Position numbers and translations under genes: made by a program. Positions 1 to 64,000 of a stretch of DNA of 64,000 bases are shown one piece after another; within the stretch, counting starts at the first letter, position 1, and every line of letters starts with the position of its first letter. A model generated the notes under the pieces. The model made no database searches. It saw only the letters and a list, made by a program, of their open reading frames with translations, and was not told where the DNA came from. Origin of the DNA: a virus; the IMG/VR virus record IMGVR_UViG_3300035695_000001, positions 50,139 to 114,138 of that record; one strand, 5' to 3'.

Positions 1-228
1 GGTGACGGTGGGACCGGCCTCCTCTACCCGTGTCCTGGCCCAGGGTCGGTGTGCGAGGCCGTTGGCGGTCAGCATGGCGTCTGCGACGTCAACAACGCCT
101 GCTGCTTCGGCTGCATCGCCGACGGTCTCGTCTGCGAGCCTGGGGACACCCCGAGCGCCTGCGGCTCGGATGCGACCTGCATGACGTGCTCGGCGGGTCA
201 GCAGTGCGTCCAGGGGGTGTGCAAGTGA
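1..228 (+). CDS. Cys-rich protein, C-terminal part (start outside window)
   Basis: The frame is open from the first base to the TGA at 226-228, so the start lies outside the window. The 75 visible codons hold 12 cysteines spaced like the disulphide-rich modules of secreted myxobacterial proteins, and the end (QQCVQGVCK) matches the end of the next protein (SCVQGGCK). The stop overlaps the next start as GTGA, so the two are translationally coupled. The protein is probably exported; no enzymatic motif is visible. It could be a lysogenic-conversion gene or host flank, which the window cannot decide. Confidence 0.75.
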   Translation, partial: GDGGTGLLYPCPGPGSVCEAVGGQHGVCDVNNACCFGCIADGLVCEPGDTPSACGSDATCMTCSAGQQCVQGVCK

Positions 229-614
229 ACCGCCCCATCCTCGTGCTCTGCGCCGTCACCATGCTGCTCGTCGGAGCCTGCTCCGCTGGCGGGCTCCTCG
301 ACGTCACCACATCGTCTGGTGGCGGAGCAGGTACCGGCGGGGCTGCCGCCGACGCTGGGGCCGATGCACTCCCGTCTCCGTGCGCAGCGCAAGAGCCGAC
401 GTGCCCGACGGCTCCGCACGGGTCGGTGTGCAGGCTCATCCCTGGAGGACCCTGCGACGTCCTCGTCTGCGACCACGGCTGGAACGACTGCGATGGCAAC
501 ATCTTCCCCAACGGCTGCGAGACCAACGTCGACAGCGACCAACTCAACTGCGGCGCCTGCGACCACGCCTGTTCGCCGACGGTGGGCTCCTGCGTCCAAG
601 GGGGCTGCAAGTGA
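225..614 (+). CDS. Cys-rich lipoprotein
   Basis: Starts at GTG 225 inside the preceding stop (GTGA). The N-terminus has a short basic part, a hydrophobic stretch and the lipobox LVGAC, so lipid attachment at the cysteine and export are expected. A Gly/Ala-rich linker follows, then a Cys-rich domain containing NGCETNVDSDQLNCGAC, a pattern I know from myxobacterial surface lipoproteins. The 129 codons end with another GTGA overlap. No function beyond surface location can be given. The first and third genes have the same style, suggesting tandem duplication of a conversion module. Confidence 0.8.
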   Translation: MNRPILVLCAVTMLLVGACSAGGLLDVTTSSGGGAGTGGAAADAGADALPSPCAAQEPTCPTAPHGSVCRLIPGGPCDVLVCDHGWNDCDGNIFPNGCETNVDSDQLNCGACDHACSPTVGSCVQGGCK

Positions 615-1090
615 GCCGCGCCATCTTCGCTACGCTCACTCTTGGGCTCGTCGCCGTCGGGTGCGGCGAGTTCCCCTGCGCCGACTCGAACACCGGCGGA
701 GACACCGGCGGAGCGCGAACGTGCCAGGACGGTGGCTGCCAGATTCCGCCTGCCGTCGCCGACATGCCCCCGTGCTCGTCGCTCGCCGACTGCGCCAAGT
801 ACCTGAGCCCCGGGCCGTGCGGCACGCTGGCCTGCGACGAGAGCGGAACCCTGGGGCTGCCACCAAACCCATACGTCCCGCCTGGCTGCTACATCCGGAT
901 CACTCCGGCGTGCGAGACCACCAGCAACATCGGCGGCCCGTGCTCGGTGGACTCCGACTGCCTCCCGATCAAGTGCTACACGCCTACCTGCATGGATGGC
1001 GTGTGCGACTCGCCGCCGGAACCTGCTGGCACCCCGTGCGACGCAGCATCGGTCTGCGACGGCGTAGGGCACTGCAAGCCGCAGGGCTGA
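611..1090 (+). CDS. Cys-rich lipoprotein
   Basis: GTG 611 overlaps the previous TGA. The N-terminus (SRAIFATLTLGLVAVGC) is a lipoprotein signal with the modification cysteine at about residue 18. The rest of the 159 residues is a disulphide-type domain with repeated C-x(5-7)-C spacing, for example CSVDSDC and CDGVGHC. It is the last of three coupled genes and is convergent with the tail-fibre gene, only 7 bases away. Location is predicted from the signal; the ligand is unknown. A regulator for this trio is not visible in the window. Confidence 0.8.
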   Translation: MSRAIFATLTLGLVAVGCGEFPCADSNTGGDTGGARTCQDGGCQIPPAVADMPPCSSLADCAKYLSPGPCGTLACDESGTLGLPPNPYVPPGCYIRITPACETTSNIGGPCSVDSDCLPIKCYTPTCMDGVCDSPPEPAGTPCDAASVCDGVGHCKPQG

Positions 1091-1097
1091 CCGACCG

Positions 1098-2219
1098 CTA
1101 CGCCTCGAAGACTGCCCATCCGACTACATCCCAGAGGATGATCAGCCCGACCAACACGGTCTCGATGGTGATGGCCTTGATCGTCCCGGCCGCTGGCGGG
1201 GCAAAGGCCGCGATGAGACCGCTCGCAGAATCCTTCAAGTTCACGCTCCCCGTGTTCTTCGTCTGGTAGGTTCCGGCGGCCCCGGCCGACACCTCCGTCC
1301 CAGGAACTACGAAGGTGCAGCGGACGCCCTCGTCGATTGGCCCGCCGCCAGGGGCGCCGACGTTCGGGTCCGAGAGCGTCACGTCATACGCAGCCCCAGA
1401 GTTGTGCAGCCACACCGTGTCGTATGCGTCCGCATGGAGATTGCCGCCGGGAGCGCTGGAGATGCTCACCGTGCGGTGAACGATGCCGGGCACGCCAGAC
1501 AGATGGATCGGCCCGTTCGCCCGGAGCGCAGCACCGATCCCAGCGGGTGTCGCCTGGATCGCGTCGCCGTTGGGCGCCCCACCGAAGAACTGGCCACCAG
1601 CCCCGGACGTGGCACCGCCCGTAAAGTAGCCGCCCGCGCCGCTCCCAAACCCAGTCCCCTCGCAGCCGTTGCTGTTGCCAGCCTGGCCGAAGAAAGACCC
1701 CCCAGGGCCTGACGTCGCGCCACCGACCCCAGTGACGCCTGAACCCGTCGCGCCGCCCACACCAGCCAGTCCAGCGCCGCTACCGTGGCCTGCGCCGAGC
1801 CAGCCGTAGTTGTTCCCGCCACCAGCCGCCGCAGCACCGCCAGGGGCGTTGCTAGCGCCCGTAGCCTGGAGACCCTCTCCAGTCGTGCCACCGCCGATGA
1901 AGTGGCCCCCCCACCCGTTCGCCGCCCCACCCGTGGAGACGGTGCCGTACGCGCCGCCATCACCCGTAGCGGTGACGCCTGGACGCCCAGACCCGGTCGC
2001 AGCGGGCGCGTCGAAGTAGGTGGCGGTGAACTGAGCGTCGACCTGCCAGCGCCCGCCGCCGCTCGGGAAGGCGAGCACGGAGGCCGGCGCGAGCGCGTAC
2101 GTCCCGCCCTGCAAGCCATCCACAGCGCTGGCCATCACGACCCGCCAGGTATTGATGACCGACGCGGGGATGGTACTCACCCCGTCGATGGCGGGAACCT
2201 GGGGGGTCAAGCCGAACAT
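1098..2219 (-). CDS. Gly-rich tail-fibre-like protein
   Basis: Last gene of the leftward structural block, in the position where Mu-like phages keep tail-fibre genes. The 373 residues begin with a short globular part (NTWRVVMASAVDGLQGG), continue with a long Gly/Ala/Thr-rich middle of irregular GGATSG- and FFGGA-type units (about residues 75-230), and end in a beta-rich domain with a hydrophobic C-terminus. Low-complexity glycine shafts are typical of fibres and appendages. A receptor-binding role is inferred from position and composition. An AGGA sequence lies about 10 bases before the ATG. Confidence 0.6.
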   Translation of the reverse strand: MFGLTPQVPAIDGVSTIPASVINTWRVVMASAVDGLQGGTYALAPASVLAFPSGGGRWQVDAQFTATYFDAPAATGSGRPGVTATGDGGAYGTVSTGGAANGWGGHFIGGGTTGEGLQATGASNAPGGAAAAGGGNNYGWLGAGHGSGAGLAGVGGATGSGVTGVGGATSGPGGSFFGQAGNSNGCEGTGFGSGAGGYFTGGATSGAGGQFFGGAPNGDAIQATPAGIGAALRANGPIHLSGVPGIVHRTVSISSAPGGNLHADAYDTVWLHNSGAAYDVTLSDPNVGAPGGGPIDEGVRCTFVVPGTEVSAGAAGTYQTKNTGSVNLKDSASGLIAAFAPPAAGTIKAITIETVLVGLIILWDVVGWAVFEA

Positions 2220-2239
2220 GCTGTAGTCCTATCTGCGCG

Positions 2240-3115
2240 TCAGAAGACGTTGGGGAAAGGCGTTGGCGGCGCGAGCATCCTTGCAAACTGGTACGCGCGG
2301 TCGCTGCGCCTCGACACGTAGCAATCGACCTGCTGGAGGATCCGGTAGAGCGAGTCGGGCGTGGCCAGCCCGAGCCCCGACAGCCCGGGAAGGAGCGCAC
2401 TGATCGCTGGCGTGTTCAGGGCCAACTGGATCGTGCCCGACTTGAGCGGGTCAGGCTGCGTCACGAGGAGCGGCTGGTTGCTCCAGTAGTACGGCGTCAC
2501 GTTGTCGGGCCGCATGTACCAGCCGACCTCTCGACGAAGGCTCACCCAGAAGTCGAAGTCCGACGTGAATGGGGTCCCGTCTGCCGCGCCTCCGTTGCAG
2601 GTGATCGAGATCGGCCAGACGTTGTCGCCTGGGCTCAGTTCAGACGGGATGAGAAGCGGGCCGTTGATCCCCACCAGCCCGCCAGAGAAGACGTGGCCCC
2701 CCTGGGTCGTGAGGACCAGCGTGCTCGTCGGGTAGCCCCACCCGCTCTTCCGCAGGTTGCTGGCCCTGTCGGAGAAGGTGCCATCCGCCTGCTGGGGGCC
2801 CGGCCAGGTGGGCAGGCCGTCGAGAGCCACCAAGAGCCTGCGGACGACCCCGCCGGAGATGTAGGCGTTGGCGTAGGGGACGGGGATCGTGAAGGTGTTC
2901 GCCCCCGTCACCGTGACCTGGAAGAAGCCGTTGGCCTCCCCGGTGCCGACGATCTCCGAGATGTCGACCCAGTCGCCCGTGGTCCGCCCGTGAGCGATCG
3001 AGGTCTGGACCTGGACCAGCCCGCCAACGCTCGACGTGCCGACGACGCCCCCGCCGACAGCCGTACCTGGCTGCCGAAAGAAGGCGCGAGCCTGAGCATA
3101 TGTCGAGCAGATCAT
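2240..3115 (-). CDS. Tail protein with FCCH-like domain
   Basis: ATG 3115 overlaps the upstream TGA (ATGA), which excludes the longer open frame running upstream with Arg-rich translation. The 291 residues carry, at about 45-95, the phage-tail motif 'VGTGEANGFFQVTVTG..TFTIP' that databases label E1-FCCH-like. The same motif occurs in the gene at 5255-5998. The C-terminal half is beta-rich with many Trp and Pro residues (DFDFWVSLRREVGWYMRPDN). It lies between the baseplate genes and the fibre gene, so a baseplate-distal or fibre-adaptor role is likely. No catalytic motif is seen. Confidence 0.65.
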   Translation of the reverse strand: MICSTYAQARAFFRQPGTAVGGGVVGTSSVGGLVQVQTSIAHGRTTGDWVDISEIVGTGEANGFFQVTVTGANTFTIPVPYANAYISGGVVRRLLVALDGLPTWPGPQQADGTFSDRASNLRKSGWGYPTSTLVLTTQGGHVFSGGLVGINGPLLIPSELSPGDNVWPISITCNGGAADGTPFTSDFDFWVSLRREVGWYMRPDNVTPYYWSNQPLLVTQPDPLKSGTIQLALNTPAISALLPGLSGLGLATPDSLYRILQQVDCYVSRRSDRAYQFARMLAPPTPFPNVF

Positions 3116-3906
3116 GCGGCTGCGTCGGTCGGCTTCGCGTCGGGATCCGGGTTGATGACGGTGGACGGCGGCACGGTCTGCTGAGCGCCCCACACCTCGG
3201 CGATGCAGGCGGCGCATGGCCGGCACACCGGGACGGGCTTCGTGACGTTGTGGGCCAGCGAGACGGGCACGGTCGTCGACCCCTTGCCGGGCGGGTCGAC
3301 CTTCGTGGCCACGCACCGCGAGCAGAGCGCCCCCTCGACGACGGGGGACTTGGCCTCCCGATCGTCTGGCGAGAGCGACATCCACTCGGCCAGCGTCAGC
3401 GGCGGGGCCTCCGGAGCGGCGATGAGAGCGATGGGCGCGTCCACGACGCGGAGCACACGCACGTCTGGCACGTCGCGGTGGTCGGTCGAGTTGACGGCGA
3501 ACGCCCAGAGGCTCTCTCCGTTCGTCACCCCGGCAGCCTTGATCCCGGCGTCGAGTTGCTGGCGTGTGAGGCCGAACATCTGGCCGTACTGCTCCAACCG
3601 GAGCGCGATCACGGCGGGCGCGGTCATGCACCTCGACGCGCCTGGCCAGCGGTCCTCGATGATCCTGCTCCCGACCGGATCGTCCGGCGTGGCGATGAGC
3701 AGGATCGGGTCGGCGCCGGTGCGATCGATGTGCTCCGCGCGTCGGGCCATGGCGACGGCGAACGCCTCGCGGGCCGCACCGATGAGCCGCCCCTCGGGCC
3801 CCCTCGGCGTCTGCGGGACCGTCGATGGGTCCAGTACGAAAGCTCCGCCTGGGTTCGAGAAGGTGAGGAGCGTGGTGTGGGTCTTGGGGTCGTCCATGCC
3901 GGTCAT
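3112..3906 (-). CDS. Hypothetical protein with C-terminal Cys pairs
   Basis: The 264-residue product has no family I recognise. The N-terminal two thirds look globular (PDDPVGSRIIEDRWPG). Near residues 215-245 there are CSRC and CRPCAAC pairs, which could form a zinc ribbon. GAGG lies about five bases before ATG 3906 and supports that start over the internal ATG three codons later. It sits directly after an endonuclease gene and overlaps the next tail gene by ATGA. It may be a late accessory protein or a fibre-assembly factor. Confidence 0.6.
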   Translation of the reverse strand: MTGMDDPKTHTTLLTFSNPGGAFVLDPSTVPQTPRGPEGRLIGAAREAFAVAMARRAEHIDRTGADPILLIATPDDPVGSRIIEDRWPGASRCMTAPAVIALRLEQYGQMFGLTRQQLDAGIKAAGVTNGESLWAFAVNSTDHRDVPDVRVLRVVDAPIALIAAPEAPPLTLAEWMSLSPDDREAKSPVVEGALCSRCVATKVDPPGKGSTTVPVSLAHNVTKPVPVCRPCAACIAEVWGAQQTVPPSTVINPDPDAKPTDAAA

Positions 3907-3912
3907 GCTACC

Positions 3913-4587
3913 TCAGTGGACTCCGGGGAGCGTAGGCTGCTCGACGACCTTATTGGCCTTGGGCTTCTTCGGCTTGCGCTTTAGCGTCGACGGAGGCTCC
4001 GCGCCGTGGAGCACGGACCATTTCTCGACGTAGTCCGCCGCAGCGCGAAGGACCATAGAGTCGTCGCGCATGGCCCCGACGCCGAAGTTGCACAGGTGAC
4101 ACAGGAGCGCTCGCACCTTGCCAGTTACGTGGTCATGGTCGACAGACAGTCGTCCCTTGCTTCTTTTGTTTTGGCACGGCTTATGGCAAATCGCGCACAC
4201 GCCGTTCTGTGCGACGACCATCGCGTCATACTGCTCTGCGGTGAGGCCAAATTTACGACGGAGATGGCCGGCGCGAGCTGTCGCAGTATACGCTTCTTTC
4301 CTATCGTTCCTGTTCTTTGCCGACTTCTCGGCCTGCTTCTTCCTGAATTCGGCCAGTTCTTGTTCAGACATTCGCGCGATACGCGCTTCGCGACACTTCC
4401 TTTGTCTCTCTGGGCTCTGTGAACGACGCTTCGCGTCGGCGGTCCTCCCGTGGGACAGAACCTTGTCCTTGTTACGGCCGCGCCACTCTTTTGTGGAATC
4501 CTGGATGGCCTGGTACCTTGCCGGGTCCGCTTGTGCTGTTCGCCGTCGCTGTTTCCCTGACTTAGACAGTTCGTTGAATGGTTTCAT
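3913..4587 (-). CDS. Recombination endonuclease VII-like (HNH) nuclease
   Basis: A 224-residue protein with a very basic N-terminal half (Lys/Arg-rich, about 1-110) and an endonuclease VII-type His-Cys/HNH module: C131-x2-C134, VDHDHVTG at 149-156, and C163-x2-C166-N167. T4 endonuclease VII resolves branched DNA; related stand-alone HNH proteins act as homing nucleases. Its DNA is visibly less GC-rich than its neighbours, and it interrupts the baseplate-to-fibre gene order, so recent acquisition is likely. It could resolve DNA before packaging or simply be a selfish insertion. Confidence 0.85.
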   Translation of the reverse strand: MKPFNELSKSGKQRRRTAQADPARYQAIQDSTKEWRGRNKDKVLSHGRTADAKRRSQSPERQRKCREARIARMSEQELAEFRKKQAEKSAKNRNDRKEAYTATARAGHLRRKFGLTAEQYDAMVVAQNGVCAICHKPCQNKRSKGRLSVDHDHVTGKVRALLCHLCNFGVGAMRDDSMVLRAAADYVEKWSVLHGAEPPSTLKRKPKKPKANKVVEQPTLPGVH

Positions 4588-4612
4588 TGTCCGATGGTAC
4601 CACGGCGTACGG

Positions 4613-5251
4613 TCAAATTCCAGTCAGCCCGACAGTGCCAATCCCGGCTACGAAACCACTACTAGACACGGTAATGATGGCTACGTCCCATGCCGGCAAG
4701 ACGAGTTTGAGTCTGAGACATAGCCTCCTCTTGAGGTCATCCAGAGCCGATGAGACAAGTCCAGTAGCGTTAATTTTTACGCCCAAGAGGTTCGACGTTC
4801 CGCTCCATCCGTACCCCGCGGGCCCTGGGTTCAAGCCGGGGGCGTACACGATCGGCGATGCTGCCGCCGTGAGCCCAACGAAGGCCGAGCCCGCAATGGC
4901 CTGGCACGCATCCTCGATCGCCGCCAGCGCGTTGGACGAGAGCCCAGCGAAGCACGCTGCCACGGCCCCGCGCCGGTCGTTGTCGCTCGTCCCTGGCAGG
5001 ACCGAGAGCGAGCACGCCTCCTCGAAGACGGGGAGGCTCTCCATCATCTTTGGGGGGCACAGGAGCCCCTTGAGCCGCTCGTCGCATGCCCAGACGTTGG
5101 ACAGCATGATGGCCTCGGCGTGGCACATCGCGACATGAAGCGGGTCTGTCGGGTCGAGCAGCGAAGCATCGAGCAGCGCCTGCTTCTCCTGCTGGACGAC
5201 GCTGGGGCCGCCGCCCAAGCGCATCGCGAGGGGTGTCCCTAGACCAGCCAT
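4613..5251 (-). CDS. Baseplate-distal tail protein (YmfQ-like position)
   Basis: A 212-residue protein located two genes downstream of baseplate J, near the position where Mu-like phages carry the YmfQ/gp48 family. The segment with MMESLPVFEEACSL and DNDRRGAVAACFAGL resembles the helical 'RR..V.A.L' part of that family, but I cannot assign it firmly. The C-terminal third is hydrophobic and beta-rich (SSGFVAGIGTVGLTGI). The first part of its DNA near 4650-4760 is AT-richer than usual, next to the inserted nuclease gene. Probably a tail component. Confidence 0.5.
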   Translation of the reverse strand: MAGLGTPLAMRLGGGPSVVQQEKQALLDASLLDPTDPLHVAMCHAEAIMLSNVWACDERLKGLLCPPKMMESLPVFEEACSLSVLPGTSDNDRRGAVAACFAGLSSNALAAIEDACQAIAGSAFVGLTAAASPIVYAPGLNPGPAGYGWSGTSNLLGVKINATGLVSSALDDLKRRLCLRLKLVLPAWDVAIITVSSSGFVAGIGTVGLTGI

Positions 5252-5254
5252 CGC

Positions 5255-5998
5255 TCAGCCCCCCACGACGAAGACGTTGGTGCCCACCGGGAGGTCGACC
5301 GGCACAGGGCGGTAGTATTCGACGCCACCCCCACCACCGTAAGCGTTGGCGAAGGTCGAGCCCTGGAGGTCGATGTGCGTGCCGTCAATCACGGTCACCT
5401 TCCACACGTTGTTGGCCTCGACGGTCCCGGTCACGTCGACCACTACCACGTAGTAGCCGGTGACCAGGTTCGCCGTCGAGGACACGGTCAGCCGGATCAG
5501 TCCGGACCCGTTGTTGGCGGCGCCGGAGATCGACAGCCCGCTCGCAGCGGCCACCATGACCGTGATCGAGACCGAGATGACGTTCCCGGCCCGCGTCGTG
5601 GTCATCGTCACTGGGAACGGCATCCCGTCGACGTAAGCGAACGACCAGCGGAAGTTGACGACCTCCAGTTGGCTGTTCGGCACGCTATTGGCCCAGATCC
5701 CAGGCCCCAGGATCGACGTCGGCAGGGCCTCCACCGTGTAGGTCCCCACCCCTGTCCTGGTGGCCACCATCCAGTTCGACGGGCCCGTTCCCCACTCGGC
5801 CGAGCCGTCTGCGGGCGTCGAAACGCCGCTGGCGACCGTCGGGAATCTGAGCCACGCGCGCCTGGTCGTGAGCGACATCTGGGCGACCGAGTCGAACGCC
5901 CGATTGACCTGCGCGGCGGATAGGTCGGTCTGGACGTTAGCGACGATCACGGCATCGCGCATTGGGATGCCGTAGGTCCCGGGGCTCTGGGCTTCCAT
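5255..5998 (-). CDS. Tail/baseplate protein with FCCH-like domain
   Basis: A 247-residue protein immediately downstream of baseplate J. The C-terminal part has the motif 'VVDVTGTVEANNVWKVTVID' followed by LQGSTFANAY, a strong match to the FCCH-like repeat seen in many phage tail proteins. A related copy is encoded at 2240-3115. The N-terminal half is a Trp-rich beta domain. A role in the baseplate periphery or as a link between baseplate and fibre is inferred from position. No enzyme motif is visible. Confidence 0.65.
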   Translation of the reverse strand: MEAQSPGTYGIPMRDAVIVANVQTDLSAAQVNRAFDSVAQMSLTTRRAWLRFPTVASGVSTPADGSAEWGTGPSNWMVATRTGVGTYTVEALPTSILGPGIWANSVPNSQLEVVNFRWSFAYVDGMPFPVTMTTTRAGNVISVSITVMVAAASGLSISGAANNGSGLIRLTVSSTANLVTGYYVVVVDVTGTVEANNVWKVTVIDGTHIDLQGSTFANAYGGGGGVEYYRPVPVDLPVGTNVFVVGG

Positions 5999-6013
5999 TG
6001 GTCGACGCTGCTC

Positions 6014-7573
6014 CTAAAGTTGCCTGAAGGCGAGGGAGCCAGAGAGCCCAGTCGCAGGGACGGCTCCGGCCAGGGTGATGACGAGTGGCGGGTCCCCAGT
6101 CGTGTCTGGGATCTGCGGCGTCGACTGCGCCGTGCTGGTCCCGGCGAGGTTGACCTGCGAGAGCGAGAAGTCCTCAATCTCAGCGTATGAGTTTGCAAGG
6201 ATCCCCAGCATTTTAGTGGTGACTCCGCTAGGCACGCCGTTGGTGATGTCGGCCGCTGGCTGCCGGCTCGCCAGCGGGAGCAATTCGGGGAGCGCCGTGA
6301 TCTCACCGGGGCCGAGTTTCTGGACCTGCGCGGCGACGTTCCGCGCGTAGGAGACGAGGTTGATCGCGCCGGCCGAGATGTAGACCCGGCACCCCGCGTT
6401 GACGATCGTCGTGAGCCATGCGGGGTAGGCCCCCTGGACCGTGATGCTGAAGTTGGGCCACGACCCAAGCACGGTCGCGATGTTGAACTCGCGCATGGTC
6501 CCCATGACGTGAGGGGTCACCGACGTGTCGAGCGTGGTCGGGTCCCAGATCCCGATGCTGGTCCCGACCACGGGGGCAGAGACCTGGCTCCCGGCCAGTG
6601 AGTGCGTCTGGATCGTGACCCCGAAGGCGATCCCGGTGACGTAGACGTCCTCCGCCGGCCACGGAGCCTGGTCTCTCCACCCGCCTCCGTTCCCTGCGCC
6701 GAGCGGGAGCGGGAGCGTCAGAGCCGCCACCACGTCTGTCGGTTGGATGGTGCAGGAGTTGACCGTGATCCGCTCCTGCCCGGGGAAGGCGGCGGCGAGG
6801 GCCCCGCGCACGACGTTCAGGGTGGGGGTGTTGAGAGTGCGGACCGGGCCGGCTTGGGTGCAGGCCACGGCGAAGGAGCCGGCCCCTCCGTTCGCGGCGT
6901 AGCAGTAGGCCGCCTCGACGGCCGCCGTGGCGTTCTCCGCGACCTCGACGACCATGGGCCAGTTGCCGCCCACGGGGGCCGCCGCGAGCCTCTGGAGGAG
7001 GCTGGCGCGGAGTTGGTCGTTCCCGTCTGCCGCGTACCCATCGGTGATCCCGCTCCCATCGACGACCCCGGTACGGGCGAGCGCCCCGATGGCCGCGCTG
7101 TCCCAGGTGAAGATCGCGCCAGCCTGGGCGTCGCCTCCTGGCCCGCCGGAGATGCAGGTGACGGGGACCGATGCGCCGGTGGCGAATGTCCCGCCCCCAG
7201 TCGCCCCAGTCGTGTACCGCTGGGCGCCGATCGTCCCTGTGAAGTTCGGAGGGATCGTGACGGTGCCGGAGCAGGTGATCGTGATCCCGCCGCTGGCGTT
7301 GCTCGCCGGACGTGGGGCGACCCCGAAGACGGCGGCCAGGGCGATGAGATCGTCCCCCGTCGCGGTGAGCGGGTTGGACTGGGCCAGGCTGATCTGGTTG
7401 TTGGCGATGGCCTGCGCCACCCGCTGCGTGATGGCGACGCCGCGGTTGTAGCAGTCGCTCCCGACCCCAGTCTCGACCGTGAGCCCGCCCGAGTAGACGT
7501 AGTAGGCGTACCGGAGCGCATCGAGGTACGTGGCGAGCAACTGGCTCGGGGTCGGGTACGCGGTCTGCACCAT
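6014..7573 (-). CDS. Baseplate J-like protein
   Basis: A 519-residue protein of the gpJ/Mu gp47 family, which forms the baseplate wedge of contractile tails. The family pattern is visible: the helical start (QLLATYLDALRYAYYVYSGG), LTATGDDLIALAAVFGVAPR near residue 75, a beta domain rich in Gly and Thr, and the 'QLRASLLQRLAAAPVGGN' stretch near 185-202 before the central domain. It lies between the spike/small baseplate genes and the FCCH protein, the expected order. The long Gly/Val-rich C-terminal half appears intact. Confidence 0.85.
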   Translation of the reverse strand: MVQTAYPTPSQLLATYLDALRYAYYVYSGGLTVETGVGSDCYNRGVAITQRVAQAIANNQISLAQSNPLTATGDDLIALAAVFGVAPRPASNASGGITITCSGTVTIPPNFTGTIGAQRYTTGATGGGTFATGASVPVTCISGGPGGDAQAGAIFTWDSAAIGALARTGVVDGSGITDGYAADGNDQLRASLLQRLAAAPVGGNWPMVVEVAENATAAVEAAYCYAANGGAGSFAVACTQAGPVRTLNTPTLNVVRGALAAAFPGQERITVNSCTIQPTDVVAALTLPLPLGAGNGGGWRDQAPWPAEDVYVTGIAFGVTIQTHSLAGSQVSAPVVGTSIGIWDPTTLDTSVTPHVMGTMREFNIATVLGSWPNFSITVQGAYPAWLTTIVNAGCRVYISAGAINLVSYARNVAAQVQKLGPGEITALPELLPLASRQPAADITNGVPSGVTTKMLGILANSYAEIEDFSLSQVNLAGTSTAQSTPQIPDTTGDPPLVITLAGAVPATGLSGSLAFRQL

Positions 7574-7575
7574 GG

Positions 7576-8019
7576 CTACAACGTCACCGTATCCGCCGCG
7601 CTGGTGCGCAGGTTGAAGAACTTGATCGAGCGGATCACGGTCTGGTGCCCGTCGTCGGTCACGGTGACGACCACGTCCTTGATCGCCCCCTCCTTGACCA
7701 TGCCTTGCAGGGCCGTGATGTACGCCTGGCGCTGTTGCTCCAGTGCCGCCGCGTAGATGATCGGGATGGGGATCTCCGCCGCCTGGCAGGTGAGGATGAC
7801 CCGCTGCGCGGTCCCGTCCATGCCCACGAGGTTCCCCGACGGGTCGACCACGTACCGGAGCGTTCGCTGGTCAGGGACAGAGCCTGGGGCCATCAGCGCG
7901 CCGGGCCCGCGGTCCTGGACGAGCAGGGCCCTCGACGCCTTCACCGATGGGGCGACGAGCGTGATCGTGCCGCCACCGGCCGGGCCTGACCCTGCGGGGA
8001 AGGAGCCTACGCCGCCCAT
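7576..8019 (-). CDS. Baseplate-associated protein
   Basis: A 147-residue gene between the spike protein and baseplate J, the place of Mu gp46 or P2 gpW (T4 gp25-like). The product is beta-rich at the start (GTITLVAPSV, LRYVVDPSGNLVGMDG) with a helix near residues 85-110 (YAAALEQQRQAYITALQG) and a final 'VVVTVTDDG' strand. I do not see a clear gp25 signature, so the assignment rests on order and size. Its stop is two bases from the baseplate J start. Confidence 0.5.
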   Translation of the reverse strand: MGGVGSFPAGSGPAGGGTITLVAPSVKASRALLVQDRGPGALMAPGSVPDQRTLRYVVDPSGNLVGMDGTAQRVILTCQAAEIPIPIIYAAALEQQRQAYITALQGMVKEGAIKDVVVTVTDDGHQTVIRSIKFFNLRTSAADTVTL

Positions 8020-8036
8020 CAGCTACACCGCTCCCT

Positions 8037-8762
8037 TCATGGGACGACCAGCGGCACGAGGTTGACCAGGATGCCAGCGGGGGCCCCTAGACTCGGCGTC
8101 GTGGTGATCGCGATGGTGCCGCCAGGCAGGAAGGCGATGACGCAGTTCCCAGGCGGGGTCGTCGAGGTGAAGGAGAGCGTCAGACCGGCGGCGGACACGT
8201 TGACGGCCCCCGAGTTACCAGCGCCATCGGTGTAGGTGGCCGCGAGCGACGTCGGCGAGGCTTCCACCGTCACGTCGCCCGTCTGGGCCGTGATGGTGCC
8301 GGCCGCCTTGTCGAGCACCAAGGACGCACCCCCTGCCTTGGCGCTGACCTGCTTCGCAGTCGCGTCCAGTTCGACGTGGAGGTCCGCGTCCGTCTTGCTG
8401 TAGAGCCCGACCTTGTCGGCGCCCGTCGCGTCGAGCCACGCGAAGGCGTTGGCGTTCAGGCTGGTGATGACACGGTCCGACGAGCCGATCGTGAAGTTCG
8501 CATTGGCCAGCGCTTGCAGTTCCCTGTCATCGCGGGCCGCGATTCCGATCCGGTCGTCCCCGAGCGTCATCTGGACGACGCCAGCGCTCCCCCCTTGGGT
8601 GTCCGCTGGCGCAGGACCACCGTAGAACCCGAGCGACGCGAACATCGGCGCCTCTGCCGCAACGCCGGTTCCGTCGCTGGTGTCGCCGAGGTTCGGGGTC
8701 GCCCCGTCGTCCTCCGACGTGGCCGTGACGCCAAGGATCTCGAAGTCATAGTCGTTGACCAT
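8037..8762 (-). CDS. Baseplate spike / assembly protein V-like
   Basis: A 241-residue gene overlapping the hub gene by one base (TGATG). Its middle contains 'GDDRIGIAARDDRELQALA', similar to the region of Mu gp45/P2 gpV that precedes the beta-helical spike. The C-terminal half has a repeating strand pattern (KVGLYSKTDADLHVELDA, SLVLDKAAGTITAQTG) expected of a trimeric beta-helix needle. This would be the membrane-piercing tip under the hub. The N-terminal OB-fold typical of gpV looks short, so the identification is by order and repeat structure. Confidence 0.65.
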   Translation of the reverse strand: MVNDYDFEILGVTATSEDDGATPNLGDTSDGTGVAAEAPMFASLGFYGGPAPADTQGGSAGVVQMTLGDDRIGIAARDDRELQALANANFTIGSSDRVITSLNANAFAWLDATGADKVGLYSKTDADLHVELDATAKQVSAKAGGASLVLDKAAGTITAQTGDVTVEASPTSLAATYTDGAGNSGAVNVSAAGLTLSFTSTTPPGNCVIAFLPGGTIAITTTPSLGAPAGILVNLVPLVVP

Positions 8763-9979
8763 CAGGTGCTACCAGGGGAAGGACCGAGGATGAGGGCCCC
8801 GCTCGGGATGAGGATGCCGGACGTTCTCTGCCCACCGCTCACGTCGAGGTGCAGGGTACGTTCAAGCATCCAGAAGGTGGCGTCGAGCCCCTCTGGGACG
8901 ATGGCCAGCCGGCCCTGTGTGTCCACCGACCAGACCGCGCCAGATTTCGTGAGCCAGCCGTCGACCGTCCACCCCTTGACCTGGTAGGCGTGGACCGCGT
9001 GCTTGCCCAACACAAGTTGCGCCGCCGCGGTACACTTGGTCGGGTCTGAACTGTGCTTGTCTTTGTAGATCAGCGGCTTGGTCGGATGGGTCGCGCTCTT
9101 GTAAACGCATAGCGTAGGGAGCACGTCCGAAGCCAGCGTGACCGGGCTCTTGGGCCTGCTGGCGTTGAACGCGGCACCGCTCGTACCAGGCGGCGGCCCC
9201 TGTTGGCCAGCCTGCCCAATGACTGACGCCTGGGAGAACGCCTGCTTGTTGGTGGTCTCGACCTCGATGTCGCCGTAGAACAGGTTGAACTCTGAGCCGA
9301 GTCCTGGTTGCGTCGACATCCCCAGCGACCACGACCTTCCCTGTGTGTAGTTCGCCGTACCAAGGATGATCCCGCCGTTGCCGTCGTCGCGCATGACGAC
9401 GCCGAGCCTGGTCACGATCTTGTTGATGAAGGCGACGCAGTTCTCACCCTCCTTAGCTACCGCTGCCTTGGTTTTCAGATCGCTCACCACGAACGGCGGA
9501 GCGGTCCCTCCGGGCAACGGCTTGCCTGAAAGAGCCTCGGCCCGTGCTCTACCGTCGGTGGTGATCGGGAAGCCGGGAGGGTAGTACGGCGCCAGCACCT
9601 GCCGGACAACGGCTTCGATCGACGTCGCCGACTTACTGCGGATCGTGTAGTCAGGGTTGACGTTGGCCTCGTGCGCCGTGGTGAGCAGGCTCTCGCACTG
9701 GATCTGGAGCGTGCATCCCGTCTTGGCGCTGTACCTCCGCTTCGCGCTGACGACGAGGTAGCGCCCCTGGCAGGCGCTGTTGACGTAGACACGAACCTCT
9801 GCCCCGCGGTCGAGCCTGGTCCTGTAGTCGTTCCACCGCGCGAGAGGCGGAGCGATGTGCAGGTCCAGATGGCCGAGCGGGTCGGTGAAAGAGTCCTTGA
9901 GCGTGGCCTGCGTGAACGTGTCGACGACGAAACCATCAGGGGTCGCGATGCGAAGTTGGGCGCGTGGCTGGTTCGCCAT
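8762..9979 (-). CDS. Baseplate hub protein (Mu gp44 / gpD-like)
   Basis: A 405-residue protein between the circularization-domain protein and the spike gene, where Mu keeps gp44 (P). Hub-like features include the N-terminal beta domain with 'VRVYVNSACQGRYLVVSAKR', the internal 'SIEAVVRQVLAPYYP' segment near residue 125, and 'ENCVAFINKIVTRLGVVMRDDGNGG' (split here only as a description of residues about 188-212), typical of the domain that connects tail tube to spike. The C-terminal half carries the SQASVIGQAGQ and QLVLGKHA regions. It should form the trimeric hub at the tail tip. Confidence 0.75.
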   Translation of the reverse strand: MANQPRAQLRIATPDGFVVDTFTQATLKDSFTDPLGHLDLHIAPPLARWNDYRTRLDRGAEVRVYVNSACQGRYLVVSAKRRYSAKTGCTLQIQCESLLTTAHEANVNPDYTIRSKSATSIEAVVRQVLAPYYPPGFPITTDGRARAEALSGKPLPGGTAPPFVVSDLKTKAAVAKEGENCVAFINKIVTRLGVVMRDDGNGGIILGTANYTQGRSWSLGMSTQPGLGSEFNLFYGDIEVETTNKQAFSQASVIGQAGQQGPPPGTSGAAFNASRPKSPVTLASDVLPTLCVYKSATHPTKPLIYKDKHSSDPTKCTAAAQLVLGKHAVHAYQVKGWTVDGWLTKSGAVWSVDTQGRLAIVPEGLDATFWMLERTLHLDVSGGQRTSGILIPSGALILGPSPGST

Positions 9980-9982
9980 ACG

Positions 9983-10936
9983 TCAGGCCGCCGTGTAGTA
10001 GGTGATGGCCTTGTACTTCGGCACCTGGACGAATGGGATCAACTGCGGGTTGAGCCCGAGGATGTCGTCGAAGGTGTTGCCCACCGAGTTTGCAAACGCG
10101 GCCAGGGTGGTAGGTGTGTCGATGGTCCTGCTCGCGGTTGGCCGGTTGGCCAGGCCGATCTGCGTCTGGGCGCCCTGGATGTAGGAGAAGAACGCCCAGA
10201 CGGCCGACAGCGCCTGGGACGCCTGACAGGCGTCGAGCGACGTCAGGATCTCAGCCATCGCGATGACGTCACCGATGAGCGCCAGGATCTGCGCCAGCGT
10301 CGTGAATGACAGCGAGAAGACGCCGCCCGAGATGGCCGCCCAGATCGACGAGAGAGAGATGCTCGCGCCCGTCGGCATCCCGTACATGCCCCACGTTTGC
10401 TGGGGCAGCCTCCCAGGCCCAGGGAAGACACCGAACTCGGCGCACGCTGCATCGGCAGCGCTCGCCAATGTGGCTGGGTTGCCGGCGAGCACGTCGCCGA
10501 AGAAGGCGATGGTGCTCGGATCCTCGTTGGTCAACTCCCAGGTGATGGTCACCGTGATGCCGCTCAGGCTCTCGGTGGTGATGGTCGTCGACCCGTCCGC
10601 CACGACGGCGCGAACCGACCCAAGGAGCGGGTGGACGAGATCCCCGGGGTTGCCGTCGAGCACCTGGGTCTTGAAGACCTCCCAGTATTCTGGGAACCAG
10701 CGCGCGTACCCCAGCGGTGGCGCTTGCGTCTGCGTGTTCAGGAAGCGGCACTCGACCTTGAACGGCTTGACGTCCATCCCGGTCCAGTCGTGGCCGGCGA
10801 TGTCGACATAGGGGTACTCACGCTTCGCCTGACGGTGCGTCCATTCGAGCGGGAAGGCGTGGTACGGCGGGAGCAAGAGCCCGCGCCAAGACGGCGCGGA
10901 GAGCCCTTGGATGATGGTGCTGTCGCCGGTCGCCAT
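9983..10936 (-). CDS. DNA circularization N-terminal domain tail protein
   Basis: ATG 10936 overlaps the tape-measure stop by one base (TGATG); a GTG one codon earlier is possible. The N-terminal 120 residues match the family named after Mu gpN/gp43: 'SWRGLLLPPYHAF' at the start, 'REYPYVDIAGHDWTGMDVKP' near 40-60, and 'GDLVHPLLGSVRAVVADG' near 100. The rest is helical and Ala-rich. In contractile phages this protein sits between tape measure and hub at the baseplate, and the order here is the same. Despite the family name the role is structural. Confidence 0.8.
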   Translation of the reverse strand: MATGDSTIIQGLSAPSWRGLLLPPYHAFPLEWTHRQAKREYPYVDIAGHDWTGMDVKPFKVECRFLNTQTQAPPLGYARWFPEYWEVFKTQVLDGNPGDLVHPLLGSVRAVVADGSTTITTESLSGITVTITWELTNEDPSTIAFFGDVLAGNPATLASAADAACAEFGVFPGPGRLPQQTWGMYGMPTGASISLSSIWAAISGGVFSLSFTTLAQILALIGDVIAMAEILTSLDACQASQALSAVWAFFSYIQGAQTQIGLANRPTASRTIDTPTTLAAFANSVGNTFDDILGLNPQLIPFVQVPKYKAITYYTAA

Positions 10937-13107
10937 CACTTCCCCGGAGTCGCGCCAGAGAAGACGCTGCCGCCACTGCCGTGGTTGGCTCGATCGACGA
11001 TCGTGCCCAGCGTAGCGATGTGACGGCCGATTGCATCGGCTGCGGCGTGTTGCTTGTCGGCTGCGGCGTGTTGCTTGTCGGCTGCGGCGTGTTGCTTGTC
11101 GGCTGTTGGACTCCCAGTAGCCGGCGTAGTACCAGGCGCTGCTGTGGTCGTATGGTCACCTGACCCACCGAGCCCGCCACCCTCGTCGTAAGCCGCTAGG
11201 GCTTGCTTGTGCTCCTTGAGCTTGGCGTACATCGCCATCAACTCGACTTGGGTCCGGCCCTTGGATTGCTCGCCTGAGTCAAGGGCAGCCTCCTCCTCGC
11301 CGACGTAGAATCTGGAAGCGTCAACGATTCGCTTCTTGAGCAGCCTCCGCTTGACCGAAGTCTCCTTGGACTCGCCAGGCTTCTCCTCGCCGAGCGCTGC
11401 GTACTGCGAGAGCGCCTCCTGACGCTCTTGCGCGTACGTCGCCATGGCGTTTGTATGCTCGCCGCCGCTGACCAGGTGTAGCGCTTGCAGGAATGCGACG
11501 ACGCCACGGACGGCCGTACCGAGGAGACCCACGGAGCCAGCGAGCGCCTCCCACAGCCCCTTGTTTGCTCCGATCTCTTTCATGAACCCGGTCAGCGTTG
11601 GGACCATCTCCTTGCCCACCGCCTGGACCAGGCTCTGCCAGGCGGCTTCCATCTGGGCTCCGCCCGTCGCTTGGACCGTGTTCACGTCCTGGAGCAGGTC
11701 CTTGTAGTCGCCCGACGCGGCGGCCAGTTCATCGAACTTGGCCTTGACCGCGGATGCCCCGGCGGCGGCCTTCTCCTTCTCGGTCCCCTGTGTTGAGGCA
11801 TACGCCTTATTGAAGGCGTCGAGCATTGGCGTCATCACGGCGCCTGGCTGACCCCTGCCGCCACCGCCGAAGATTTTGTCGAGCGCGAGCTTCATCGGGA
11901 CCGCGTTGGTCTCGTCCCCCTTGACGGTGTTCTGGGCGCGGGCCTTCACGAACATCTCCGCCATGATGTCTTGGATCGGACGGATCTTTGCCTGCCCGTG
12001 CTCGTCCTTCTCGGTCGAGTAGACGTCGAGTCCTAGACCACCCTTCCCGGTCCCCTTTAGTTTCGTGGCCTGGCTCGTGAGTTTGGACATGAACATGCCC
12101 ACAGCCTGGCCTGAACGCTCCGGGTCTCCACCCTCGCCCGCCGCACCGAGGAGCGCGTTCATGCCGCGAACGCCGAGCCGCTCGATGTCGTAACCTGCAC
12201 CCTTTGCACGCCCTGATGCCAACTGGAGTTGTGACGCCGCCTGCTCGAACGAGACGCCGCCAACCTTCGCACGAGCAGCAACTGCGGCCAGAGCGTCGCC
12301 CATCTCGTTGACGTCCTTGATCTTGAACTCGCGGTGGAGTTTGCCCGCGAGCGCCCCGATCTCCTCCGTCCCCTTCCCGGTCGCCTGCGACACCTTGGCG
12401 ATGACGTCGGCGTACTTCCGCGCGTCGGGGAGACTCCCGCTCTTCTCACGGAAAGCCCCTACGCCGGCTGCCACGTCCTCGGCCTTCATGCCAGGGTTGG
12501 CGATGGCGGTCTCCTCGAACTCCCGACGGAGCGCGGAGACGTTGGTCAACTTTTCTCCTGGACGGCGCGCGTCGATGGCAATGCGACGGGCGATCCCCTG
12601 GAGTTTCATCGACTCGCGGACGGCTCCGCTGATGCCGTCGATGACCTTGCCGCTGAGTCCAGAGAGGCTGGTCATCCAGCCGGCGCCGAGGTCGCTGATG
12701 AGCCGCTTCCCGATCCCTCCTAGGAGGTTCGGCACGACCATGGCAATGCGACGGGCCGAAGCCACCGCGGCGTCTTCGACCTTCTTGATCGATGCTTCCT
12801 GAGCCGCGGCGGCCTTCTTCGCCTCGTCCTCCCGGATCTTCGCGACCGCCTTGGCATCTGCCATGGCTTTCTTCGCAGCATCAGAAGACGCCTTGGCCGT
12901 AGCGCGCTCCTGTGCCGCCATCTCGGCCGTGACGTTGCGCGAGACGCCTAGCCTGGCGTTCATCGCCTTGCGCCACTCGGCGTCGGCACGTTCCTGTGCA
13001 GCCTGCTGAGCGGCTTGCGCTCGCACGCCGTCCTCGCCCAGCGTGGCGATGGCCTTCTTCAGTTCGGCGTCGCCGATCTTGCTGAACTGCCAGACGACTT
13101 CGGGCAT
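10936..13107 (-). CDS. Tail tape measure protein
   Basis: The 723-residue product has an Ala/Lys/Glu-rich coiled-coil N-terminal 130 residues, a hydrophobic zone (MVVPNLLGGIGKRLISDLGA), the tape-measure-type helical core with EEIGALAGKLHREF and VSFEQAASQLQLASGR, a second hydrophobic zone near residue 530 (LAGSVGLLGTAVRGVVAFLQ), and a Thr/Ala-rich C-terminal tail. The tail has three exact ADKQHAA repeats. It spans the tube lumen and sets tail length. Its first residues (MPEVVWQF..IGD) resemble the start of the gene just upstream. Confidence 0.85.
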   Translation of the reverse strand: MPEVVWQFSKIGDAELKKAIATLGEDGVRAQAAQQAAQERADAEWRKAMNARLGVSRNVTAEMAAQERATAKASSDAAKKAMADAKAVAKIREDEAKKAAAAQEASIKKVEDAAVASARRIAMVVPNLLGGIGKRLISDLGAGWMTSLSGLSGKVIDGISGAVRESMKLQGIARRIAIDARRPGEKLTNVSALRREFEETAIANPGMKAEDVAAGVGAFREKSGSLPDARKYADVIAKVSQATGKGTEEIGALAGKLHREFKIKDVNEMGDALAAVAARAKVGGVSFEQAASQLQLASGRAKGAGYDIERLGVRGMNALLGAAGEGGDPERSGQAVGMFMSKLTSQATKLKGTGKGGLGLDVYSTEKDEHGQAKIRPIQDIMAEMFVKARAQNTVKGDETNAVPMKLALDKIFGGGGRGQPGAVMTPMLDAFNKAYASTQGTEKEKAAAGASAVKAKFDELAAASGDYKDLLQDVNTVQATGGAQMEAAWQSLVQAVGKEMVPTLTGFMKEIGANKGLWEALAGSVGLLGTAVRGVVAFLQALHLVSGGEHTNAMATYAQERQEALSQYAALGEEKPGESKETSVKRRLLKKRIVDASRFYVGEEEAALDSGEQSKGRTQVELMAMYAKLKEHKQALAAYDEGGGLGGSGDHTTTAAPGTTPATGSPTADKQHAAADKQHAAADKQHAAADAIGRHIATLGTIVDRANHGSGGSVFSGATPGK
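11039..11101 (-). repeat. Three tandem 21-bp repeats in the tape measure gene
   Basis: The 21-base unit beginning GCTGCGGCGTG on the + strand occurs three times head to tail without mismatch (11039, 11060, 11081). It encodes ADKQHAA units in the C-terminal tail of the tape measure protein. A seven-residue period in a helical protein keeps the heptad register, so copy-number change would add or remove two helical turns. Confidence 0.9.
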
Positions 13108-13111
13108 GGCG

Positions 13112-13501
13112 CTACGACCCCACCTGGTTCAAGGCGTCGTCCAGACGCTGCTCGGCGAGCGCGGCGACCTCCGCCGTACGGGAGAAGCCCTTCTTCTCCA
13201 CGAAACTGGCGTGCTCGGCGTGCGCTCCCCAGGTCACCGTCACCGAGTCCGCGTCGATGACGGGAACTTCGGCGTAGGTGCTGGCGTCCAGCGCGCCGGT
13301 CTTGCTCTTGTACGCGGCGCTCGCCAGCGCCTCGGCCGTGGCTTCGTCCAGCGTGGTCTTCATGACCTCGGCGACGCCTTCCAGAGCCTTGATCTGTTCT
13401 GCGGAAGCGCCAGGCATCTCAGCGGCTTCGTCCACCTCGCGCAACGCTGCCGCGACAGCGTCTGCACCAGTGGCAGTGAAGTCCCAGAGGAGGGCTGGCA
13501 T
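13112..13501 (-). CDS. Small tail protein sharing its N-terminus with the tape measure
   Basis: A 129-residue protein just upstream of the tape measure gene. It starts MPALLWDFTATGADAV, matching the tape measure start MPEVVWQFSKIGDAEL in a M-P-x-x-x-W-x-F-x-x-x-G pattern. The C-terminal part 'WGAHAEHASFVEKKGFSRT' looks like the A-x-F-V-E-x-G segment of HK97-gp10/minor tail proteins. A tail-tube initiation or chaperone role is possible. The shared start suggests partial gene duplication or a common assembly signal. Confidence 0.6.
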   Translation of the reverse strand: MPALLWDFTATGADAVAAALREVDEAAEMPGASAEQIKALEGVAEVMKTTLDEATAEALASAAYKSKTGALDASTYAEVPVIDADSVTVTWGAHAEHASFVEKKGFSRTAEVAALAEQRLDDALNQVGS

Positions 13502-13504
13502 TGC

Positions 13505-14239
13505 TTACTCCGCGGCGGGCTCCGGCCTGGCAGCCAGCGCCGCTTCCAGTTCTGCGATCCGCACTCGCGCAGCAGCCAGCGCAGACTCCGCTGCCTCTCG
13601 GTCGGCAACGAACGCCGGGAGCGCTGCCTGTGCGTCCACGACCTCCTGCCTGGCGCTTGTGAGTTTTGCGGCCATGAGCGACGCGATGAGGATCGTCTCG
13701 CTCATGCTCCTTGGAGCGAACAGGATCTTGGGGATGTCGGTCCCGATGTTGCTGGCCAGGGCCGGCGCCATCTTCTCGACGATCTCGTCGGCGCTCTCCA
13801 CCGTGAGGGCCGGAGCGAGCGCCATCTCCTCCTTCGTCAGCCGGTACATGTTGTGGAGCGCCAGCCAGTTGTCGTCCGTCAGGCGCGACCGCATCGCGTC
13901 CGGGTTTTGGAACACCTGGCCACCCGGGGTACCGTCCGGCTTGACGTACCGCACGGCCAGACAGAGCGCTTCCAACGTCTCGGCCGAAACGCGGAGCCTG
14001 TCGTCGGCGCGTACGATCTCGGCGGCCTCCGCGTGCTTGGCCTTCTTGGAGAGGGCGACACGGCGGTCCGCCGCGAACACCAGTACGTCGTCGTCCTCTG
14101 CCGGGTTGAGCAGGACGATGGCCACGTTGAGCACCTGGTGCCCAGGCGCCCTGTAGAAGCCGTCGATGGGCCAGACCTTGAACTTGCGCGGCTGCTCGTC
14201 GATCAGTCTGAGGATGTCGATGGTCTGCTCTTGGCTCAT
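13505..14239 (-). CDS. Putative tail assembly chaperone
   Basis: A 244-residue gene between the tail tube and tape measure genes, the standard place for tail assembly chaperones. The N-terminal 150 residues are globular (LNPAEDDDVLVFAADRRVAL; LTDDNWLALHNMYRLTKEEM) and the last 60 form an Ala/Glu-rich coiled coil. It overlaps the preceding gene by ATGA. A T4-like or lambda-like programmed frameshift is not needed here because both overlapping frames have their own start. The assignment is positional. Confidence 0.5.
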   Translation of the reverse strand: MSQEQTIDILRLIDEQPRKFKVWPIDGFYRAPGHQVLNVAIVLLNPAEDDDVLVFAADRRVALSKKAKHAEAAEIVRADDRLRVSAETLEALCLAVRYVKPDGTPGGQVFQNPDAMRSRLTDDNWLALHNMYRLTKEEMALAPALTVESADEIVEKMAPALASNIGTDIPKILFAPRSMSETILIASLMAAKLTSARQEVVDAQAALPAFVADREAAESALAAARVRIAELEAALAARPEPAAE

Positions 14240-14850
14240 GACGTCGATCCTGTCGCAGCCCTGGCCGCGGCGAAAGCCATTCGATGCCCGTCAAGCAGGT
14301 GGCCCACTGGAATCCCCCAGTAGCGCTCTGGGCGCGGGATCCAGATCGGCCCCTTCGCAGCAAGGTGCAGGTCCATGCACTCGGCCAGAGCCCGCGCCCT
14401 GGCGATGTTCGTCTCGTCCGCGGCGCCTTCCTTCAGGCGCTCGTGCCAGGCTCTGACGTCGCTCGTTCGGTACGTCGGGCAGATGGCACCGAGGACCGTA
14501 AGGGCGGCCTCTGACAGCCCCTCCCACACCTCGGCGGGGAGCCGTCCGACGACTTCTTGTGAGGGGAAGATGGGGGCGGTGCCAGCCCAGACAGTGGTAG
14601 CGATGATCGTCCGCATTGCGCGGCGACCCTCCACGGCTGGCACCTCCGGGCACTCGGCAAGGTCCCAGGCTGAAGCCAGGACCAGCGAGGGGACCGCCCA
14701 GACCGTCATGGCCAAGGTGGGAGCGAAGGGAAGCCGGTAGGCCAGTCGCTTCGATGGGCGCGGGTCCAGCGTCCCGTCCGAACGCGGCGTCCCGAGCAGG
14801 CTGCGCCAGAGCCTGTCGGGCGCGATGTCAGTCGGCGGCGAGACGCCCAT
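14236..14850 (-). CDS. Hypothetical tail-region protein
   Basis: A 204-residue protein between the tube gene and the putative chaperone, ending in an ATGA overlap. It is helical with many Trp and Pro residues (MTVWAVPSLVLASAWDLAEC; RYWGIPVGHLLDGHRM) and no transmembrane segment strong enough to call. I recognise no family. The coupling suggests it is made in step with the following protein, so the pair could be a two-part assembly chaperone for the tube and tape measure. Confidence 0.6.
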   Translation of the reverse strand: MGVSPPTDIAPDRLWRSLLGTPRSDGTLDPRPSKRLAYRLPFAPTLAMTVWAVPSLVLASAWDLAECPEVPAVEGRRAMRTIIATTVWAGTAPIFPSQEVVGRLPAEVWEGLSEAALTVLGAICPTYRTSDVRAWHERLKEGAADETNIARARALAECMDLHLAAKGPIWIPRPERYWGIPVGHLLDGHRMAFAAARAATGSTS

Positions 14851-14853
14851 GGG

Positions 14854-15255
14854 TCACTGGAACAGAGCCGGGTCGCCCTCGAAGTCCGCGGAGAACTCCG
14901 TGATCGCCCCGTCCGCCGTCGTGACCTTCGGACCCGTGGTGATGTGGCACTGCCCCGAAGCCGCGGCCCCGTCGCTGTACCGCTGGATCTGGTAGTCGAG
15001 GATCTCGGAATTGGCGAACGCCAGTTCCAGGTCGAGCCCGTTGGCCAGAAACTGGAAGTCCATGTGGTCGACGATGTTGAACTTCCTGGTGGTCGATCCA
15101 GCCGTCGTCCCCATGTAGTTGCGGAGCGGGGAGCGCAGCGTCTCGCGCTTCCCGTCCAGTGACGTGTCGAACTTGACGTTGTTGGCGCGGATCCCTCCGC
15201 CACCCTGGGCAAGGGACCAGATGGACACGAAGTACAGTTCACCCAAACCTGCCAT
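14854..15255 (-). CDS. Tail tube protein
   Basis: A 133-residue protein directly downstream of the sheath gene, the invariant place and size of the contractile-tail tube. It is beta-rich with the features expected of a tube subunit: 'IRANNVKFDTSLDGKRET' near residue 21, a 'FNIVDHMDFQFLANGLDLEL' stretch near residue 60, and 'ITEFSADFEGDPALFQ' at the C-terminus. A stack of hexamers would line the channel through which DNA passes. The 31-base gap to the sheath stop carries nothing obvious. Confidence 0.75.
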   Translation of the reverse strand: MAGLGELYFVSIWSLAQGGGGIRANNVKFDTSLDGKRETLRSPLRNYMGTTAGSTTRKFNIVDHMDFQFLANGLDLELAFANSEILDYQIQRYSDGAAASGQCHITTGPKVTTADGAITEFSADFEGDPALFQ

Positions 15256-15286
15256 GGTTCACTCCTGTGCGTGCGCCTTGGCGCGT

Positions 15287-17527
15287 TCAGCTCGGGTCGC
15301 TGGTCTCGTTGATCAGCGTCTGCTGCCAGTTGTTGTGGCGCGCGACCCTGAGCGCGACGCCGAGGCTCCACCCGCCCTGCTGAAGAATCGTGGTGTCGGT
15401 GGCCGCCTTCATGTCCTTCAGGTAGGTCGGGTCGAGCAGTGGCTTCCCGTTCTGGTACTGACCGCACATCTGCGTGATGAGCAGGTTCGCGGCCGAGTCC
15501 ACCATGAACGGGTAGACCTGCCCAGGGATGGGCTTCACGCCAGAGGCGGGGTTCGCCTGGATGTTGCCCTTGTTGAGGCCACGCGCCTTGCAGATGGCCG
15601 CGAAGGCAGCCCACCACTCGATCATCACCGAGCCGATGTGGCCCTCCCTCGCCCGGTAGTCCTCCGTGGTCGTAGGGCTCCCCGGGGGCAGCCAGGAGTA
15701 GCTGGCGATGTCCCGGCGGATGAAGGCCGCGCCGGACCCGTCGTAGGTCACGTCACAGCACCCCCCGTTGAGCAGGGTGACCTCGTCGGTCTGGGACCAG
15801 ACGTTGGACAGGAGGTACGGCGTCGGGAAGGGGCAGACAGTGCCGAGGTTGGAGTCCGTGGTGTAGCCGGTCAGGTTCACCGCGGCGTAGACACTCTGCT
15901 CCTTGCTCAGGATCCCGGTGTACGCCGCGGCGCGCATGCTCGGGGGCCAGTCATTGGCGGTGGCCGGGATGACCTTGAAGAAGGTGCTGTTGACCACGCT
16001 GGCCTGGGCGACCGATGCGGACTGCGTCGAGGTGCCGTCGACCCCGCAGATCCCGAACTGGCTCTTGCCGACGGTGGGGGTGAGGCTCTGCGAGATGTAG
16101 GCGCTGTACTGGCCGACACCACCGTCGCTCGCGTTGCCACCGCTCGTCGCCGTGCAGGCAATGGCGTGGTAGGTGAACTCCCTCGCCGAGACTGCGGTGA
16201 TCGCGTTCGCGCAGGAGTCCGCACCCGCCCCGTTGACGGTCGAACCGGCCGAGATCGTGGTGGCGTTGGTCGGGTTGTCGTAGCTGAGCCGGACCTGGTC
16301 GAGCCAGTAGTTGGAGCGCGCCCCCAGTTGGTAGGTAGTGAGGGTGATCGTCGAGGCGCCGCCCGACGCCGCCCCGTTGTGCTCGGAGGTGTCCCAGCCG
16401 GCCACCTTGGCGACGACCGACCCGGAGGTGAACTGGACCCCCTTGGCCGTCGCGCCTGCCGTGTTGGTCGCCCACGTCACGCTGTTGTTGGCGTTCGCGG
16501 TGCCCGTCGAGCCGGCCGTGCCGCCGGTGAAGGTGCTCGTCAGGAGGCCAGCCATCTGCGACGCCGTCACCTGAGCGACGTTGGGCACGTTCCCGGTGCC
16601 GTTCGTCAGCGCTCCGACCGAGAGGCCGAGCGACGTCAGCACGTCCGCGGAGCCGGCCACGACCGCGCCCACCGCGGCGCTCCCGAGCTGGTTGCTGGTG
16701 AGTTGCGTCTGCCCTCCGTTGTTGAGGGCCACGCCGCCCGTGAGCCCGCCAGGGAGGGCGCTGTTGATCTTGGCGTGGAAGGCCGCCTGCGTTGCCTCCG
16801 ACCCGGAGAACGTGACCACCGTCTGCGTCCCCATGAACGACAGGGTCAGCGTGTGGCTGGCGGTGACCGCTGCGTACGTCGCGCCTGAGCCGGTGACCGT
16901 CGCCGCCGCGGCCGAGATGGTGAGGGTCTGCGCGCCTGCCTCGTCCACCTTGCCGACCAGGGTGTCCCCGTTGACCAGGGCCACGGGGAAGGCGTTGGCG
17001 CTGCTGGTCTCGGAGCCGTTGGTGGCCGCGCTCCCGCTCATCGCCGAGAAGGGGAGGTCCGGGTCGGCGTTGATGGTGTCGACGAGGTTGGAGACCTGGG
17101 TGCTCGGCGAGTCGCCCGCTGCGACCGTGATGCCCATCCTGGACTTGCCGGGGACGTTGACGGCGCAGGAGTCGATGTAGAGGTCGCAGCCGACACTGGC
17201 GTTCGTCGCGAGGGTCCAGGTGCGCGTGCTCGCAGTCGCGCCGCCCGCCTGCGCCATCGCCACGATCGTCACGAGGACGTTGGGGTCGATGATGCGCAGC
17301 GCGCGGTGCATCCACGCGGCCTCGGACCTGGAGCCGTAGCGGGTGTTGCAGTCGGCCTGGGACTTGACCGGCGAGCCCAGCGTCTCGACGCTCTCCGTCC
17401 CGGCGGCGAGCATGTTGGCGATGATGACGACGTTGCGGGAGGTCCCGTTCGCCGTGCTCCCGCCCTGCGCGGGCTTGAAGTCACGTTCGGAACTTGGAAT
17501 GGGCCACGAGGCCGGGGGGAAGCTCAT
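15287..17527 (-). CDS. Tail sheath protein with an inserted domain
   Basis: ATG 17527 lies one base beyond the upstream stop; the open frame continues upstream but overlaps that real gene. The 746 residues are longer than the Mu gpL sheath (about 500). The N-terminus (NVVIIANMLAAGTESVETLG, then 'AAWMHRALRIIDP') is sheath-like. About residues 204-310 form a domain (ATYAAVTASHTLTLSF, VGAVVAGSADVLTSLG) that is also present in the Gly-rich protein at 20724-22808. The C-terminal region (about 520-746) has the conserved sheath core ending in TLINETSDPS. It contracts to drive the tube into the host. Confidence 0.85.
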   Translation of the reverse strand: MSFPPASWPIPSSERDFKPAQGGSTANGTSRNVVIIANMLAAGTESVETLGSPVKSQADCNTRYGSRSEAAWMHRALRIIDPNVLVTIVAMAQAGGATASTRTWTLATNASVGCDLYIDSCAVNVPGKSRMGITVAAGDSPSTQVSNLVDTINADPDLPFSAMSGSAATNGSETSSANAFPVALVNGDTLVGKVDEAGAQTLTISAAAATVTGSGATYAAVTASHTLTLSFMGTQTVVTFSGSEATQAAFHAKINSALPGGLTGGVALNNGGQTQLTSNQLGSAAVGAVVAGSADVLTSLGLSVGALTNGTGNVPNVAQVTASQMAGLLTSTFTGGTAGSTGTANANNSVTWATNTAGATAKGVQFTSGSVVAKVAGWDTSEHNGAASGGASTITLTTYQLGARSNYWLDQVRLSYDNPTNATTISAGSTVNGAGADSCANAITAVSAREFTYHAIACTATSGGNASDGGVGQYSAYISQSLTPTVGKSQFGICGVDGTSTQSASVAQASVVNSTFFKVIPATANDWPPSMRAAAYTGILSKEQSVYAAVNLTGYTTDSNLGTVCPFPTPYLLSNVWSQTDEVTLLNGGCCDVTYDGSGAAFIRRDIASYSWLPPGSPTTTEDYRAREGHIGSVMIEWWAAFAAICKARGLNKGNIQANPASGVKPIPGQVYPFMVDSAANLLITQMCGQYQNGKPLLDPTYLKDMKAATDTTILQQGGWSLGVALRVARHNNWQQTLINETSDPS

Positions 17528-17528
17528 C

Positions 17529-18170
17529 TCAGCTCTCCTCGGCAGCGTGCGCCGCCGGCTGTGGGTTGGTCGCCCGAGACTTGACCCACTTCGTGAGCCC
17601 GTGGACGAGGCTGCTGTGCGGGTCGACCCCGGCGGGCGCCGACTTGTCGAAGAAGACGGGGTGGCCGTTCTCGTTCGGGTGCTCGATGACCAGTCCCTCC
17701 TCACGGAGGGTGGCCAGCGCTTCGCCGAGGGCCTGTCCGCTGAGCCCGAGGCCGGTCAGGGTGTGCGTGACCTGTGCGGGGACATTGGCGGCGCGCCAGG
17801 CGACGTACTGTGCCTCCGCTCTGGCAGCGTCCTGCGCCTGCTTCGCCTCCGCCTGCGCCTTGAATGCAGCCTCGGCGCTCTCCTGGTCCGGGGCGTCGAC
17901 CTCGGCGAGGATCGCCAGCGTCTTGCCCGCCTCCTTGCGGAGGTTGGCGTGGTCGGCGATGACCTGCTCACGCGGGATGAAGCCGGCCGCCTTGTGGGGG
18001 TGCGTCGGGGTCGAGTGCCGACCCATCACCGGCTCGGGGCGGGGAGGAGCAGCCTTGACGCCGACGGGTCGGACCCGCGGCGGGTTGGACGTGGCCAGGT
18101 GTGGGTCGAGCACGAGGTGGACGTGGCCCGAACCCTCCTGCGGGAGGGCGGTGACGAGCAGGAAGCGCAT
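17529..18170 (-). CDS. Hypothetical structural-operon protein
   Basis: ATG 18170 (MRFLLVTALPQEG) is chosen because the frame upstream is only a shadow of the next gene. The 213 residues start with a short beta part, followed by a His/Pro-rich loop, an Ala/Gln-rich coiled coil around residues 75-125, a helical domain resembling a small winged helix ('GQALGEALATLREEGLVIEH'), and a Lys-rich end. It lies immediately before the sheath gene. The function is unknown; a head-tail joining or regulatory role is possible. Confidence 0.6.
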   Translation of the reverse strand: MRFLLVTALPQEGSGHVHLVLDPHLATSNPPRVRPVGVKAAPPRPEPVMGRHSTPTHPHKAAGFIPREQVIADHANLRKEAGKTLAILAEVDAPDQESAEAAFKAQAEAKQAQDAARAEAQYVAWRAANVPAQVTHTLTGLGLSGQALGEALATLREEGLVIEHPNENGHPVFFDKSAPAGVDPHSSLVHGLTKWVKSRATNPQPAAHAAEES

Positions 18171-18184
18171 GAAGGGCCTCTCGG

Positions 18185-18745
18185 TCAGATGAGTTGGGCG
18201 TCTCGACGGAGCAGCCACTGCGCGCCGTCGAACCAGAAGAGCCAGTTGGCGGGGAAGATGATCGACGACAGCACGCCGCCGTTCGTGCCGCCATTCACGA
18301 ATGTGACGGTGTTCCCGCTGGCGTCGGACCGAGTGACCTCGATCTTCGACCCGCGTGGGATCAGCGTCGCGCCGTCGAGGTAGAAGGGTGACAGCGTGAC
18401 CGTCAGCGCGCCGGTCAGTCCCGCAGGGATGACCCGCCACGGGCCGCCATAGACGCCGATGGTGAGCGCTCCGCTGGCCTGGGTGATGTCGGGGCCGCGG
18501 TCGTCCTCCGGTTGGAGGATCCATGCCCCGCTCACCGTTGGGTTGGTCGGGATGATGACGCTCCAGCCATCGTCGTACTGGCTCGGCGGAGACCCCTGTG
18601 CGAGCGGAGAGCCTGGCACGAAGGCGAAGAGGCCCGACGGCTTGCCCCCGAGCACGTAGGCGTAGTGCGTGACGGTGAACGGGTTCGTGGCCCGCAGTTC
18701 CGCCAGGTTCTGGTAGATGCCTGCTGCCAGCCTCGGCGAGCCCAT
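18185..18745 (-). CDS. Hypothetical beta-rich virion protein
   Basis: A 186-residue gene whose start overlaps the preceding stop at 18745 (TGATG). The product is beta-rich with many Gly, Pro and aromatic residues (VTHYAYVLGGKPSGLFAFVP; IIFPANWLFWFDGAQWLLRR). Compact beta proteins of this sort in tail regions often bind carbohydrates or decorate the sheath, but no named family is recognised. It is coupled to the 340-residue gene before it. Confidence 0.55.
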   Translation of the reverse strand: MGSPRLAAGIYQNLAELRATNPFTVTHYAYVLGGKPSGLFAFVPGSPLAQGSPPSQYDDGWSVIIPTNPTVSGAWILQPEDDRGPDITQASGALTIGVYGGPWRVIPAGLTGALTVTLSPFYLDGATLIPRGSKIEVTRSDASGNTVTFVNGGTNGGVLSSIIFPANWLFWFDGAQWLLRRDAQLI

Positions 18746-19767
18746 CAGGTGTCGTCCTCCAGTGGCGCGGCGGGGAAGACCCGGTCGAGCACGTCGAGCG
18801 GCCCTCGCGGGTCACCGTCGTCCACCACGTTGATCCCAACCAGGAGGTCCCCTGGCTGCTCGTTCGGCGCAGGGGTCGGCAGGCCGATCTCCTCGTAGAC
18901 GGTCATGGACAGGGTCACGGCTGGGAAGCCTCGGAGTGCTGGCTGGTCAGACCCGGTCGCGCCAGGGATGGGCCCCACCAGCTCGAACTTGGACTGGCCG
19001 GCCATGATGCCGAGCCCGGCCAACTTGAGCAGGACGGCGATGCTCTGGTCCGCCTCGTGCTGTGGGTGGTGCCCGATGGAGAAGGCCCGCATGAGCGTCC
19101 CCTCGACCGAGGGGAAGAACCCGTAGCGGTCTTGCCAGGCGCCTGGAACGAGGATCTGGTTGGCCACGTACGCGACCTTCACCGTCGAGGTCCGGAGGTC
19201 TTGGACCGTGGACCAGTTCTCGACCTTGCCGCTCTCGCGCCAGACGAAGAGGGCGGGCAATTTCGGGATCCCGTCCTTCGCCTGCCCGAGGTAGCCGCAG
19301 ATGGCCGATCCGTCGGTCTGGTGGTTGGCGTTGAAGGTCGGATCCGACGCCTGCGGGGGCAGGGGCCCGGAGCCCACCAGCGACGTGGTCCCTCCGGTGC
19401 TGTAGAGCACGACGATTCTGGTGTCCGGCGCGTTGCCGATGGGCGCTGGCCCCACCAGCACGTACTGCCCGGCGGACACCGTCAGCCCCTGCGACCACGT
19501 CGCGTAGCCGGAGACCCCGGTGCCCTCCTGGAGACCCCTCACGAAGAAGGCGGAGGGGCGCTTGAAGGGGTCGTAGTAGTGGGTCGCGATGACGGCAACC
19601 GGGGCCATCCCGTTCCGGTTCTGGAACTTCGGGTTGAGGTCCGTGGCGAGCCAGACGTTGACGTAGGCCGCGATCCCCTCGACGACCAAGTCACCGAACG
19701 CCGAGTCCATCGCCCCCGGGGGGATGGGGTACTGCTGCGGGCCGATGTTGGAGGCGGGAGAGGGCAT
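18745..19767 (-). CDS. Hypothetical structural protein (head-tail region)
   Basis: A 340-residue protein in the region between capsid-side genes and the sheath. The sequence is globular with beta-rich segments (YVNVWLATDLNPKFQNRNGM; VVLYSTGGTTSLVGSGPLP) and a mixed domain with 'PGAWQDRYGFFPSVEGTLMR'. No enzyme motif is visible. Its place suggests a tail terminator, neck or completion protein, but size and sequence do not match a family I know. It is coupled by TGATG to the following gene. Confidence 0.5.
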   Translation of the reverse strand: MPSPASNIGPQQYPIPPGAMDSAFGDLVVEGIAAYVNVWLATDLNPKFQNRNGMAPVAVIATHYYDPFKRPSAFFVRGLQEGTGVSGYATWSQGLTVSAGQYVLVGPAPIGNAPDTRIVVLYSTGGTTSLVGSGPLPPQASDPTFNANHQTDGSAICGYLGQAKDGIPKLPALFVWRESGKVENWSTVQDLRTSTVKVAYVANQILVPGAWQDRYGFFPSVEGTLMRAFSIGHHPQHEADQSIAVLLKLAGLGIMAGQSKFELVGPIPGATGSDQPALRGFPAVTLSMTVYEEIGLPTPAPNEQPGDLLVGINVVDDGDPRGPLDVLDRVFPAAPLEDDT

Positions 19768-19771
19768 CGAT

Positions 19772-20203
19772 CTACAGGCTCGCCGGCATGCCGAGCACGG
19801 GGACGCCGCGCCGGATCAGTTCCACCTGGAGGCTGAGCCACACCGTCCGCTCGCCCTTGGCCATGGTCTCCTGCGCGGGGGTCCTAGGCACCATCGCTGA
19901 CTCCAGCCGGTAGACGATGTCGCAGGGCTTGCCGGTCGGGTGGGCCTTCAGCCACTTGCGGATCGCCCGGCCAACGGCGACCCCCTCGATGACCGTCGGT
20001 CCAGGAACGTCCAGCCAGGTGGCCACCTCGGCAGACGCCTCGCTCCACTCCAGGACGCCGATGAGGCTGTCGGTGGCCTTCACCTCGGGCGCTCCGAGCC
20101 TGCGTGCGAGGCGCTGCGCGAGGGTCGACTTCCCCGAACGTGGGCCACCGACGACAGCAGCGCGAACGCGGGTCCTGGGCGGTGGAGGAGCGAGGAGGAG
20201 CAT
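19772..20203 (-). CDS. P-loop NTPase, nucleotide kinase-like
   Basis: A 143-residue protein with a clear Walker A motif, GGPRSGKST, at residues 19-27 after the strand RAAVVG. The downstream sequence (LAQRLARRLGAPEVKATDSL; TVIEGVAVGRAIRKWL) fits a small adenylate/shikimate-kinase fold: P-loop, helix, then an acidic loop and a phosphate-binding Arg region. It lies among tail and head genes and is in line with them, so it is expressed late. Possible roles are DNA or nucleotide phosphorylation or modification of a virion protein. The substrate is unknown. Confidence 0.7.
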   Translation of the reverse strand: MLLLAPPPPRTRVRAAVVGGPRSGKSTLAQRLARRLGAPEVKATDSLIGVLEWSEASAEVATWLDVPGPTVIEGVAVGRAIRKWLKAHPTGKPCDIVYRLESAMVPRTPAQETMAKGERTVWLSLQVELIRRGVPVLGMPASL

Positions 20204-20215
20204 TCCATCATTGGA

Positions 20216-20713
20216 TCAGAAGGGCACACGCCTGTCCACGGACACGAGGTCCAAGGTGTAGTGGAGCATCTTCTCGGTCTTCACCCCGCGAGGCCCGACG
20301 CAGTAAGCGCGTGGACCCTGTGGCCAGCCTAGAAGGTACAGGTACTCGAACCCTGGCGCCTCACTCGGTACGAGTTGCTCGACGGTGAACCCGCCGACCT
20401 GGGTCACCCCATCTTGGGCGAACCAGGCCGGCGTGATCCACTTGACAGTCACCGATGGGTCGCCGGCTGTCCCCTCGACGTGGGTGTTTTGGAGGACACC
20501 GTTGACGTCGTAGTGCCCGACCTGGAGGTCTGGGTAGGGAACCGGAACTCCAGTGTCGATCCGGTTCCCCCCGTCCGCTGCCGTCCAGAGCCATGACTTG
20601 AGCGTCACCGGCACCTGGTGGAGTCCCAGCACGCCGGGCACGTTCGCGCGGATCAGCGCCACGACTGGGCGCAGGATCTGCGGGAGGAGCCCGGTCGGCG
20701 GTCCCTGTGGCAT
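20216..20713 (-). CDS. Hypothetical tail completion-type protein
   Basis: A 165-residue protein between the Gly-rich appendage gene and the P-loop gene. It begins with a helix (LLPQILRPVVALIRANVPGV) and continues as a beta-rich domain with several Trp residues (HQVPVTLKSWLWTAADGG; VTVKWITPAWFAQDG) and a final charged strand (MLHYTLDLVSVDRR). The size and position fit a tail completion or terminator protein; sequence similarity to such a family is not obvious to me. Confidence 0.5.
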   Translation of the reverse strand: MPQGPPTGLLPQILRPVVALIRANVPGVLGLHQVPVTLKSWLWTAADGGNRIDTGVPVPYPDLQVGHYDVNGVLQNTHVEGTAGDPSVTVKWITPAWFAQDGVTQVGGFTVEQLVPSEAPGFEYLYLLGWPQGPRAYCVGPRGVKTEKMLHYTLDLVSVDRRVPF

Positions 20714-20723
20714 GGTCCTGTCG

Positions 20724-22808
<2,085 letters not shown>

Positions 22809-22838
22809 GGGTGGTCTCCAGAACGGAAGGGGGATGGT

Positions 22839-23234
22839 TCAGCCAGCCGTCTGGCGCAGGCCGGGAAAGGCCCCTGCCGACGGGTCGTACTTGGGCGCCG
22901 AGAACACGTCGTTGCGGACGGGCATGTTGAGGGCGTGCGAGAGCTGGGCGACGTACATCCGGCCCTCGATACAGCGACCGATGACGCCGCGTGGGACGTC
23001 GATCGCAGACTCGTCAGCGCTACCGACCTCGTGGACAGCGCGGAACGTCGCGATGCCGGCCATGATGGCATCGAGCGTGGTCAGGTAGCCGACGATCAGT
23101 GCCTCGGTCGCGCCTCCGTCGGGGAGATTGGCCAGCGCCTGGAACTGCCCTTCCAAGACCGGGTCGGTCTGGCTGTAGAGCAGCGAGTAGCCGAGGTAGC
23201 GCCGAATGGACGCCTTCTGCGCGAACGACAGCAT
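22839..23234 (-). CDS. Head-tail connector-like small protein
   Basis: A 131-residue, mostly helical protein (LSFAQKASIRRYLGYSLLYS; ALIVGYLTTLDAIMAGIATF) located between capsid genes and the appendage gene. Head-completion or connector proteins of the gp6/gp15 type are usually about this size and lie at this position after the capsid gene. The sequence similarity is not strong enough for a name. The upstream gene's stop lies three bases before its start. Confidence 0.5.
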   Translation of the reverse strand: MLSFAQKASIRRYLGYSLLYSQTDPVLEGQFQALANLPDGGATEALIVGYLTTLDAIMAGIATFRAVHEVGSADESAIDVPRGVIGRCIEGRMYVAQLSHALNMPVRNDVFSAPKYDPSAGAFPGLRQTAG

Positions 23235-23237
23235 CGG

Positions 23238-23462
23238 CTACTCCTCGGCGGGTTGTGGGGCCTTCTCCGGAGCCGTGAACTCGGGGCACTTGCAGCCGGC
23301 CACCGTGCAGCGGCCCGTCCGCATGGCGTGCTTGGCCTGCGTGTGCTTGCACCCGACCGGATGCCGGCACTTGGTTCGCGGGTGGACGACGGGGACCACC
23401 GACGGAGCCGCATGCTCATCGGCCCGCGCCGTGGTGGGCTGAGGCTCTGCCGGCTCGGTCAG
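23238..23462 (-). CDS. Small Cys/His zinc-knuckle-like protein, possible CTG start
   Basis: The visible product ends with a Cys/His cluster (C-x4-C-x-H, then C-x4-C-x-C near the end), suggesting a bound zinc. The start is uncertain: there is no ATG in frame before the Cys cluster. A CTG at 23462 overlaps the upstream TGA as CTGA, the same geometry as the ATGA and GTGA junctions in this genome, and gives 74 residues with a natural Pro/Ala-rich leader. The first GTG is at 23399 and would leave an unusual 60-base gap. Function unknown. Confidence 0.5.
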   Translation of the reverse strand: MTEPAEPQPTTARADEHAAPSVVPVVHPRTKCRHPVGCKHTQAKHAMRTGRCTVAGCKCPEFTAPEKAPQPAEE

Positions 23463-24163
23463 CCGGCCTCGGCTTTTGGGGCCTCCGCCTCCGCCTTGGC
23501 CTTGACGAGCGCCGCTTCCAGTTCGCGGATGCGCCGCTCGGAGGCGTCCTTCTCGGCGTCCTTGGCGGCGACCTTGGCGGCGAGTTCCTTGGCCTCGGCG
23601 TCCTGCCTGTCCATGCGGGCCTGGATGGCGGCCAGAGCGTCGAGGCTCACCGGCTCGCCGACGACGCCGTGCCCCTTCAACTTGGCCTCGGCGACGCCCT
23701 GCTCGTGGGAGCGGACGAGCGAGAAGTGGACGTCGGGGGGGGGCGCCCCCATCTTGACCAGCAGCGGCGCGTGGCCGCCGATCACGATGCCCGTGCGGTC
23801 CGTCGTCTGGATGGCGCGGTCGTACTCGGAGGACAGCGCGACCGACTCCCCAGGCTTGATCTCGACGTGCTGCCACGCCGTCTTGGCTGGCCCAGGCCCC
23901 TTGAAGAGCTTGAACTTGACGGTCTGGTCGGTCGTGTTCTTCCAGACGGTCGTGCCCACGGCGGTCACGCCACCGGACACGCGGAGTTGCTCGTTGCTGG
24001 CCCGGAGGCGGTCGTTCTCGGCCCGAAGCCGTTGCAGTTCGTCGGTGTACTCGGACATGGTCGTACCTGGTTCTGGGAGAAAGGTGGCCGCGTCGACCGC
24101 AGCGAGGCTGGCTCGCGCCGCCTCGCCCATGGCCTCCGCGATCTTGAGCAGTTCAGGGCGCAC
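23459..24163 (-). CDS. Coiled-coil protein next to the capsid gene
   Basis: A 234-residue protein (from GTG 24163) immediately downstream of the major capsid gene. After a helical start, residues about 36-65 form a leucine-zipper-like coiled coil (MSEYTDELQRLRAENDRLRA). A beta domain follows (GTTVWKNTTDQTVKFKLFKG, then 'VEIKPGESVALSSEYDRAI'), and the C-terminal 70 residues are a long charged coiled coil. The internal ATG 24058 at the first coiled coil has a weak AGG before it and is an alternative start. It may be a head fibre or decoration protein. Confidence 0.55.
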   Translation of the reverse strand: MRPELLKIAEAMGEAARASLAAVDAATFLPEPGTTMSEYTDELQRLRAENDRLRASNEQLRVSGGVTAVGTTVWKNTTDQTVKFKLFKGPGPAKTAWQHVEIKPGESVALSSEYDRAIQTTDRTGIVIGGHAPLLVKMGAPPPDVHFSLVRSHEQGVAEAKLKGHGVVGEPVSLDALAAIQARMDRQDAEAKELAAKVAAKDAEKDASERRIRELEAALVKAKAEAEAPKAEAG

Positions 24164-24169
24164 GCGACA

Positions 24170-25234
24170 TCACGAGGGGGAGATGTCGGCGATGTACCCG
24201 TTGGCGTTGGGGTGCTCGACGCGAAGCTGGACGCGGACCCACACGTTGATGGGGTACGAATCGCCGTTCTTCGGGAGCACCTCGACGCGGAGTTGGAGGT
24301 TGACGGGCTGCTGGGTGTCGCCCGGCCCGAGGCCGGTGCCGCCGAACGCGGTCATGTCCTCGCCGAGCGTCTCGAACATCTCGGGGATGGCGCGGGGCAG
24401 GGCCTGAAGCTCGATCGTGTCGTTGTTGAGCATGATGAGCTTGTCGGCCGGGCAGGAGATGTCCGGCTCCAGCGGGATGTTGTTCCAGAAGAGCTTCTGG
24501 GTGCCGGCGCCGAACTGCTGCGGCATCTCGCCCGCGGTCTGCACGCGCTGGATCGGCGTGAAGAGGCTCTGGTACTTGGAGTGGACGGCGTACGAGCAGA
24601 GGATCCGGGTGGGCTCGCGGCCGGAGTTGGTCAGGATCTGCTGGTAGAGGGCCTGGAGCAGCGCCAGCGTGAGGGGGCGCGGGGTGCCGCCGTTGCTGAG
24701 CACGTTGCCGGCCCAGCCGGGGTAGGTGGAGCGGGAGATCCCGGCGTAGCTGCCGGACAGTTCCAGCGCGCCACCGAGCACACCGATCAGGTTCTGGTTG
24801 CCGTTCCCGTCGGTGCCGGTGCCGGTGTAGAAGTCGTCGTTGATGAGCTTGATCAGCCGGGAGATGGCGCCGCCGATCTTGGCGTCGAAGAGCCGCATCA
24901 GGATGTCGGGAGACCCGGGGCTCGTGGCCGCGGCGTCGACCGCGAGTCCCTCGATCTTGGTCGGGGCGCGGTAGTTGGCCCAGGCCAGGGTCGCCGGCAC
25001 GTCGGGGTCGTAGGTGAACTCCGAGGAGCTCACGTCCGAACCCGGCGCGAACGCGGCGGCCGGGGTCTCGGTGGTGGGGAACTCCGCGTCCCACGGCACG
25101 TTCTTGCCAGCCCCATCCACGATCTTGACGCCTTGGAGGGCGACGACCTTGCGGTTCCACTGGAACGCGAGGACACGGTTGAAGAGCTGGCTGAGCGCCG
25201 GGCTCAGAACGGACAGGGTGTCGATGTTGGACAT
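24170..25234 (-). CDS. Major capsid protein (HK97-fold candidate)
   Basis: A 354-residue protein directly downstream of the scaffold-like gene, as expected for the major head protein. Characteristic parts are 'GKNVPWDAEFPTTETP' near residue 43, a helix with 'LMRLFDAKIGGAISRLIKL' near 112-130, 'ISRSTYPGWAGNVLSNGG' near 167-184, and a beta-rich C-terminus ending in HPNANGYIADISPS. A homologue along its full length is encoded at 39637-40494. The family assignment is by order, size and composition; the fold should be confirmed by profile search. Confidence 0.8.
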   Translation of the reverse strand: MSNIDTLSVLSPALSQLFNRVLAFQWNRKVVALQGVKIVDGAGKNVPWDAEFPTTETPAAAFAPGSDVSSSEFTYDPDVPATLAWANYRAPTKIEGLAVDAAATSPGSPDILMRLFDAKIGGAISRLIKLINDDFYTGTGTDGNGNQNLIGVLGGALELSGSYAGISRSTYPGWAGNVLSNGGTPRPLTLALLQALYQQILTNSGREPTRILCSYAVHSKYQSLFTPIQRVQTAGEMPQQFGAGTQKLFWNNIPLEPDISCPADKLIMLNNDTIELQALPRAIPEMFETLGEDMTAFGGTGLGPGDTQQPVNLQLRVEVLPKNGDSYPINVWVRVQLRVEHPNANGYIADISPS

Positions 25235-25283
25235 GGGGATGGGGTCTCCGGTTGTTGCTCAGCCGGCAGGAACGCCCTGCGAC

Positions 25284-26183
25284 TCAGCCGATGAGGGTCT
25301 TGACGAGGCCGGCTTTGACCGCCTCGCGCATCTTGTCTTCGGGCTTGGTGGGCTGCGGCGGCGCACGCCGCCCACGGATGGGGCTCCCACCGCTGCCACC
25401 TGGATCGATGGGCGGGAGGATCGCCTCGGCCTCCGGCGTCTTCGCCCACTTTTTGAGGCCCTTATCGATGGGCTGCTCCTCGCCGTCGTCGTCGATGTAG
25501 ACGAGCTTGGAGCCCTTGCCGCCGTCGTCGTAGGCGATGCGCCCGTCGGTCTTGAGCACCGTCCACGCCAGCTTGACGCGCACCGGGTCCTTGACGCCGA
25601 TGTGCTCGGAGATGGCGTCCTTGGCCCTCGTGACGAGTGCCTCGGACCGGCGCTCGGTTTCCGCCTGCTCGCGGGCCTTGCGCTCTTCGGAGGCGATCTT
25701 GGCGGCCTCCTTGGTGGCCTTCTTCTGCTCCTCCAGGGCCTTCTTCTGCTCCTCCAGCAGCGCCTGCCCCTTGGCCTGCTCCTCGCGCAGGGCGAGGAAC
25801 TCGGGGTGCTTGCTGAGGTCCACCGGGGCGAGGGGCTGCTCCCCATCCTTGGGCTTCGCGGCCGTCCCGGCGAGCGCCGCGATGCGATCGTCCATGGACT
25901 TGGTGACCTTGGTCAGGCGCTCGTCGAGAGCCTTGGTGAACCTCTCGGCGAGCGTCTCCCCGTGGGTCGCCAGTTCCTGCTCGCGCTCGGTCTTGTACTG
26001 GGCAGCGCGCTCGGCCCGCTTCGCCTCCGCCTCCTTCTCCCGCTTGGTGAAGGCGGCATGTGCCGCCTGGTTGGCAGCCGCGGTCGCCTTTTCCTCCGCC
26101 GTCTTGGCGGCGAGCGCCGTGACCTCGTCCGCGGAGAGGGTCTTGTTCTGGTTCTGCCCCGGAGGGGTGATCGGATCGGCCAT
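25284..26183 (-). CDS. Capsid scaffolding protein
   Basis: ATG 26183 is preceded by GGAG at a good distance; the frame upstream is non-coding. The 299-residue product is almost entirely charged helix: Ala/Glu/Lys-rich with strong coiled-coil character at about 20-100 and 130-190, then a small domain (VRVKLAWTVLKTDGRIAY) and a basic C-terminus (DKMREAVKAGLVKTLIG), the usual capsid-binding end of scaffolds. It lies immediately upstream of the capsid gene. It would guide prohead assembly and leave or be cut before packaging. Confidence 0.8.
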   Translation of the reverse strand: MADPITPPGQNQNKTLSADEVTALAAKTAEEKATAAANQAAHAAFTKREKEAEAKRAERAAQYKTEREQELATHGETLAERFTKALDERLTKVTKSMDDRIAALAGTAAKPKDGEQPLAPVDLSKHPEFLALREEQAKGQALLEEQKKALEEQKKATKEAAKIASEERKAREQAETERRSEALVTRAKDAISEHIGVKDPVRVKLAWTVLKTDGRIAYDDGGKGSKLVYIDDDGEEQPIDKGLKKWAKTPEAEAILPPIDPGGSGGSPIRGRRAPPQPTKPEDKMREAVKAGLVKTLIG

Positions 26184-26389
26184 GGGTCTCCGTTCCAGCG
26201 TTGGCTCGCGCTGGCTCGTAAATCGGTCTGGTTCGGCAGCAGAGCGCGGTACCGACACCCGCGCGTGCTGTGCGGCTTCAGGGCGCCGCAGCCCAACCCG
26301 GCGAGGTCCGGGAGCCCATCGGTGGTGCTGCTACTGCGATGCGTGGTCAGGCACCGACAAGCCTGGCCATGCGGTCCGGCCGAAGCCGG
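26184..26389. other. 206-base gap between ParB-like and scaffold genes
   Basis: No gene is supported on either strand. This is one of the few real gaps in the structural block and lies just upstream of the scaffold and capsid genes, so it may hold a promoter or RNA-processing site that raises capsid output. The one clear structure is a 6-bp stem with an 8-base loop (26271-26290). No -10 sequence stands out. Confidence 0.4.
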
Positions 26390-26938
26390 TCAGCTCTTGC
26401 TCTTGGTGGTGCCGCCCATGTTCTTGTAGACCACCATGACGGCGCCATACGGCGCGGAGTAGCGATCCCAGTAAGGCATCACCGCCTCCTTGGCCTTCTC
26501 CCATGTGCTCTCGTCCTCGATGAACGACGGCGGGTTGTCTGGGCGCTCTGGGTTCGACGGATCCTTCTCGACCCAGGCCCGTTCCTCGTCCGAGAGCCCG
26601 GCCATCAGGTCGGCGTCTTCGAGCCGACTCGCACCGCTCACTTGCTGGGCGTGCATGTCGTACCAGGGGTCCCCAGGCTGGAACGTGGGCACGTAGCCGA
26701 CGTAGGCAACGGGGTCCTGGCCGACCTGCTCGTAGGCCAGGAAGCGGTGGTGCCCGTCGGGGATGTGGTGGACGCCGTCGGGGGTCTCGACGAGCACCAT
26801 CGGTTGGAGTTTGCCGCCAGCCTGGAGCGTGGCGACGAAGTGTGCGACGCGGTCGGGCTCCTTGGTCGCCGTCCACGTCTCGCGGTCACGGGTGTCTACC
26901 GTGTGGATCGGTACGATCTTGGGGCCACACCATTCCAT
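26390..26938 (-). CDS. ParB/sulfiredoxin-like domain protein in the head operon
   Basis: A 182-residue protein with the ParB-type box 'GVHHIPDGHHRFLAYEQVG' at about residues 55-73, preceded by 'LQPMVLVETPDG'. In ParB and related Srx-like proteins this GHHR region binds nucleotide. The C-terminal half contains an acidic, Pro-rich stretch and a Tyr-rich end (YWDRYSAPYGAVMVVYKNMG). It lies between the candidate protease and the scaffold. Phage ParB-like proteins include nucleases and CTPases; which this is cannot be told. A second ParB-like protein is encoded at 60077-61156. Confidence 0.65.
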   Translation of the reverse strand: MEWCGPKIVPIHTVDTRDRETWTATKEPDRVAHFVATLQAGGKLQPMVLVETPDGVHHIPDGHHRFLAYEQVGQDPVAYVGYVPTFQPGDPWYDMHAQQVSGASRLEDADLMAGLSDEERAWVEKDPSNPERPDNPPSFIEDESTWEKAKEAVMPYWDRYSAPYGAVMVVYKNMGGTTKSKS

Positions 26939-26941
26939 GGG

Positions 26942-27577
26942 TCAGCCCTTCACCTTCACGCCCGTCGCCCGGCCCGCGAACGGAGCGCCGCCAGTGGCGC
27001 GCTTCACGATCCGGTCGTCCAGTTCATCGTCGTCGTACTCGCCACGCATGTGCCTGTTCATGTCTGGCGACCCGAACCGCCACGCATCGACCGGCGTGTA
27101 GTGCATGGCCTCGTTCTCTGGATGCGCTGGTCGTGCATCGGCAGGGAGGTGGTCGACCTTCTCCACCTTGATCGCGCGGAACGGGTCGTGCGCCACCATC
27201 GACATCAGCCGACCCATCTCTGCTCGCTGCGCTGCGTCTCCGCCAGCGGCAGCGTGGTGGTCGAACTCGAACTGGATCGCAGTAAGATCGACTTTGAATA
27301 CACCGTCCGCCGTCTGCACGTAGTTGAGGAAGTGGCCAGGCACCGACCCGACGTAGGCGTCAAACCCGTTCGCCTTCGCGACCGTGGCGAAAGCATCTGA
27401 TGTCGCGCCGCACTGGCGCACTGACTTCGTCAGCAGGATGTGCTTGTGGACGAAGTAGGGGACCTCTTTGTTGAGGAATGAATCCAGATCCGCAGAGGAC
27501 TTCTGGTCCCCGCCGCCTTCGCTTCCACCGCTTGTCCACTGTCCGTTGGCGGCGCGCGCCTGCTCCTGGCTGCCCAT
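26942..27577 (-). CDS. Transglutaminase-like Cys/His/Asp protein, candidate head protease
   Basis: A 211-residue protein starting GSQEQARAANGQW, a head of the type seen on phage head-morphogenesis proteins. A candidate catalytic triad is visible: C56 in RQCGATSDAF, H82 in VPGHFLNYV and D97 in VFKVDLTAI, in the order and secondary-structure setting of transglutaminase-like cysteine proteases. It lies between the portal-side genes and the scaffold, where prohead proteases are normally encoded, and no serine-type prohead protease is seen in the block. Protease or crosslinking activity is inference. Confidence 0.6.
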   Translation of the reverse strand: MGSQEQARAANGQWTSGGSEGGGDQKSSADLDSFLNKEVPYFVHKHILLTKSVRQCGATSDAFATVAKANGFDAYVGSVPGHFLNYVQTADGVFKVDLTAIQFEFDHHAAAGGDAAQRAEMGRLMSMVAHDPFRAIKVEKVDHLPADARPAHPENEAMHYTPVDAWRFGSPDMNRHMRGEYDDDELDDRIVKRATGGAPFAGRATGVKVKG

Positions 27578-27579
27578 GG

Positions 27580-28260
27580 TCAGACCCGCAGCACGCCGTC
27601 AGCGCCACGCTGGATCTCGGAGCCGTCGGTCACGAACCTGGAGGCTCGACCAGCCTCCGGTGCCGGCGCGGCCTTGCCCATCGGGTCGGAGCGCACCCAG
27701 GCGATGGCCTCTGGCGGGAAGTCTTCGGCGAGTTGCTCGTAGACGTCCTCTTGCGCTTGCTCCGATGTGGGCAAGCCTGCGTCGACCTTCCACGACCACT
27801 TGAGCACCGCGCTCTGGATCGTCATGACGTCGTTGGCCGCCGCCTGCATCCCGAGCGCGAGCAGATCCTTGATGGCCTGCTCCGCCAGCGCGAGCCAGGC
27901 CGACGAGCGGTTGACCACCAGCGCCCCGAGCACGCAGCCCTCGACGACCCCGCTTGGCCACGGGCGGAGCCTGGTGCTGGCCGCCAGTTCCTCGACGGAG
28001 CCAGACGACTGGCCGCCCAGTTGCTCGACCAACTCGGCAAGGGTGTCCGCGTATCCGTCGAGCGCCTCGGCGTAGTCCCCGATCAGCCGGTGCAGCGCCA
28101 CCGCCTCGCACCCGCGAACACGGTGGTGTCCCGCATAGATCCCGGCCCTGAGCACCTGTACGTCGATGCTCAGCCCGTCCAGGATGGCGACCGCGCTCCG
28201 TCGCACGTCGTCGTCGAAGTGCCGCATCGGGGAGCGGCGGAGGATGGGCGGTTGGGCCAT
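27580..28260 (-). CDS. Dps/ferritin-like mini-ferritin in the head operon
   Basis: A 226-residue protein whose residues about 20-165 follow the Dps pattern. The ferroxidase ligands are all present with the same spacing as E. coli Dps (H51, H63, D78, E82): H45, H57, D72 and E76, in GHHRVRGCEAVALH and YADTLAELVEQLGG. The next segment (SGSVEELAASTRL) and the final helix (AVLKWSWKVDAGL) also fit. Dps proteins form 12-subunit shells that oxidise iron and can bind DNA. A C-terminal extension of about 50 residues is added. It lies three bases from the portal gene, so late expression and possible virion association are inferred. Confidence 0.8.
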   Translation of the reverse strand: MAQPPILRRSPMRHFDDDVRRSAVAILDGLSIDVQVLRAGIYAGHHRVRGCEAVALHRLIGDYAEALDGYADTLAELVEQLGGQSSGSVEELAASTRLRPWPSGVVEGCVLGALVVNRSSAWLALAEQAIKDLLALGMQAAANDVMTIQSAVLKWSWKVDAGLPTSEQAQEDVYEQLAEDFPPEAIAWVRSDPMGKAAPAPEAGRASRFVTDGSEIQRGADGVLRV

Positions 28261-28263
28261 GAG

Positions 28264-30189
28264 TCAGGGTCCGGCTGGCGTGGGTGCGCCTGGGCGCGGC
28301 GGTGGAGTCTTGGCCGGTGGCGGCTGAGCCTTGCCAGCGGGCACGGCCGGCTTGCCTGGTTGGGCAGTGGGCCCCTTGCTCGGCGCGGCGGGAGCCTTGG
28401 CTGCCGCCTTCGCCTTGGCGGTCTGAGCCAGCGCCGCGGGGGACGGAGGAGGGGGGCGCCTGGGAGGGGTCGGACCCACGGGCCGCTGTGCCGCAGTTGG
28501 AGCGACCTTCGCCGCACCGGGGGACGGAAGCCCCTGCTGCTGGGCCAGCGCCGCAGCCTGAGCAGCGGCGTCTGCCTTCGCCTGCTCTGCGTCAGCGGCG
28601 GCCTGTTCCAGGTGGGCCTTCAGTTCCCCGATGATCGTGGTCATCGTCTGCTGCGAGACGCCTGGGAGCCACTTGCGGAACCACCACGACCAGTATTCGG
28701 CCTTGGCTGTCCCGCTGGGGAGATCCATCGGAGAGCCAGGACCGGCACCGAGGATCTGGACGGCCTCGCCGAGGAGCGCGGCACGGTCCTCGTCTGGGTC
28801 GAACTGGTCCAGACCGTGGACCGCCCACTTGACGTTCTCGCCGCGGGCGTCGGAGATGATCTCGTAGACCCTGCGCGCAGCGTCCCGAAGGATGGCGGCC
28901 AGGGCCTTGAGCACCACGCAGAAGTCGTTGTTGTCGGCTGACTTGCTCTCCCCAGACCGGCCCAGCGCGGTGGACGTGTTGGAGATCGACGCGGCCATCT
29001 TGCCGGTGACCCGGAAGATTTCGTCCGTCAGGTCTTGGAGTTGGGTGGCGACGATCTGGAACGGGGCGGTATCCGGCCCCTCGAAGGCGAGTTTGTCGCC
29101 CTGGGCCAGGACCACGAACCCCTTCGACTCGTACTGCTTCTTTGGGTCATCGCCGCGGGACTGCTGCTGGGCGACGTCGGCTGGGAGCGGGCCGTGGAAG
29201 GCCCCGGTCTGCGGGCCCAGATAGACCACCGGGATCGTGATCAGGCTGCGCTGCTGGGCGGCGAGGAGTTCGGACCGGCGCCGCCACAGTTCCAGGCAGA
29301 GGAGGCCGGCGAGGTTCCCCAGCCAGAGAGTGTCCGGCAGTTCGATCTCGACGATGGGGATCTCACGGAACGTCGTCGGGCCGGACTGCTCGGCGATCTC
29401 GACCTCGACTTCCGGCTGTGGCTTCTTCCCCTTGACGATGGGGACGTTGTACGTCGTCCAGGTGACCTGGCCGTTCTCGTCGAGGTTCCAAACCTTGTAG
29501 ACCTCGACTGGGTTGTCGACGGGGTCCTCTGGGGTGGCCCGGCGGGTCTCGATCTTCCTGGTGATGCACCAGGAGAAGCGACCGACCGTGAAGCGAGCGG
29601 TGCCACCACCGTCCAGCGGAACCGCTTGCCGGACCTGGTCGTGGTACTCCCACCAGAGCATCTCCTCCGGTGGCATCTCGTACACGTACGGCTGCCCGAG
29701 CCCAGCCGACTTGGAGTCCGCCCGGTTCTTCGGGGCCGGGCCAGTGTTGGCCGGGAAGTCTACCGCGATCAGCGCCCGCTTCTTGACCAGCGCGGTACGC
29801 AGCGTGTCCTGGAGCACGCCCACGAAACTGGTCCCGCGAAGGTCGGCGTCGTCGGAGAGCGCCTCGTACACCTCTGGCTCGGGGACTTCCCCTGGGGTGT
29901 TGGGGTCGTCAGCGTCTCCCGCCGGGGTGACGGAGACCGGCCCAGAGAACATCGCCGAGGCGTACTGGTTGACGATCTGGCCAAGGTAGCCGACGTAGCC
30001 CGCCAGATCCTTCCGCGCCTTGTAGCGTTCTGGACTCTCGCCTGGCGCTTTCTTCAGGTACTTGTCGACGTTCTCCTGGATCTGGATGCCGCCGCAGTAG
30101 AGGTCGTCCAGCGTCTCCCACCAGGCAGCATCGTAGCCGCGACAACCGTCGGACTTGCCGCGCTTGGCAGAGAGGAGGCCGTACTTCAC
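28264..30189 (-). CDS. Portal protein
   Basis: A 641-residue protein (GTG start) with portal features: an N-terminal helical domain (WWETLDDLYCGGIQIQENVD), 'LRTALVKKRALIAVDFP' near 130, the wing-domain region with 'YVYEMPPEEMLWWEYHD', 'ELWRRRSELLAAQQRSLITI' near 300, and a crown/stem zone containing 'LQDLTDEIFRVTGKMAASIS'. The last 120 residues are an Ala/Pro/Lys-rich low-complexity tail of unusual length. It resembles the DUF4055 portal group. It forms the dodecameric DNA gate bound by the terminase. Confidence 0.8.
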   Translation of the reverse strand: MKYGLLSAKRGKSDGCRGYDAAWWETLDDLYCGGIQIQENVDKYLKKAPGESPERYKARKDLAGYVGYLGQIVNQYASAMFSGPVSVTPAGDADDPNTPGEVPEPEVYEALSDDADLRGTSFVGVLQDTLRTALVKKRALIAVDFPANTGPAPKNRADSKSAGLGQPYVYEMPPEEMLWWEYHDQVRQAVPLDGGGTARFTVGRFSWCITRKIETRRATPEDPVDNPVEVYKVWNLDENGQVTWTTYNVPIVKGKKPQPEVEVEIAEQSGPTTFREIPIVEIELPDTLWLGNLAGLLCLELWRRRSELLAAQQRSLITIPVVYLGPQTGAFHGPLPADVAQQQSRGDDPKKQYESKGFVVLAQGDKLAFEGPDTAPFQIVATQLQDLTDEIFRVTGKMAASISNTSTALGRSGESKSADNNDFCVVLKALAAILRDAARRVYEIISDARGENVKWAVHGLDQFDPDEDRAALLGEAVQILGAGPGSPMDLPSGTAKAEYWSWWFRKWLPGVSQQTMTTIIGELKAHLEQAAADAEQAKADAAAQAAALAQQQGLPSPGAAKVAPTAAQRPVGPTPPRRPPPPSPAALAQTAKAKAAAKAPAAPSKGPTAQPGKPAVPAGKAQPPPAKTPPPRPGAPTPAGP

Positions 30190-30212
30190 TGGGTCAGGTG
30201 TCGAAGAGGACA

Positions 30213-30258
30213 GTCACGCGGGCGCCATGGGATGGGGGCGTCCGGTCGCTCGCGTGAC
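30213..30258. promoter_or_regulatory. 8-bp inverted repeat upstream of the portal gene
   Basis: GTCACGCG (30213-30220) and CGCGTGAC (30251-30258) flank 30 bases in the 122-base gap upstream of the portal start. It could be a regulator site or an mRNA structure controlling portal translation. No other gene is visible in this gap. Confidence 0.35.
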
Positions 30259-30311
30259 CTTGACGAAGGATGCCCCCGTTTTTGGCCTGTTGCAGCGGCG
30301 GTTTGCGGCGA

Positions 30312-30740
30312 TCAGTCGCCCCTGCGACCAGCACGTTTCCCAGCCACTTTGGTGGCTTTCTTCTTTGCCTTCGGCGCTACGCGGCGCTCTTCGGCACGAT
30401 CCGCTACCGATCGCATCGAAAGCGGAATGAGGCGGCACTGGAGCCAGATGGCGAGCTTTTCGCGGACCGCAACCACGTTCCCGAACCCGTCAGCCGGGCC
30501 ATAGATGGGGCAACTCTTGTCCTTTGTCGCCAGTTCCCTGAGTTGGCGGATCGATCCAGGCCCACCGTTCTCGGCGCAGAACTTGGCGATCTCCTTCCAG
30601 CCGCTCAAAGGAGCGGGAGGTGGAGGACGTGGTTCCACCACATGGATCACCGAAGCAAGCCCACCAGATCCAGAGAACCCGGTTGGCCCTGGTACGGCAA
30701 CGAGGCCGTAGGTGACGAAGCAGCCGGCGGCCAGCATCAC
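30312..30740 (-). CDS. HTH DNA-binding protein with basic tail
   Basis: The start is GTG 30740 (GTGA overlap) or ATG 30737 (TGATG). Residues about 46-105 match the small winged-HTH type found in excisionases and some small terminases: 'LSGWKEIAKFCAEN', then a recognition-helix region and 'GNVVAVREKLAIWLQCRLIP'. The C-terminal 25 residues are Lys/Arg-rich (APKAKKKATKVAGKRAGRR) and should bind DNA. The N-terminal 40 residues are hydrophobic and Pro-rich. It may regulate the long structural transcript or assist packaging. Confidence 0.55.
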   Translation of the reverse strand: MMLAAGCFVTYGLVAVPGPTGFSGSGGLASVIHVVEPRPPPPAPLSGWKEIAKFCAENGGPGSIRQLRELATKDKSCPIYGPADGFGNVVAVREKLAIWLQCRLIPLSMRSVADRAEERRVAPKAKKKATKVAGKRAGRRGD

Positions 30741-31459
30741 CGGCCCATCACCAGCGAGACCACAGCGCGGGCCCGTGGCTGGCGCGTGGCACGATGTTGC
30801 GACGGCTCATCGACTGGGAGCCCGGCGGCGTCTCGGTAGAGCCGCACAGCCTCGGCGAGGAGGGCCGACGCCTCGTCCTTGACCCGACGGAGGGCCGACT
30901 GGCCTGGGTTCGTCGAGTCGAGGCAGAGCGAGACCACGAACCGCTCGGCAGCCGTCAGGACCAGCCTGGGGCGCTCCGACTCCTTGGTCTCCTTGCTGGC
31001 GCTCATCCGGACCGGCTTGGCGTCGAAGCAGACATCCGATTCGATCCCGGCGAGGAGCACTGACACCCCGTAAAGGCTGGGGGCCAACTTGCGGAAGACC
31101 CTGGAAGAGACCCCGCGAGCCTCCCCGTCTTCCAGGCGCCGAGCCCAGGGGATCGGACCGTGGGAAGCGTAGAGGACCAAGCCCCAGGCTGGGGAGCCAG
31201 GTGCGCGAGCGGGGAGGGCGACGAGCGCGTTCCGGATGGCCCGGCGGTGCTCCCACCCCTTCAGGCGCCGGTCCATCTTGGAGCCGTCGCCGAGCAGGCG
31301 CCGCTCCGGGTCCGTGCAGCCACCCCCGAAGCCACCCTGAGCGGCATCGACCAGCGAGGACCATGACGATGTCACCTGCGAACCATGGCCATGGCCCTCG
31401 AAGAAGTCGACGAGGTAGCCGTCAAGTACACGATCCCCAGAGTGACGCCCGACACCCAT
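30737..31459 (-). CDS. First gene of the structural block; possible late regulator
   Basis: A 240-residue protein at the head of the 30-kb leftward block. The A of its ATG lies exactly 15 bases after the T of a TGCTAG element and no Shine-Dalgarno fits between, so a leaderless start is likely. The middle (ERRLLGDGSKMDRR, then 'EHRRAIRNALVALPARAP') and the end ('LTAAERFVVSLCL') loosely resemble antitermination/ArpU-like late regulators, which often sit just before packaging genes. The similarity is weak. Confidence 0.6.
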   Translation of the reverse strand: MGVGRHSGDRVLDGYLVDFFEGHGHGSQVTSSWSSLVDAAQGGFGGGCTDPERRLLGDGSKMDRRLKGWEHRRAIRNALVALPARAPGSPAWGLVLYASHGPIPWARRLEDGEARGVSSRVFRKLAPSLYGVSVLLAGIESDVCFDAKPVRMSASKETKESERPRLVLTAAERFVVSLCLDSTNPGQSALRRVKDEASALLAEAVRLYRDAAGLPVDEPSQHRATRQPRARAVVSLVMGR

Positions 31460-31465
31460 GGCAGA

Positions 31466-31488
31466 AGGCTAGCACGGGCTGTCTAGCA
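31466..31488 (-). promoter_or_regulatory. Tandem GTCTAGCA elements before the structural block
   Basis: On the - strand TGCTAGACAGC (31488-31478) is followed 13 bases later by a degenerate TGCTAGCC (31475-31468), which ends 7 bases before ATG 31457-31459. The distance from T of the second copy to the ATG is 15 bases, the same as at four other genes. Confidence 0.7.
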
Positions 31489-31535
31489 CGGGTGCAGGAA
31501 CGCAACGATGGGCGCCCGTCGGTTGCTCAGACGCC

Positions 31536-31568
31536 ACTGTCTAGCAGCGGCCGGTGGTGCTAGACAGT
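31536..31568. promoter_or_regulatory. Perfect 11-bp inverted repeat in a divergent promoter region
   Basis: ACTGTCTAGCA (31536-31546) and TGCTAGACAGT (31558-31568) face outwards with an 11-base spacer, between the leftward structural block and the rightward gene at 31596. The rightward gene has its own Shine-Dalgarno (GCAGGAGG) before ATG 31596, so its transcript has a leader. Confidence 0.85.
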
Positions 31569-31595
31569 GGGGGCCCGTAGGGGCAGGAGGCACGA

Positions 31596-31841
31596 ATGGC
31601 GAAGGTCACGATCGAGCGCATGGGCGGCGACAGTTACGAGCCTGTCCACATCACGGTGAAGGTCGACGGAGTCGAGGTGGGGAACGGCGGCATCGGCGGG
31701 GAGCCCGAGGACAACTGCGAGGCCCGCGACTACCGCTGGGTCCGCCCCATGATCGAGAAGTTGGCCAAGGCGCTCGGCGCCGAGGTCGAGACGGTGGCGG
31801 TGAACGACGACGAGGACGAGGACGAGGACGAGGATGTCTGA
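31596..31841 (+). CDS. Small acidic protein
   Basis: An 81-residue protein with GCAGGAGG a few bases before its ATG. The first 65 residues form a small alpha/beta unit (MAKVTIERMGGDSYEPVHIT; IEKLAKALGAEVETVAV) and the last 12 are an Asp/Glu run (DDEDEDEDEDV). Highly acidic tails occur in DNA-mimic and scaffold-like proteins, but there is no direct evidence of such a role. It is the first gene of a rightward operon controlled by the inverted repeat at 31536-31568 and overlaps the next gene by 8 bases. Confidence 0.7.
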   Translation: MAKVTIERMGGDSYEPVHITVKVDGVEVGNGGIGGEPEDNCEARDYRWVRPMIEKLAKALGAEVETVAVNDDEDEDEDEDV

Positions 31842-32577
31842 GCGAGTCGGGCGCGTGGCGATGACCGCCGCAGAATTGCGGGGGGCCGTGTTCACGATCG
31901 CGGAAGGGATGGCCGGCCTGAGCGTCGGCCAAGCCACCACGGTGCGAGCGCTGACCCACCGCCTTATCGGCGAGGTCTGGCGACTCAGGGCCAAGATCCG
32001 CTACCAGACCCGGCGCATCTGGGACCTGGAGGAGGGCGCCAAGGAACTGGGGGCTCCCGCGTTCCCGAAGGAGATCCAGCACCTCCGGGAGCAGGTGACC
32101 AGCCTGCAAGCCAAGGGGACCGAACTGCTGGAGCGGGCACGGAGGGCGGAGGATCACTTCGGCGAGGTCGATGCGATCCTCGCCGAAGCCTTCCAGGCTG
32201 GCGGCTGGGCTAGAGGCGCAGCGGTGAGCCTCCCCGGTCTCATCAAGGGGCTGCGCGAGGGGCTGGAGGTCGCGCAGATGGCGAACAGCCAGCCAACGGT
32301 CAGCCCGCCGGATCGAGGCAACACTGATGCGTGGGAGACGCCGTGGCCGTCCATGGAGAAGGCGGTCATCCCGAGGACCACGGACGAGATCCAAGCCTGG
32401 CTCGCCGTCCACGCGATCGAGGAGTACCGTGGCGAGGTGGTCAAGTTCTGTGAGCAGAAGGCGATGTCCGCCCAGAGCGAGGGGCTCTGCCACCCAGACG
32501 TCCTCCGATCGATGTACTGCGATGGCCAGGCTTCGGCCTTCAAGGCGCTCGCCGCCATCCTCCGGGGTGCGAAGTGA
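31834..32577 (+). CDS. Hypothetical coiled-coil protein
   Basis: A 247-residue protein, helical throughout its first 130 residues with a clear coiled coil (IWDLEEGAKELG; 'IQHLREQVTSLQAKGTELLE'). The C-terminal third carries three cysteines in a compact region (VVKFCEQKAMSAQSEGLCH, then MYCDG) that might bind metal. No family is recognised. Similar long coiled-coil proteins are encoded at 32574 and 50797, and the three could be related phage accessory proteins. It ends in a GTGA overlap with the next gene. Confidence 0.65.
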   Translation: MSERVGRVAMTAAELRGAVFTIAEGMAGLSVGQATTVRALTHRLIGEVWRLRAKIRYQTRRIWDLEEGAKELGAPAFPKEIQHLREQVTSLQAKGTELLERARRAEDHFGEVDAILAEAFQAGGWARGAAVSLPGLIKGLREGLEVAQMANSQPTVSPPDRGNTDAWETPWPSMEKAVIPRTTDEIQAWLAVHAIEEYRGEVVKFCEQKAMSAQSEGLCHPDVLRSMYCDGQASAFKALAAILRGAK

Positions 32578-33308
32578 GCGCCGGGAACGTCGGCAAGGTG
32601 GTGACCTACACTTGCTCTTCCAAAGCCGACGGGGGCCAGCGGACCGTGAAGATCCTGGCCTGGGTCAAGGCAGGGGATTCGATGGACGCCACCCGTCAGT
32701 ACCTCCTGGTCCCGAAACGGCAGGATGGTGGCCCTGACTGCGCGGACACCTCGCAGTTCCACCGCTACCTCGTCCAGGAGGATCGCCGGACCCCCGCTGG
32801 CCGGGTCCTCAAGACGAAGTGGTACGCCCCGATCGCCAGCGTCATCGACTCGGCGCTGCGGTCGTCCGTGGGGGCAGCCGTGGAGCCGAAGGTCGCCGAG
32901 ATGCCTCCCGAGCCCAAAACCCGCACGGGCACGGTCGACGTGGAGAAGATCGAGGCCAACGCCACCAGCATCATCCTCTGGCTGAAGAACGCCGCAGCGG
33001 TGGCGCCGGCCATCCCTGGCGGGACGGATGGGTGCCTGCGGACCGCTGGCTTCATCCAGACGCTGCTCTCGACGATCCGGCACCTCAAGGACCGAGAGGA
33101 GAGCATCATCGCCGCCTGCGATAAGGTGGCGGACGGGGGCCAGTACAGGGCCGACATCGTCTCGGCCATCTCCGGCATGCGGAAGGAGCGGGACCAGTTG
33201 CGGCTGGCCCATACGGAGGCGGTGGGTCTGCTCAAGGAACTGCGCGGCGACGTCTCCGACGAGTCGTTCCTGGCCAGGATGGACGCCGTCATCGGGAACG
33301 CACCATGA
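32574..33308 (+). CDS. Hypothetical protein
   Basis: GTG 32574 overlaps the previous stop. The 244 residues start with a beta-rich domain that could be an OB- or SH3-like fold (VVTYTCSSKADGG; TVKILAWVKAGDSM). A helical part follows (VDVEKIEANATSIILWLKNA) that ends in a coiled coil with 'SGMRKERDQLRLAHTEAVGL'. It overlaps the Nudix gene by four bases (ATGA). No known family or catalytic motif is visible. Confidence 0.65.
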   Translation: MSAGNVGKVVTYTCSSKADGGQRTVKILAWVKAGDSMDATRQYLLVPKRQDGGPDCADTSQFHRYLVQEDRRTPAGRVLKTKWYAPIASVIDSALRSSVGAAVEPKVAEMPPEPKTRTGTVDVEKIEANATSIILWLKNAAAVAPAIPGGTDGCLRTAGFIQTLLSTIRHLKDREESIIAACDKVADGGQYRADIVSAISGMRKERDQLRLAHTEAVGLLKELRGDVSDESFLARMDAVIGNAP

Positions 33309-33739
33309 GCAAGCGCATCGACGTGGTCTCCGCGGTCCTCCTCAACCAGGAGGGCCGGATCCTCCTGACCCAGCGCCGGCCCGGCAAGCCCTACCCATTC
33401 ATGTGGGAGTCGCCAGGGGGCAAGGTGGAGGCCGGGGAAAGCGACCGCGGAGCCCTCACCCGAGAACTGAGGCAGGAGATCGGGATCCTGCTCTACGACA
33501 TGGACCCGCAACCCATCTGGGAGGGTGAGCCGGCCCCTGGCATCTTCCTCCGGTTCTACTCGGGGATCCTCTTCGCTGGGGAGCCGAAGCCGAAGGAGGG
33601 GCAGGGGATCGGCTGGTTCCTCCAGCGCGAGGTCTCTGCCATGGCAGCGATGGCCGACTCGCTCACCCCAGGAAACAAGGCGGCCATGGTGGCGATCTCC
33701 GCCTGCATGCGGGCGGCTATGCCGCGGGAGGACTGGTGA
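33305..33739 (+). CDS. Nudix (MutT-type) hydrolase
   Basis: A 144-residue protein with the Nudix box at residues 39-61, GKVEAGE..(7)..RELRQEIGI. The general fold of MutT-like enzymes (a VSAVLL strand before and LRFYSGILF after) is present. The box is complete except that the first Glu of the metal-binding EE pair (E56 in E. coli MutT) is Gln. Such enzymes cleave nucleoside diphosphates linked to another group. It overlaps the next gene, a SLOG-type protein that may bind related nucleotides, so the two probably act on the same metabolite. Confidence 0.85.
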   Translation: MSKRIDVVSAVLLNQEGRILLTQRRPGKPYPFMWESPGGKVEAGESDRGALTRELRQEIGILLYDMDPQPIWEGEPAPGIFLRFYSGILFAGEPKPKEGQGIGWFLQREVSAMAAMADSLTPGNKAAMVAISACMRAAMPREDW

Positions 33740-34263
33740 TGGCCGACAGGATCCTCGTCACCGGCTCGCGCGACTGGCCTGGGACCTTGGATGACATCGC
33801 CAGGCACCTGCCCGACCACTGCGACCCGAAGGTCGGCGAGGTGGTCATCATCCACGGGGCCTGCGCTCGGTGGCGTCTCCCAGACGGCCGCGTCGTCACC
33901 TATCCTGGTCCAGGCGGCGTGCAGTGCTCGGTCGACATGCTGGCCGACTTCGCTGCCCGAGGGCTCGGCTTCAAGGTCGAGCAGTACCCCGCCAACTGGG
34001 ATCGGGATGGGAAGGCCGCCGGCAACATCAGGAACGGGCGCATGCTCCGAGAGAGCCACCCGAACCGGGGACTAGCCTTCGGCGCCATCTGGAAGCGGGA
34101 CCCGCGCCGCACCTCGGGGGCCTTCAAGGGGTGGTCTCTACGAGGCACGGGGGACTGCGTCCAGCGCCTGCTCCGAGCCCGGCTGCCGGTCCGCTGGGTG
34201 GCCAGCCCCGAGGCCGACGCCGTCGACCTGCGCCAGCTCCCTCCTCCGCCAGTGGCCGGCTGA
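33739..34263 (+). CDS. SLOG-domain protein (YspA/DUF2493-like)
   Basis: ATG 33739 overlaps the Nudix stop (TGATG). The 174-residue product has the DUF2493/YspA pattern: 'RILVTGSRDWPGTLDDIARH' at the start, 'GEVVIIHGACARW' near 35-47, 'SVDMLADFAARGLGF' near 65-80, 'YPANWDRDGKAAGNIRNGRM' near 84-103. SLOG domains are Rossmann-like and bind nucleotides, including NAD-derived signals, in stress and defence systems. Pairing with a Nudix hydrolase suggests sensing or removal of such a compound. A GNRA-loop hairpin follows the stop. Confidence 0.8.
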   Translation: MADRILVTGSRDWPGTLDDIARHLPDHCDPKVGEVVIIHGACARWRLPDGRVVTYPGPGGVQCSVDMLADFAARGLGFKVEQYPANWDRDGKAAGNIRNGRMLRESHPNRGLAFGAIWKRDPRRTSGAFKGWSLRGTGDCVQRLLRARLPVRWVASPEADAVDLRQLPPPPVAG

Positions 34264-34281
34264 GCCCGGGGAGACCCGGGC
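34264..34281 (+). terminator. Hairpin with GAGA tetraloop after the Nudix-SLOG operon
   Basis: GCCCGGG (34264-34270) pairs with CCCGGGC (34275-34281) across a GAGA (GNRA-type) loop, immediately after the stop codon. No T-run follows, so it may stabilise the 3' end or stop transcription with a factor. It marks the left edge of a distinct gene cassette. Confidence 0.55.
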
Positions 34282-34289
34282 CCGATGCC

Positions 34290-34526
34290 CTACAGCGTCG
34301 CGGCGAAGACTTCCGCGTCCGGAGAGAGAGCCTCTGCCCCGGGGTAGTCCCTGTCGAGCGCATCGGACGGCCGCGGAACCAGATCCACAGCACCGTCGAT
34401 CGCATCCGCAACGGGCCGGTACTCCGGCCCCATCGCCCGGAGCGGGGCGAGCGTCGAGTCAGACGTGCGGGTAGTCGGGGAACTGAACGGCGCGCGGTCG
34501 GTCCTGAACCTCGACGCGCGAGACAA
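34290..34526 (-). CDS. Possible small gene, start uncertain
   Basis: An open frame of 78 codons from TTG 34526, or 47 codons from ATG 34433. The shorter version (MGPEYRPVADAIDGAVDLV..EALSPDAEVFAATL) has a natural mix of acidic and hydrophobic residues, unlike the Arg-rich shadows in other frames here. No Shine-Dalgarno is clear for either start. It would be the last gene of the leftward part of the cassette. Treat as tentative; the interval 34284-34607 otherwise has no gene. Confidence 0.35.
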   Translation of the reverse strand: MSRASRFRTDRAPFSSPTTRTSDSTLAPLRAMGPEYRPVADAIDGAVDLVPRPSDALDRDYPGAEALSPDAEVFAATL

Positions 34527-34607
34527 CAGCGACGCCGGGCGCGTACCCGCCCAAACGCTCGATCCGGAGCGAAGGCCGGGCGGGGCATCACAGGGGCGAG
34601 CGTTGCT

Positions 34608-34805
34608 TCAGTCGAACGAGAATGAGACCCATTCGGCGGGAACGTCGACGGTTTCGGTCCGGTAGGGATTCAGAGAACCGAACACAACGCGGTCCGCCGT
34701 CGTCGACACGAGCCGAACCTCGAACGGCTCCGAAGGAAGACCCGTTTGCCGGGCGTAGTCAGCGGGGATCGTCACGAAGCATCGAGCTTGCCGGGGGGTA
34801 TTCAT
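34608..34805 (-). CDS. Small beta-rich protein
   Basis: A 65-residue product beginning MNTPRQARCFVTIPADYARQ and continuing with alternating hydrophobic strands (FEVRLVSTTADRVVFGSLNP; VDVPAEWVSFSFD). It is probably a small single-domain beta protein; the start VTIP is faintly like AbrB-type swapped-hairpin proteins, which bind DNA, but the match is too weak to call. It lies in the leftward arm of the cassette bounded by hairpins at 34264 and 36646. Confidence 0.55.
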   Translation of the reverse strand: MNTPRQARCFVTIPADYARQTGLPSEPFEVRLVSTTADRVVFGSLNPYRTETVDVPAEWVSFSFD

Positions 34806-34877
34806 AACGCCCGAAGCCCCGGCTACCCTCCCCGGATAGGGGGGGCGGCTCGGGGCCGTTGCAGGGGCGAGGGGAGG

Positions 34878-35249
34878 CTACGCCGCGGTACCCTCGATGA
34901 GCTTCCCGGGGACCACGTAGCCCCGGGAGACGAGGTCAGCGTAGATCCGGCGCGCCTCCGGGGCGGGCACGAGGCGCACGTAGCCCGTCCGGGAGTAGGT
35001 CACCCGGCAGACGGGCGAGCCAACCTCGCCGGAGAACGTCACGTAGAAGCGCCCGTAGGAGAGGATATGAACCTCGACGGGCCGGGGGGCAACCACGGGG
35101 GGAGGGGACGCGGGCGCCTTCCGGACGCGGCGTTGACTCGCCGGAGGGGCGGGGATCTCGCACTGCGCGGGGCAGTGCGGATCGACGGGCGGAAGGGGAC
35201 GCGCCTTGACGGCGCGGGGTGAAGCCTTGCGGGTCGGGGTAGTTTTCAT
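34878..35249 (-). CDS. Small protein with basic N-terminus
   Basis: ATG 35249 is chosen because it is preceded by GGATCCGGC, the counterpart of GGATCAGGC before the divergent gene at 35570. The 123-residue product has a Lys/Arg/Pro-rich first half (MKTTPTRKASPRAVKARPLP) that is probably disordered and a compact second half (VHILSYGRFYVTFSGEVGSP; 'EARRIYADLVSRGYVVPGKL'). A DNA- or RNA-binding role is plausible. It is transcribed away from the control region at 35250-35569. Confidence 0.55.
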   Translation of the reverse strand: MKTTPTRKASPRAVKARPLPPVDPHCPAQCEIPAPPASQRRVRKAPASPPPVVAPRPVEVHILSYGRFYVTFSGEVGSPVCRVTYSRTGYVRLVPAPEARRIYADLVSRGYVVPGKLIEGTAA

Positions 35250-35569
35250 GCCGGATCCGTAGTGCAGAGGACATGCCAGGGGACGATAACGCGGAGCGTC
35301 GCCTAGAAACACAGGGGATCCGCAAGAAGAGGGGCAGAGGAGCAGGGGATAGGGGCCCGGCGGGTTGCAGGGGAGAGGGGGCACCATGACAGCAATGTCG
35401 CGCGGAAAGCCCGCAGAATCAGGGGGTATGATCCGCCAGTCATAGCGAAAACGCGGGAGATCCGATTACACCATGACAGCGATGTCATGCCACCGGGCGC
35501 GCTATCCGCGTCAAGGGCGGGAATCAGCGGGATCCGGGGGCGGCACGGGCCGTGCATTCCGGATCAGGC
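35250..35569. promoter_or_regulatory. Divergent control region of the accessory cassette
   Basis: No gene in these 320 bases. Two 18-base direct repeats (CACCATGACAGC[A/G]ATGTC) lie at 35382-35399 and 35469-35486. Between them a TATGAT at 35427-35432 is a good -10 candidate for the rightward gene. G-runs and several GGATCC-like sequences are also present. None of the GTCTAGCA elements occurs here, so the cassette probably has its own regulator. Confidence 0.6.
35472..35489. promoter_or_regulatory. Palindromic operator candidate
   Basis: CATGACA (35472-35478) and TGTCATG (35483-35489) form a perfect 7-bp inverted repeat around GCGA. A degraded version, CATGACA-GCAA-TGTCGCG, is at 35385-35402, 87 bases upstream. 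The pair flanks the TATGAT at 35427, the geometry of a two-operator repression site. Confidence 0.55.
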
Positions 35570-35770
35570 ATGAAGACATTCCAGGTGTCCGTTACCGACC
35601 AGCGCGGCAAGTACGTAGCCCGCAACTACACTGTCAGCGCCAATGATGCGATGACGGCGGAATTCGACGCTGTCGACAAGTTTATCGCCGATAACGGGCA
35701 TCCCCCGTACGTGCCCGGCAAGAGCAGGGCCAGCACGTACTACAGCCGGTTTTTCGCCTCTGCCAAGTGA
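35570..35770 (+). CDS. Small protein, possible DNA-interacting
   Basis: ATG 35570 (MKTFQVSVTDQRGKYVARNY) is favoured over an earlier in-frame ATG because GGATCAGG lies before it. The 66 residues form a short beta-beta-alpha-like unit: two strands, a helix (DAMTAEFDAVDKFIADNG), then a basic aromatic end (STYYSRFFASAK). No family is recognised. It is the first rightward gene of the cassette and ends in a GTGA overlap with the next frame. Confidence 0.65.
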   Translation: MKTFQVSVTDQRGKYVARNYTVSANDAMTAEFDAVDKFIADNGHPPYVPGKSRASTYYSRFFASAK

Positions 35771-36207
35771 CCGCCTCTCCCGGGAGTCCCGCCCCTCACC
35801 CCAAACCCGGGGCAGGGGCTTCCGGCGTTGTGAAGAACCTCATCGCCTACATCGTCCGCCCGGCCCCTACTCCCACGACGGGCAACCGTCGCCTCGTTCT
35901 CTGCCCGACGCACCGAGACGAGGTCATCGCCTCAGCCGAGGAGACGGGGGCGTACCTCGGGCGCGCCAAGCGCCATGCGGCGACGGGCGAGACGTGCGCG
36001 CACTGCGCGGGACAGCCGGTCAAGGGGAAGGCCACGCGCGCCCAACGTACGCCCCGAATCTGCCCCGCCATCCGTCGCGCGTTCAAGGCGGCCCCGTCTC
36101 GCCCGCTTAGCTGTCGCTTGCGCAAGCTCACGTCCGGCAAGGTCGGTCCGGGGACGGGCCGCTCCGGGCACGGATGCCGAGACGGGTACGACAAAGGCCA
36201 CGGCTAG
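35767..36207 (+). CDS. Small Cys/His protein of the accessory cassette
   Basis: The frame can start at GTG 35767 (GTGA overlap) or GTG 35830. The first 20 codons fall in a strong hairpin and encode a Pro/Gly-rich stretch, so the second start (VVKNLIAYIVRPAP) may be the true one. A Cys/His group follows (LCPTHRDE and ETCAHCAG), possibly a zinc site, then a basic tail (LSCRLRKLTSGKVGPGTG). Function unknown. The next gene is preceded by another hairpin. Confidence 0.55.
   Translation: MTASPGSPAPHPKPGAGASGVVKNLIAYIVRPAPTPTTGNRRLVLCPTHRDEVIASAEETGAYLGRAKRHAATGETCAHCAGQPVKGKATRAQRTPRICPAIRRAFKAAPSRPLSCRLRKLTSGKVGPGTGRSGHGCRDGYDKGHG
35791..35819 (+). terminator. Nested hairpin after the first rightward gene
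   Basis: GCCCCT (35791-35796) pairs with AGGGGC (35814-35819), enclosing CCCC (35799-35802) and GGGG (35809-35812). It follows the stop at 35770 by 21 bases. It could be a partial terminator or mRNA-stabilising structure; there is no T-run. Confidence 0.4.
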
Positions 36208-36217
36208 CCCCAGCGTC

Positions 36218-36266
36218 GCACCGATACCGGCCCCGCCTCTCTTCGGAGACAGCGGGGCTTCGGTGC
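36218..36266 (+). promoter_or_regulatory. Long hairpin with UUCG loop directly before a Shine-Dalgarno
   Basis: GCACCGA pairs with TCGGTGC (outer), CCCCGC with GCGGGG, and TCTC with GAGA around a TTCG tetraloop (36242-36245). The structure ends two bases before AGGAGG (36269-36274), the ribosome-binding site of the gene at 36279. It may insulate the gene from upstream transcripts or control its translation. Confidence 0.55.
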
Positions 36267-36278
36267 TAGGAGGTTCCC

Positions 36279-36623
36279 ATGTCAGCGATGCTCACGTTCC
36301 ATGTAGCCTTTACCCTCGACGGGGACACCGTCCGCACGCTCAAGCGCGGCACCAGCGCAGCAGACGTCAAGCGGCGCCTCCGGGCAGATTGTAAGGACGT
36401 CCGGGCGATCATCGTCATCGGCAAGGGGACGCCAGATCCTGCTCCGCGACCGACGATCGCGACGTGCGACGGATGCACCAAGGAACGGCGCGACGTCAAG
36501 GCGTGCGGCGAGATCGGGCTATGCTTCCTCTGTCGCAAGGAAGGCGAGCGGGGACGCCAGTACGATCGGAAGATCGGCCGCTACGTCCACCCCGAGCCGC
36601 CCCCGTACTACCTCGACATCTAG
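36279..36623 (+). CDS. Small zinc-ribbon-like protein
   Basis: A 114-residue protein with a strong AGGAGG at the right distance from ATG. The first 60 residues form a beta-alpha unit (MLTFHVAFTLDGDTVRTLKR; 'VKRRLRADCKDVRAIIVIGK'). Then two Cys pairs, ATCDGCTKER and GLCFLCRKEG, form a likely zinc ribbon, followed by a basic Tyr/Pro-rich end. It is probably a nucleic-acid- or protein-binding regulator. It is the last rightward gene of the cassette and is followed by a bidirectional hairpin. Confidence 0.7.
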   Translation: MSAMLTFHVAFTLDGDTVRTLKRGTSAADVKRRLRADCKDVRAIIVIGKGTPDPAPRPTIATCDGCTKERRDVKACGEIGLCFLCRKEGERGRQYDRKIGRYVHPEPPPYYLDI

Positions 36624-36645
36624 CCCCAGCACCGACAGCGGACCA

Positions 36646-36679
36646 GAAGCCCGGCCCCCGAGATGGTGCGCCGGGCTTC
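36646..36679. terminator. Perfect 10-bp hairpin between convergent genes
   Basis: GAAGCCCGGC (36646-36655) and GCCGGGCTTC (36670-36679) flank a 14-base loop, between the ends of the gene at 36623 and the large terminase gene at 36700. It can act in both directions and marks the right edge of the accessory cassette. Confidence 0.7.
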
Positions 36680-36699
36680 GTCGTTCCATGGCCCTGCCG

Positions 36700-38655
36700 T
36701 CAGGCAGGGGGCATCGCGCCGGTGCTCCGGTAGACTGGCGCCGGCATCGCTCGGCTCAGCACCGCCCAGGCGATGGCAGCGGTGAGCACGAGGTCGTCGT
36801 TGCTCCCGTTCTTCGCCCTGGCCTTGCCCCAGGCGTCAACCACGAAGGTCCGGAACTCCTCCAGCACCTTGACGTCTGGGGTCCGCCAGTTCCCGACGCG
36901 GTGGTCCTGCTCCAAGCCTGAGAGCGCGGCCTCTCGGCTGGGGCCGGTGGTGACCCACCCCTTCTTCCCGTCGGCGTCGGCCCAGATGTTTGGCCAACCG
37001 ACCCAGTCGGCCCGCGCCCACTCGATCAGGCGCTTGGCGAAGGCTGGCGCGACCCTGGCGATCTCCCGCAGGTCTTGCGACGCTTCGACGTCGCACAGCC
37101 TGGCCTCTATGCAAGCACGGTCGCCGACCACGTCAGCGATCATCTTCGGCCTGGCCATCTCGTCGATGGTGGAGATCCCGGTGTTGTTTTTCTCGATGGC
37201 GATCCAGGCGTTGCCGTACCGGATGGCCAAGGCGACAGCGAGCCGGCCCAGTTCCTTCGGCTTCACTTGTCCATGCAGCGTGGCTACGTGCCTTGGGCGC
37301 GCCCCCCGGGTCCACACCTGCAAGGCGGCCGGGTCGCCACCCTCGCCGCCGCTGGTGTCACCCGCGACGAGGTAGCTCTCCTGCTTGTCGTAGTCCTCGA
37401 AGATCCGGAGCCCGTAGGAGGCGCCGGCCCTGCGAACCTGAATCACCTTCGGAGGCTTGGCCTTCTCCTTCGCGGTCGCCTCGCCGATGAGGTGCTCTGT
37501 GACCTCCTTGGCGAAGTAGCCGGTGCCCGACGCGATGAAGCATGTGATCGGGTCGGTGGGCATCTCCTTGTCGACGCGCATCTGCCCCTTGGCGCGGACC
37601 TGGGCCCGGTACCACTTGAGAAACTCCATCGCGATCGTCGTGATGGACTTGGTCCCGCGTTCGATGAGACTCAGCATCGTTTCCTCCTTGGAAAGGTGTT
37701 CATGGAGCAGGGCCCAGCACTGCTCCTCGCGGACGCGGCGCTCGTCGATGGGCTGCTGGTCGGGCGTGACCGTCTCGCCTTCGTCGAGCGGCAGGCGCCG
37801 GTTTGGCAACTCGAACCACGCGAAGAAGTGCGGCGTGAACTCGTCCCCCTCGGCGGACGTGGCCCGCTTCCACATGCGGTGGAAGTAGGCCCCACCACGC
37901 GGGTCGTCGTCGCTCGTGCTGACCCCGTTGGGAGTCGACTCGATCGTGACCTCGGTCCCAGGTGCCGGCGCGGTGACCGAGTTGAGCACGCTGTCCATGG
38001 TGGCCGCAGCGACCTCCCAGAAGGCGATCTCGGTGCAGTGCAGCCGGTGCGTGGTGCCACCGCGGCCCTTCTTGTCGGCGGTGTGCTCGCTGGCGCCGGC
38101 CTCCAGAACCTCCAGCACTCCGCCGCCAACCGTCGAGGAGAGCGCCCACCGCCCCTTGCCCCCGGCCTTGGCTTGGAGCGGGATGTCGAGCCCCTTGTCG
38201 ACCAGGCTCTTGAGCATGAGGTCGATCGTTCTGGCGAAGTCCTTCTGCATCCCGTGCTCGCTCTCCGTCTGCACGATGACGCGGACGTTGGCCCCTGGGT
38301 GCATGAGCCAATACCAAATGTCGCGGCCGATCTCGACGGTCGACATGCCCAGCTTTCTGGCCTTCAAAACTTGGTCCCTACCCGTGCGGGCAGCGTCGAA
38401 GTCTCGCTGGAGCTGCGTGAGCACGAAGGGGACCGGCCGGCCCGCCATCTCGCCTGGCTTCTCGCCTGCCTCGGCTGCTGGCACGCTCAGGTGCCCGCAG
38501 AACCCGACGAAGTCCCCAGCGTACTTCTCCCTCAGCGCGGCGAGGGTGGAGAGCGGCTTGCTGTCCCAGTTCTCCAGCAGGGACAGGGTCAGGTGGACGA
38601 GGTCGTCCAGACTCTTGGGGCCTCTGGGCTGAGGGCGGGCAGCAGCGCGGGGCAT
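36700..38655 (-). CDS. Terminase large subunit
   Basis: A 651-residue packaging motor. ATPase part: KARKLGMST at about 98-106 (adenine/Walker A region of TerL proteins), LHCTEIAFW at 205-213 (Walker B with the catalytic Glu), and a coupling segment TPNG near 241. Nuclease part: GDTSGGEGGDP near 432 (first Asp), AIEKNNTG near 486, and NGSNDDLVLTAAIAW near 622. All are in the right order. It cuts and pumps DNA into the prohead through the portal. It is 6.5 kb from the portal gene and in a separate operon from the small subunit. Confidence 0.9.
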   Translation of the reverse strand: MPRAAARPQPRGPKSLDDLVHLTLSLLENWDSKPLSTLAALREKYAGDFVGFCGHLSVPAAEAGEKPGEMAGRPVPFVLTQLQRDFDAARTGRDQVLKARKLGMSTVEIGRDIWYWLMHPGANVRVIVQTESEHGMQKDFARTIDLMLKSLVDKGLDIPLQAKAGGKGRWALSSTVGGGVLEVLEAGASEHTADKKGRGGTTHRLHCTEIAFWEVAAATMDSVLNSVTAPAPGTEVTIESTPNGVSTSDDDPRGGAYFHRMWKRATSAEGDEFTPHFFAWFELPNRRLPLDEGETVTPDQQPIDERRVREEQCWALLHEHLSKEETMLSLIERGTKSITTIAMEFLKWYRAQVRAKGQMRVDKEMPTDPITCFIASGTGYFAKEVTEHLIGEATAKEKAKPPKVIQVRRAGASYGLRIFEDYDKQESYLVAGDTSGGEGGDPAALQVWTRGARPRHVATLHGQVKPKELGRLAVALAIRYGNAWIAIEKNNTGISTIDEMARPKMIADVVGDRACIEARLCDVEASQDLREIARVAPAFAKRLIEWARADWVGWPNIWADADGKKGWVTTGPSREAALSGLEQDHRVGNWRTPDVKVLEEFRTFVVDAWGKARAKNGSNDDLVLTAAIAWAVLSRAMPAPVYRSTGAMPPA

Positions 38656-38658
38656 GGG

Positions 38659-38973
38659 TCAGCCGCCGATCTCCGTAACCGTGACGTCTTCGATCCACCC
38701 AGGCTGTGGGTTGAACGGAGCGGTGATGCAGACACGCATCGTGGCGAAGTCGATGTGGGCCTCGACGCCCTGGTCAGGCCAGGCGTTGGCCACCTCGACG
38801 GCGAGTCGGCTGGGCGTCAGCGTGTCGGCCTCGGGCTCACGCTCACCAGGCGCAGGGTCTGGCGCGTAGCGCTTGTATTTCGACAGGAAGACGTGAGCCT
38901 CGCCACGCATCCGCTCGAAGTGGCCTTGCGCGGCAAGGGTGTGCATCAGCGCTGCCTGTGCCACGGGCCTCAC
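38659..38973 (-). CDS. Small protein of the terminase operon
   Basis: GTG 38973 overlaps the upstream stop (GTGA). The 104-residue product has a helical N-terminus (VAQAALMHTLAAQGHFERMR) and a mixed second half (ADTLTPSRLAVEVANAWP; 'IDFATMRVCITAPFNPQPGW'). It lies between the gene at 38970 and the large terminase, three bases before the terminase start. A role in packaging or as a structural adaptor is a guess from location. Confidence 0.6.
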   Translation of the reverse strand: MRPVAQAALMHTLAAQGHFERMRGEAHVFLSKYKRYAPDPAPGEREPEADTLTPSRLAVEVANAWPDQGVEAHIDFATMRVCITAPFNPQPGWIEDVTVTEIGG

Positions 38974-39611
38974 GTCGCCTCCTCCGCCTTCGGCGCCTCG
39001 ATGACGATGGCCGGCGCCCACCCGAAGTGGCAGGTCCGCCAGTCGGGCCCGTAGGCTTCCGCGGCGGCCATGGCGTAGCCGTCCAGGTAGTCGCGGCGCT
39101 GGTCCTCGGGAACGTACTCGGGCGCGACCAGGGCCGTGGCGCGGGCAGCGAGCCCACCCGCCGAACCGAAGGGGTTGTGCTCACAGGCGTCGAGCGCGCA
39201 GTTGGTGGCGCCCCAGTTGTACGGCTCGGGGGGAGGGTCCTGCCAGGTGACCTTGGTCTTGCCGCCATGGCCGTGGATGCAGACCACCTCGGCCATGCTG
39301 TCGTAGATGGCGACCGACGAGTGCTTGGTCAGCCAGGACAGTGCGACCCTGCCGTTGGAGAAGCGGATCCCCTCGGCGACCCGGCCGGTACCTGAGACCC
39401 CGCTCTCGTCGTCGGAGCGGTCGAGCCAGAACCGGATCGTGGTGGGGGCGCTCTGGGTGGCGACTTCGAGGAAGCGCTCCGCGGCCTGCTTCTCGCCCGC
39501 GTCCTGGATCTTGAACTCGTAGACGATCTCTCGCGGCCGGATCTGATCGCGCGGGTTGGCTGGCTCGACTGGGGGCGGCGGAATGGTGCTGGGAGGGTGG
39601 GGGGCGTCCAT
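38970..39611 (-). CDS. Phage protein of unknown function, leaderless start
   Basis: A 213-residue protein. After a Pro-rich leader, the middle (about residues 70-120) has the pattern 'GRVAEGIRFSNGRVALSWL' followed by VVCIHGHGGKT, which I recognise as a recurring phage hypothetical in which a His-Gly-His-Gly loop closes a beta domain. A C-terminal Cys/His-containing helical part follows (NCALDACEHNPFG, DGYAMAAAEAYG). The ATG is 16 bases from the T of a TGCTAGACT element with no Shine-Dalgarno, so its mRNA is probably leaderless. It heads the terminase operon. Confidence 0.65.
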   Translation of the reverse strand: MDAPHPPSTIPPPPVEPANPRDQIRPREIVYEFKIQDAGEKQAAERFLEVATQSAPTTIRFWLDRSDDESGVSGTGRVAEGIRFSNGRVALSWLTKHSSVAIYDSMAEVVCIHGHGGKTKVTWQDPPPEPYNWGATNCALDACEHNPFGSAGGLAARATALVAPEYVPEDQRRDYLDGYAMAAAEAYGPDWRTCHFGWAPAIVIEAPKAEEAT

Positions 39612-39616
39612 GCGCC

Positions 39617-39642
39617 AGAGTCTAGCACCTCGGTGTCTAGCA
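39617..39642 (-). promoter_or_regulatory. Two tandem GTCTAGCA elements
   Basis: On the - strand TGCTAGACA (39642-39634), which contains the stop codon of the capsid paralogue, is followed 15 bases later by TGCTAGACTCT (39627-39617), 16 bases before ATG 39611. Both point toward the terminase operon. Confidence 0.8.
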
Positions 39643-40494
39643 GTCGTGCTTGGGCCAGCCGATGTCGCGGATGACGGCGTGCGCGTTCGGCTGGTCGACC
39701 ACCAGTTGCGTGACCAGCGTGGCAGCGACGCCAGGTACCTCCCCCTTCTCGCCGCGTGAGAACTGGAACCGCACCGGCGACGAGTCGCCCACCCGGAGGT
39801 AGTTCAGGCAGACGTGGTCTGGTTGCAGGAGCACGATGATGCCCCGCGGGAACCGCTCGACGTTGGAGAGGCGCATGCCTACCTGCTGGAGCACCTTGCC
39901 GGCAGCGTCCATCGCGTCGGGGTTGCCCACGGCCAGCGTGGGAGCCGTACCGCTGGCGGTGACGCAGTAGTTGACTGCCCGGGTCGCCAGCGCCGTCGTG
40001 AGGGGCCTCGGCACGCCGCCGTTGGCGAAAACGTTGGCGCTCCAGTGCGGGTAGGTCGATCGGCTGATGTTGGCGTAGACGGCGGTGGCGGCCAGCGCAC
40101 CACCGAGCAGGCCGTAGATGGCCGGGTTGTGGTTCCGGTCGATCCCGTTCCCGACGTGGAGGTCGTCCTCGACGAGACGGGCCAGGGCTCCGAACACCTT
40201 GGTGACCCGCTCACGGAACCGCTCGGCGAGCGCTTCCCGCCCGTAGGTCTCCGCCGCGAGCACGTCCTCCGCCGTGACCTGGAAGGCGGCCCGGTACATG
40301 CCCCACGGGAGGCACGCTTGCCCGGTCGGCCCGGTCACTCCATCGGGGCGTGCCTCCCAGTTGACGTTCTTGCCGTACCCTGGCCGCGCCTCCAAGGCGG
40401 CCATGAGGCTGTTCGGGCCGGCGTGCTTGGCTCCGAACTCGAAGTGGTAGGTGCTGGTGAGGGCTGAGGTGATCCTGGTGGCTGCGTCGTCCAT
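39637..40494 (-). CDS. Second capsid-like protein (major capsid paralogue)
   Basis: A 285-residue homologue of the major capsid protein at 24170-25234, about 15 kb away. Shared blocks in the same order are GKNV-x-W-[DE]-A, a helix ending DDLHVGNGIDRNHNP (capsid DDFYTGTGTDGNGNQ), GLLGGALAATAVYANISRST (capsid GVLGGALELSGSYAGISRST), NGG-x-PRPLT, and a C-terminal QLVVDQPNAHAVIRDI (capsid QLRVEHPNANGYIADI). It is about 70 residues shorter, missing loops. The ATG is 15 bases from a TGCTAGACT element. It could be a minor capsid or vertex protein, a size variant, or a decoy. Confidence 0.85.
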   Translation of the reverse strand: MDDAATRITSALTSTYHFEFGAKHAGPNSLMAALEARPGYGKNVNWEARPDGVTGPTGQACLPWGMYRAAFQVTAEDVLAAETYGREALAERFRERVTKVFGALARLVEDDLHVGNGIDRNHNPAIYGLLGGALAATAVYANISRSTYPHWSANVFANGGVPRPLTTALATRAVNYCVTASGTAPTLAVGNPDAMDAAGKVLQQVGMRLSNVERFPRGIIVLLQPDHVCLNYLRVGDSSPVRFQFSRGEKGEVPGVAATLVTQLVVDQPNAHAVIRDIGWPKHDC

Positions 40495-40498
40495 CCCG

Positions 40499-40531
40499 TG
40501 AGTCTAGCAGTACCGACGCCTGCTAGACAGT
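40499..40531. promoter_or_regulatory. Inverted GTCTAGCA elements with 11-base spacer
   Basis: The left arm GTCTAGCA ends at 40509, so its T lies 15 bases before the ATG of the leftward capsid paralogue. The right arm TGCTAGACAGT is at 40521-40531 with the same 11-base spacer as at 31536. No rightward gene is visible beyond the right arm, so that arm may be a pure operator. Confidence 0.8.
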
Positions 40532-40670
40532 GGTCGCAGCGGCTTGCCTCGTTTGGCAAAAGGGCTCGGTCGTCCACGCCTCGGTCGTCCGAGGCACCGG
40601 GCCGTGTATCCCGGTGCTTTTGGCGGGTGTCCCGCCCGGCGGGGTGGCTTGCTCGTCCAGAGCCCAGAGC

Positions 40671-40691
40671 ACCTTAGCATGCTGCCTAGCA
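40671..40691. promoter_or_regulatory. Degenerate GTCTAGCA copies
   Basis: ACCTTAGCA (40671-40679) and GCTGCCTAGCA (40681-40691) resemble the element with one or two mismatches. The second contains the stop codon (TGC TAG on the - strand) of the gene at 40686-40985, as in intact copies, which supports a decayed site. Confidence 0.5.
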
Positions 40692-40985
40692 GGTGGTCGA
40701 CGAGACCAACGTCCACGCCTCGATCTCAAAGCGGACCCCTGGCGGTGGGTCGTAGGCCCCGGCAGCGACGAGGAGGGCAGCCTGTGCGCGGGATGGTAGC
40801 GGGTCCGGGTCGGGTGGCTTCGGCTGGCGGGGGAGACGCGCGGGCAGGCGTTGAGCCTCCTGGCGAGGCATCGACGCGACGGCCTGGGCTGCCACACGGA
40901 CGACGGCCCGACACCGACACCGGACGGCGCGGTCTGGCCGGCGGACCCGGACCCTGGTGAGGCAGGACTGGCAGACCTCGGGCAT
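40686..40985 (-). CDS. Small Cys-rich basic protein
   Basis: A 99-residue protein starting MPEVCQSCLTRVRVRRPDRA with a second Cys pair (RCRC), which together could hold a zinc ion. The middle is Arg/Pro/Ala-rich and the end is a short beta part (VRFEIEAWTLVSSTTC). Its final codons are TGC TAG inside a degenerate GTCTAGCA element, the same ending as three other leftward genes. AGGATC before the ATG may be its ribosome-binding site. Function unknown. Confidence 0.6.
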   Translation of the reverse strand: MPEVCQSCLTRVRVRRPDRAVRCRCRAVVRVAAQAVASMPRQEAQRLPARLPRQPKPPDPDPLPSRAQAALLVAAGAYDPPPGVRFEIEAWTLVSSTTC

Positions 40986-41368
40986 GGGTCAGATCCTACC
41001 CATCCCCAACCCGGGCGGAAGGCGGTAGGAGTGGTGGGCGCTCTTAAGTGTGGGCGTGGCGACGGACCCCCCTGAAGACTCGACGGCGTGCGCTGGTCGG
41101 GCAGGGAACCGGGCTCCCTCAACCCAGGCGGATGGCCAGCACCGAAAACGGCCAGACCCAATGGGGGGTACGGGGGGCTCCGTTTCCCTTCTCCCTCTCC
41201 AGCGTGGGGGTGGGGCCCCAAGCTGTCTGCCTCCGGTTCTCCTCTCGGTCTGGGAGAGGGATCAGAGAGGAAGAGCAGATCCGCTCTCACTGTGCTCCAA
41301 CCTCCAGCGCGAACGTCCGGCGCGTCGCACACTTCGCTCGACCTGGCTAGGACCGAGGGAAAGGCCGG
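40986..41368. other. 383-base region without a supported gene
   Basis: Open frames here on both strands have unnatural composition. TCCCTCTCC (41192-41200) and GGAGAGGGA (41253-41261) could close a long stem-loop around a GGGGCCCC core (41212-41219). This may be the leader of the gene at 40686, the 3' region of the operon ending at 41369, or a non-coding RNA. No GTCTAGCA element is present. Confidence 0.4.
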
Positions 41369-41629
41369 CTAGTCTTTCAGGGTGAAGCGCTGGACGCTGT
41401 CCACCGGCGGATGCTCGGGGTCGAAAGGGTGCTCTACCCGCTGCGGTAGGAGCCGCGGAGGGCCGACCGGCACGACACGGGACTTGGGGCACGGTCGCTG
41501 AGACGGCATGCGGACCGTCGGCGGGGCGGAGATCGGCCCCGAGGCAGGAGGTGCCTCGATGGCATCGGGGGAGGACGGGTCGATGCTTGCCACGGCCGCC
41601 AGCATGAACAAGCCAGCGCTCAGGTACAT
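41369..41629 (-). CDS. Small exported or membrane-anchored protein
   Basis: ATG 41629 has GGGAGG eight bases upstream, inside the end of the previous gene (10-base overlap). The 86-residue product opens with a hydrophobic segment (MYLSAGLFMLAAVASI) suited to a signal peptide or anchor. The rest is Pro-rich (AIEAPPASGPISAPPTV; PPRLLPQRVEHPFDPEHPP), as in spanin-like or periplasm-spanning proteins. A lysis or envelope role is possible but not shown. Last gene of the operon that starts at 44709. Confidence 0.6.
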   Translation of the reverse strand: MYLSAGLFMLAAVASIDPSSPDAIEAPPASGPISAPPTVRMPSQRPCPKSRVVPVGPPRLLPQRVEHPFDPEHPPVDSVQRFTLKD

Positions 41630-42099
41630 CGGGAGCCTCCCGGTTCCGGCGTGGTGCTGGTCGAGCCTGCCCACTGCACCTCGACGGCACCGATGACCAC
41701 CCCGTCAGGCTTGGCGGGCTCCCTGCGGTCCACGCCGTAGAGGATCGCGAGGTCGTCCAGTTCTGGCCCCGTCGCGAGACACAGGTTGACGGCGCACAGC
41801 GATGGCATGAAGCCGGCCGTGGCCTTGTGCAGCATCCAGTAGACCTCGGAGCCCTTGCCGTACTTGGCCTGGGCCTCCTCGCGCCGCTTCACGCGCTCCG
41901 GGTAGATGGCGTCGAGGACCCGGTCACGGAGCGCGGCGCTCGTCTCGCCAACCGTGGGGACGATCCCCATCCCGCTGGCTTCGCGCTCGATCTCCCTGCG
42001 CTCGATCCACCTGCGCTCTCGGCGGTTGCGCGGGTACTCGAACTGCCAGTGGCCCGATGACCCCTTGCGGAACGGTCGGCGGTGCTTGTGCTGGCTCAT
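41620..42099 (-). CDS. Hypothetical protein with basic N-terminus
   Basis: ATG 42099 overlaps the stop of the micro-gene before it (ATGA). The 159-residue product has an Arg-rich helical first third (FEYPRNRRERRWIERREIER), then a globular part ('DRVLDAIYPERVKRREEAQA') and near the end 'GPELDDLAILYGVDRREP', a phrase similar to one in baseplate J proteins of this genome (DDLIALAAVFGVAPR). It could be a small structural protein, but no family assignment is made. Confidence 0.6.
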   Translation of the reverse strand: MSQHKHRRPFRKGSSGHWQFEYPRNRRERRWIERREIEREASGMGIVPTVGETSAALRDRVLDAIYPERVKRREEAQAKYGKGSEVYWMLHKATAGFMPSLCAVNLCLATGPELDDLAILYGVDRREPAKPDGVVIGAVEVQWAGSTSTTPEPGGSRCT

Positions 42100-42188
42100 C
42101 GACGACCCTCCGTGAAGATGATGGCGATGGCGCCCATGAGCAGGATGATGACGATGGACCAGAACCCGTAGTGGTGCGAGAGGCTCAT
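42096..42188 (-). CDS. 30-residue transmembrane microprotein
   Basis: A complete 31-codon frame (ATG 42186-42188 to TGA 42096-42098) linked by ATGA overlaps to both neighbours, the strongest sign that it is translated. The product, MSLSHHYGFW followed by SIVIILLMGAIAIIF and TEGRR, has one membrane span with a basic C-terminus. Size and form recall phage membrane peptides that block superinfection or help holins. It is too short for routine gene calling. Confidence 0.75.
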   Translation of the reverse strand: MSLSHHYGFWSIVIILLMGAIAIIFTEGRR

Positions 42189-42418
42189 GTGATCACCTTG
42201 CCGAGCGCCTCGCCCAGCGTCTGCCCGCGGGTTGTCTGGTGGTGCCCGCCGCGGACGTTGCCCAGTTCTAGACGGGAGGCGTGCTCCTCGTAGACGTGAA
42301 CCTGCACCGTGAAGGTGCCAGCCCCGTCGGGGTCATGTCCTCGCCGAAGGGACAGGGTCGCTAGCTCCCCGTCGTCCAACAGCCGGCGCACCCTGGCACC
42401 GATCTCTGCGTCGCTCAT
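42185..42418 (-). CDS. Small hypothetical protein
   Basis: ATG 42418 (MSDAEIGARVRRLLDDGELA) overlaps the previous stop by ATGA, which sets the start against longer frames upstream. The 77 residues have an N-terminal helix, a beta part (FTVQVHVYEEHASRLEL) and a short helix near the end (GQTLGEALGKVIT). 'G.TL.EAL' endings are common in small phage proteins of unknown role. No motif suggests an activity. Confidence 0.65.
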   Translation of the reverse strand: MSDAEIGARVRRLLDDGELATLSLRRGHDPDGAGTFTVQVHVYEEHASRLELGNVRGGHHQTTRGQTLGEALGKVIT

Positions 42419-42576
42419 TGTGCCCTCAGCGCGGCGGGCAGGATCGACGTTGCCCAGCCGTATTCGTTGAACTGGTACGGGCTGAACTTGTAGCCGCTCG
42501 CCATGCACGGACACCACTGGCGCCCGTGCTCGCAGAGCCAGATCACGCCGTAGCGGACGAGGATCGAGCGCCTCAT
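42415..42576 (-). CDS. 53-residue Cys/aromatic protein
   Basis: ATG 42576 and stop 42415-42417 are both in ATGA overlaps. The product starts MRRSILVRYGVIWLCEHGRQ, has a WCPC motif, and ends with Tyr/Phe-rich residues (KFSPYQFNEYGWATSIL). The WCPC pair resembles a thioredoxin-type CxxC, but the protein is too short for that fold; metal binding is more likely. Part of a coupled chain of eleven leftward genes. Confidence 0.65.
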   Translation of the reverse strand: MRRSILVRYGVIWLCEHGRQWCPCMASGYKFSPYQFNEYGWATSILPAALRAQ

Positions 42577-42791
42577 GCTGGCCCCAATCTCGGCGCGCCG
42601 ACAGGCACCACGTTCAACGCGAACAGGGTCGACGACGTGGCCCCGCAGTCCCCCATACAGGCATAGAGCGGCTCGACGGTGCCGGTCAGACGGATCTCCC
42701 CGCCGCAGGTACAGGCCAGATCCTGGACGGTACCGCAGACCTCGCGCTCTCGCTCTGTGGTTGCGAAACGCTTGACCTTTGCGCTGCTCAC
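42573..42791 (-). CDS. Small Cys-rich protein
   Basis: GTG 42791 overlaps the previous TGA (GTGA) and the stop overlaps the next ATG. The 72-residue product has a basic helical start (SSAKVKRFATTEREREV) and five cysteines in VCG, ACTCGG and ACMGDCG, arranged like a zinc ribbon with a beta hairpin between them. A regulator or nucleic-acid-binding role is plausible. No family name can be given. Confidence 0.65.
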   Translation of the reverse strand: MSSAKVKRFATTEREREVCGTVQDLACTCGGEIRLTGTVEPLYACMGDCGATSSTLFALNVVPVGAPRLGPA

Positions 42792-43033
42792 GCTGACTCC
42801 TTCGGCGGCACCTTGGAGATGACGATCTGATCGTCCACGACCGCGATCTGGACCTCGCTCCCATTCCAGGTTGGCATGATGCGTTGGACCAGGAGACCGG
42901 CAGCAAGGTTGAGGCTGTCCTTGCGCGAGTACACCACCGGGTCGAAGTGGGACCCGTCGTCGTCGAGCGACTCCTGCTCGACCTTGAACTGCGCATCCTC
43001 GGTCATCCCGAGGCTCATTCGGACCTTGCTCAT
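42788..43033 (-). CDS. Small hypothetical protein
   Basis: ATG 43033 lies in an ATGA overlap; the upstream extension of the frame is a shadow of the previous gene. The 81-residue product is acidic in the middle (VEQESLDDDGSHFDPVVYSR) with a helix (SLNLAAGLLVQRIMPTW) and a final strand (SEVQIAVVDDQIVISKV). It is compact and probably cytoplasmic. No recognised family. Confidence 0.65.
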   Translation of the reverse strand: MSKVRMSLGMTEDAQFKVEQESLDDDGSHFDPVVYSRKDSLNLAAGLLVQRIMPTWNGSEVQIAVVDDQIVISKVPPKESA

Positions 43034-43302
43034 TGCGGCCACCTTCCTGGCTTGACCATGTCGAGGACCATCTCCCACGCCTCCTGCTTGGCTTGCTTGT
43101 GTGGCGCCTTCATGTGGATGGCGGCGTGCCCGGTGATCGTCCGGATCGCCACCATGTTGGAGCCCTCGCATCCGCCGCAGTCGCAGAGCCGGACCACCAG
43201 GCTGGCGCTACCGTCTCGCTTCTTGAAGCGTCGGACGATCGCCCCCGGGACGTGGTCGCGGAAGTGCAGCGAGAGCAGGTAGACGTACTCGCGAGAGGTC
43301 AT
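43030..43302 (-). CDS. Small hypothetical protein with Cys cluster
   Basis: ATG 43302 is set by ATGA overlap with the previous gene. The 90 residues contain an aromatic start (SREYVYLLSLHFRDHVPGAI), a Cys cluster (RLCDCGGCEGS) with the spacing C-x-C-x2-C, and a helical C-terminus (HKQAKQEAWEMVLDMVKPG). The cluster may bind metal. The function is unknown; it is made from the same mRNA as its coupled neighbours. Confidence 0.65.
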   Translation of the reverse strand: MTSREYVYLLSLHFRDHVPGAIVRRFKKRDGSASLVVRLCDCGGCEGSNMVAIRTITGHAAIHMKAPHKQAKQEAWEMVLDMVKPGRWPQ

Positions 43303-44207
43303 CGACGTCCGATCGCCACGATGGGCTCGCGACTGCTCACGAAGCCAGCGATGGGCGCGCCGGTCCCCCCGAAGTAGTAGACCCCCTCGCCGCTCCCACG
43401 CGAACTGGTCCTGATCTCCACCCCGCCGTCGGGACGGCCACGAACGCCGACAGGGGCGCCCATGATGCCCTCGAAGACCACGTCGGGTACGAAGGCTGGA
43501 CGCTCCGTGCTGCCGGCGAAGACAGCGAGAGGGCCTCCGTTGCCGGCGTCGGCCGGCGTCAGCGGGAGCGCCATCTGCGGGTTGGCGTCGGGCGAGACGG
43601 GAGAAGCCTCTGGCACCTCGTCGGACGCCGCCCCGGGGTGGTCGGTCTCCCGCTTGAGGGCGAGGTAGGCCCACGCCGCGATGGTGAGCAGGTCTTCTCG
43701 GCGAGGGAGAGGCTCGATGTCGGCGTCCGGGTCGTCTCGGAGGGCCTCGTCATCCTGGAACATCTCGGCGGCGTTCCCGATGTTGTCGACCAGCACACCC
43801 AGACTCTCGGTCTTGCCGAGGCCGCTCCCGAGCCGCCGGGCCTCCGCCTCGATCTCGCCGTGGAGTGACGTGGTCGGCCCCGGCTCCAGCGCGATGGGCA
43901 GGGCGAGTTGGCCCCGCATGGTGCGGGCGTGCTCCTTCACCTCCCGGAGCATCTCCTGGGCGTAGTCGTCCCCGTTGTCCAGGCTCCGAGCCAGGACCAG
44001 GAAGGTCGCCTCGGACAGGTTCACCATCTCCAGCGTGCGCTTGCCCAGCAGCGTGGCCACGCCGAGGAGCGTCAGCCGGACCTGACTGGAAGCCGTCATC
44101 GAACCGGCCGCCTCGCAGAGCGCTGCCGAGGCCCGGAGCAGCCTCGCCTGTCCTGCCCGCTGGCAGCAGAGATCCCATCCGTCGTCCACCTTGTTCTGGT
44201 CGCTCAT
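43299..44207 (-). CDS. Hypothetical helical protein, possible dNTP-metabolism relation
   Basis: A 302-residue gene with ATGA overlaps on both sides. The N-terminal 180 residues are helical; 'EPLPRREDLLTIAAWAYLAL' near 165-185 is like a recurring phage sequence (DL..IAAWAYLAL) seen in proteins linked to nucleotide pyrophosphohydrolases. The C-terminal 90 residues form a separate beta-rich domain (GAPVGVRGRPDGGVEIRTSS; 'FGGTGAPIAGFVSSREP'). Its last part is loosely like the end of the protein at 53031-53777. No catalytic residues can be identified. Confidence 0.55.
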   Translation of the reverse strand: MSDQNKVDDGWDLCCQRAGQARLLRASAALCEAAGSMTASSQVRLTLLGVATLLGKRTLEMVNLSEATFLVLARSLDNGDDYAQEMLREVKEHARTMRGQLALPIALEPGPTTSLHGEIEAEARRLGSGLGKTESLGVLVDNIGNAAEMFQDDEALRDDPDADIEPLPRREDLLTIAAWAYLALKRETDHPGAASDEVPEASPVSPDANPQMALPLTPADAGNGGPLAVFAGSTERPAFVPDVVFEGIMGAPVGVRGRPDGGVEIRTSSRGSGEGVYYFGGTGAPIAGFVSSREPIVAIGRR

Positions 44208-44491
44208 CGTCGGCCTCCGAGGTCGATGCCGACCGGCTGGATGTCCTCAGCGATCTCTTCGAGGAACTTGAGCGCCGCGTGGAAGGCCGAATCGCCCTCC
44301 TGTCGCCACGATGCGACGCTATCCACGATCTCCCTGGCCAGTGCTTCGTCCGCAACTAGCGCTCGCCGGATAGCGTCCGCCGTGTCCTCGCCATCCCTGG
44401 CCTTCACCAGTCTCCTGACCTCGGCGTGCGCCTGCTCGCAAAGGCACCCCGGTCCGTGCCCTGCCCACTTACCGCTGGTCTTGTCGTCCAT
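44204..44491 (-). CDS. Small hypothetical protein
   Basis: ATG 44491 overlaps the previous stop by one base (TGATG). The 95 residues include a Cys/His-containing start (GKWAGHGPGCLCEQAHAEVR) and an acidic helical remainder (DTADAIRRALVADEALAREI; 'FHAALKFLEEIAEDIQPVG'). It may bind metal at the N-terminus. It is the second gene of the operon starting at 44709. Confidence 0.65.
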   Translation of the reverse strand: MDDKTSGKWAGHGPGCLCEQAHAEVRRLVKARDGEDTADAIRRALVADEALAREIVDSVASWRQEGDSAFHAALKFLEEIAEDIQPVGIDLGGRR

Positions 44492-44709
44492 CACATCCTC
44501 GTCTCCTCTTGCCGTGCCACCGAGGCGTACGGCTCCCCGCTCTTGCCGTTGGTCCAGGTCGACCCGCATCGGCCGCACTTGAACCTGGGACGCCCGTCGG
44601 CCGCAGGCGCCGCCATCCGGATGATGTCGGTGTGCCTGCACGACCCGCAGCACGTCTTGGTCCGGCGCGGTTCCTTGGCGGCTCGGCGTCGCCCCCTGCT
44701 CTTGCCCAT
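44491..44709 (-). CDS. Zinc-ribbon protein, leaderless start
   Basis: ATG 44709 lies exactly 15 bases after the T of TGCTAGACAGT (- strand), with no room for a Shine-Dalgarno. A GTG two codons earlier is inside the element and unlikely. The 72-residue product has a basic start (GKSRGRRRAAKEPRRTKTC) and a zinc ribbon made of CCGSC and FKCGRCGSTW, typical of small transcription- or replication-associated proteins. As the first gene of an eleven-gene operon it could regulate its own transcription. Confidence 0.7.
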   Translation of the reverse strand: MGKSRGRRRAAKEPRRTKTCCGSCRHTDIIRMAAPAADGRPRFKCGRCGSTWTNGKSGEPYASVARQEETRM

Positions 44710-44712
44710 CCG

Positions 44713-44752
44713 CACTGTCTAGCACAAGGTCGTCCGGTTGTGCTAGACAGTG
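44713..44752. promoter_or_regulatory. 13-bp perfect inverted repeat, divergent promoters
   Basis: CACTGTCTAGCAC (44713-44725) and GTGCTAGACAGTG (44740-44752) surround 14 bases. The left arm is 15 bases from the ATG of the leftward operon; the right arm is 80 bases from the rightward ATG 44821, which has GGAG before it. This is the longest exact pairing among the copies. Confidence 0.85.
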
Positions 44753-44820
44753 GACCGAGAGAGCGGGCCGGCACCGGCGAGAAGGGTCGCCAGCACCAGG
44801 CCCGACGTGGAGTCTACCTC

Positions 44821-45195
44821 ATGGGACAGATGACGTATGCGGTGATGCTCGGCGTGAAGAAGGCCCCTCCGGCAAAGCTGAAAGAGGGCTGGCACAGCCT
44901 GGTGGAGGGCTACTCTCGTGAGAACAGCAAGGATGGCCCCACCCCCGACACGCCTCACGGGGATGGCGATCATGAGATCCTCGGTTTCTTCGTCGCGGTG
45001 GGCGCCAGCGGGCACGACTTCGCGCCGGACCTCGTGAACTTCCCACTGAAGGACTTCGGCAAGCAGGAAGACTACAAGGGGTACCTGGCTGCATGCCGCA
45101 GGTCGTGGAAGCGCTTCGCTGCGTGGTGCGAGAGCAACCACAAGATCACGCTGGGCGAGCCCATCCTCTACCTGGTCCAGACCGAGGTCGGCTGA
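44821..45195 (+). CDS. Hypothetical protein
   Basis: ATG 44821 is preceded by TGGAG at a fair distance; the open frame upstream crosses the divergent control region and is not coding. The 124-residue product is compact (MGQMTYAVMLGVKKAPPAKL; 'GDHEILGFFVAVGASGHDFA') with a helical, aromatic C-terminal half ('YKGYLAACRRSWKRFAAWCE'). It resembles single-domain phage proteins of unknown function. It starts a rightward pair with the gene at 45197. Confidence 0.7.
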   Translation: MGQMTYAVMLGVKKAPPAKLKEGWHSLVEGYSRENSKDGPTPDTPHGDGDHEILGFFVAVGASGHDFAPDLVNFPLKDFGKQEDYKGYLAACRRSWKRFAAWCESNHKITLGEPILYLVQTEVG

Positions 45196-45196
45196 C

Positions 45197-45535
45197 ATGG
45201 CGACCAACATCCCGGCAGGCGCAGAGGTGACGCTCACGATCCGGCTGACCGTGGGCCCATGGACCCCATGCGACGAGGGCTACGAGCGGCGGTGGTCCGG
45301 TCCGGTCGCCAAGGACGGTTCCCAGCCCGCGGCTGCCCGCGTGACGAAGAAGGCGATGCCGTGGCCGTTCAAGCCGCGGTGGGAGTGGAGCGCTGGCGAT
45401 CCCTACAGCGATGAGTGGATCGAGGAAGGCGAGACGAAGGGTGCCGGTCCTGATGACGCGATGGCTGTGGCCGACGCCGCCCTCAAGCAGATCGTGGCCG
45501 ACATCGAAGGCGAGCCGCCCACGGCGCCTGTCTAG
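45197..45535 (+). CDS. Hypothetical protein ending inside a GTCTAGCA element
   Basis: Starts one base after the previous stop. The 112-residue product is beta-rich at first (GAEVTLTIRLTVGPWTPCDE) with Trp-rich strands ('AMPWPFKPRWEWSAGD') and a helical end (DAMAVADAALKQIVADIEG). Its last codons, GTC TAG, lie within CCTGTCTAGCA, so the element sets the C-terminal valine and stop. Function unknown; co-transcribed with the gene at 44821. Confidence 0.7.
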   Translation: MATNIPAGAEVTLTIRLTVGPWTPCDEGYERRWSGPVAKDGSQPAAARVTKKAMPWPFKPRWEWSAGDPYSDEWIEEGETKGAGPDDAMAVADAALKQIVADIEGEPPTAPV

Positions 45536-45583
45536 CACCCGCCAGCACTGTCTAGCACTGGCCCCCCAGGTCTGCTAGACAGT
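45527..45583. promoter_or_regulatory. Cluster of three GTCTAGCA elements
   Basis: CCTGTCTAGCA (45527-45537), ACTGTCTAGCA (45547-45557) and TGCTAGACAGT (45573-45583). The last two form an inverted repeat with a 15-base spacer. The third ends six bases before ATG 45590 (17 bases from its T). It is the densest cluster and lies upstream of a possible DNA-binding gene. Confidence 0.85.
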
Positions 45584-45589
45584 GACCTC

Positions 45590-46000
45590 ATGCCCACCCC
45601 AAAGAAGCCAGCCAAGCAGCCACGATCCTCCGAGCCGACCGAGACGGTGGAGCCCTCGTCCAGGGCCCCCGTCGAGCGGAAGAGCCCCATGCTGGCCACC
45701 ACGGTCTCCAAGGAGGTCTACAACGCCGTCCAGGAGGCCATGGAGGAGCACGGGCTCAAGCGGTCCGTCGTAGTCGACAACGGGCTCCGGATCGGCCTCG
45801 GGCTCGGGGCAGGGCCGGAGGGGTGGAAGATCCCCATGCCCCCAGGCTTCAAGGCGCTGGCCGCCAAGAACGGAGCCCACAAGACCATGGCAGCCGTCGA
45901 GGCTGTAGCCGAGGTTCTCCCCGAGCGGATCGTGGAGCGGGACGGCGAGGGAGCCCCCGAGGAGCAGAGCCAGGTCCCGCGCAGGGGAAAGAAGCGATGA
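45590..46000 (+). CDS. Ribbon-helix-helix-like DNA-binding protein, candidate regulator
   Basis: A 136-residue protein. After a Lys/Pro-rich arm, residues about 33-68 (SPMLATTVSKEVYNAVQEAM, then HGLKRSVVVDNGLRIGL) follow the ribbon-helix-helix pattern of CopG/Arc-type regulators: a short strand, a helix and a second helix. The C-terminal half is helical and ends basic (QVPRRGKKR). The ATG lies 17 bases after the T of a GTCTAGCA element with no Shine-Dalgarno. Three element copies directly upstream make autoregulation likely, and it is my first candidate for the protein that binds the element. Confidence 0.6.
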   Translation: MPTPKKPAKQPRSSEPTETVEPSSRAPVERKSPMLATTVSKEVYNAVQEAMEEHGLKRSVVVDNGLRIGLGLGAGPEGWKIPMPPGFKALAAKNGAHKTMAAVEAVAEVLPERIVERDGEGAPEEQSQVPRRGKKR

Positions 46001-46491
46001 CCCGCCTGTACGACCCAAGCCGCTTGGCGGAGGCGCTGCGCGTTCGCGGCTTCATCACGCACATCGGTCCGGAGGAAATGGTCGGCGTAGGCAGCGGGGC
46101 ACTGCACTTCGGCGGGCCTGCCGCACTCCAAGAACTGCTGGACCTGCATCGCGGAGTCATCCGTCACGCAGGCTGGCCGGAGACCCCGCAAGAGTTCTTG
46201 GACCGTGTCGCTCGGGAATGGGTGAGCGAGACGAAGCGACTCTACCGCGTCATCGCTCACGCTTTCGGCGACGTGGTCTACGTCGATCGAGAAGAGCCTC
46301 ACCCCGACGACTGGAAGACACATCCGGACATGCCTGGTGCTGGGAAGCCCATGGGCTACCTGCCGCTTGACCGCATCCTGGACGATGGCATCGACCTGCG
46401 CCAACTCAACGTGGTGCCAACCTTGGGCACGCTCAAGGCTCGGAAGAGTTACCGCTTCAGGTACCGCCAACAAGTAACGAGTGCCCGATGA
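45997..46491 (+). CDS. Hypothetical protein
   Basis: ATG 45997 is inside an ATGA overlap with the regulator-like gene. The 164-residue product is alpha/beta (RLAEALRVRGFITHIGPEEM; 'GGPAALQELLDLHRGVIRHA') with a C-terminal basic Tyr-rich end (ARKSYRFRYRQQVTSAR). The pattern 'GALHFGGPAALQELLDLH' recurs in phage hypotheticals, but the role is unknown to me. The coupling to the regulator-like gene suggests a joint function. Confidence 0.6.
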   Translation: MTRLYDPSRLAEALRVRGFITHIGPEEMVGVGSGALHFGGPAALQELLDLHRGVIRHAGWPETPQEFLDRVAREWVSETKRLYRVIAHAFGDVVYVDREEPHPDDWKTHPDMPGAGKPMGYLPLDRILDDGIDLRQLNVVPTLGTLKARKSYRFRYRQQVTSAR

Positions 46492-46745
46492 TCTGCGGGC
46501 TCATCCACGAGCCTGGCGTCCAGACCTCGCCGTGCCAGAAGCCGGCCGGGCACCAGGAGCCGTGGTGGACGCGCCCTGTCGGCCTACCCACGCTGAAGAG
46601 CAAGACGCTGATGTGGTGGCGCCGCACGCGCAAGGTCCGAAAGGCCGCTCGCCAGTCGGAGCGAGACCGACGAGCCCTCATCGCTGAGATCCAGGAACTG
46701 GCCTACCTGTGGGACGGGCCAGGATCGGAAGGCAGGTGCGTGTGA
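46488..46745 (+). CDS. Small Cys/His protein
   Basis: ATG 46488 overlaps the previous stop (ATGA). The 85-residue product opens with MICGLIHEPGVQTSPCQKPA-GH, a C-x4-H-x8-C-x4-H pattern fitting a zinc knuckle. A basic helical stretch follows (WWRRTRKVRKAARQSERDRR). RNA or DNA binding is plausible. It is coupled by GTGA to the next gene. Confidence 0.6.
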   Translation: MICGLIHEPGVQTSPCQKPAGHQEPWWTRPVGLPTLKSKTLMWWRRTRKVRKAARQSERDRRALIAEIQELAYLWDGPGSEGRCV

Positions 46746-47077
46746 GAGAGCGCGTTCACGAACGGGTCGCTATCCGTGGACCAAACGGTCACGAGGTTCG
46801 AGATCGATCGTTCCGCCTTTTCGTGGACGACCAGCGCCCGCTCGCAGACCTCTGCCTCGTGGCGCTGTCTCGGGTCAGGAGAGGCATGTGTTTCGGCTGG
46901 GAAGCGTGCGCAGCGCTCGACGTTCGCACGCCGACCATGGAGCGGGTCATCGCCTTCCTCCTCGGCGCTCGACTGATCCATCGGGTCCGCAGGTTCAAGG
47001 CCGACGGTGAATGTGGACCAGACGGCCGTCATGTCGTCACGCGAGAGCTGCTCTACATCGCCGCAGGGGACCGATGA
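46742..47077 (+). CDS. Winged-helix-like small protein
   Basis: GTG 46742 overlaps the previous TGA; frames upstream are shadows. In the 111-residue product the middle ([20 protein letters not shown], then '[20 protein letters not shown]') looks like a winged-helix domain, with a strand-turn-strand after it ([18 protein letters not shown]). It ends in ATGA overlap with the LexA-like gene, so the two DNA-binding proteins are made together and may act in the same switch. Confidence 0.55.
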
Positions 47078-47472
47078 CTGGGCTCACCGACAGGCAGGCT
47101 GAGATCCTGGCCTTCATCCGGGCCCGCTACCGGGAGAAGGGGTACGCGCCGACCATCCGTGAGATCGGCGCCCACTTCGGGATCCGCTCGACCAACGGCG
47201 TCAACTGTCACGTCAACAGGCTGGTCGCGAAGGGGGCGCTGCGGAAAGAGGACATGAAGTCCCGCTGCCTGGTCCCCGTCGAGCGGGAGGAAGCACCCGT
47301 ACGGGCGCCGGCTCAATGCGAGGACGGGCAGGGAGACATCGTCGCCGTCGACGTGGTGGAGTTCGTGCGCGGTACGGGTCTGGTCGGGAACGTACGAGAG
47401 ACCCTGCGGTTCGACGCGAAGTTGCTGGTGGACACCGCCAGGCTGCCGAGTCTCTGGGCCAGGCGGCCGTAG
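47074..47472 (+). CDS. LexA N-terminal-domain protein without the peptidase domain
   Basis: A 132-residue protein. Residues 3-70 match the LexA DNA-binding domain: '[20 protein letters not shown]', '[19 protein letters not shown]', '[14 protein letters not shown]'. E. coli LexA has about 200 residues with a Ser/Lys self-cleaving domain; here the remaining 60 residues have no Ser-Lys peptidase signature. A repressor of this kind would not respond to RecA by cleavage. It is the last gene of the operon that begins with the RHH-like regulator and is a second candidate for binding the dispersed element. Confidence 0.8.
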
Positions 47473-47473
47473 G

Positions 47474-47977
47474 CTACTGGCAGGTACCGTCCGCCTGGCA
47501 GGCGTAGCCGTCACAGCAGAGGGACTGCGCGTTGCACGCCTCTCCAGGGCCAGCGCACGACGTGGTGAGCCCACCCGCAGGCATGCCCCCAGAGCCGAGG
47601 TCGGCCGAGGTCACCGGGCACGTCACGCCGTCTGGGTCAGTGGAACCTCCGTCGAGGTCTTGGGGCTGGATCGGCGGCGCTGAGGGGCCGAGGCTCACGC
47701 AAAGCCGCCAGTCGCAGATGATGTGGTAGCGGTCCGGGTAGACGTTCTGGACCGTCTTCACGGTGTTCGCGCACGCCAGGAAGGGGTCCGGTGCGGACAC
47801 GGTCGGGCCAGACGCCACCGCCTGTTGGCTGGGCCCCTTCGGCTTCCCGTCCGTCCCGCACTGGGTGTAGACGTCGTAGGTGTACCGGCAGACGTAGTCC
47901 TTCAGCCCGAAGGAGGCGCAGTCGGCTCCAGTGGCGAGGACAGCGGACAGGGCAAGGATCCGAACGAGACGTTGCAT
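47474..47977 (-). CDS. Secreted Cys-rich protein
   Basis: A 167-residue protein with a signal peptide (MQRLVRILALSAVLATGADC) whose ADC could be a lipobox. Cys-rich parts follow (DYVCRYTYDVYTQCGTDG; 'PGEACNAQSLCCDGYACQAD'), the disulphide style of myxobacterial exported proteins and of the three genes at 1-1090. AGGAGCG precedes the ATG. It is convergent with the LexA-like gene, one base apart. Its presence inside the phage region suggests a moron: a host-altering gene expressed from the prophage or late. Confidence 0.75.
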   Translation of the reverse strand: MQRLVRILALSAVLATGADCASFGLKDYVCRYTYDVYTQCGTDGKPKGPSQQAVASGPTVSAPDPFLACANTVKTVQNVYPDRYHIICDWRLCVSLGPSAPPIQPQDLDGGSTDPDGVTCPVTSADLGSGGMPAGGLTTSCAGPGEACNAQSLCCDGYACQADGTCQ

Positions 47978-48036
47978 GGTCGCTCCTGCGCGGCTTCCGC
48001 GTGCCGCGCGACGCTTCGTGAGTGGTAGTGGAGATG

Positions 48037-49914
48037 TCAGATAGGCGAGTGGGCGGGCTTCGGCAGGGCAGCGGCGAGCACTTCGAGGACCCGGTTGCGG
48101 GCGCGCTGGTAGCCCAGGCTCTCACCAGCGATCTGCCCCTTGTCGACGTTGTCGCTGCCTCTGGCAGCCTTGAGGCGCTGGACCTCGGTGTCGAAGTCAT
48201 TGGCCAGGCTCTTGAGGACCCGCTCCCACTCGGTGTCTCTGGTGTCGGCGGCGTCCTTGACGCAGGTGTTGACCGTCTTGAGCCACTCCTGGGTGCGCTC
48301 AGATCGCTCCTGCATCAGCCAGCGCGGCTCGTGTCCGGGCTTTGGCCCATCTTCGAGCATGGCCCCGCGCGCTCGCGCCGAGACCTCGATGCCCCTGATC
48401 TTGTCGATGAGCCAGCCGTCCTCGTCCTGCACGTCCTCCGGTGGCCGCGAGCCCACGATCACGAGCAACGCCGAGCGGAGGTCGTGCAGCCGCTTGAAGA
48501 TGGTCGACGACACCACGTCCCGACGCTTGATGCCGTTGACCAGGCCGGTGGCGCCTTCCCCGCCGAGCAGGTCGAGCGCCTCCCGCATGTCGGACAGCAG
48601 CCGGATGGCGACGTCCACCGCGCTCTCCCCGTTCTGAGGGTAGACCTCGCGGAAGATGCCGAGGCGCTTGCCGAACGGAGCAGGATCGGGCTTCTCCAGC
48701 GCGTCCTTGATCGCGTGGAGCATCCGCTCGTCCGGGTCCGAGGCCCAGCCGGTGCCGTCGTAGCCGACCATCTTGGCCAGGCCGAGCACCCCCTTGCGCA
48801 GGTGGTCGAGCGGGCCGTCCACGTTCCCGTCGGGGAGTTTGAGCCGCCGGATGTTGCCGGGCAGCACCTCGCGGTGGTGGTCCCCGCTGTACTCCTCCAC
48901 GCGCTGCGCCGCCTGCTCCCGCATGACCTCGGCTCCAGCGAGGTAGGAGACCTTGGCCCGATCGACCGCGTCGGCGATCGTCGTCATCCCGTCGACCGGC
49001 CCGAGCGGGACGGGGAAGCGCTCACGCTCCGGGCAGCCCTTGAAGTGGCGCGACGGGTCATCTGCCTGAATCTTGAGGCACGAGCAGCCCCCCTTGTCGC
49101 CTCGCAGTGTTTTGGCCAGGCCGAGGAGTGCGTTCAGGTTCGCGATCGTGTGGTGCAGCCCAGGCGGCTGCGCCCGCATCTTCTCCAGCATGTCGGAGAG
49201 CGCGACCACCAACGCAGTCACGCCGCCTGCGCGAGACGGTTTTTCAGCGTCGATGGTCGACGGGTTGGCCTTCCCCCGCGACGCCTTCTCACGAACGCTG
49301 GCCCTGTGCTCCTCCGAGGTCTCGGCCGGCGGGTCGACGAGCGGCCAGGTGGCGACCTCCTCGGCGCTCCTGTAGGTCGTGCTCATCCCAGCCGTCACCT
49401 TCACGCTGCCAGATGGCGCGATGCCGAGCACTTCGCTCGGAGCGCCGAACGGCCCGCGCCGGATCTGGCCCACCAGGACGTGCATCCCTGCCGGCGGGTC
49501 GACGGTGTAGGCCGGTGGCATCGTCCCGGCCAGGTTGGTGAGGATGACCTGGCCCACCATGTCGCCACTGAGATCCTCGGCGTTGACCACGGCCCTTCCA
49601 GGCTCGCCCCCACCACGGGCGAGGTAGATGGGCACGCGCCGGTAGAGCATGACCGGAAGGTCTCCCTCGTCGGAGCGGTAGGCGCGCAGGGCAGGCGTCT
49701 CCGTGGTCCAGATCGACATCGGGCGCCAGGACTGTGGGGCCTCACACTCCACCGCCCGCCACACGTCGGCGGAGAGGTAGACGCTGGTGGCCTTCTGCCC
49801 GGTCTCGATCTCCAGGGCCTGGAAGCAGTCGTCGAGGAGTTGGGGGGTGAGCGGCGGCGTGGCCGCGTTGCTCGTCGGGTCGTGGACGAGGTGCTCGAAG
49901 CGGATCGTCTTCAT
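48037..49914 (-). CDS. Large hypothetical protein
   Basis: ATG 49914 (MKTIRFEHLVHDPTSN) is favoured: AAGGA lies upstream, and the frame above it passes into the control region. The 625-residue product has a small N-terminal domain ('VYLSADVWRAVECEAPQSW', 'VMLYRRVPIYLARGGGEPGR') that looks like a compact alpha/beta unit. Helical regions follow, with a Cys/His cluster (GGCSCLKIQADD..HFKGC) near residue 285. The last 170 residues hold a helical domain ('EWERVLKSLANDFDTEVQRL'). No family is recognised. It is alone in its operon. Confidence 0.6.
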   Translation of the reverse strand: MKTIRFEHLVHDPTSNAATPPLTPQLLDDCFQALEIETGQKATSVYLSADVWRAVECEAPQSWRPMSIWTTETPALRAYRSDEGDLPVMLYRRVPIYLARGGGEPGRAVVNAEDLSGDMVGQVILTNLAGTMPPAYTVDPPAGMHVLVGQIRRGPFGAPSEVLGIAPSGSVKVTAGMSTTYRSAEEVATWPLVDPPAETSEEHRASVREKASRGKANPSTIDAEKPSRAGGVTALVVALSDMLEKMRAQPPGLHHTIANLNALLGLAKTLRGDKGGCSCLKIQADDPSRHFKGCPERERFPVPLGPVDGMTTIADAVDRAKVSYLAGAEVMREQAAQRVEEYSGDHHREVLPGNIRRLKLPDGNVDGPLDHLRKGVLGLAKMVGYDGTGWASDPDERMLHAIKDALEKPDPAPFGKRLGIFREVYPQNGESAVDVAIRLLSDMREALDLLGGEGATGLVNGIKRRDVVSSTIFKRLHDLRSALLVIVGSRPPEDVQDEDGWLIDKIRGIEVSARARGAMLEDGPKPGHEPRWLMQERSERTQEWLKTVNTCVKDAADTRDTEWERVLKSLANDFDTEVQRLKAARGSDNVDKGQIAGESLGYQRARNRVLEVLAAALPKPAHSPI

Positions 49915-49975
49915 GGGTGGGCATCCTTGGGGCCCGAGCCAGGCCGTCCTCCCTTCAGACGTCCAGGCGCTGGCC

Positions 49976-50012
49976 ACTGTCTAGCAGTTCTGAGCCCACT
50001 GTGCTAGACAGT
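49976..50012. promoter_or_regulatory. Perfect 11-bp inverted repeat between divergent genes
   Basis: ACTGTCTAGCA (49976-49986) and TGCTAGACAGT (50002-50012) with a 15-base spacer, between the leftward gene starting at 49914 and the rightward gene at 50031. The rightward ATG has GGAGG before it and lies 29 bases from the right arm, so this transcript has a leader. Confidence 0.85.
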
Positions 50013-50030
50013 TGGTTGGAGGACAGACCC

Positions 50031-50438
50031 ATGGGGAGCCTGATCGAAGAGCGGAAGCGCGCTGCGTCCGTGATCCGCAAGCACGAGAGCATCGAGCCGG
50101 AGTACATCGCCAACGCCGTCGAATCTGGTGCGATGGACGCCTGGGAGGCGATGGTGAAGGTCAACGTCCTGCCCGCGGTGGAGACGGTGGACGCACTCTG
50201 CCGCCTGCGTGTGGTGGAGGCTGAGGCCGATGGCCGGATCGTCGGCACAGACGCCGTGCTCCTTCGAGCGCTGGGTGCCCCCGTCCAGGAATACGTCCGG
50301 CGGATGTCCGACGAGGCCCTCTGGCTCTCGCGCGTGTACAGGGACCCGAACATCGACGCCGAGATCGATCGGCGGCCCCACCTTCGAGAGAGGCGAGCGG
50401 CAGAACTGGCGGCGGATGCCCAAGGAGGAGCCAGATGA
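50031..50438 (+). CDS. Hypothetical helical protein
   Basis: ATG 50031 is preceded by TTGGAGGACAGACCC, a good Shine-Dalgarno. The 135-residue product is helical and charged (LIEERKRAASVIRKHESIEP; 'YVRRMSDEALWLSRVYRDP'), with an Arg/Ala-rich end. No family is recognised. It opens a four-gene rightward operon. Confidence 0.65.
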   Translation: MGSLIEERKRAASVIRKHESIEPEYIANAVESGAMDAWEAMVKVNVLPAVETVDALCRLRVVEAEADGRIVGTDAVLLRALGAPVQEYVRRMSDEALWLSRVYRDPNIDAEIDRRPHLRERRAAELAADAQGGAR

Positions 50439-50800
50439 GAGCACGCATGGAGCGGATGCTCGACAAGGTAGCAGGGAACGCGGCGATCGTGTGGGCGAGC
50501 AGGAACCCGGCAATCGTGTTGCCCAGCATGTGCGCCATCATCGTGGGGGCGTTCGCGGTCGCGTCGCCAGATCCGTGGATGGTCCCCGGAAGGGACGCCG
50601 ACGGGTACCAGTACGCCGTCTCAAACTGTCGGTCCGCGCTCGCGACCGCAGATCGCAACTGCTTCGTACCAGTGGATCTTGCGGACCGCGTGTCCGCCGT
50701 GTTCCGCGCCGAGGGATGGACGGTCGCCGTGAAACCGGACCACATCCAGGAAGAGCGGAGGAGGCTCACGTTCTCCAAGCCCGCAGGCGGTGCCCCGTGA
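50435..50800 (+). CDS. Membrane-associated hypothetical protein
   Basis: ATGA overlap with the previous gene. Residues about 17-45 contain a hydrophobic segment (NPAIVLPSMCAIIVGAFAVA) after a basic amphipathic start, so the protein is probably a single-pass inner-membrane protein with its C-terminal domain outside or inside. That domain has two cysteines (SNCRSALATADRNCFVPVD). No lysis motif is visible. It ends in a GTGA overlap with the next gene. Confidence 0.6.
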   Translation: MRARMERMLDKVAGNAAIVWASRNPAIVLPSMCAIIVGAFAVASPDPWMVPGRDADGYQYAVSNCRSALATADRNCFVPVDLADRVSAVFRAEGWTVAVKPDHIQEERRRLTFSKPAGGAP

Positions 50801-52059
50801 GCGCGCCCATCCTGCAACCTGGCGACCGTCGCAGGCATCCGGTCACCCACCTGACCGCGCGTATCCTCGGTCCTGGTAGCCGCCCCGGCGCGCTTGCCGT
50901 GGCCTACCCGGACTACGAGACCGAGGTCGACGACGCCGTGCTCGCGTCGTGGTGGCGCGTGGACGAGACTGGCAAGATCGTGCTCTGCGAGCGTTGCTCG
51001 ATCCCGATGCGGTCCGATGCGTGCGATGTCTGCCGTCCCGCCGAGTCCGTACCGCAAGAGCCGCCGAGCCCGGAGGAAATGGCGAAGCAACTTCACCGCG
51101 CCTGGAAGCTCGTTGGGCTCGGCCCGTGCGGCGGCGCCGTCCGTGGAATCGAAGCCGAGCGTGCCCGCCGCGATGCCGAGGTATCGGATGACCTGCTTCG
51201 GCGCCTCCTCCGCCGGGCCATCGGCAAGATCCTCGCCGGTCGTGCCGAGGTGGCGGAACTGCGCGAGGAGGTCGAGCGCCTCCGCTCCTCCAAGAGGACC
51301 GAGAACGCCCTGGCCATGCACGAGGCAACCTGGAGGAAGGTGCTGGGCCAGTGGCTGCTCGGGGAGACCAACATCCGCCCCGGGTACCTCGCCGACAAGG
51401 TCCGGGAGACGCTGGCCTCTGAGCCCATGTACCAGGCCGAGACCGATCCCGACGTCGAGCACCTGCGCCAGACGCTTGGCGCGACGTCCAAAGAGACGCC
51501 GCTGGACGCCGCCAGACGGGTGACCCGCGGCCTTGGCCTGGCGGTCGACGAAGTGGCGCGGCTTCGGAGCCAGGTCACGGACCTTGAGGGCTACCGCGAT
51601 CGAGTCGACGAGGCCGAGAAGCGGGTCAGGATGATCGCGTTCCAGGTGACCTGCATGAGCGTCCGGATGGCCGAGATGATGGAGCACGTCCTGCTGGCAG
51701 ACGTGCTCATCGCGGAGGCTGTCGCTGGCATGAAGGAGCGCTGCGCCAAGGTGGTGGAGACGTTGCACGGCGGGTGCGCATCCAGGGACAAGGTCGCCGC
51801 CGCCATCCGAGCGCTGTCAGACACCAGCAAGTCCGCCAAACGCGGCGAGGGGCTGCCGGTAGCGCTGGAACGTGTACGGGAAGCCGCCAAGGTGGTCGTC
51901 GGCGCCTTCAAGCTCAACGTCACCTCGCGGAAGGGAGACGCCGAACTGCGGGCCGCAGCGCTGGCCACCCTGACCCCTGAAGAGACGGCAGAGGCCGAGG
52001 CAGCGGCGCACCGCGAATGGGTCGCGTCGTCGCCCAGTACCGGCAAGCCCACTGTCTAG
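50797..52059 (+). CDS. Coiled-coil protein with zinc-ribbon N-terminus
   Basis: GTG 50797 overlaps the previous stop, which excludes the long upstream extension of this frame. The 420-residue product carries a probable zinc ribbon near residues 66-85 (LCERCSIPMRSDACDVCRP). Long charged coiled coils follow ('EVAELREEVERLRSSKRTEN'; 'EVARLRSQVTDLEGYRDRV') separated by a helical domain. Its last codons, GTC TAG, are inside ACTGTCTAGCA. The coiled-coil architecture resembles the proteins at 31834 and 32574. Function unknown. Confidence 0.6.
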   Translation: MSAPILQPGDRRRHPVTHLTARILGPGSRPGALAVAYPDYETEVDDAVLASWWRVDETGKIVLCERCSIPMRSDACDVCRPAESVPQEPPSPEEMAKQLHRAWKLVGLGPCGGAVRGIEAERARRDAEVSDDLLRRLLRRAIGKILAGRAEVAELREEVERLRSSKRTENALAMHEATWRKVLGQWLLGETNIRPGYLADKVRETLASEPMYQAETDPDVEHLRQTLGATSKETPLDAARRVTRGLGLAVDEVARLRSQVTDLEGYRDRVDEAEKRVRMIAFQVTCMSVRMAEMMEHVLLADVLIAEAVAGMKERCAKVVETLHGGCASRDKVAAAIRALSDTSKSAKRGEGLPVALERVREAAKVVVGAFKLNVTSRKGDAELRAAALATLTPEETAEAEAAAHREWVASSPSTGKPTV

Positions 52060-52061
52060 CA
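52051..52061 (+). promoter_or_regulatory. GTCTAGCA element at a gene junction
   Basis: ACTGTCTAGCA contains the stop codon of the upstream gene (TAG 52057-52059) and ends one base before ATG 52063. Its orientation is opposite to the promoter-like copies, so here it looks more like an operator or a roadblock to transcription. Confidence 0.8.
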
Positions 52062-52062
52062 G

Positions 52063-52299
52063 ATGAGGGGCCTATCCTTGGACGAGGCGCAGATCCTCGT
52101 CGACATCTCCGACCCGGTCGCGGCCCACTACCGCAGCGGCGGTCTCACCTGGGCCGAGGTCTACCGCCGACGTCCCATCCTCCACAAACTCACGTTGGAG
52201 GGCAGGGCGGCACCCAACGATCGCGGAGGCTGGCAGATCACTGCGCTCGGCAGGCTCGCCTTGCGCGTGTCGCTATCGCTCCCGCGACCGACTGTCTAG
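52063..52299 (+). CDS. Small winged-helix-like protein flanked by two elements
   Basis: A 78-residue protein bounded by GTCTAGCA elements on both sides: one ends a base before its ATG and one contains its stop (GTC TAG). There is no Shine-Dalgarno between the upstream element and the ATG. The sequence (EAQILVDISDPVAAHYRSGG; 'TWAEVYRRRPILHKLTLEGR'; GGWQITALGRLAL) reads as helices followed by a wing, so DNA binding is plausible. It is the third candidate regulator for the element. Confidence 0.6.
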   Translation: MRGLSLDEAQILVDISDPVAAHYRSGGLTWAEVYRRRPILHKLTLEGRAAPNDRGGWQITALGRLALRVSLSLPRPTV

Positions 52300-52301
52300 C
52301 A
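52291..52301 (+). promoter_or_regulatory. GTCTAGCA element containing a stop codon
   Basis: ACTGTCTAGCA carries the TAG (52297-52299) of the small gene at 52063. It is followed by a hairpin at 52320-52354 in the convergent interval. Confidence 0.8.
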
Positions 52302-52319
52302 CCCACCCCCCAAAGCAGA

Positions 52320-52354
52320 GGCCCCAGGGGAGCCGGGGGAGGCATCCTGGGGCC
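52320..52354. terminator. 9-bp hairpin between convergent operons
   Basis: GGCCCCAGG (52320-52328) pairs with CCTGGGGCC (52346-52354) around 17 bases. It lies between the rightward operon ending at 52299 and the leftward operon ending at 52444, so it probably terminates transcription from both sides. Confidence 0.55.
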
Positions 52355-52415
52355 AGGTCAGTGGCGCTGGACGGCAGCGGAAAGGGAGGGGCTCGTCCGG
52401 GCGCCGCTGGTGGAC

Positions 52416-52449
52416 GATGTCTAGCAGGACCCGCGGGCACTGTCTAGCA
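52416..52449. promoter_or_regulatory. Two GTCTAGCA elements after a leftward operon
   Basis: GATGTCTAGCA (52416-52426) and ACTGTCTAGCA (52439-52449) are direct repeats 23 bases apart. The second contains the stop codon (TGC TAG on the - strand) of the gene at 52444-53034. No leftward gene follows, so a promoter role is unlikely here. Confidence 0.8.
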
Positions 52450-53034
52450 CTGCTTCTCGGCCTGGTTCTCCGCCACTTCCTCGCGGACTTTAGCCACGAA
52501 CCGCTCCACGTTTGGCGAAGCTGGACCATCGAACCCGACGCTCGCCAGACGTTTACGGAACGTCTCCTCCGTCGGGAGCGTCTTCCACCGCGCGATCTCG
52601 TAGGCGATTTCGTGGTGGCTACGCGCGGCGAACGCTGCTGACTCGTACATCCACGCCAGCGCTGCCCAGCCGTGATCGTTGGTCCACGCATCGTCGACCG
52701 GCATCGACCGAACCTCCGCCAGCAGCGCGGGGATGGTGCCTGAGACCGAGCAGACGCGACACGTTGCAGGCGCGATTGATGCGTCACGCTTCTTCCACCT
52801 CGCACGAAGCGTCGCGATGGTCGCACCTTGAACAAGGCTCACGATGGTGATGAGCCCGCCGGTTACCACGCCGCCGTAGAACGTCGGCCAGAGGGCGCGG
52901 ACGCTCACCTGAGCGATGGCGCACATCGCTACGTTCGACAGCATCAGTCCGATGATCGTCGCCATCCGCCTGACGATCACGGCTTCACCTGCGGGTGGCT
53001 GTGGGCCGCGTCGATGGCCATGATTGCTCCTCAC
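52444..53034 (-). CDS. Membrane protein, two segments, unknown function
   Basis: GTG 53034 overlaps the upstream stop. The 196-residue product has hydrophobic segments at about 24-42 (MATIIGLMLSNVAMCAIAQV) and 50-75 (FYGGVVTGGLITIVSLVQGA). A cytoplasmic-looking domain follows, with a CRVC pair and a long helix. The final TGC TAG (Cys-stop) is part of a GTCTAGCA element. No enzyme or lysis motif is visible. It is coupled to the gene at 53031, so they may form a membrane complex. Confidence 0.6.
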   Translation of the reverse strand: MRSNHGHRRGPQPPAGEAVIVRRMATIIGLMLSNVAMCAIAQVSVRALWPTFYGGVVTGGLITIVSLVQGATIATLRARWKKRDASIAPATCRVCSVSGTIPALLAEVRSMPVDDAWTNDHGWAALAWMYESAAFAARSHHEIAYEIARWKTLPTEETFRKRLASVGFDGPASPNVERFVAKVREEVAENQAEKQC

Positions 53035-53777
53035 GCGGGGGGCATCGCCGCGATGCTTCGGTGGACCATGGTCCCGATGATCGGGGCGCCGTCGTCCGAC
53101 CGGCCAGTGACCGCAGAGGACATCATCATGCCGCCTCCACCCTTGGAGCGAACGCCGAGAACCATCCCCACCGGGCTAGACGGGTTCGGGATCCCTTCGT
53201 CAAACCACTTCGACATCTCCGACGGCGTGAACCCGAGAGACCGGAGCCGCGCCCCCTCCTTGCAGGAGTAGTGGTGGACCTGCGCCACCGTCAGCACCCC
53301 CGCGTGGGTCATCGGGTCGATCTCCGTCGGAGGCTTGACGGCGGCGTTCTTCGGCTTGGCCCAGAACTCCGGCATCATGGCCTTGAACTGCTCGATCAAG
53401 TTCACGGCGAAGGAGAATACGCTCTCGGGCACGGCCCACGTCGTGTCCATGCTCGGGTCGTAGACCTCCAGCGCGGACCGCTGGGTATCTGAACTCAGGT
53501 ACCTGTACGTGAGGAACTCGTTGCGCGCGATCCAGTCCGCGGTCACGAACTGCGGGCAGTAGGACACCTCCGTCAAGCCGAACCTGACCTTGGTTCCGCA
53601 GTACACGGGGATGTCGGTCTCCGTCGGGACCCGGTCGGACAGGACCCGGTTGATCGCGTCGCGCATGGCGACGAACTGCGGGCGGTTCATGACGACGACG
53701 ACGCCTGGGCTGTCCTCTGGCATGTGGGAGCCGAGACAGGCGAAGAAGTTGGCGGGGAGGTCTTTGGGCGGCTTCAT
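53031..53777 (-). CDS. Hypothetical protein
   Basis: ATG 53777 has AGAGGAGC before it. The 248-residue product begins with a compact part (LPANFFACLGSHMPEDSPGV; 'MNRPQFVAMRDAINRVLSD'), continues with a Tyr/Thr-rich middle, and has near residue 185 an HTH-like stretch (GARLRSLGFTPSEMSKWFDE). The C-terminal 45 residues (GVRSKGGGGMMMSSAVTGRS) are Gly/Met-rich. The last part is reminiscent of the end of the protein at 43299. The element copy at 53857 lies 90 bases upstream. Confidence 0.55.
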   Translation of the reverse strand: MKPPKDLPANFFACLGSHMPEDSPGVVVVMNRPQFVAMRDAINRVLSDRVPTETDIPVYCGTKVRFGLTEVSYCPQFVTADWIARNEFLTYRYLSSDTQRSALEVYDPSMDTTWAVPESVFSFAVNLIEQFKAMMPEFWAKPKNAAVKPPTEIDPMTHAGVLTVAQVHHYSCKEGARLRSLGFTPSEMSKWFDEGIPNPSSPVGMVLGVRSKGGGGMMMSSAVTGRSDDGAPIIGTMVHRSIAAMPPA

Positions 53778-53856
53778 GGTGCTCCTCTTGAAGTGCGGGC
53801 TGGCTCAGGTATTCGCTCTCGCCCCAACCTTGACCAGGGGCCACCAGCCCGCATCC

Positions 53857-53893
53857 ACTGTCTAGCACAGTGGGCTCGGAACTGCTAGACAGT
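53857..53893. promoter_or_regulatory. Perfect 11-bp inverted repeat between divergent genes
   Basis: ACTGTCTAGCA (53857-53867) and TGCTAGACAGT (53883-53893) with a 15-base spacer. The right arm is followed by GTTG and ATG 53898, giving exactly 15 bases from T to ATG. The leftward gene is 90 bases away and has a Shine-Dalgarno. Confidence 0.85.
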
Positions 53894-53897
53894 GTTG

Positions 53898-54131
53898 ATG
53901 GGAGAGCCGATCGACCGGACGGAGGTTGCCAGCCTTCTTGGACTTGGGGAGGCCGAGGCAGGGATGGCCTTGGACGCCATCCGGCCGTTCAAGGATGGCG
54001 GTACGAGGCCCAACGACAGCACCGAGATTCTGGTCCGTCAGTACCTGGCCGTCATCAAGGCTGGCGACGTTGCTAGGCGCCACTTTGTGCCTCGCCTGGC
54101 CGCCGTGCTTGGACTGCTGGCAACGCCGTGA
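53898..54131 (+). CDS. Small protein with leaderless start
   Basis: ATG 53898 is 15 bases from the T of TGCTAGACAGT; the GTG and TTG codons just before it lie in or next to the element. The 77-residue product (MGEPIDRTEVASLLGLGEAE; 'AIRPFKDGGTRPNDSTEIL'; VRQYLAVIKAGDVARRHFV) is helical and could hold a small HTH (TEVASLLGLGEAEAGMALD). It is the first gene of a rightward operon. Function unknown. Confidence 0.65.
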   Translation: MGEPIDRTEVASLLGLGEAEAGMALDAIRPFKDGGTRPNDSTEILVRQYLAVIKAGDVARRHFVPRLAAVLGLLATP

Positions 54132-54298
54132 GGGCTGAGGAGGTGACGCCAGGGCTGCCCGTGCTGGTCGGGCTCGGGAAGGACCCCTGGAAGGGCACCA
54201 TCGACGACCCTCCCATGCACGGGACCTGGGCTCGGGTGAAGGTCGACGGGACCAGGACGATCTGGGACACCCCGCTCGACCTGCTGAGGCCGCGGTAG
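54128..54298 (+). CDS. 56-residue SH3-like small protein
   Basis: A complete frame from GTG 54128, which overlaps the previous stop (GTGA), to TAG 54296-54298. The product (VRAEEVTPGLPVLVGLGKDP; 'WKGTIDDPPMHGTWARVKV'; RTIWDTPLDLLRPR) alternates strands and turns like a small SH3-type barrel, a fold used for protein or nucleic-acid contacts. The coupled start and natural composition support it. It is easily missed by length cut-offs. Confidence 0.65.
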   Translation: MRAEEVTPGLPVLVGLGKDPWKGTIDDPPMHGTWARVKVDGTRTIWDTPLDLLRPR

Positions 54299-54312
54299 GA
54301 TCGGCGAGCACC

Positions 54313-54681
54313 ATGCGCCTCCTCCCGCGCCTCGGGTTCCCTTACATCCTGGCCGTTGCCAGAGAGGCGCGGACCAAGCCCGACTGGAACCTCCTCGCCG
54401 CCGCGCTGGCCCAGCCTGGGCTACCCCCACGGGAGCGGGCCGTCTTCGGGGGAATGCGAGCCAGGCTCAAGCCGGGCGACGTCCTGACCGAGAAGCAACG
54501 AGCCTGGGTGGTCGACGTGGCGACCAGGCTAGGGGTTCGCGTCGGCTACCGCGAGATGACCTGGGGGGCGGTTGGGGCGAAGTTCGGCATCGAGATCGAC
54601 CCCGCCTACGCCGAGGAGACCACCCGCCCCATGACTGGCCGGAGCCTCCGGCAGAAGGAGCACGATGTCCGCCAACGATGA
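54313..54681 (+). CDS. Small helical protein, paralogue of the next gene
   Basis: A 122-residue protein. The segment 'NLLAAALAQPGLPPRERAVF' followed by GGMRARLKPGDVLTEKQRAW and VVDVATRLGV matches the next product ('VLANLLASTRLTASERVAFA', HRKAEGGGALLPAQQEMVDD) position by position: a leucine-rich helix, L-x3-ER-x2-F, a Gly turn, L-x3-Q and V-x-D. It overlaps the next gene by 17 bases. Tandem duplication is evident; the function is unknown. The repeated 60-residue module looks like a compact helical DNA- or protein-binding unit. Confidence 0.65.
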   Translation: MRLLPRLGFPYILAVAREARTKPDWNLLAAALAQPGLPPRERAVFGGMRARLKPGDVLTEKQRAWVVDVATRLGVRVGYREMTWGAVGAKFGIEIDPAYAEETTRPMTGRSLRQKEHDVRQR

Positions 54682-54973
54682 CCTCGCCGTGCTGGCCAAC
54701 CTCCTCGCCAGTACCAGGCTCACCGCCTCGGAGCGGGTGGCCTTCGCCGCCATGCACCGGAAGGCCGAAGGCGGCGGCGCCCTGCTACCCGCCCAGCAAG
54801 AGATGGTCGACGATGCCGTTGCCAGGTACGCCATCGGGGCGACCGTCGACCAGGCGCCAGAGGCGCGCCTGCTCATGCCCAGTGGCCTGAAGCAGCCCAA
54901 GCCGAAGATGCCGCCAGGCAGGAGAGCCCCTCGCCCGCGGTCCGCCAAGCCACCCCACAGGATCCACCGATGA
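54665..54973 (+). CDS. Small helical protein, paralogue of the previous gene
   Basis: A 102-residue protein sharing its first 60 residues with the product of 54313 (see there). The C-terminal 35 residues are Pro/Lys/Arg-rich (GLKQPKPKMPPGRRAPRPRS) and may bind DNA. AGGAGCACG precedes the ATG. It overlaps the next gene by ATGA. Confidence 0.65.
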   Translation: MSANDDLAVLANLLASTRLTASERVAFAAMHRKAEGGGALLPAQQEMVDDAVARYAIGATVDQAPEARLLMPSGLKQPKPKMPPGRRAPRPRSAKPPHRIHR

Positions 54974-55158
54974 AGACCGTACAGACGCTCCAGTTGGTCA
55001 AGTGGCGCGGGGCAGTGAAGGTCTACGCCTACGAAGAGCGGCCGGAGCCAATCCAGGCACCGCGCTACCCAAGCCTTCAGCACGTCCTGGATGCCCTCCT
55101 CTTCGCCGCCCCCTCCGACCCGGATTCCATCGGCACGGTCCAGCGCCGACCCCCCTGA
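54970..55158 (+). CDS. Small hypothetical protein
   Basis: ATGA overlap with the preceding gene. The 62-residue product is beta-rich first (VQTLQLVKWRGAVKVYAYEE) with a helical end ('PSLQHVLDALLFAAPSDPD') and a Pro/Arg tail. No recognised motif. Last gene of the operon starting at 53898; a 443-base interval without a gene follows. Confidence 0.6.
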   Translation: MKTVQTLQLVKWRGAVKVYAYEERPEPIQAPRYPSLQHVLDALLFAAPSDPDSIGTVQRRPP

Positions 55159-55601
55159 GTCAGTTTTGACCCTGGGCAGGATCCTTGGGCAACCACGGTG
55201 TAAGTCGATTCTTTTGACGCCCGCTATGGACGTGATAAGCCCCCCGAAGTGCTTGGACGGAGCGGGGGCGAGTGACGGGGAACGTGTGCCTTTCTGCTTC
55301 TGTGCGGGCTACTGCACGCATCTGATCTTCCTCTGGTTCTGCGCGCCTCAGCGCGTCTGGACTTCGGATCCGGATCGGTGCTGGCGGCGGTTTGCCGACG
55401 TCGAGGGAGCCGCTGTCGGTCTTGTCACAGCCCCCAGGGGCCCGGCCCCTGGACCCGGGTTCGCCGTCGCCGTGACTACGGTGGGGTCTTCGACCCCAAC
55501 CTCCGCTCACGTCTAGGCTCACCTTCTGGGATTTGGGATCGATGGGGATCCAGACCCGGATCTGCGTCGAAGGGGGTGCTCGCTGGTGGACCTGGCCGCA
55601 C
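55159..55601. other. 443-base region without a supported gene
   Basis: No open frame with natural composition. The first part is AT-richer than its surroundings (for example GATTCTTTTGACG near 55209), and an 8-bp stem with a 3-base loop lies at 55434-55452. It precedes two promoter-oriented GTCTAGCA elements. Terminator, origin, attachment site or small RNA are all possible; nothing in the sequence decides. Confidence 0.45.
55434..55452 (+). terminator. 8-bp GC hairpin
   Basis: CCAGGGGC and GCCCCTGG flank CCG. It is a compact GC stem without a T-run, placed 275 bases after the last gene of the rightward operon. It may stop read-through toward the elements at 55602. Confidence 0.4.
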
Positions 55602-55635
55602 TGCTAGACAGTTCCTCCGACCAGTGCTAGACAGT
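55602..55635 (+). promoter_or_regulatory. Two tandem promoter-oriented elements
   Basis: TGCTAGACAGT at 55602-55612 and again at 55625-55635, 23 bases apart, both pointing to the gene at 55678. The second is 53 bases from the ATG, and CGGAGGACC before the ATG shows a leadered mRNA. The 23-base spacing recurs at 52416/52439. Confidence 0.85.
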
Positions 55636-55677
55636 GACCTCCGAGGCAGCCCCACCGCTGCCTCGACGGAGGACCAG

Positions 55678-56052
55678 ATGGCGAGGAAGGACTTGCTCAC
55701 CGTGGGCACTGTCAGACAGCAGTGCGCGCTCGAAGATGCCCACCAGCCCGTCGTGGTTGTCGTGGTCAGCCCGCTCGGAGCCGAGACGTTCTATGCTGGG
55801 CGGCGCGCCTACCCAGACACGTCGATGGCTCCGGCTGGTAGCGGGCTCTACGTGGTCGCCAACGAGACCGACAAGATCGGTGCCCACCGCGAGCGGCCCA
55901 TGCACTTCGACCTGCGCGGGCGGCTCCTTTGCTCACCCAAAGAAGGTGGTGGTGGACGGCTCGTCATGATCACCAGCGACCCCGCAGAGTTCGCCGCAAG
56001 CGACAACCGCTGCCCCGACTGCACTCTCGCCAAGTTGGCGATGCCTGTCTAG
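55678..56052 (+). CDS. Hypothetical protein ending inside an element
   Basis: ATG 55678 has CGGAGG before it. The 124-residue product is beta-rich (TVRQQCALEDAHQPVVVVVV; 'GLYVVANETDKIGAHRER'; 'HFDLRGRLLCSPKEGGG') with a C-terminal Cys pair (NRCPDCTLAKLAMPV) that could form half of a zinc site with the earlier cysteines. The last codons, GTC TAG, are within CCTGTCTAGCA. Alone in its operon; convergent with the small terminase gene. Confidence 0.65.
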   Translation: MARKDLLTVGTVRQQCALEDAHQPVVVVVVSPLGAETFYAGRRAYPDTSMAPAGSGLYVVANETDKIGAHRERPMHFDLRGRLLCSPKEGGGGRLVMITSDPAEFAASDNRCPDCTLAKLAMPV

Positions 56053-56089
56053 CAGTGCCTAGCCCCCGCCGCTCCCCTTGCTAGACAGC
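56044..56089. promoter_or_regulatory. Elements in a convergent gene junction
   Basis: CCTGTCTAGCA (56044-56054) holds the stop codon of the rightward gene. TGCTAGACAGC (56079-56089) lies inside the last codons of the leftward small terminase gene, and a degenerate TGCCTAGCC between them (56056-56064) holds that gene's stop. No gene starts here, so a promoter role is unlikely. Confidence 0.7.
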
Positions 56090-56751
56090 AGGGCGGCCAC
56101 CTTCTGCCTCGCTGCCTCCCGCTTCTCTGGCGGGACCTCTTCGATCAGCGCCCCCAGCACCGCGGCCAGCCCTGGCACCGCGTCCAGGCTCAGCGTCCCA
56201 TCCCCAGCCCCGCCCACCGGGGTCCTGGCGGTCTGCCCCCAGTATGCTGGGAAGCGCCGGGCCATAAGGCGCTCCATCAGCGCCGAGTTGCCGTTCTTGG
56301 CCATCTGAGCGAGCGCGATCGTTGAGGCTGACTCCAGCACCGCCTCCGCCGTCCCCAAGCACTTGACCAGCGCCTTGAACAGTGGGCGCCCGTCTGGGTC
56401 GTTGCCCTCCTTCAGCCAGGCGTTCACGGTCTGTGGCGGGTAGCCGTAGACCCGGAAGGCGGCGAGGGGCCGGACGAACTGGCGGGCCTGCGCGCAGATC
56501 ATCGGGACGTGCTCGACCTTGAGGGACAGGGGCTGGCCGCGACGGGTGGCCCTGGAGCCGGTGCCGCGGTAGCGGGCCATCTCAGCGTCGAACTCGGCCT
56601 GGAAGATGGCGAACTCCTTCGCGCAGTTCTTGTGGAACCAGTCCAGGTCGGAGAGGGCGGCATCTGGGTCGAGGTCGATGGCGTCCTTGTAGGCGCGACG
56701 CCCGGCCACTGTCGTTGGTTGCCCTGCTGTAGGGCCTGGTTTTCGTGCCAT
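56059..56751 (-). CDS. Terminase small subunit candidate
   Basis: A 230-residue protein. The middle follows the small-terminase pattern: a helix-turn-helix with 'FRVYGYPPQTVNAWLKEG' near 100-118, then 'PLFKALVKCLGTAEAVLESA', and 'MAKNGNSALMERLMARRFPA' near 149-168, resembling the 'G....w.lER..P..W' segment of TerS proteins. It would recognise phage DNA for packaging. It lies 17.4 kb from the large subunit on the other side of the accessory region, which is unusual. The C-terminus is helical with a Gly-rich end. Confidence 0.7.
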   Translation of the reverse strand: MARKPGPTAGQPTTVAGRRAYKDAIDLDPDAALSDLDWFHKNCAKEFAIFQAEFDAEMARYRGTGSRATRRGQPLSLKVEHVPMICAQARQFVRPLAAFRVYGYPPQTVNAWLKEGNDPDGRPLFKALVKCLGTAEAVLESASTIALAQMAKNGNSALMERLMARRFPAYWGQTARTPVGGAGDGTLSLDAVPGLAAVLGALIEEVPPEKREAARQKVAALLSSKGSGGG

Positions 56752-56775
56752 GACGGCGGATTCCTAGATTCTGGG

Positions 56776-56786
56776 TGCTAGACAGT
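56776..56786. promoter_or_regulatory. GTCTAGCA element upstream of the small terminase
   Basis: TGCTAGACAGT on the + strand, between the end of the gene at 56791 and the small terminase start at 56751. Relative to the leftward genes it is in the reverse orientation to the promoter-like copies, so an operator role fits better. Confidence 0.75.
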
Positions 56787-56790
56787 CGTG

Positions 56791-57138
56791 CTAAACCGCG
56801 CCCGCGTGCGGGGGGGTGGTGTCTGACAGCATGGTCAGGGCCCGCTGTTCGGCACGGGCGAAGGCTTCCTTGCCCTTGCGGCGGACGAGGTGGTCATAGA
56901 TGGCCCGGCCGAGGAAGAAGAGCATGGTTGCGAGGCCGAGGACGACGCAGGCGTAGTCGAGCCAGGTAGCGGTGGCTGGCTCGTGCCACAGGTGGCGACC
57001 GAGGGCGACGAGCATGTTGCCGGAGGCGAAGCCGGCGACGTTGTCCCGGTGGCCGACCTTCAGGCTCTTTCGGATGGCGAGGAGGTCTTCCTTGGGGGCC
57101 GTGATGAGGACGGCGCGAGAGATGTCGGTGTCGGTCAC
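56791..57138 (-). CDS. Single-span membrane protein, holin-like size
   Basis: GTG 57138 overlaps the previous stop. The 115-residue product has one strong membrane segment (YACVVLGLATMLFFLGRAIY) near residues 65-85 followed by a basic cytoplasmic-looking tail (DHLVRRKGKEAFARAEQRAL). The amphipathic N-terminal half (LAIRKSLKVGHRDNVAGFAS) may lie on the membrane. Size and charge pattern fit a class III holin or a small accessory membrane protein, but no endolysin is adjacent, so lysis is only a possibility. Confidence 0.55.
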   Translation of the reverse strand: MTDTDISRAVLITAPKEDLLAIRKSLKVGHRDNVAGFASGNMLVALGRHLWHEPATATWLDYACVVLGLATMLFFLGRAIYDHLVRRKGKEAFARAEQRALTMLSDTTPPHAGAV

Positions 57139-57374
57139 TGGTGTGGATCCTGGTGGGTGGCTCGGGCTGCTTGTTGGGCTGCTCTGAGTCGGTAGAGGGC
57201 GGTGCGGAGGGTGAGGAGGGTGGCCTTCCAGGCGGTGGTTTGGGTCTGGAGATCGGCGAGGGCTCTGTCGGCGGCGTCTCGGAGGGCTGGTGGGGGTTTG
57301 GGCAGGGGGATGGTCTCGAAGAGGTCGTAGCCTCCGATGGCGAGGTTTTTAACCTTCATCCATCGGGTGGTCAT
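57135..57374 (-). CDS. Small helical protein
   Basis: ATG 57374 overlaps the upstream stop and the gene ends in GTGA with the next. The 79-residue product has a short beta start (WMKVKNLAIGGYDLFETI), a Pro stretch and a long Ala/Leu/Thr-rich helix (LADLQTQTTAWKATLLTLRT) suitable for coiled-coil dimers. No family is recognised. It belongs to a chain of coupled leftward genes running from 60025 to the small terminase. Confidence 0.6.
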   Translation of the reverse strand: MTTRWMKVKNLAIGGYDLFETIPLPKPPPALRDAADRALADLQTQTTAWKATLLTLRTALYRLRAAQQAARATHQDPHQ

Positions 57375-57562
57375 GCGGAACCCTTTGGGTCACGGGAGGA
57401 GACGCCGCAGTCGGGGCAGGAGAAGCCTCCCCCGGTGAGTTTGACGGCGCGGGGGTGGAAGACGACGAGGGTGTCTGGAGGGAGGGTGGATGTGGTGGAG
57501 CAGAGGGCCTCGTCGTGGTTGAGGAGGTCGCTGTTTTGCTTGGGGCCTTGGACGTGGATCAC
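57371..57562 (-). CDS. Small protein with one CPDC motif
   Basis: GTG 57562 and the stop both sit in four-base overlaps. The 63 residues (VQGPKQNSDLLNHDEALCST; 'TLVVFHPRAVKLTGGGFSC', then PDCGVSSRDP) end in a zinc-knuckle-like CPDC. It may pair with another Cys-containing protein or dimerise to complete a site. Function unknown. Confidence 0.6.
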   Translation of the reverse strand: MIHVQGPKQNSDLLNHDEALCSTTSTLPPDTLVVFHPRAVKLTGGGFSCPDCGVSSRDPKGSA

Positions 57563-57846
57563 TGGCTGACCTCCTGGAGGGTGGCGGTGACCCTGTCGAG
57601 GAGATCCTGGGGGACGTTGCCTTGGATGAGGGCGACGACCCCAGCAGCGAGGATCTCGGAGGGGTCAGAGGAGAAGCCGTTGGGCTCACCGCGGAGGCAG
57701 AGGGCCGCGAGGAGGACAGCGTGGTCGAGGGTGCGGGGGAGGTCGTCGTCGAAGGCTCGACGGAGTTGGGAGATCCGGTCCTCGGCAGCCTTGCTGGGCT
57801 CGTGTCGAGCCTGGGGCGCGTTTGGGATGGTGGTAGGGAACGGCAT
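57559..57846 (-). CDS. Small hypothetical protein
   Basis: ATG 57846 (MPFPTTIPNAPQARHEPSKA) begins one base from the previous stop; the longer upstream frame is a shadow. The 95-residue product is mainly helical (EDRISQLRRAFDDDLPRTLD; 'HAVLLAALCLRGEPNGFSSD'; 'LIQGNVPQDLLDRVTATLQE'). No known family or motif. It overlaps the next gene by GTGA. Confidence 0.6.
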   Translation of the reverse strand: MPFPTTIPNAPQARHEPSKAAEDRISQLRRAFDDDLPRTLDHAVLLAALCLRGEPNGFSSDPSEILAAGVVALIQGNVPQDLLDRVTATLQEVSQ

Positions 57847-57847
57847 G

Positions 57848-58291
57848 TCAGGTCTCCGTGGCGACCGGCATCCAGGTGGTGGGAGGGCGCCCGAGGTGGT
57901 CGACCAGTTCGGAGTACGAGAAGCCGCCGCGCTCGGCGAGCCTCTCCGCCGTCTGGTCTTTGCCGTAGCGCTTGGCGTAGTCGTCCCACGCCTCGACGTG
58001 CTCCGCCCACGCGATCGTTCCGCGGTGGTGCCGCGGGTCGTCGGCGGGGTGGAGCTTGCAGGCGTAGGGACCACGGGTGTAGCTCCCGCATGACTCCTTC
58101 TGGACGGGGGCGCGTCGACCGTTCGGGCCAGGGGACTGGGCCTCGGACAGGACGCGGGCACAGGTTGCGGCATCCTCTGCGGTCTTGAAGAGGAGCGAGG
58201 CGCGGATGGGGGAGTTGGGGCCGTCGTGGTAGGTCGTGACCTCGACGTAACGGCCTTGGGCGACAGCGCTCTCGACGAGGGGCCGGCTCAT
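57848..58291 (-). CDS. Hypothetical protein
   Basis: ATG 58291 (MSRPLVESAVAQGRYVEVTT) overlaps the upstream TGA. The 147-residue product has a beta-rich first third (SPIRASLLFKTAEDAATCAR), a Cys/His-containing middle (ESCGSYTRGPYACKLHPADD), and an HTH-like end (TAERLAERGGFSYSELVDHL-GRPPTTW) that could bind DNA. The Cys/His group may hold zinc. No family is named. Confidence 0.6.
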   Translation of the reverse strand: MSRPLVESAVAQGRYVEVTTYHDGPNSPIRASLLFKTAEDAATCARVLSEAQSPGPNGRRAPVQKESCGSYTRGPYACKLHPADDPRHHRGTIAWAEHVEAWDDYAKRYGKDQTAERLAERGGFSYSELVDHLGRPPTTWMPVATET

Positions 58292-58791
58292 GGGCGGGCC
58301 TCCTGGCTCTGGCCGTGAACCGGGCACGGCTTGCCCTTACTCAGTGGACCGCGGGCCCACTCGCAGCCCCGGCAGGCTTCGCCGGAGGCAGCGGTGGGCG
58401 TCGTCCAGCGGTACCCGTCCGGCTCGACGATGACGTCCTCGGTGTCCTTGCACTCACAGTCGACGCGGCGGGTGGGGTCGACGACGAGGAAGAAGTGGCG
58501 AGCGTTGCCGGGGTGGTGGTTGTCCTCGTCGTACTTGAGGCCGGTGAAGCCGAAGGCGGTCAGGGCCTGCTTGCAGTGGGCGTCCTTGGGGCGCTTGCCC
58601 TTGAAGCAGACGGAGATGTGCCACTGGGGGCCGGAGTCTCCAGAGCCGTCGGGGAGGGTGGCTACGTCGAGAGAGGAGATGACGGAGAGGAGCCCCTTGG
58701 AGAAGGCGTAGCCGAGGCCACCAGCGGCTCGGCCGTGGGAGGTCCAGCCTGGGCCTGAAGGGGTGCGCTCGCGGGGGAGGTCGGTGTTCAT
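58288..58791 (-). CDS. Cys-containing hypothetical protein
   Basis: ATG 58791 is fixed by ATGA overlap. The 167-residue product holds a globular alpha/beta part (GGLGYAFSKGLLSVISSLDV; 'WHISVCFKGKRPKDAHCKQA'; 'ARHFFLVVDPTRRVDCECKD') and a C-terminal Cys/His cluster (GEACRGCEWARGPLSKGKPC-PVHG) typical of a small zinc site. No enzyme is recognised. Part of the coupled chain. Confidence 0.6.
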   Translation of the reverse strand: MNTDLPRERTPSGPGWTSHGRAAGGLGYAFSKGLLSVISSLDVATLPDGSGDSGPQWHISVCFKGKRPKDAHCKQALTAFGFTGLKYDEDNHHPGNARHFFLVVDPTRRVDCECKDTEDVIVEPDGYRWTTPTAASGEACRGCEWARGPLSKGKPCPVHGQSQEARP

Positions 58792-58973
58792 CGGGAGGGC
58801 TCGTCCTGGGCTTGGCGGAGGGTGCCGGCCGGGCAATGGCAGTAGGACTCCAGCCGGTAGGGGCAGCCACGATCATCGACCTCTGGGTCGGCGTAGAGGA
58901 TGCCGCGGTCGCAGTGGTCGGGGCAGGAGGCGGCGAGGGCGGCGCACTCACCGTGCGATCGGGCTTCGGTCAT
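58788..58973 (-). CDS. Small Cys-rich protein
   Basis: ATGA overlaps on both ends. The 61 residues contain six cysteines (GECAALAASCPDHCDRGILY; 'RGCPYRLESYCHCPAGTL'), a density that suggests a bound metal. It follows the 17-codon frame at 58970. Function unknown. Confidence 0.6.
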   Translation of the reverse strand: MTEARSHGECAALAASCPDHCDRGILYADPEVDDRGCPYRLESYCHCPAGTLRQAQDEPSR

Positions 58974-59023
58974 GGGCGTGGCTCCACGTAGGCAGCGGTC
59001 CAGCCGCGCACGGCGGGCGTCAT
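58970..59023 (-). CDS. 17-residue coupled micro-ORF
   Basis: ATG 59021-59023 overlaps the stop of the upstream gene and TGA 58970-58972 overlaps the start of the downstream gene, both as ATGA. The peptide is MTPAVRGWTAAYVEPRP. The double coupling is what keeps an otherwise broken chain continuous, so translation is likely even if the peptide itself has no function. Confidence 0.55.
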   Translation of the reverse strand: MTPAVRGWTAAYVEPRP

Positions 59024-59364
59024 CGGCCGTCCGCCATCCGCTGCAACCAGCGGTCCAGCGCTTCCTGGTCGAGCCCCGCGGGGCCGGCGTGAACCATGGC
59101 CATCCTGTTGTCCAGAGCAGCCAGGACGCGGACCTCGGTGCAGCGCACGCGCGAGCCGCAGTGCTTCGCGATGGTGGTGACCAGGTTGTCGACCTGGTCC
59201 TTGACGTTGGCGCCGGCCTTGAAGGTCACTCGGAAGCCGTAGGTGCCCCGGAGCACGGGGCGCCGCTCCGCCTCCGGGATGATGGAGAAGCTCTTGGCGA
59301 TCGGGTTGGCCTCCCAGGCTCGACGGGCTTGGGCTTCTAGGTCGTTGAAGAGGTACTCGCTCAC
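59020..59364 (-). CDS. Small hypothetical protein
   Basis: GTG 59364 overlaps the previous stop (GTGA). The 114-residue product has a helix (LFNDLEAQARRAWEANPIAK), a beta domain ('VLRGTYGFRVTFKAGANVKD'), and 'VTTIAKHCGSRVRCTEVRVL' followed by 'ALDNRMAMVHAGPAGLDQEA'. The alternating pattern suggests a ferredoxin-like small fold. No family is assigned. Confidence 0.6.
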   Translation of the reverse strand: MSEYLFNDLEAQARRAWEANPIAKSFSIIPEAERRPVLRGTYGFRVTFKAGANVKDQVDNLVTTIAKHCGSRVRCTEVRVLAALDNRMAMVHAGPAGLDQEALDRWLQRMADGR

Positions 59365-59660
59365 GCCCGACCTCCATTCCGAACACGGACGACGGCGTCC
59401 GCGGCTTTGGCGTGGGCAGCCTGGGCGTCCCGCTCGGCCTCCAGTGCCTTCTGGTACTTCATCCTGCCGCCGTAGCGCTCGAACCAGTAGAGCGCCGTCG
59501 TACAGGGAGGGGGAGGCGTCCAGCGCCAGACGTCCCGGCGGGCCTGGTCCAGACGCTCCCCCGCAAAACGCTCGTCGCTCAGGACCCGGTCGAGCGCTTC
59601 GCCGTAAGCGATGGCCGCCATGAGCCCAACGGGCAGCGGGGTCGTGCCCACCAGCATCAT
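59361..59660 (-). CDS. Small hypothetical protein
   Basis: ATG 59660 overlaps the previous stop (ATGA); a second ATG follows immediately. The 99-residue product starts hydrophobic (MMLVGTTPLPVGLMAAIAYG), continues with a charged helical part ('RVLSDERFAGERLDQARRDV'), and carries PPPP and a Cys-containing loop before a final coiled-coil helix (YQKALEAERDAQAAHAKAAD). Unknown function. Confidence 0.6.
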   Translation of the reverse strand: MMLVGTTPLPVGLMAAIAYGEALDRVLSDERFAGERLDQARRDVWRWTPPPPCTTALYWFERYGGRMKYQKALEAERDAQAAHAKAADAVVRVRNGGRA

Positions 59661-60025
59661 CGTGCTCCTACCTTCCTGGCCTGCTTGCGCTCGCGCCTGG
59701 TGAGCCTTCGCTTGCCCTTCCACTCCGGGAGGGGCTTGATCCGGGGACCTGTCCCGAGGGCATCACGGACAGCCTTGGGAGCGGGAGCGTCGAGGGTGTT
59801 GGGGGGCAGCCTGCGAGACTTGGGCTTGCGCTGGCTGAACGGGGAGGGGCCAAGGCTCACCGTCGCCACGATGCCAGACAGCGCCGCTAGCAGCCCCATC
59901 GTCTTCCTTGCCTCGGCATCACGGTCGAGGCGTCGCTCCACGGAGCGGACGGCGTCCTCGACCTCGCCGACGGAGATGCCGTTGATGGCGGCGATGCGCT
60001 GGAGGGCCTCGGAGCGAGCGTCCAT
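59657..60025 (-). CDS. Small membrane-associated basic protein, leaderless start
   Basis: ATG 60025 is 15 bases after the T of TGCTAGACT on the - strand, without a Shine-Dalgarno. The 122-residue product has a charged N-terminal helix (AINGISVGEVEDAVRSVERR), one hydrophobic segment (MGLLAALSGIVATVSLG) near residues 43-60, and a strongly basic C-terminus (WKGKRRLTRRERKQARKVGA). It heads the chain of ten or more coupled genes that runs down to 56791. Possible anchor or RNA-binding protein. Confidence 0.6.
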   Translation of the reverse strand: MDARSEALQRIAAINGISVGEVEDAVRSVERRLDRDAEARKTMGLLAALSGIVATVSLGPSPFSQRKPKSRRLPPNTLDAPAPKAVRDALGTGPRIKPLPEWKGKRRLTRRERKQARKVGAR

Positions 60026-60029
60026 GGGC

Positions 60030-60062
60030 AGAGTCTAGCACAGTGGGCGGGTGCTAGACAGC
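60030..60062. promoter_or_regulatory. Inverted GTCTAGCA elements with 11-base spacer
   Basis: AGAGTCTAGCA (60030-60040) and TGCTAGACAGC (60052-60062). The left arm drives the leftward gene at 60025 (15 bases). The right arm points into the end of the leftward ParB-like gene, so it is probably an operator arm. Confidence 0.85.
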
Positions 60063-60076
60063 GGCGAGCAGGAGCG

Positions 60077-61156
60077 TCAGCCCTTGGCTGTGACCTGGTC
60101 AGCCTCGTCGAGCGCTGCCTTCATCTGATCCACGTACCCGCGGAGGACCACCTTGGCCTCGGGGGAGAGCATGCGCTTGTCGGCAGCCTTGATTGGGGCC
60201 ACCACTTCGAGTGCTACGCGGGTACTCGTGATGGCGATCTCCTCGGGGTCTCTGTTCCTGTCAGAGCCGCGGGTTGCGAGCCAGTCCAGGTTCGACTGGA
60301 GGAAGGCCGCCCCGTCCACGAACGTCTGGCCCATGGGCAGCGAGAAGGCGTCCTGCGACGCCAGCACGTCGTCCCCGTTGCGGAACACAAAAACGAGGTA
60401 GTAGTCGGACTCGTCCCGCTTGGCGAAGGCTTGCTTGAGGTGCGTCTGCCGCTCCTGCGCCTTCTCCATCGCGAGCGAGAGGTTCATGGCCTGGGCGCTC
60501 GCCTTCATGGCGTCGCCGGAGGCTCCGAACATCGTGTAGAAGTCCCCCTCGCTGAAGCCGGTGGCCTTGAGCTTCACCTTGGGGCGCTTGAGCAGTTCGC
60601 CGAGAAGCGCGAAGTTCCAGCCGCCCTGGGCCATCGCGTTGTTGAGAGCGATCCCAACCTCGACGTGCTTGTCCTCGTCCAGGTCCACGACCGAGACCTG
60701 GATCTGGTAGACGTGGCCGGTCTTGCTCTCCTTGTCGAGCACCTTGAGCCGCTGGTGCCCGCTCACCATCCCGAGGGGCTTGCCGTCGGGACCGAACCGC
60801 TTGTTGAAGACGACGCTGGGTTCCACCAACCCGTTGTCGGCGACCGAGCCGCGGAGGGCAGCGAGATTGTCAACCTCGATGTAACGAGGATTTTGTTCCC
60901 ACTCGGTGATGGCCCGGCGGTCCATCCAGACCACCTCGTAGCCTCCGTCGAGTTGGTGGCGTGGGACCTCCGCCGAGCCGATGGGGAGAGCGGCCAGCCT
61001 CTCCTTGTCGGTCTTCGGCTTGGACTCCTTGGGGGCCGCGCCGTCCGCCGGAGCCTTCTTCGCTCGCGGCTTCTTGGCCGGCTTCTCGGTCTGCGTCTGG
61101 TTCTGATCCTGCGAGGCTGCCGCCGCCGCGCCGGACTCGGGTGCAACGTCGTCCAT
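60077..61156 (-). CDS. ParB-like (IbrB-type) nucleotide-binding protein
   Basis: A 359-residue protein. After a 60-residue Lys/Ala-rich arm, residues about 85-140 show the ParB N-terminal pattern: NPRYIEVDNLAALRGSVADN, GLVEPSVVFNKRFG, and the box GMVSGHQRLKVLDKE (GHQR in place of GERR). The C-terminal half is helical with a beta part. In many phages and in E. coli IbrAB a ParB-like protein is paired with a PAPS-reductase-like one. Here the partner at 61868 is separated only by an HNH gene. The activity of the pair is not established. Confidence 0.75.
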   Translation of the reverse strand: MDDVAPESGAAAAASQDQNQTQTEKPAKKPRAKKAPADGAAPKESKPKTDKERLAALPIGSAEVPRHQLDGGYEVVWMDRRAITEWEQNPRYIEVDNLAALRGSVADNGLVEPSVVFNKRFGPDGKPLGMVSGHQRLKVLDKESKTGHVYQIQVSVVDLDEDKHVEVGIALNNAMAQGGWNFALLGELLKRPKVKLKATGFSEGDFYTMFGASGDAMKASAQAMNLSLAMEKAQERQTHLKQAFAKRDESDYYLVFVFRNGDDVLASQDAFSLPMGQTFVDGAAFLQSNLDWLATRGSDRNRDPEEIAITSTRVALEVVAPIKAADKRMLSPEAKVVLRGYVDQMKAALDEADQVTAKG

Positions 61157-61165
61157 GCGTGAAGG

Positions 61166-61798
61166 CTACCCGTCAACGTCAGCACTGGCCAGATGCAGCC
61201 ATGCCTTCCCGTTCACGATCTGATGGCACCGCGCCTGACAGACGCCGAACGCCTCGGCGAGCACCCTGTACGTGTCGCCAGCGGCTCGTCGCCGTCGGAT
61301 CTCGATGACCTGCTCGTCGGTCAATTTGACGTTGGGCGACCCCTCGCCTTGGTTCACGTACCCCCTACAACGGCCACGCCGCATCATGTCCGCAGTGTTG
61401 TCCGCCGCCGTGCCGAGTTTCAGGTGGGCCGGATTGACGCACGGCGGGTTGTCGCAGTGATGCAGTACCCACAGGTCCACCGGGATCGAGCCAACGAACA
61501 GTTCCCACGAAACGCAGTGGGTACCGTTCGTCTCCCCGTCGATGTCGATCTTCCCGTACCCGACGTCCTTTGAACGCCCGCGAGTCCATTGCCAGCACGG
61601 ACCAAGTTCGGGGACGATGATTGGACCATCAAAGCAGATGCCGTCGAAGAAACGGTCGAGCCACGAGCCGACCGTGCCCTTGTATGAGGCGGCCCACGAA
61701 GCCTTCGCGCACTCGTCAGAGCAGCACCTGCGCCCCTTGGTCTCCAGCGTCCTTTGGAAGTCCTTGCCGCAGTTCTTGCACTTCCGTACGCTGAGCAT
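61166..61798 (-). CDS. HNH homing endonuclease with zinc finger and HTH
   Basis: ATG 61798 has AAGGGTGG before it; a GTG nine codons earlier is the alternative. The 210-residue protein has an N-terminal zinc finger (CKNCGKDF, CCSDECAK), a central HNH core (VGYGKIDIDGETNGTHCVSW, 'LHHCDNPPCVNPAHLKLGT', DNTADMMRRGR) of the HNH_3 type and a C-terminal HTH (VKLTDEQVIEIRRRRAAG, then 'AEAFGVCQARCHQIVNGKAW'). It is a stand-alone homing nuclease inserted between the two genes of a ParB/PAPS pair. Confidence 0.85.
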   Translation of the reverse strand: MLSVRKCKNCGKDFQRTLETKGRRCCSDECAKASWAASYKGTVGSWLDRFFDGICFDGPIIVPELGPCWQWTRGRSKDVGYGKIDIDGETNGTHCVSWELFVGSIPVDLWVLHHCDNPPCVNPAHLKLGTAADNTADMMRRGRCRGYVNQGEGSPNVKLTDEQVIEIRRRRAAGDTYRVLAEAFGVCQARCHQIVNGKAWLHLASADVDG

Positions 61799-61867
61799 GT
61801 TCGACCACCCTTCTGGTTGAGCCACCTGCCCGGGGCGCGCTAACGCCCGCGGGTAGGCCCTACACTA

Positions 61868-62569
61868 TCACGGTGCAGCGCTTGGAAGGCTGTAGAACCG
61901 ACGCCGCCAGACCGTGGCCCAGATGAAAGGGAAGTCCTCGGCGAGCAGCGCGAAGTCAGCCGGGTGACGACGGTGCAGCCACTCCAGCGACGGCGCGGTG
62001 AGGTCGATCCCGGTCGCGCTGTGCCCGCTGGAGTCGGGGATGGGGATCCCGTTGGCGGCCAGGAACTGGATGACGTCCACCTTCAACCACGACGCGATCG
62101 GATGGTAAATCTCGGCATACTGGACCGCCTTGAGTGTCCGGCGACGCCAAAGCGAATCGGCAGCCTTGGCCCCGGTCAGGATGACCTGGATGCCGGTACT
62201 CTCGATGGACCAGTCGTAGACGTCCCGCACCGTCAGGTCAGGGATCGCTGCGATGGCTTCAGGCGAGAGCGGTGGCCGGTACAGGTTGGCCTTGAGCATG
62301 CGAGCGAGGATCCAATGCGGAAGTTGGACGATCTCCATCCCGTGCCGGCGGCGCCCATCGTCGAGCGCCTCCTCCACACACGCGAGGCCCTTCTTCAGGT
62401 ACATGAAGACCCCGACCACCTGGTCGAACTTGCGGTGCGCGAGTGCGCAGATCGTACGACTCTCCTTGCCTCCGCTGTAGAAGCACAGCGCCCGCTTGGA
62501 GCCAGTCCTGGCCACGGCATCTGCCGCGGCTCTGTCGAGGATTTCTGTGGTCTGTTCGAGCTTGCCCAA
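61868..62569 (-). CDS. PAPS-reductase-like (IbrA-type) protein
   Basis: A 233-residue adenine-nucleotide alpha-hydrolase fold protein. The PP-loop is FYSGGKESRT at residues 30-39 (SGGKES instead of SGGKDS). The family end is also present: 'YHPIASWLKVDVIQFLAANG' near 158-177, then HSATGIDLTAPSLEWLHRRH. The start is TTG 62569, 18 bases from a TGCTAGACT element, with no Shine-Dalgarno. Family members activate a substrate by adenylation or reduce sulphate; phage versions paired with ParB-like proteins have unknown targets, possibly DNA modification or host takeover. Confidence 0.8.
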   Translation of the reverse strand: MGKLEQTTEILDRAAADAVARTGSKRALCFYSGGKESRTICALAHRKFDQVVGVFMYLKKGLACVEEALDDGRRRHGMEIVQLPHWILARMLKANLYRPPLSPEAIAAIPDLTVRDVYDWSIESTGIQVILTGAKAADSLWRRRTLKAVQYAEIYHPIASWLKVDVIQFLAANGIPIPDSSGHSATGIDLTAPSLEWLHRRHPADFALLAEDFPFIWATVWRRRFYSLPSAAP

Positions 62570-62576
62570 TGTGGGC

Positions 62577-62587
62577 GGAGTCTAGCA
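62577..62587 (-). promoter_or_regulatory. GTCTAGCA element before the PAPS-reductase-like gene
   Basis: On the - strand TGCTAGACTCC starts 18 bases before TTG 62569. Same TAGACT variant as at 39617, 40499 and 60030, all upstream of likely leaderless genes. Confidence 0.75.
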
Positions 62588-62614
62588 CCCAGGCGTTGCA
62601 CCTGGGGCGTGAGG

Positions 62615-62845
62615 TCAGCCGGCGCCGCCGTGGTTGGAGTTGTTCCCGGTGCCGGGCCCGACGTTGCCCTTGTTGCGGTTGTTCTGCCGCTTCTTGGCCC
62701 CGGGGGTCCCGGGCTTGGGGGCGCCCTTGATGCCCAGTGGGGTCTTCGGGGTCGCCGTCCCCTTCACCGGGATGGCCCCGGGAGCCCGGAACCCGCCGGG
62801 GTTCGCCTTGCCCTTGGGCATGATCACCGCTTTCTTCGCCGCCAT
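62615..62845 (-). CDS. Small basic low-complexity protein
   Basis: A 76-residue protein with AAGGAG before ATG 62845. It is made of Lys, Gly, Pro, Ala and Asn (MAAKKAVIMPKGKANPGGFR; 'KGTATPKTPLGIKGAPKPG'; KKRQNNRNKGNVGPG), highly basic and probably disordered. Such proteins bind nucleic acids or are packaged with DNA. The strong Shine-Dalgarno suggests abundant production. No family is named. Confidence 0.65.
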   Translation of the reverse strand: MAAKKAVIMPKGKANPGGFRAPGAIPVKGTATPKTPLGIKGAPKPGTPGAKKRQNNRNKGNVGPGTGNNSNHGGAG

Positions 62846-62960
62846 GGTCTTTCTCCTTAGAGATCCGCCGACACAGGGCCGGCTCTTGGATGAGAGCCAA
62901 GAGTACGGCCTCGTCGAGCGGGATGGTAGGGGTGTCGAGGGGGTGGGTGCTGGTTTCTGC

Positions 62961-62971
62961 GGTGTCTAGCA
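62961..62971. promoter_or_regulatory. GTCTAGCA element containing a stop codon
   Basis: GGTGTCTAGCA; on the - strand TGC TAG ends the GIY-YIG endonuclease gene (stop at 62966-62968). Rightmost copy in the window. Confidence 0.75.
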
Positions 62972-63922
62972 GGAGGGGCTACCGGCGGGAGCGGCGGATG
63001 GCTCCACGACGGGAGGGGCGTCGTGGACCTTGGCCCAGATCCTCCCGGCCATGATGGCGCCGACCAGTGAGCCGCTGACGCCGAATCGCGCCGCGACCGC
63101 CTGCTTCTCCTCCCCAGCGCGAACCAAGGCTCGGATCTCTCGCACCTTGTCGGGGTTCAGTTTTGCGCGCGCGTCTGGGCCGATGGTGCCAGGCACCTCC
63201 AGCCAAATCTTGCCGCGCAGGATGCCCGTAATGGTCGAGTTGTGAACACCGAACGCATCCGCTACAGCGCGCCGCTTCTCACCGGCCGCCACACGCGCCC
63301 GGATGTCGCGAACCTGGTCGGCCGTCAACTTGCCGATGCCCATACGCGCACGAGCACCCTTCAAGCGCTTGCCGCACTCCACAAGTTTCGCCCGGCCCGC
63401 TGGCGTCAGCGTAGCGGCGCTGCGCGCCTTGCTCATTGCAGCACGCGCCTCCGGGGTCGACTGTCGCGCCGTCGCTGAAGCACTCATCTTGGCCCGGGTC
63501 TCTGGTGAGTGCTTGCGCCCACGCTGCGACACCTTCGACCGCTCGGCGATCTTCGCTCGCGTCTCCGGCGACTGGACGTGCCCAGGGGTCCCGTCTCCGC
63601 CGTCTGTGGCGTTGGTGAGGCGGGCGCCGAGCGCGCGGTAGTGGGCGATCCACTTCTTCTCGGCGTCCTTCCAGAGGTCCATGTCCGTGCCCGTCTCCAA
63701 TACGATCGGGACTGGCATCAGACCTGCGGCAAGGAGCGAGCGGAGCCACCTGCTCTTCCACGAGTTGTAGTCTTGGCTCTTCTTGGATCGCGCGGCGCCG
63801 CAATGGGTACGCAGACGGTTCCACGCGGTCTTCACCGTCCAGCCGACGTAGCGAACGTCGCCGGCATCGGCGAGCGGCACTGGGTCCAACAGTGCGTAGA
63901 TCGTCCAGGTCTTCGCTTCCAC
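62966..63922 (-). CDS. GIY-YIG homing endonuclease with NUMOD and HTH repeats
   Basis: A 318-residue protein (GTG start directly after the preceding TAG). GIY-YIG nuclease core: IYALLDP at 8-14 and RYVGWTVKTAWNRLRTH at 24-40. Then NUMOD3-type repeats (SPETRAKIAERSK, SPETRAKMSASAT, TPEARAAMSKARS) and two similar HTH units (LTADQVRDIRARVAAGEKRR..GVHNSTITGILRGKIW and LNPDKVREIRALVRAGEEKQ..GVSGSLVGAIMAGRIW). This is the build of a site-specific homing endonuclease. It ends in TGC TAG inside a GTCTAGCA element. Confidence 0.9.
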   Translation of the reverse strand: MEAKTWTIYALLDPVPLADAGDVRYVGWTVKTAWNRLRTHCGAARSKKSQDYNSWKSRWLRSLLAAGLMPVPIVLETGTDMDLWKDAEKKWIAHYRALGARLTNATDGGDGTPGHVQSPETRAKIAERSKVSQRGRKHSPETRAKMSASATARQSTPEARAAMSKARSAATLTPAGRAKLVECGKRLKGARARMGIGKLTADQVRDIRARVAAGEKRRAVADAFGVHNSTITGILRGKIWLEVPGTIGPDARAKLNPDKVREIRALVRAGEEKQAVAARFGVSGSLVGAIMAGRIWAKVHDAPPVVEPSAAPAGSPSC

Positions 63923-64000
63923 CTACTCATCCTCCATGTAGAGGTAGACCAGCCCGCCGAGCGACGGGTCCTCGTGGTTGTACCGGACCAGCGTAGCCTG
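63923..64000 (-). CDS. C-terminal end of an unidentified gene
   Basis: Twenty-five codons and a TAG (63923-63925) in the frame that enters from the right edge; the product ends YNHEDPSLGGLVYLYMEDE. The stop directly abuts the GTG of the endonuclease gene, the usual tight spacing here, so the frame is probably real. The start and function lie outside the window. Confidence 0.5.
   Translation of the reverse strand, partial: QATLVRYNHEDPSLGGLVYLYMEDE

Follow-up and report, generated by a model that had tools for sequence, protein, structure and literature searches.

The 11-bp element TGCTAGACAGT, which recurs throughout the non-structural parts of a large phage genome, is probably the operator of a phage-encoded DNA-binding protein, most probably the ribbon-helix-helix (RHH)-like product of the gene at window positions 45590–46000, which would repress the heads of operons, its own promoter included. 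The window that we analysed comprises 64,000 nucleotides, bases 50,139–114,138 of a 162,811-bp virus record (IMG/VR IMGVR_UViG_3300035695_000001) that we assign to a myophage because portal, sheath, baseplate and capsid matches were found in it. Recounting the 8-mer GTCTAGCA reproduced the figures of the preliminary description: 29 copies in the window (18 on the plus and 11 on the minus strand), all at 31,481–62,971, with 17 of them extending to the 11-mer ACTGTCTAGCA. Markov-shuffled windows contained 0–3 copies of GTCTAGCA (mean about 0.7), and among 2,520 permutations of the same eight letters, which averaged 1.1 copies per window, GTCTAGCA ranked top. It had been suggested that the element occupies half of the window. 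This holds in so far as 1–31.4 kb contains no copy, but the element is not confined to the remainder, since the whole 162.8-kb record has 49 copies, at 6.9–49.5 kb and 81.6–139.9 kb; 'half of the window' therefore stands for the whole non-structural portion of the genome. The empty stretch is the structural block. Its genes form a single long operon read leftward, which is why the 8-mer has no internal copies there, and the copy at 31,481 lies just 5′ of that operon.

Read as TGCTAGACAGT, the element has an 8-bp core, TGCTAGAC, found in 49/49 copies by definition and followed by A in 45, G in 33 and T in 35, giving a conserved core 8–11 bp long. Where the flanking base is C, the element is quasi-palindromic (CTGCTAGACAG). 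The 8-bp core is nearly invariant, with single-mismatch neighbours at background; the mention of a few degenerate copies in the preliminary description was too generous, as only one or two such neighbours look real (record 36,576, TGTTAGAC; window 40,681, TGCTAGGC) and the others occur at chance. Neither the 8-mer nor the 11-mer string was found among the phage papers listed by a literature search.

The placement of the copies was analysed with gene calls from our own codon-usage caller. Intergenic DNA makes up 12% of the genome but holds 41 of the 49 copies (p about 1e-30), and 38/49 are no more than 110 nt upstream of a called start (p about 4e-20, as such zones cover 17% of the genome). The 8-mer is thus not equally dense in coding DNA or in the structural block, and its proposed position at the starts or ends of genes applies mainly to starts. 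Some copies do occur at the 3′ ends of genes, and the homologue of the gene at 56059–56709 (TerS-like by reading) in the relative described below has six copies at its 3′ end. The copies form 29 clusters across the phage genome, and of the 11 divergent junctions that are 40 bp or longer, 9 carry a copy. In front of starts they occur in both orientations, independently of the direction of transcription.

Most copies belong to inverted or direct pairs, and single copies without a partner are also common. Thirteen pairs are inverted and head-out, with spacings of 18–19 (6), 22–24 (6) and 32 (1), and direct pairs have spacings of 23 (4), 20 (1) and 15 (1); there is no head-in pair among the record's 49 copies. 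Each pair is thus a set of two distinct sites, about two helical turns apart, and not a single short palindrome with two arms. Inverted pairs could fold as an RNA hairpin or terminator, but direct pairs are common, no U-run lies downstream in the contexts examined and the relative has pairs in every orientation, so that this possibility was rejected. The copies might also act as stoperator-like blocks to elongation, as in the cluster A mycobacteriophages. Such sites are likewise dispersed, asymmetric, short and intergenic, in similar copy number, and some of the copies here are at gene 3′ ends. However, each L5 stoperator is a lone asymmetric 13-mer that points along transcription, and its function is lost on reversal (PMC9283540, PMC6550527), whereas the 13 inverted pairs point both ways. 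Most copies here are, moreover, upstream of operon heads and no integrase was found in either record, and we regard elongation blocks as very improbable.

The extended −10 promoter element is TGnTAnnnT, which TGCTAGACT fits. Following the 9-mer TGCTAGAC[A/T], a sense ATG opening at least 50 codons stands 6–8 nt away at six sites (record positions 95,711; 104,021; 110,171; 94,855; 90,640; 89,758), where about 0.8 would be expected; no such ATG occurs at 0–5 or 9–19 nt, or at 6–8 nt on the other side. At four more sites GGACGAC follows the 9-mer by 7–8 nt (about 0.03 expected). As GGACGAC or ATGGACGAC also follows separate extended −10 elements in the relative, we took GGACGAC as a mark of transcript starts, in which case several transcripts from such starts would be leaderless. 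Thus the sense copy often falls exactly on a promoter's extended −10, the −10 register to ATG or GGACGAC being found at 10/49 copies and not at every copy.

An alternative explanation would be that the element is the promoter itself, a strongly conserved class of extended −10 read by host RNA polymerase into leaderless or short-leader mRNAs. Inverted pairs would then be divergent promoters and direct pairs tandem ones, and no operator protein would be required. The register, the fit of TGCTAGACT and the copies at divergent junctions are consistent with this. The last base of the hexamer, however, is A and not T in 45/49 copies (T in 4/49), and the three non-selective positions (GAC) are invariant in the element while they vary in other −10 sequences of both phages (TGGTAGCCT, TGGTACCTT). 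In addition, three promoters of the phage have a canonical extended −10 of their own with the copy beside it: at record 28,071 the copy is 50 upstream of the −10, at record 30,077 antisense copies are 19 and 42 upstream, and at record 81,608 (window 31,470), before the structural operon, the copy is 14 upstream. We therefore regard the element as an addition to promoters that is distinct from the −10. Together with the form that it takes in the relative, where it is not a −10 and lies 22 bp upstream of separate −10s, this makes a promoter-only reading unlikely.

The A at the end of the hexamer could instead indicate that the sites bind a phage activator, a weak −10 (TAGACA, without the important last T) firing only when protein occupies the upstream partner copy, which would define a class of middle genes. 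Partner copies, spaced by 19 or 23 bp, do fall in the −35 region, and no consistent TTGACA −35 was seen adjoining the copies. Yet the downstream copy overlaps the −10/start region, which is unusual for an activator site, promoters with TAGACT carry the same pairs, and copies without a partner are common; we consider this explanation quite unlikely.

A search with the tail sheath yielded one close relative, G006 (IMGVR_UViG_3300010396_000002, 155,559 bp), with 56% identity in the sheath, 65% in the terminase and 53% in the portal. Portal, sheath, terminase and P0001 searches of viral and genome collections returned only G006 at high identity; the phage of the window has almost no known relatives. 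Following the suggestion that related phages might carry a shifted motif, we found TGCTAGAC in 0 copies in G006, and an unbiased test of k-mer enrichment in its intergenic DNA placed TGTGTGACA first, followed by TGTATGACA. With a weight matrix, 25 sites of the form TGTRTGACA were cleanly separated by a gap in score from all others; 17 of the 25 are intergenic. The motif is absent from the structural genes of G006 and from the phage of the window. It lies at gene starts as TGTRTGACAG and with its flanks forms the quasi-palindrome CTGT-RTG-ACAG, TGTGTGACAGT being the relative's version of the element. The two consensus sequences match in register at 8/11 positions (P about 0.006) as TG-nnn-GACAG with a changed centre. 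Spacings in G006 are mainly 22–23 and 32–33, with all pair orientations present. Its TGTGTGACA is not a −10 sequence, since the relative's version does not fit TG-n-TAnnnT; separate extended −10 promoters are numerous in G006, and at two of them the operator-like site stands exactly 22 bp upstream. Orthologous genes touch sites in both phages at two places only (rotation P 0.02; two phages compared). Nothing comparable to the motif occurs in G008 (68 kb), which is distantly related by its sheath, and five contigs from a paired-motif search of IMG/VR had whole-contig 8-mer counts near chance and are probably chance matches. Host SOS (LexA) boxes were also considered and rejected, as the spacing of CTGT-N3-ACAG differs from that of known LexA sites and no counterpart of the LexA-type protein of the window was found in G006.

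The sites are best read, from their sequence and distribution, as those of one sequence-specific DNA-binding protein acting genome-wide. The outcomes that the preliminary description had named as refuting its interpretation did not occur: copies are concentrated neither in coding DNA nor in the structural block, and the relative carries a shifted motif. Among the DNA-binding-type proteins, the RHH-like one is that whose gene has a triple cluster immediately in front of it in each phage (counterpart G006 48230–50008, cluster at G006 48172–48235), and in both a sense copy ends 6–8 nt before its ATG. The 49-residue core shared by the two proteins was modelled as an N-terminal extended segment followed by two helices (pLDDT 75). 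Its fold matches in the PDB were nearly all RHH proteins (CopG–DNA complexes, VapB, MazE, Arc, NikR, CdbA), albeit weak with E-values of at least 0.57; the full-length model was poor, and the protein matched no Pfam or NCBIfam profile. Most probably, then, this protein is the candidate binder. A sigma region-4 protein (record 143103–144185, P0001) lies behind a tandem site but is without region 2 and absent from G006, and was rejected. The sites and neighbouring genes of the window are given in Table 1; the 60-aa N-terminal extension that the ATG at 31459 would provide is without homology support.

Table 1. Copies of the element and associated features in the window (window coordinates)
Feature	Position	Strand	Context
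Putative operator copy TGCTAGACAGC	31478..31488	-	heads leftward structural operon; 14 bp upstream of extended −10 TGCTAGCCT
Putative extended −10 promoter TGCTAGCCT-tctgcc-ATG	31457..31474	-	before structural block; ATG at 31459, 6 nt after −10
Inverted pair, spacing 19	31536..31568	.	divergent junction (gene 31596-31841+)
Direct pair, spacing 15	39617..39642	-	TGCTAGACT, 7 nt, then ATG of 38970-39611-
Inverted pair, spacing 19	40499..40531	.	TGCTAGACT, 6 nt, then ATG of 39637-40494-
Inverted pair, spacing 24	44714..44751	.	divergent junction; TGCTAGACA, 6 nt, then ATG of 44491-44709-
Triple cluster, spacings 20 and 23	45527..45583	.	directly 5′ of RHH-like gene; TGCTAGACA of last copy ends 8 nt before ATG
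RHH-like protein, 136 aa	45590..46000	+	candidate binder/autoregulator; counterpart G006 48230-50008
LexA-type winged-helix protein, 132 aa, without peptidase domain	47074..47472	+	same operon as RHH-like gene; rival candidate binder
Inverted pair, spacing 23	49976..50012	.	divergent junction
Single copy	52051..52061	-	3′ end of 50899-52059+
Single copy	52291..52301	-	
Direct pair, spacing 23	52416..52449	-	
Inverted pair, spacing 23	53857..53893	.	divergent junction; TGCTAGACA, 6 nt, then ATG at 53898 (+)
Direct pair, spacing 23	55602..55635	+	upstream of 55678-56052+
Inverted pair, spacing 32	56044..56089	.	over 3′ end of 56059-56709- (TerS-like by reading)
Single copy	56776..56786	+	upstream of 56059-56709-, antisense to that gene
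Inverted pair, spacing 19	60030..60062	.	TGCTAGACT, 6 nt, then ATG of 59657-60025-
Single copy (TGCTAGACT)	62577..62587	-	upstream of 61868-62515-
Single copy	62961..62971	-	upstream of 62615-62845-

As a mechanism, we propose that dimers of the RHH-like protein would bind single sites and, cooperatively, pairs 18–24 or 32 bp apart. Operators would stand before most non-structural operons, many of them merged with the extended −10 (TGnTAnnnT) of promoters used by host RNA polymerase, and a protein bound there would therefore block the −10, with the inverted copy upstream of it lying over the −35 region. Occlusion of both regions at the 29 operator clusters, including the one at the promoter of the RHH-like gene itself, would limit or time the non-structural genes. 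That this protein is the binder, that it binds cooperatively, that it represses and when it acts are all inferred; activation instead of repression is possible. Integrase and resolvase profiles had no match in either record, PF00589 (tyrosine recombinase) likewise giving 0 matches in both while positive in 14 controls, and no RNA polymerase was found among the larger phage proteins scanned, on which ground promoters of a phage RNA polymerase were rejected. (PF00940 had 0 matches in the phage, although this profile also matched 0 control genomes.) The lack of integrase or resolvase matches and of a polymerase among the proteins scanned speaks for a lytic regulator that works through the polymerase of the host. 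More tentatively, it is possible that in this virulent large phage most of the non-structural genome would be one regulon of a single autoregulated RHH protein, its operators fused to extended −10 elements, and that protein and operator would have co-drifted between the relatives (centre CTA to TRT); regulator and 29 operator clusters would therefore have been rewritten together.

Very little is known of how large environmental phages that lack model relatives regulate their genes, and here sequence alone yields a regulon, a promoter type (extended −10, leaderless starts) and a candidate regulator. A natural pair of phages with 49 and 25 sites of different element versions moreover offers a clean system for the joint change of a global regulator and its sites.

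The closest layout named by the preliminary description was that of the stoperators of cluster A phages such as L5 and Bxb1, in which a monomeric immunity repressor binds stoperators and operators (PMC9283540, PMC6550527). The likeness stands for the dispersed, near-identical short intergenic sites, at least 20 in number, for a motif that shifts between relatives and for a site before the gene of the presumed repressor. It fails for the pairs of recurrent spacing, which lie in both orientations irrespective of transcription at operon-head promoters, often on the −10, where L5 sites are single and in one orientation; the conserved site is also 8–11 bp rather than 13 bp, the binder here is likely an RHH dimer rather than a monomer with two HTH motifs, and no integrase was found. 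In cluster K mycobacteriophages a 13-bp start-associated sequence (SAS), GGGATAGGAGCCC, adjoins the start codon, with ESAS arms of 17 bp (PMC3203893). These too are variable-spacer inverted repeats just upstream of many gene starts whose consensus differs slightly between relatives, but in our phage the arm (TGCTAGACAGT) is 8–11 bp, overlaps the −10 and occurs in direct pairs, and GGGATAGGAGCCC was not evident in the sequence contexts of the copies. The SPbeta prophage has a 15-bp motif (SPBRE) at about ten sites, bound by the master repressor MrpR, which has a tyrosine-recombinase fold (PMC10516654). This resembles our system as a large phage with a repeated element in intergenic promoter regions and one master repressor, except that no tyrosine-recombinase-like protein was found here. 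In conclusion, the system resembles these dispersed operator sets but departs from them in what defines them, whether orientation, sequence or protein. RHH repressors such as CopG, Arc and MetJ bind short quasi-symmetric sites, cooperatively in tandem, and regulate their own genes, and most of the known examples govern a single promoter or a small number of them. The quasi-symmetric short sites and the predicted fold of the candidate are like theirs, whereas the sites here form 29 clusters over one phage genome.

The minus-strand gene at 39637-40494 of the window is, on sequence, a second capsid-like gene of the phage: its product aligns with the capsid orthologue of the close relative IMGVR_UViG_3300010396_000002 (30% identity, E 2e-11), and it lies outside the structural block. 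An operator pair precedes it, with a putative leaderless start at TGCTAGACT.

In that relative and in the window's record alike, GGACGAC / ATGGACGAC is common to the start codons (N-terminus MDD) and putative transcript starts of many genes. It sits downstream of TGnTAnnnT, and promoters that lack the element also carry it there. A gene-poor part of the record holds a CTGCTCCCTGATAACCTGC-like repeat at 148083 and 148193; the two copies are 110 bp from each other, one on each strand.

The LexA-type protein has the DNA-binding domain and lacks the self-cleaving peptidase domain. A direct pair of the element lies upstream of the operon holding the sigma-70 region 4 protein, which bears region 4 at its C-terminus without region 2 and had no relatives in the phage or viral collections searched.

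Features of the window and of the whole record
Feature	Location	Strand	Remark
Capsid-like protein	window 39637-40494	-	related to major capsid protein
LexA DNA-binding domain protein	window 47074-47472	+	
Cysteine-rich, secreted-looking protein	window 47474-47977		
Cysteine-rich, secreted-looking protein	record 136497-137003		
HNH-type endonuclease-like	window 61166-61798		by reading
GIY-YIG-type endonuclease-like	window 62966-63922		by reading
TnpB/OrfB-IS605-type	record 19800-20957 (L002:300-1457, L002 being a part of the record)		Cas12f1-like TNB domain
Sigma-70 region 4 protein	record 143103-144185 (L005:11603-12685, L005 likewise)		360 aa

The HNH- and GIY-YIG-type genes probably encode homing endonucleases; the phage genome also harbours a TnpB/OrfB-IS605-type gene with a Cas12f1-like TNB domain. 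The two cysteine-rich proteins are of a style that we take to be associated with Myxococcota, and may hint at the phage host.

Follow-up and report, generated by a model that had tools for sequence, protein, structure and literature searches.

The large, unclassified bacterial virus described here, contractile-tailed as judged from its genes, contains a strictly conserved 9-bp word, TGTCTAGCA (reverse TGCTAGACA), that is distinguished by a genome-wide excess, restriction to gene edges, pairing in outward-facing or direct arrangement only and a -10 position. Its best explanation, to which we give about an even chance, is that of a predicted site for a phage-encoded regulator on core promoters. 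An earlier sequence-only reading had already taken the repeated word for a regulator site, and its genome-wide placement over core promoters supports this well.

The window, i.e. the whole stretch of DNA that was analysed, comprises 64,000 nt and corresponds to positions 50139-114138 of a 162,811-bp IMG/VR virus record. Portal, sheath, tape-measure, baseplate, capsid and terminase genes are all present in this record and mark a contractile-tailed phage. Genes were called with our own codon-usage ORF caller, and gene starts are predictions from sequence.

Number and arrangement of the 9-mer

The whole record holds 45 exact copies of TGTCTAGCA and none of the reversed control, and within the window 25 copies are observed versus 0.15 expected. 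These sites are spread across 133 kb. Thirty-six of the 45 copies are intergenic, though the non-coding share of the record is only 11%; seven overlap a stop codon, with TAG being supplied in either orientation, and two are located near the 3' end of a coding sequence. Neighbouring copies at most 40 bp apart form 11 outward-facing inverted pairs and 5 direct pairs, but no inward-facing pair. The start-to-start distance is 19-25 in the outward-facing pairs (with one exception of 33) and 20 or 23 in the direct ones. Two extra bases (TGCTAGACAGT) accompany 20 of 26 gene-facing copies versus 8 of 19 others (P 0.03, hand count). Every divergent intergenic region that was examined in the element-bearing part has one copy or more; the list omits regions whose gene calls are weak as well as the border with the right-hand end. 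The direct pair at 52418..52449 forms, together with the copies at 52053 and 52293, a group of four same-facing sites with no obvious promoter role. Within the window, the stop codon of a gene for a homing-endonuclease-like protein with GIY-YIG, NUMOD3 and HTH_7 motifs (62966-63922) falls inside an element.

Two simple readings of the word were discarded. A hairpin or terminator is out given the direct pairs, the single copies and the pairs at divergent promoters, and a -35 element is out as gene-facing copies stand 6-29 nt before many starts with no conserved -10 downstream.

About 25 kb at the two ends of the record are without any copy (P about 5e-4). These element-free ends argue for a distinct regulatory class, and their genes are likely early. 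The regions 1-6243 and 148900-162811 of the record (L031, L035, L036) show regular gaps of about 60 bp between genes, and many of these gaps contain a GC-rich hairpin (CCCCGGG...CGGGG) followed by a Shine-Dalgarno sequence; this module is also repeated and intergenic, and it lacks the 9-mer.

Position of the word in the core promoter

The extended -10 sequence TGNTANNNT is found at only 23 sites on both strands of the record (325 kb), and at six of these an ORF begins with its ATG 6-7 nt downstream (0.5 expected, P about 6e-6). The ORFs behind these leaderless sites (record positions 28067, 30073, 81604, 89757, 90639 and 110170) have 66-332 codons. All six have a 9-mer within 60 nt upstream, starting, in record order, at a distance of 50, 20, 14, 15, 20 and 20 nt. 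The gene-facing 9-mer (TGCTAGACA) occupies the same -10 position: the exact gene-facing copies at window positions 44716 and 53883 are each followed by an ATG after 6 nt, and in a cluster discussed below copy 3 precedes the ATG of ORF 45590 by 8 nt. Because of these distances of 6 or 8 nt the gene-facing word, an extended -10-like sequence (TGCTAGAC[A/T]), is assigned to the extended -10 position. It shares with extended -10 leaderless promoters the TGnTAnnnT pattern 6-7 nt before ATG and differs from them in that most gene-facing copies have A, not T, at -7. With this A, TGCTAGACA is a weak -10 for sigma-70, whereas TGCTAGACT is the clear leaderless form.

A second copy usually follows 14-25 bp further upstream, over the -35/spacer region and in either orientation. 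We treat the exact upstream copy as having a function of its own, since it persists even at promoters with a deviating -10 and when it does not face a gene. The 9-mer may therefore well be a core-promoter/operator element in most of the operons, those of the element-free ends excepted. It is rather improbable, though conceivable, that one 9-bp word serves as extended -10 when read one way and as upstream control box of the opposite promoter when read the other way, so that an outward-facing pair would form a compact promoter for both directions, to be recognised by a factor specific to the phage (a regulator or the sigma-region-4 protein). The coordinates of the features in the window are compiled in Table 1.

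Table 1. Element sites and putative regulatory proteins, in window coordinates
Feature	Position	Strand	Remarks
Extended -10 TGCTAGCCT	31466..31474	-	Record 81604; 6 nt before ATG of gene 30737-31459; exact 9-mer starts 14 nt upstream
Outward-facing inverted pair (start-to-start 20)	31538..31566	.	Between divergent genes; single copy also at 31480-31488
Extended -10 TGCTAGACT	39619..39627	-	Record 89757; 7 nt before ATG of gene 38970-39611; exact 9-mer starts 15 nt upstream
Extended -10 TGCTAGACT	40501..40509	-	Record 90639; 6 nt before ATG of gene 39637-40494; inverted exact 9-mer starts 20 nt upstream
Outward-facing inverted pair (25)	44716..44749	.	Between divergent genes; left copy 6 nt before ATG of gene 44491-44709 (-)
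CCTGTCTAGCA	45527-45537	+	Cluster copy 1; 9-mer TGTCTAGCA at 45529..45537
ACTGTCTAGCA	45547-45557	+	Cluster copy 2; TGTCTAGCA at 45549..45557; left arm of outward-facing inverted pair (start-to-start 24)
ACTGTCTAGCA	45573-45583	-	Cluster copy 3; 9-mer at 45573..45581; reads TGCTAGACA toward gene 45590
136-aa RHH-like protein	45590..46000	+	RHH-like register at residues 31-72, pattern reading only
132-aa protein with LexA DNA-binding domain (N-terminal wHTH)	47074..47472	+	PF01726 E 4e-21; no peptidase domain
Outward-facing inverted pair (24)	49978..50010	.	Between divergent genes 49914 (-) and 50031 (+)
78-aa ORF	52063..52299	+	Winged-helix-like by eye; no family match
Direct pair (23)	52418..52449	+	Convergent intergenic region
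Outward-facing inverted pair (24)	53859..53891	.	Between divergent genes; right copy 6 nt before ATG 53898 (+)
Direct pair (23)	55602..55633	-	Upstream of gene 55678 (+)
Extended -10 TGCTAGACT	60032..60040	-	Record 110170; 6 nt before ATG of gene 59657-60025; inverted exact 9-mer starts 20 nt upstream

Proposed mechanism and comparison with known systems

In the mechanism that we propose, a phage-encoded DNA-binding regulator would bind the 9-mer (TGTCTAGCA/TGCTAGACA) at the core promoters of most operons except those at the genome ends, and its binding would control the access of RNA polymerase, mainly by blocking it as a repressor or roadblock. Protein binding and a mainly polymerase-blocking action are what we infer for the word; repression or roadblock is favoured because the upstream copy varies too much in position and orientation for a rigid activator, and because about ten copies are located at gene ends where they have no promoter role.

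An activator or modified-polymerase model is kept open because of the element-free, early-looking ends and a phage protein with sigma region 4. This 360-aa protein (record 143103-144185; L035:8965-10047) has a clear C-terminal sigma-70 region 4 (PF04545 E 4e-6, 26.6 bits versus a cut-off of 24.1) that aligns to SigA/RpoD. Its N-terminal part has no recognised fold, and for region 2, which recognises the -10, neither Pfam nor NCBIfam gave a match at E up to 10. With such a protein the word could be an activator box, or a -10 for host polymerase modified by phage factors, and the operons would have phage-specific middle promoters, the ends comprising early genes and the element-bearing operons being expressed later. 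This alternative is possible, with a probability clearly short of even. The operon of the sigma-like protein itself has a direct pair of elements in its promoter region, direct pairs spaced 23 bring one TAGACA to -35 and another to -10 with a spacer of 17 bp between them, and the likely early genes of the ends are devoid of elements. An activator box, however, would not be expected to vary in orientation and in distance (14 to 25 bp upstream) or to occur at convergent gene ends, and no link leads from the sigma-like protein to the word. In the middle promoters of phage T4 a MotA box at about -30 replaces the -35 and is combined with an extended -10 (TGn). The present system resembles them in the short box plus extended -10 of a phage-specific promoter class, but here the box repeats the -10-like word itself, which may face either way, at variable spacing.

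A second comparison concerns mycobacteriophage L5. Its operators and stoperators, served by the cluster A repressor, repeat a short word many times, in promoters as well as in the short gaps between genes (PMC9283540, PMC6550527). The genome-wide distribution of one short asymmetric word in 45 copies (36 intergenic, 7 on stop codons) is reminiscent of this, although the word has 9 bp here versus 13 in L5, and L5 sites have mostly one orientation relative to transcription whereas here 11 outward-facing pairs and both orientations before one gene are found. A stoperator-like immunity in which an Xre protein (record 139094) or the LexA-domain protein (47074) blocks initiation and elongation would explain why, as in L5 (PMC9283540), short sites are numerous in the promoter regions and narrow gaps between genes. 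It would also be in line with the Xre gene having one of the only two promoters of the type TTGAC-N16-19-TANNNT in the record, with no 9-mer over it. The sites in both orientations relative to transcription are unlike L5, no integrase was found in the record, which makes a lysogeny repressor less natural, and no homologous repressor was found. We consider such an immunity system doubtful. The phage system is filed under neither L5 stoperators nor T4 middle promoters.

A structural or segregation role (centromere-like, in replication or in packaging) instead of one in transcription is very unlikely. The window encodes a ParB-like/ParB-nuclease-like protein at 60077-61156 (PHROG 620, E 2e-14), and RHH ParB proteins bind repeat arrays (PMC9499535), but the sites, instead of being gathered in one locus, extend over 133 kb and are associated with promoters, and Pfam surveys of the record revealed no ParA family.

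Candidate regulators

The sequence-only reading had singled out the 136-aa protein encoded at 45590-46000 as the best regulator, a ribbon-helix-helix (RHH) protein flanked by the densest element cluster. Three copies within 57 bases directly before this ORF are indeed present at the coordinates given in Table 1. The TAG at 45533-45535 within copy 1 terminates the upstream gene 45197-45535, and the copies are spaced 20 and 24 bp, i.e. wider than contiguous RHH subsites. This is the densest cluster of the record, but it is not unusual if pairs are taken as the unit, since 78% of random intergenic placements then yield a triple within 57 bp. A triple is thus expected by chance and was dropped as evidence for autoregulation. 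Translation of ORF 45590 probably starts leaderless, or at Met34 (45689) as alternative.

The RHH reading of the protein fits as far as the register is concerned: residues 31-72 align by eye and ungapped to the register of an RHH protein from an Oscillatoria plasmid. Profiles and fold predictions do not support it. Pfam, PHROGs and NCBIfam gave no match, which is weak evidence because the RHH-like protein of the cyanobacterial locus L026 likewise gets none from Pfam. With a small RHH HMM the protein scores no better than its own shuffles. Structure prediction by single-sequence AlphaFold2 yielded low-confidence models (pLDDT 52 and 59) with a helix at 41-53 and no strand, and Foldseek found no significant match for them. 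The strand residues are M-A-T, as opposed to Q-N-R in the cyanobacterial RHH proteins, and BLASTP against the Laspinema protein described below did not align the domains. A search of 396 genomes from the phylum of a Gordonia locus gave scattered weak matches to the RHH-like protein (best E 1e-4); weak matches on Rhizobium plasmids were dropped as the annotated coding sequences are on the strand opposite to the match.

The LexA DNA-binding domain proposed for the protein at 47074 was confirmed. No peptidase family, and hence no C-terminal self-cleaving S24 peptidase, was detected in the profile search, and TIGR00498 matches the protein only over 1-73 of 203 positions, below its cut-off. The small protein at 52063 is bounded by elements at both ends, as described before, and the right-hand element supplies its TAG stop.

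Better-recognised DNA-binding candidates than the RHH-like protein exist, including two outside the window, namely the Xre/HTH_31 protein at record 139094 (L035:4956) and the sigma-70 region-4 protein at 143103. The pattern TTGAC-N16-19-TANNNT has only two matches in the record, at 137617 (L035:3479) and 139094, where about 2.4 are expected by chance according to our estimate; the latter precedes the Xre gene with no 9-mer over it. The match at 137617 precedes a PTH2-like gene that adjoins tRNA genes. A winged-helix-like protein at record 139543 is a further candidate. As binder of the element the RHH-like protein is a tentative candidate, the Xre protein a less probable one and the LexA-domain protein a still weaker one, the remaining probability going to other proteins. 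Among viral contigs no relatives of the terminase, portal, capsid, RHH-like or sigma-like proteins were found, and hence no related phage in which site and protein co-vary. The Xre protein gave two matches only, short and with a partial HTH.

Arrays of the word in cyanobacterial plasmid-type loci

Inverted pairs of the word occur in 13 stretches of a bacterial and archaeal genome collection, and just one of them has an array. This is a plasmid-type contig from Laspinema, in which 640 bp contain 10 exact copies that precede an RHH-like gene or lie within it. The homologue of its protein on an Oscillatoria plasmid is annotated as ribbon-helix-helix, CopG family, and copies of TTGTCTAGCA and CTAGACA are found upstream of its gene in the same place as the Laspinema copies. 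The word, the same or nearly so, is thus arrayed around ribbon-helix-helix genes in L026:330-980 and L081:3350-3490. In these plasmid-type loci a recombinase gene is located upstream of the RHH gene and points away from it. Viral contigs with one inverted pair or with direct pairs look like chance or repeat-protein matches and were set aside.

Direct and inverted copies of a short word are a feature that the phage shares with RHH arrays, both those of omega/ParB of pSM19035 and those of the cyanobacterial CopG family (L026/L081), and with the latter it shares even the 9-mer or a close variant. These RHH arrays, however, are contiguous and confined to a single locus, with a spacing of 7 bp in pSM19035 and mostly 10-12 bp in the cyanobacterial loci, whereas the phage has pairs at 19-25 bp scattered genome-wide. 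This bears on the possibility that the element is bound by the 136-aa protein as master regulator, under autoregulation through the cluster upstream of its gene, which would be compatible with the repressor model and which we regard as somewhat unlikely. Besides the register and the two cyanobacterial loci it is favoured by omega, which is reported to bind direct and inverted repeats (cited in PMC9499535). The lack of profile or fold support, the deviating strand residues, the sites being single or 19-25 bp apart as opposed to contiguous arrays at 7-12 bp, and the triple expected by chance speak against it. An RHH protein can accompany the word, yet this does not identify the phage protein.

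Meaning of the element map

The placement of the 9-mer provides a genome-wide and testable map of regulatory units in a large phage with almost no annotated relatives. It shows which operons would be co-regulated, where transcripts are expected to begin (about 7 nt beyond the word, leaderless) and which proteins belong on the shortlist of regulators, and it connects a single word with ribbon-helix-helix genes of unrelated plasmid-type loci.
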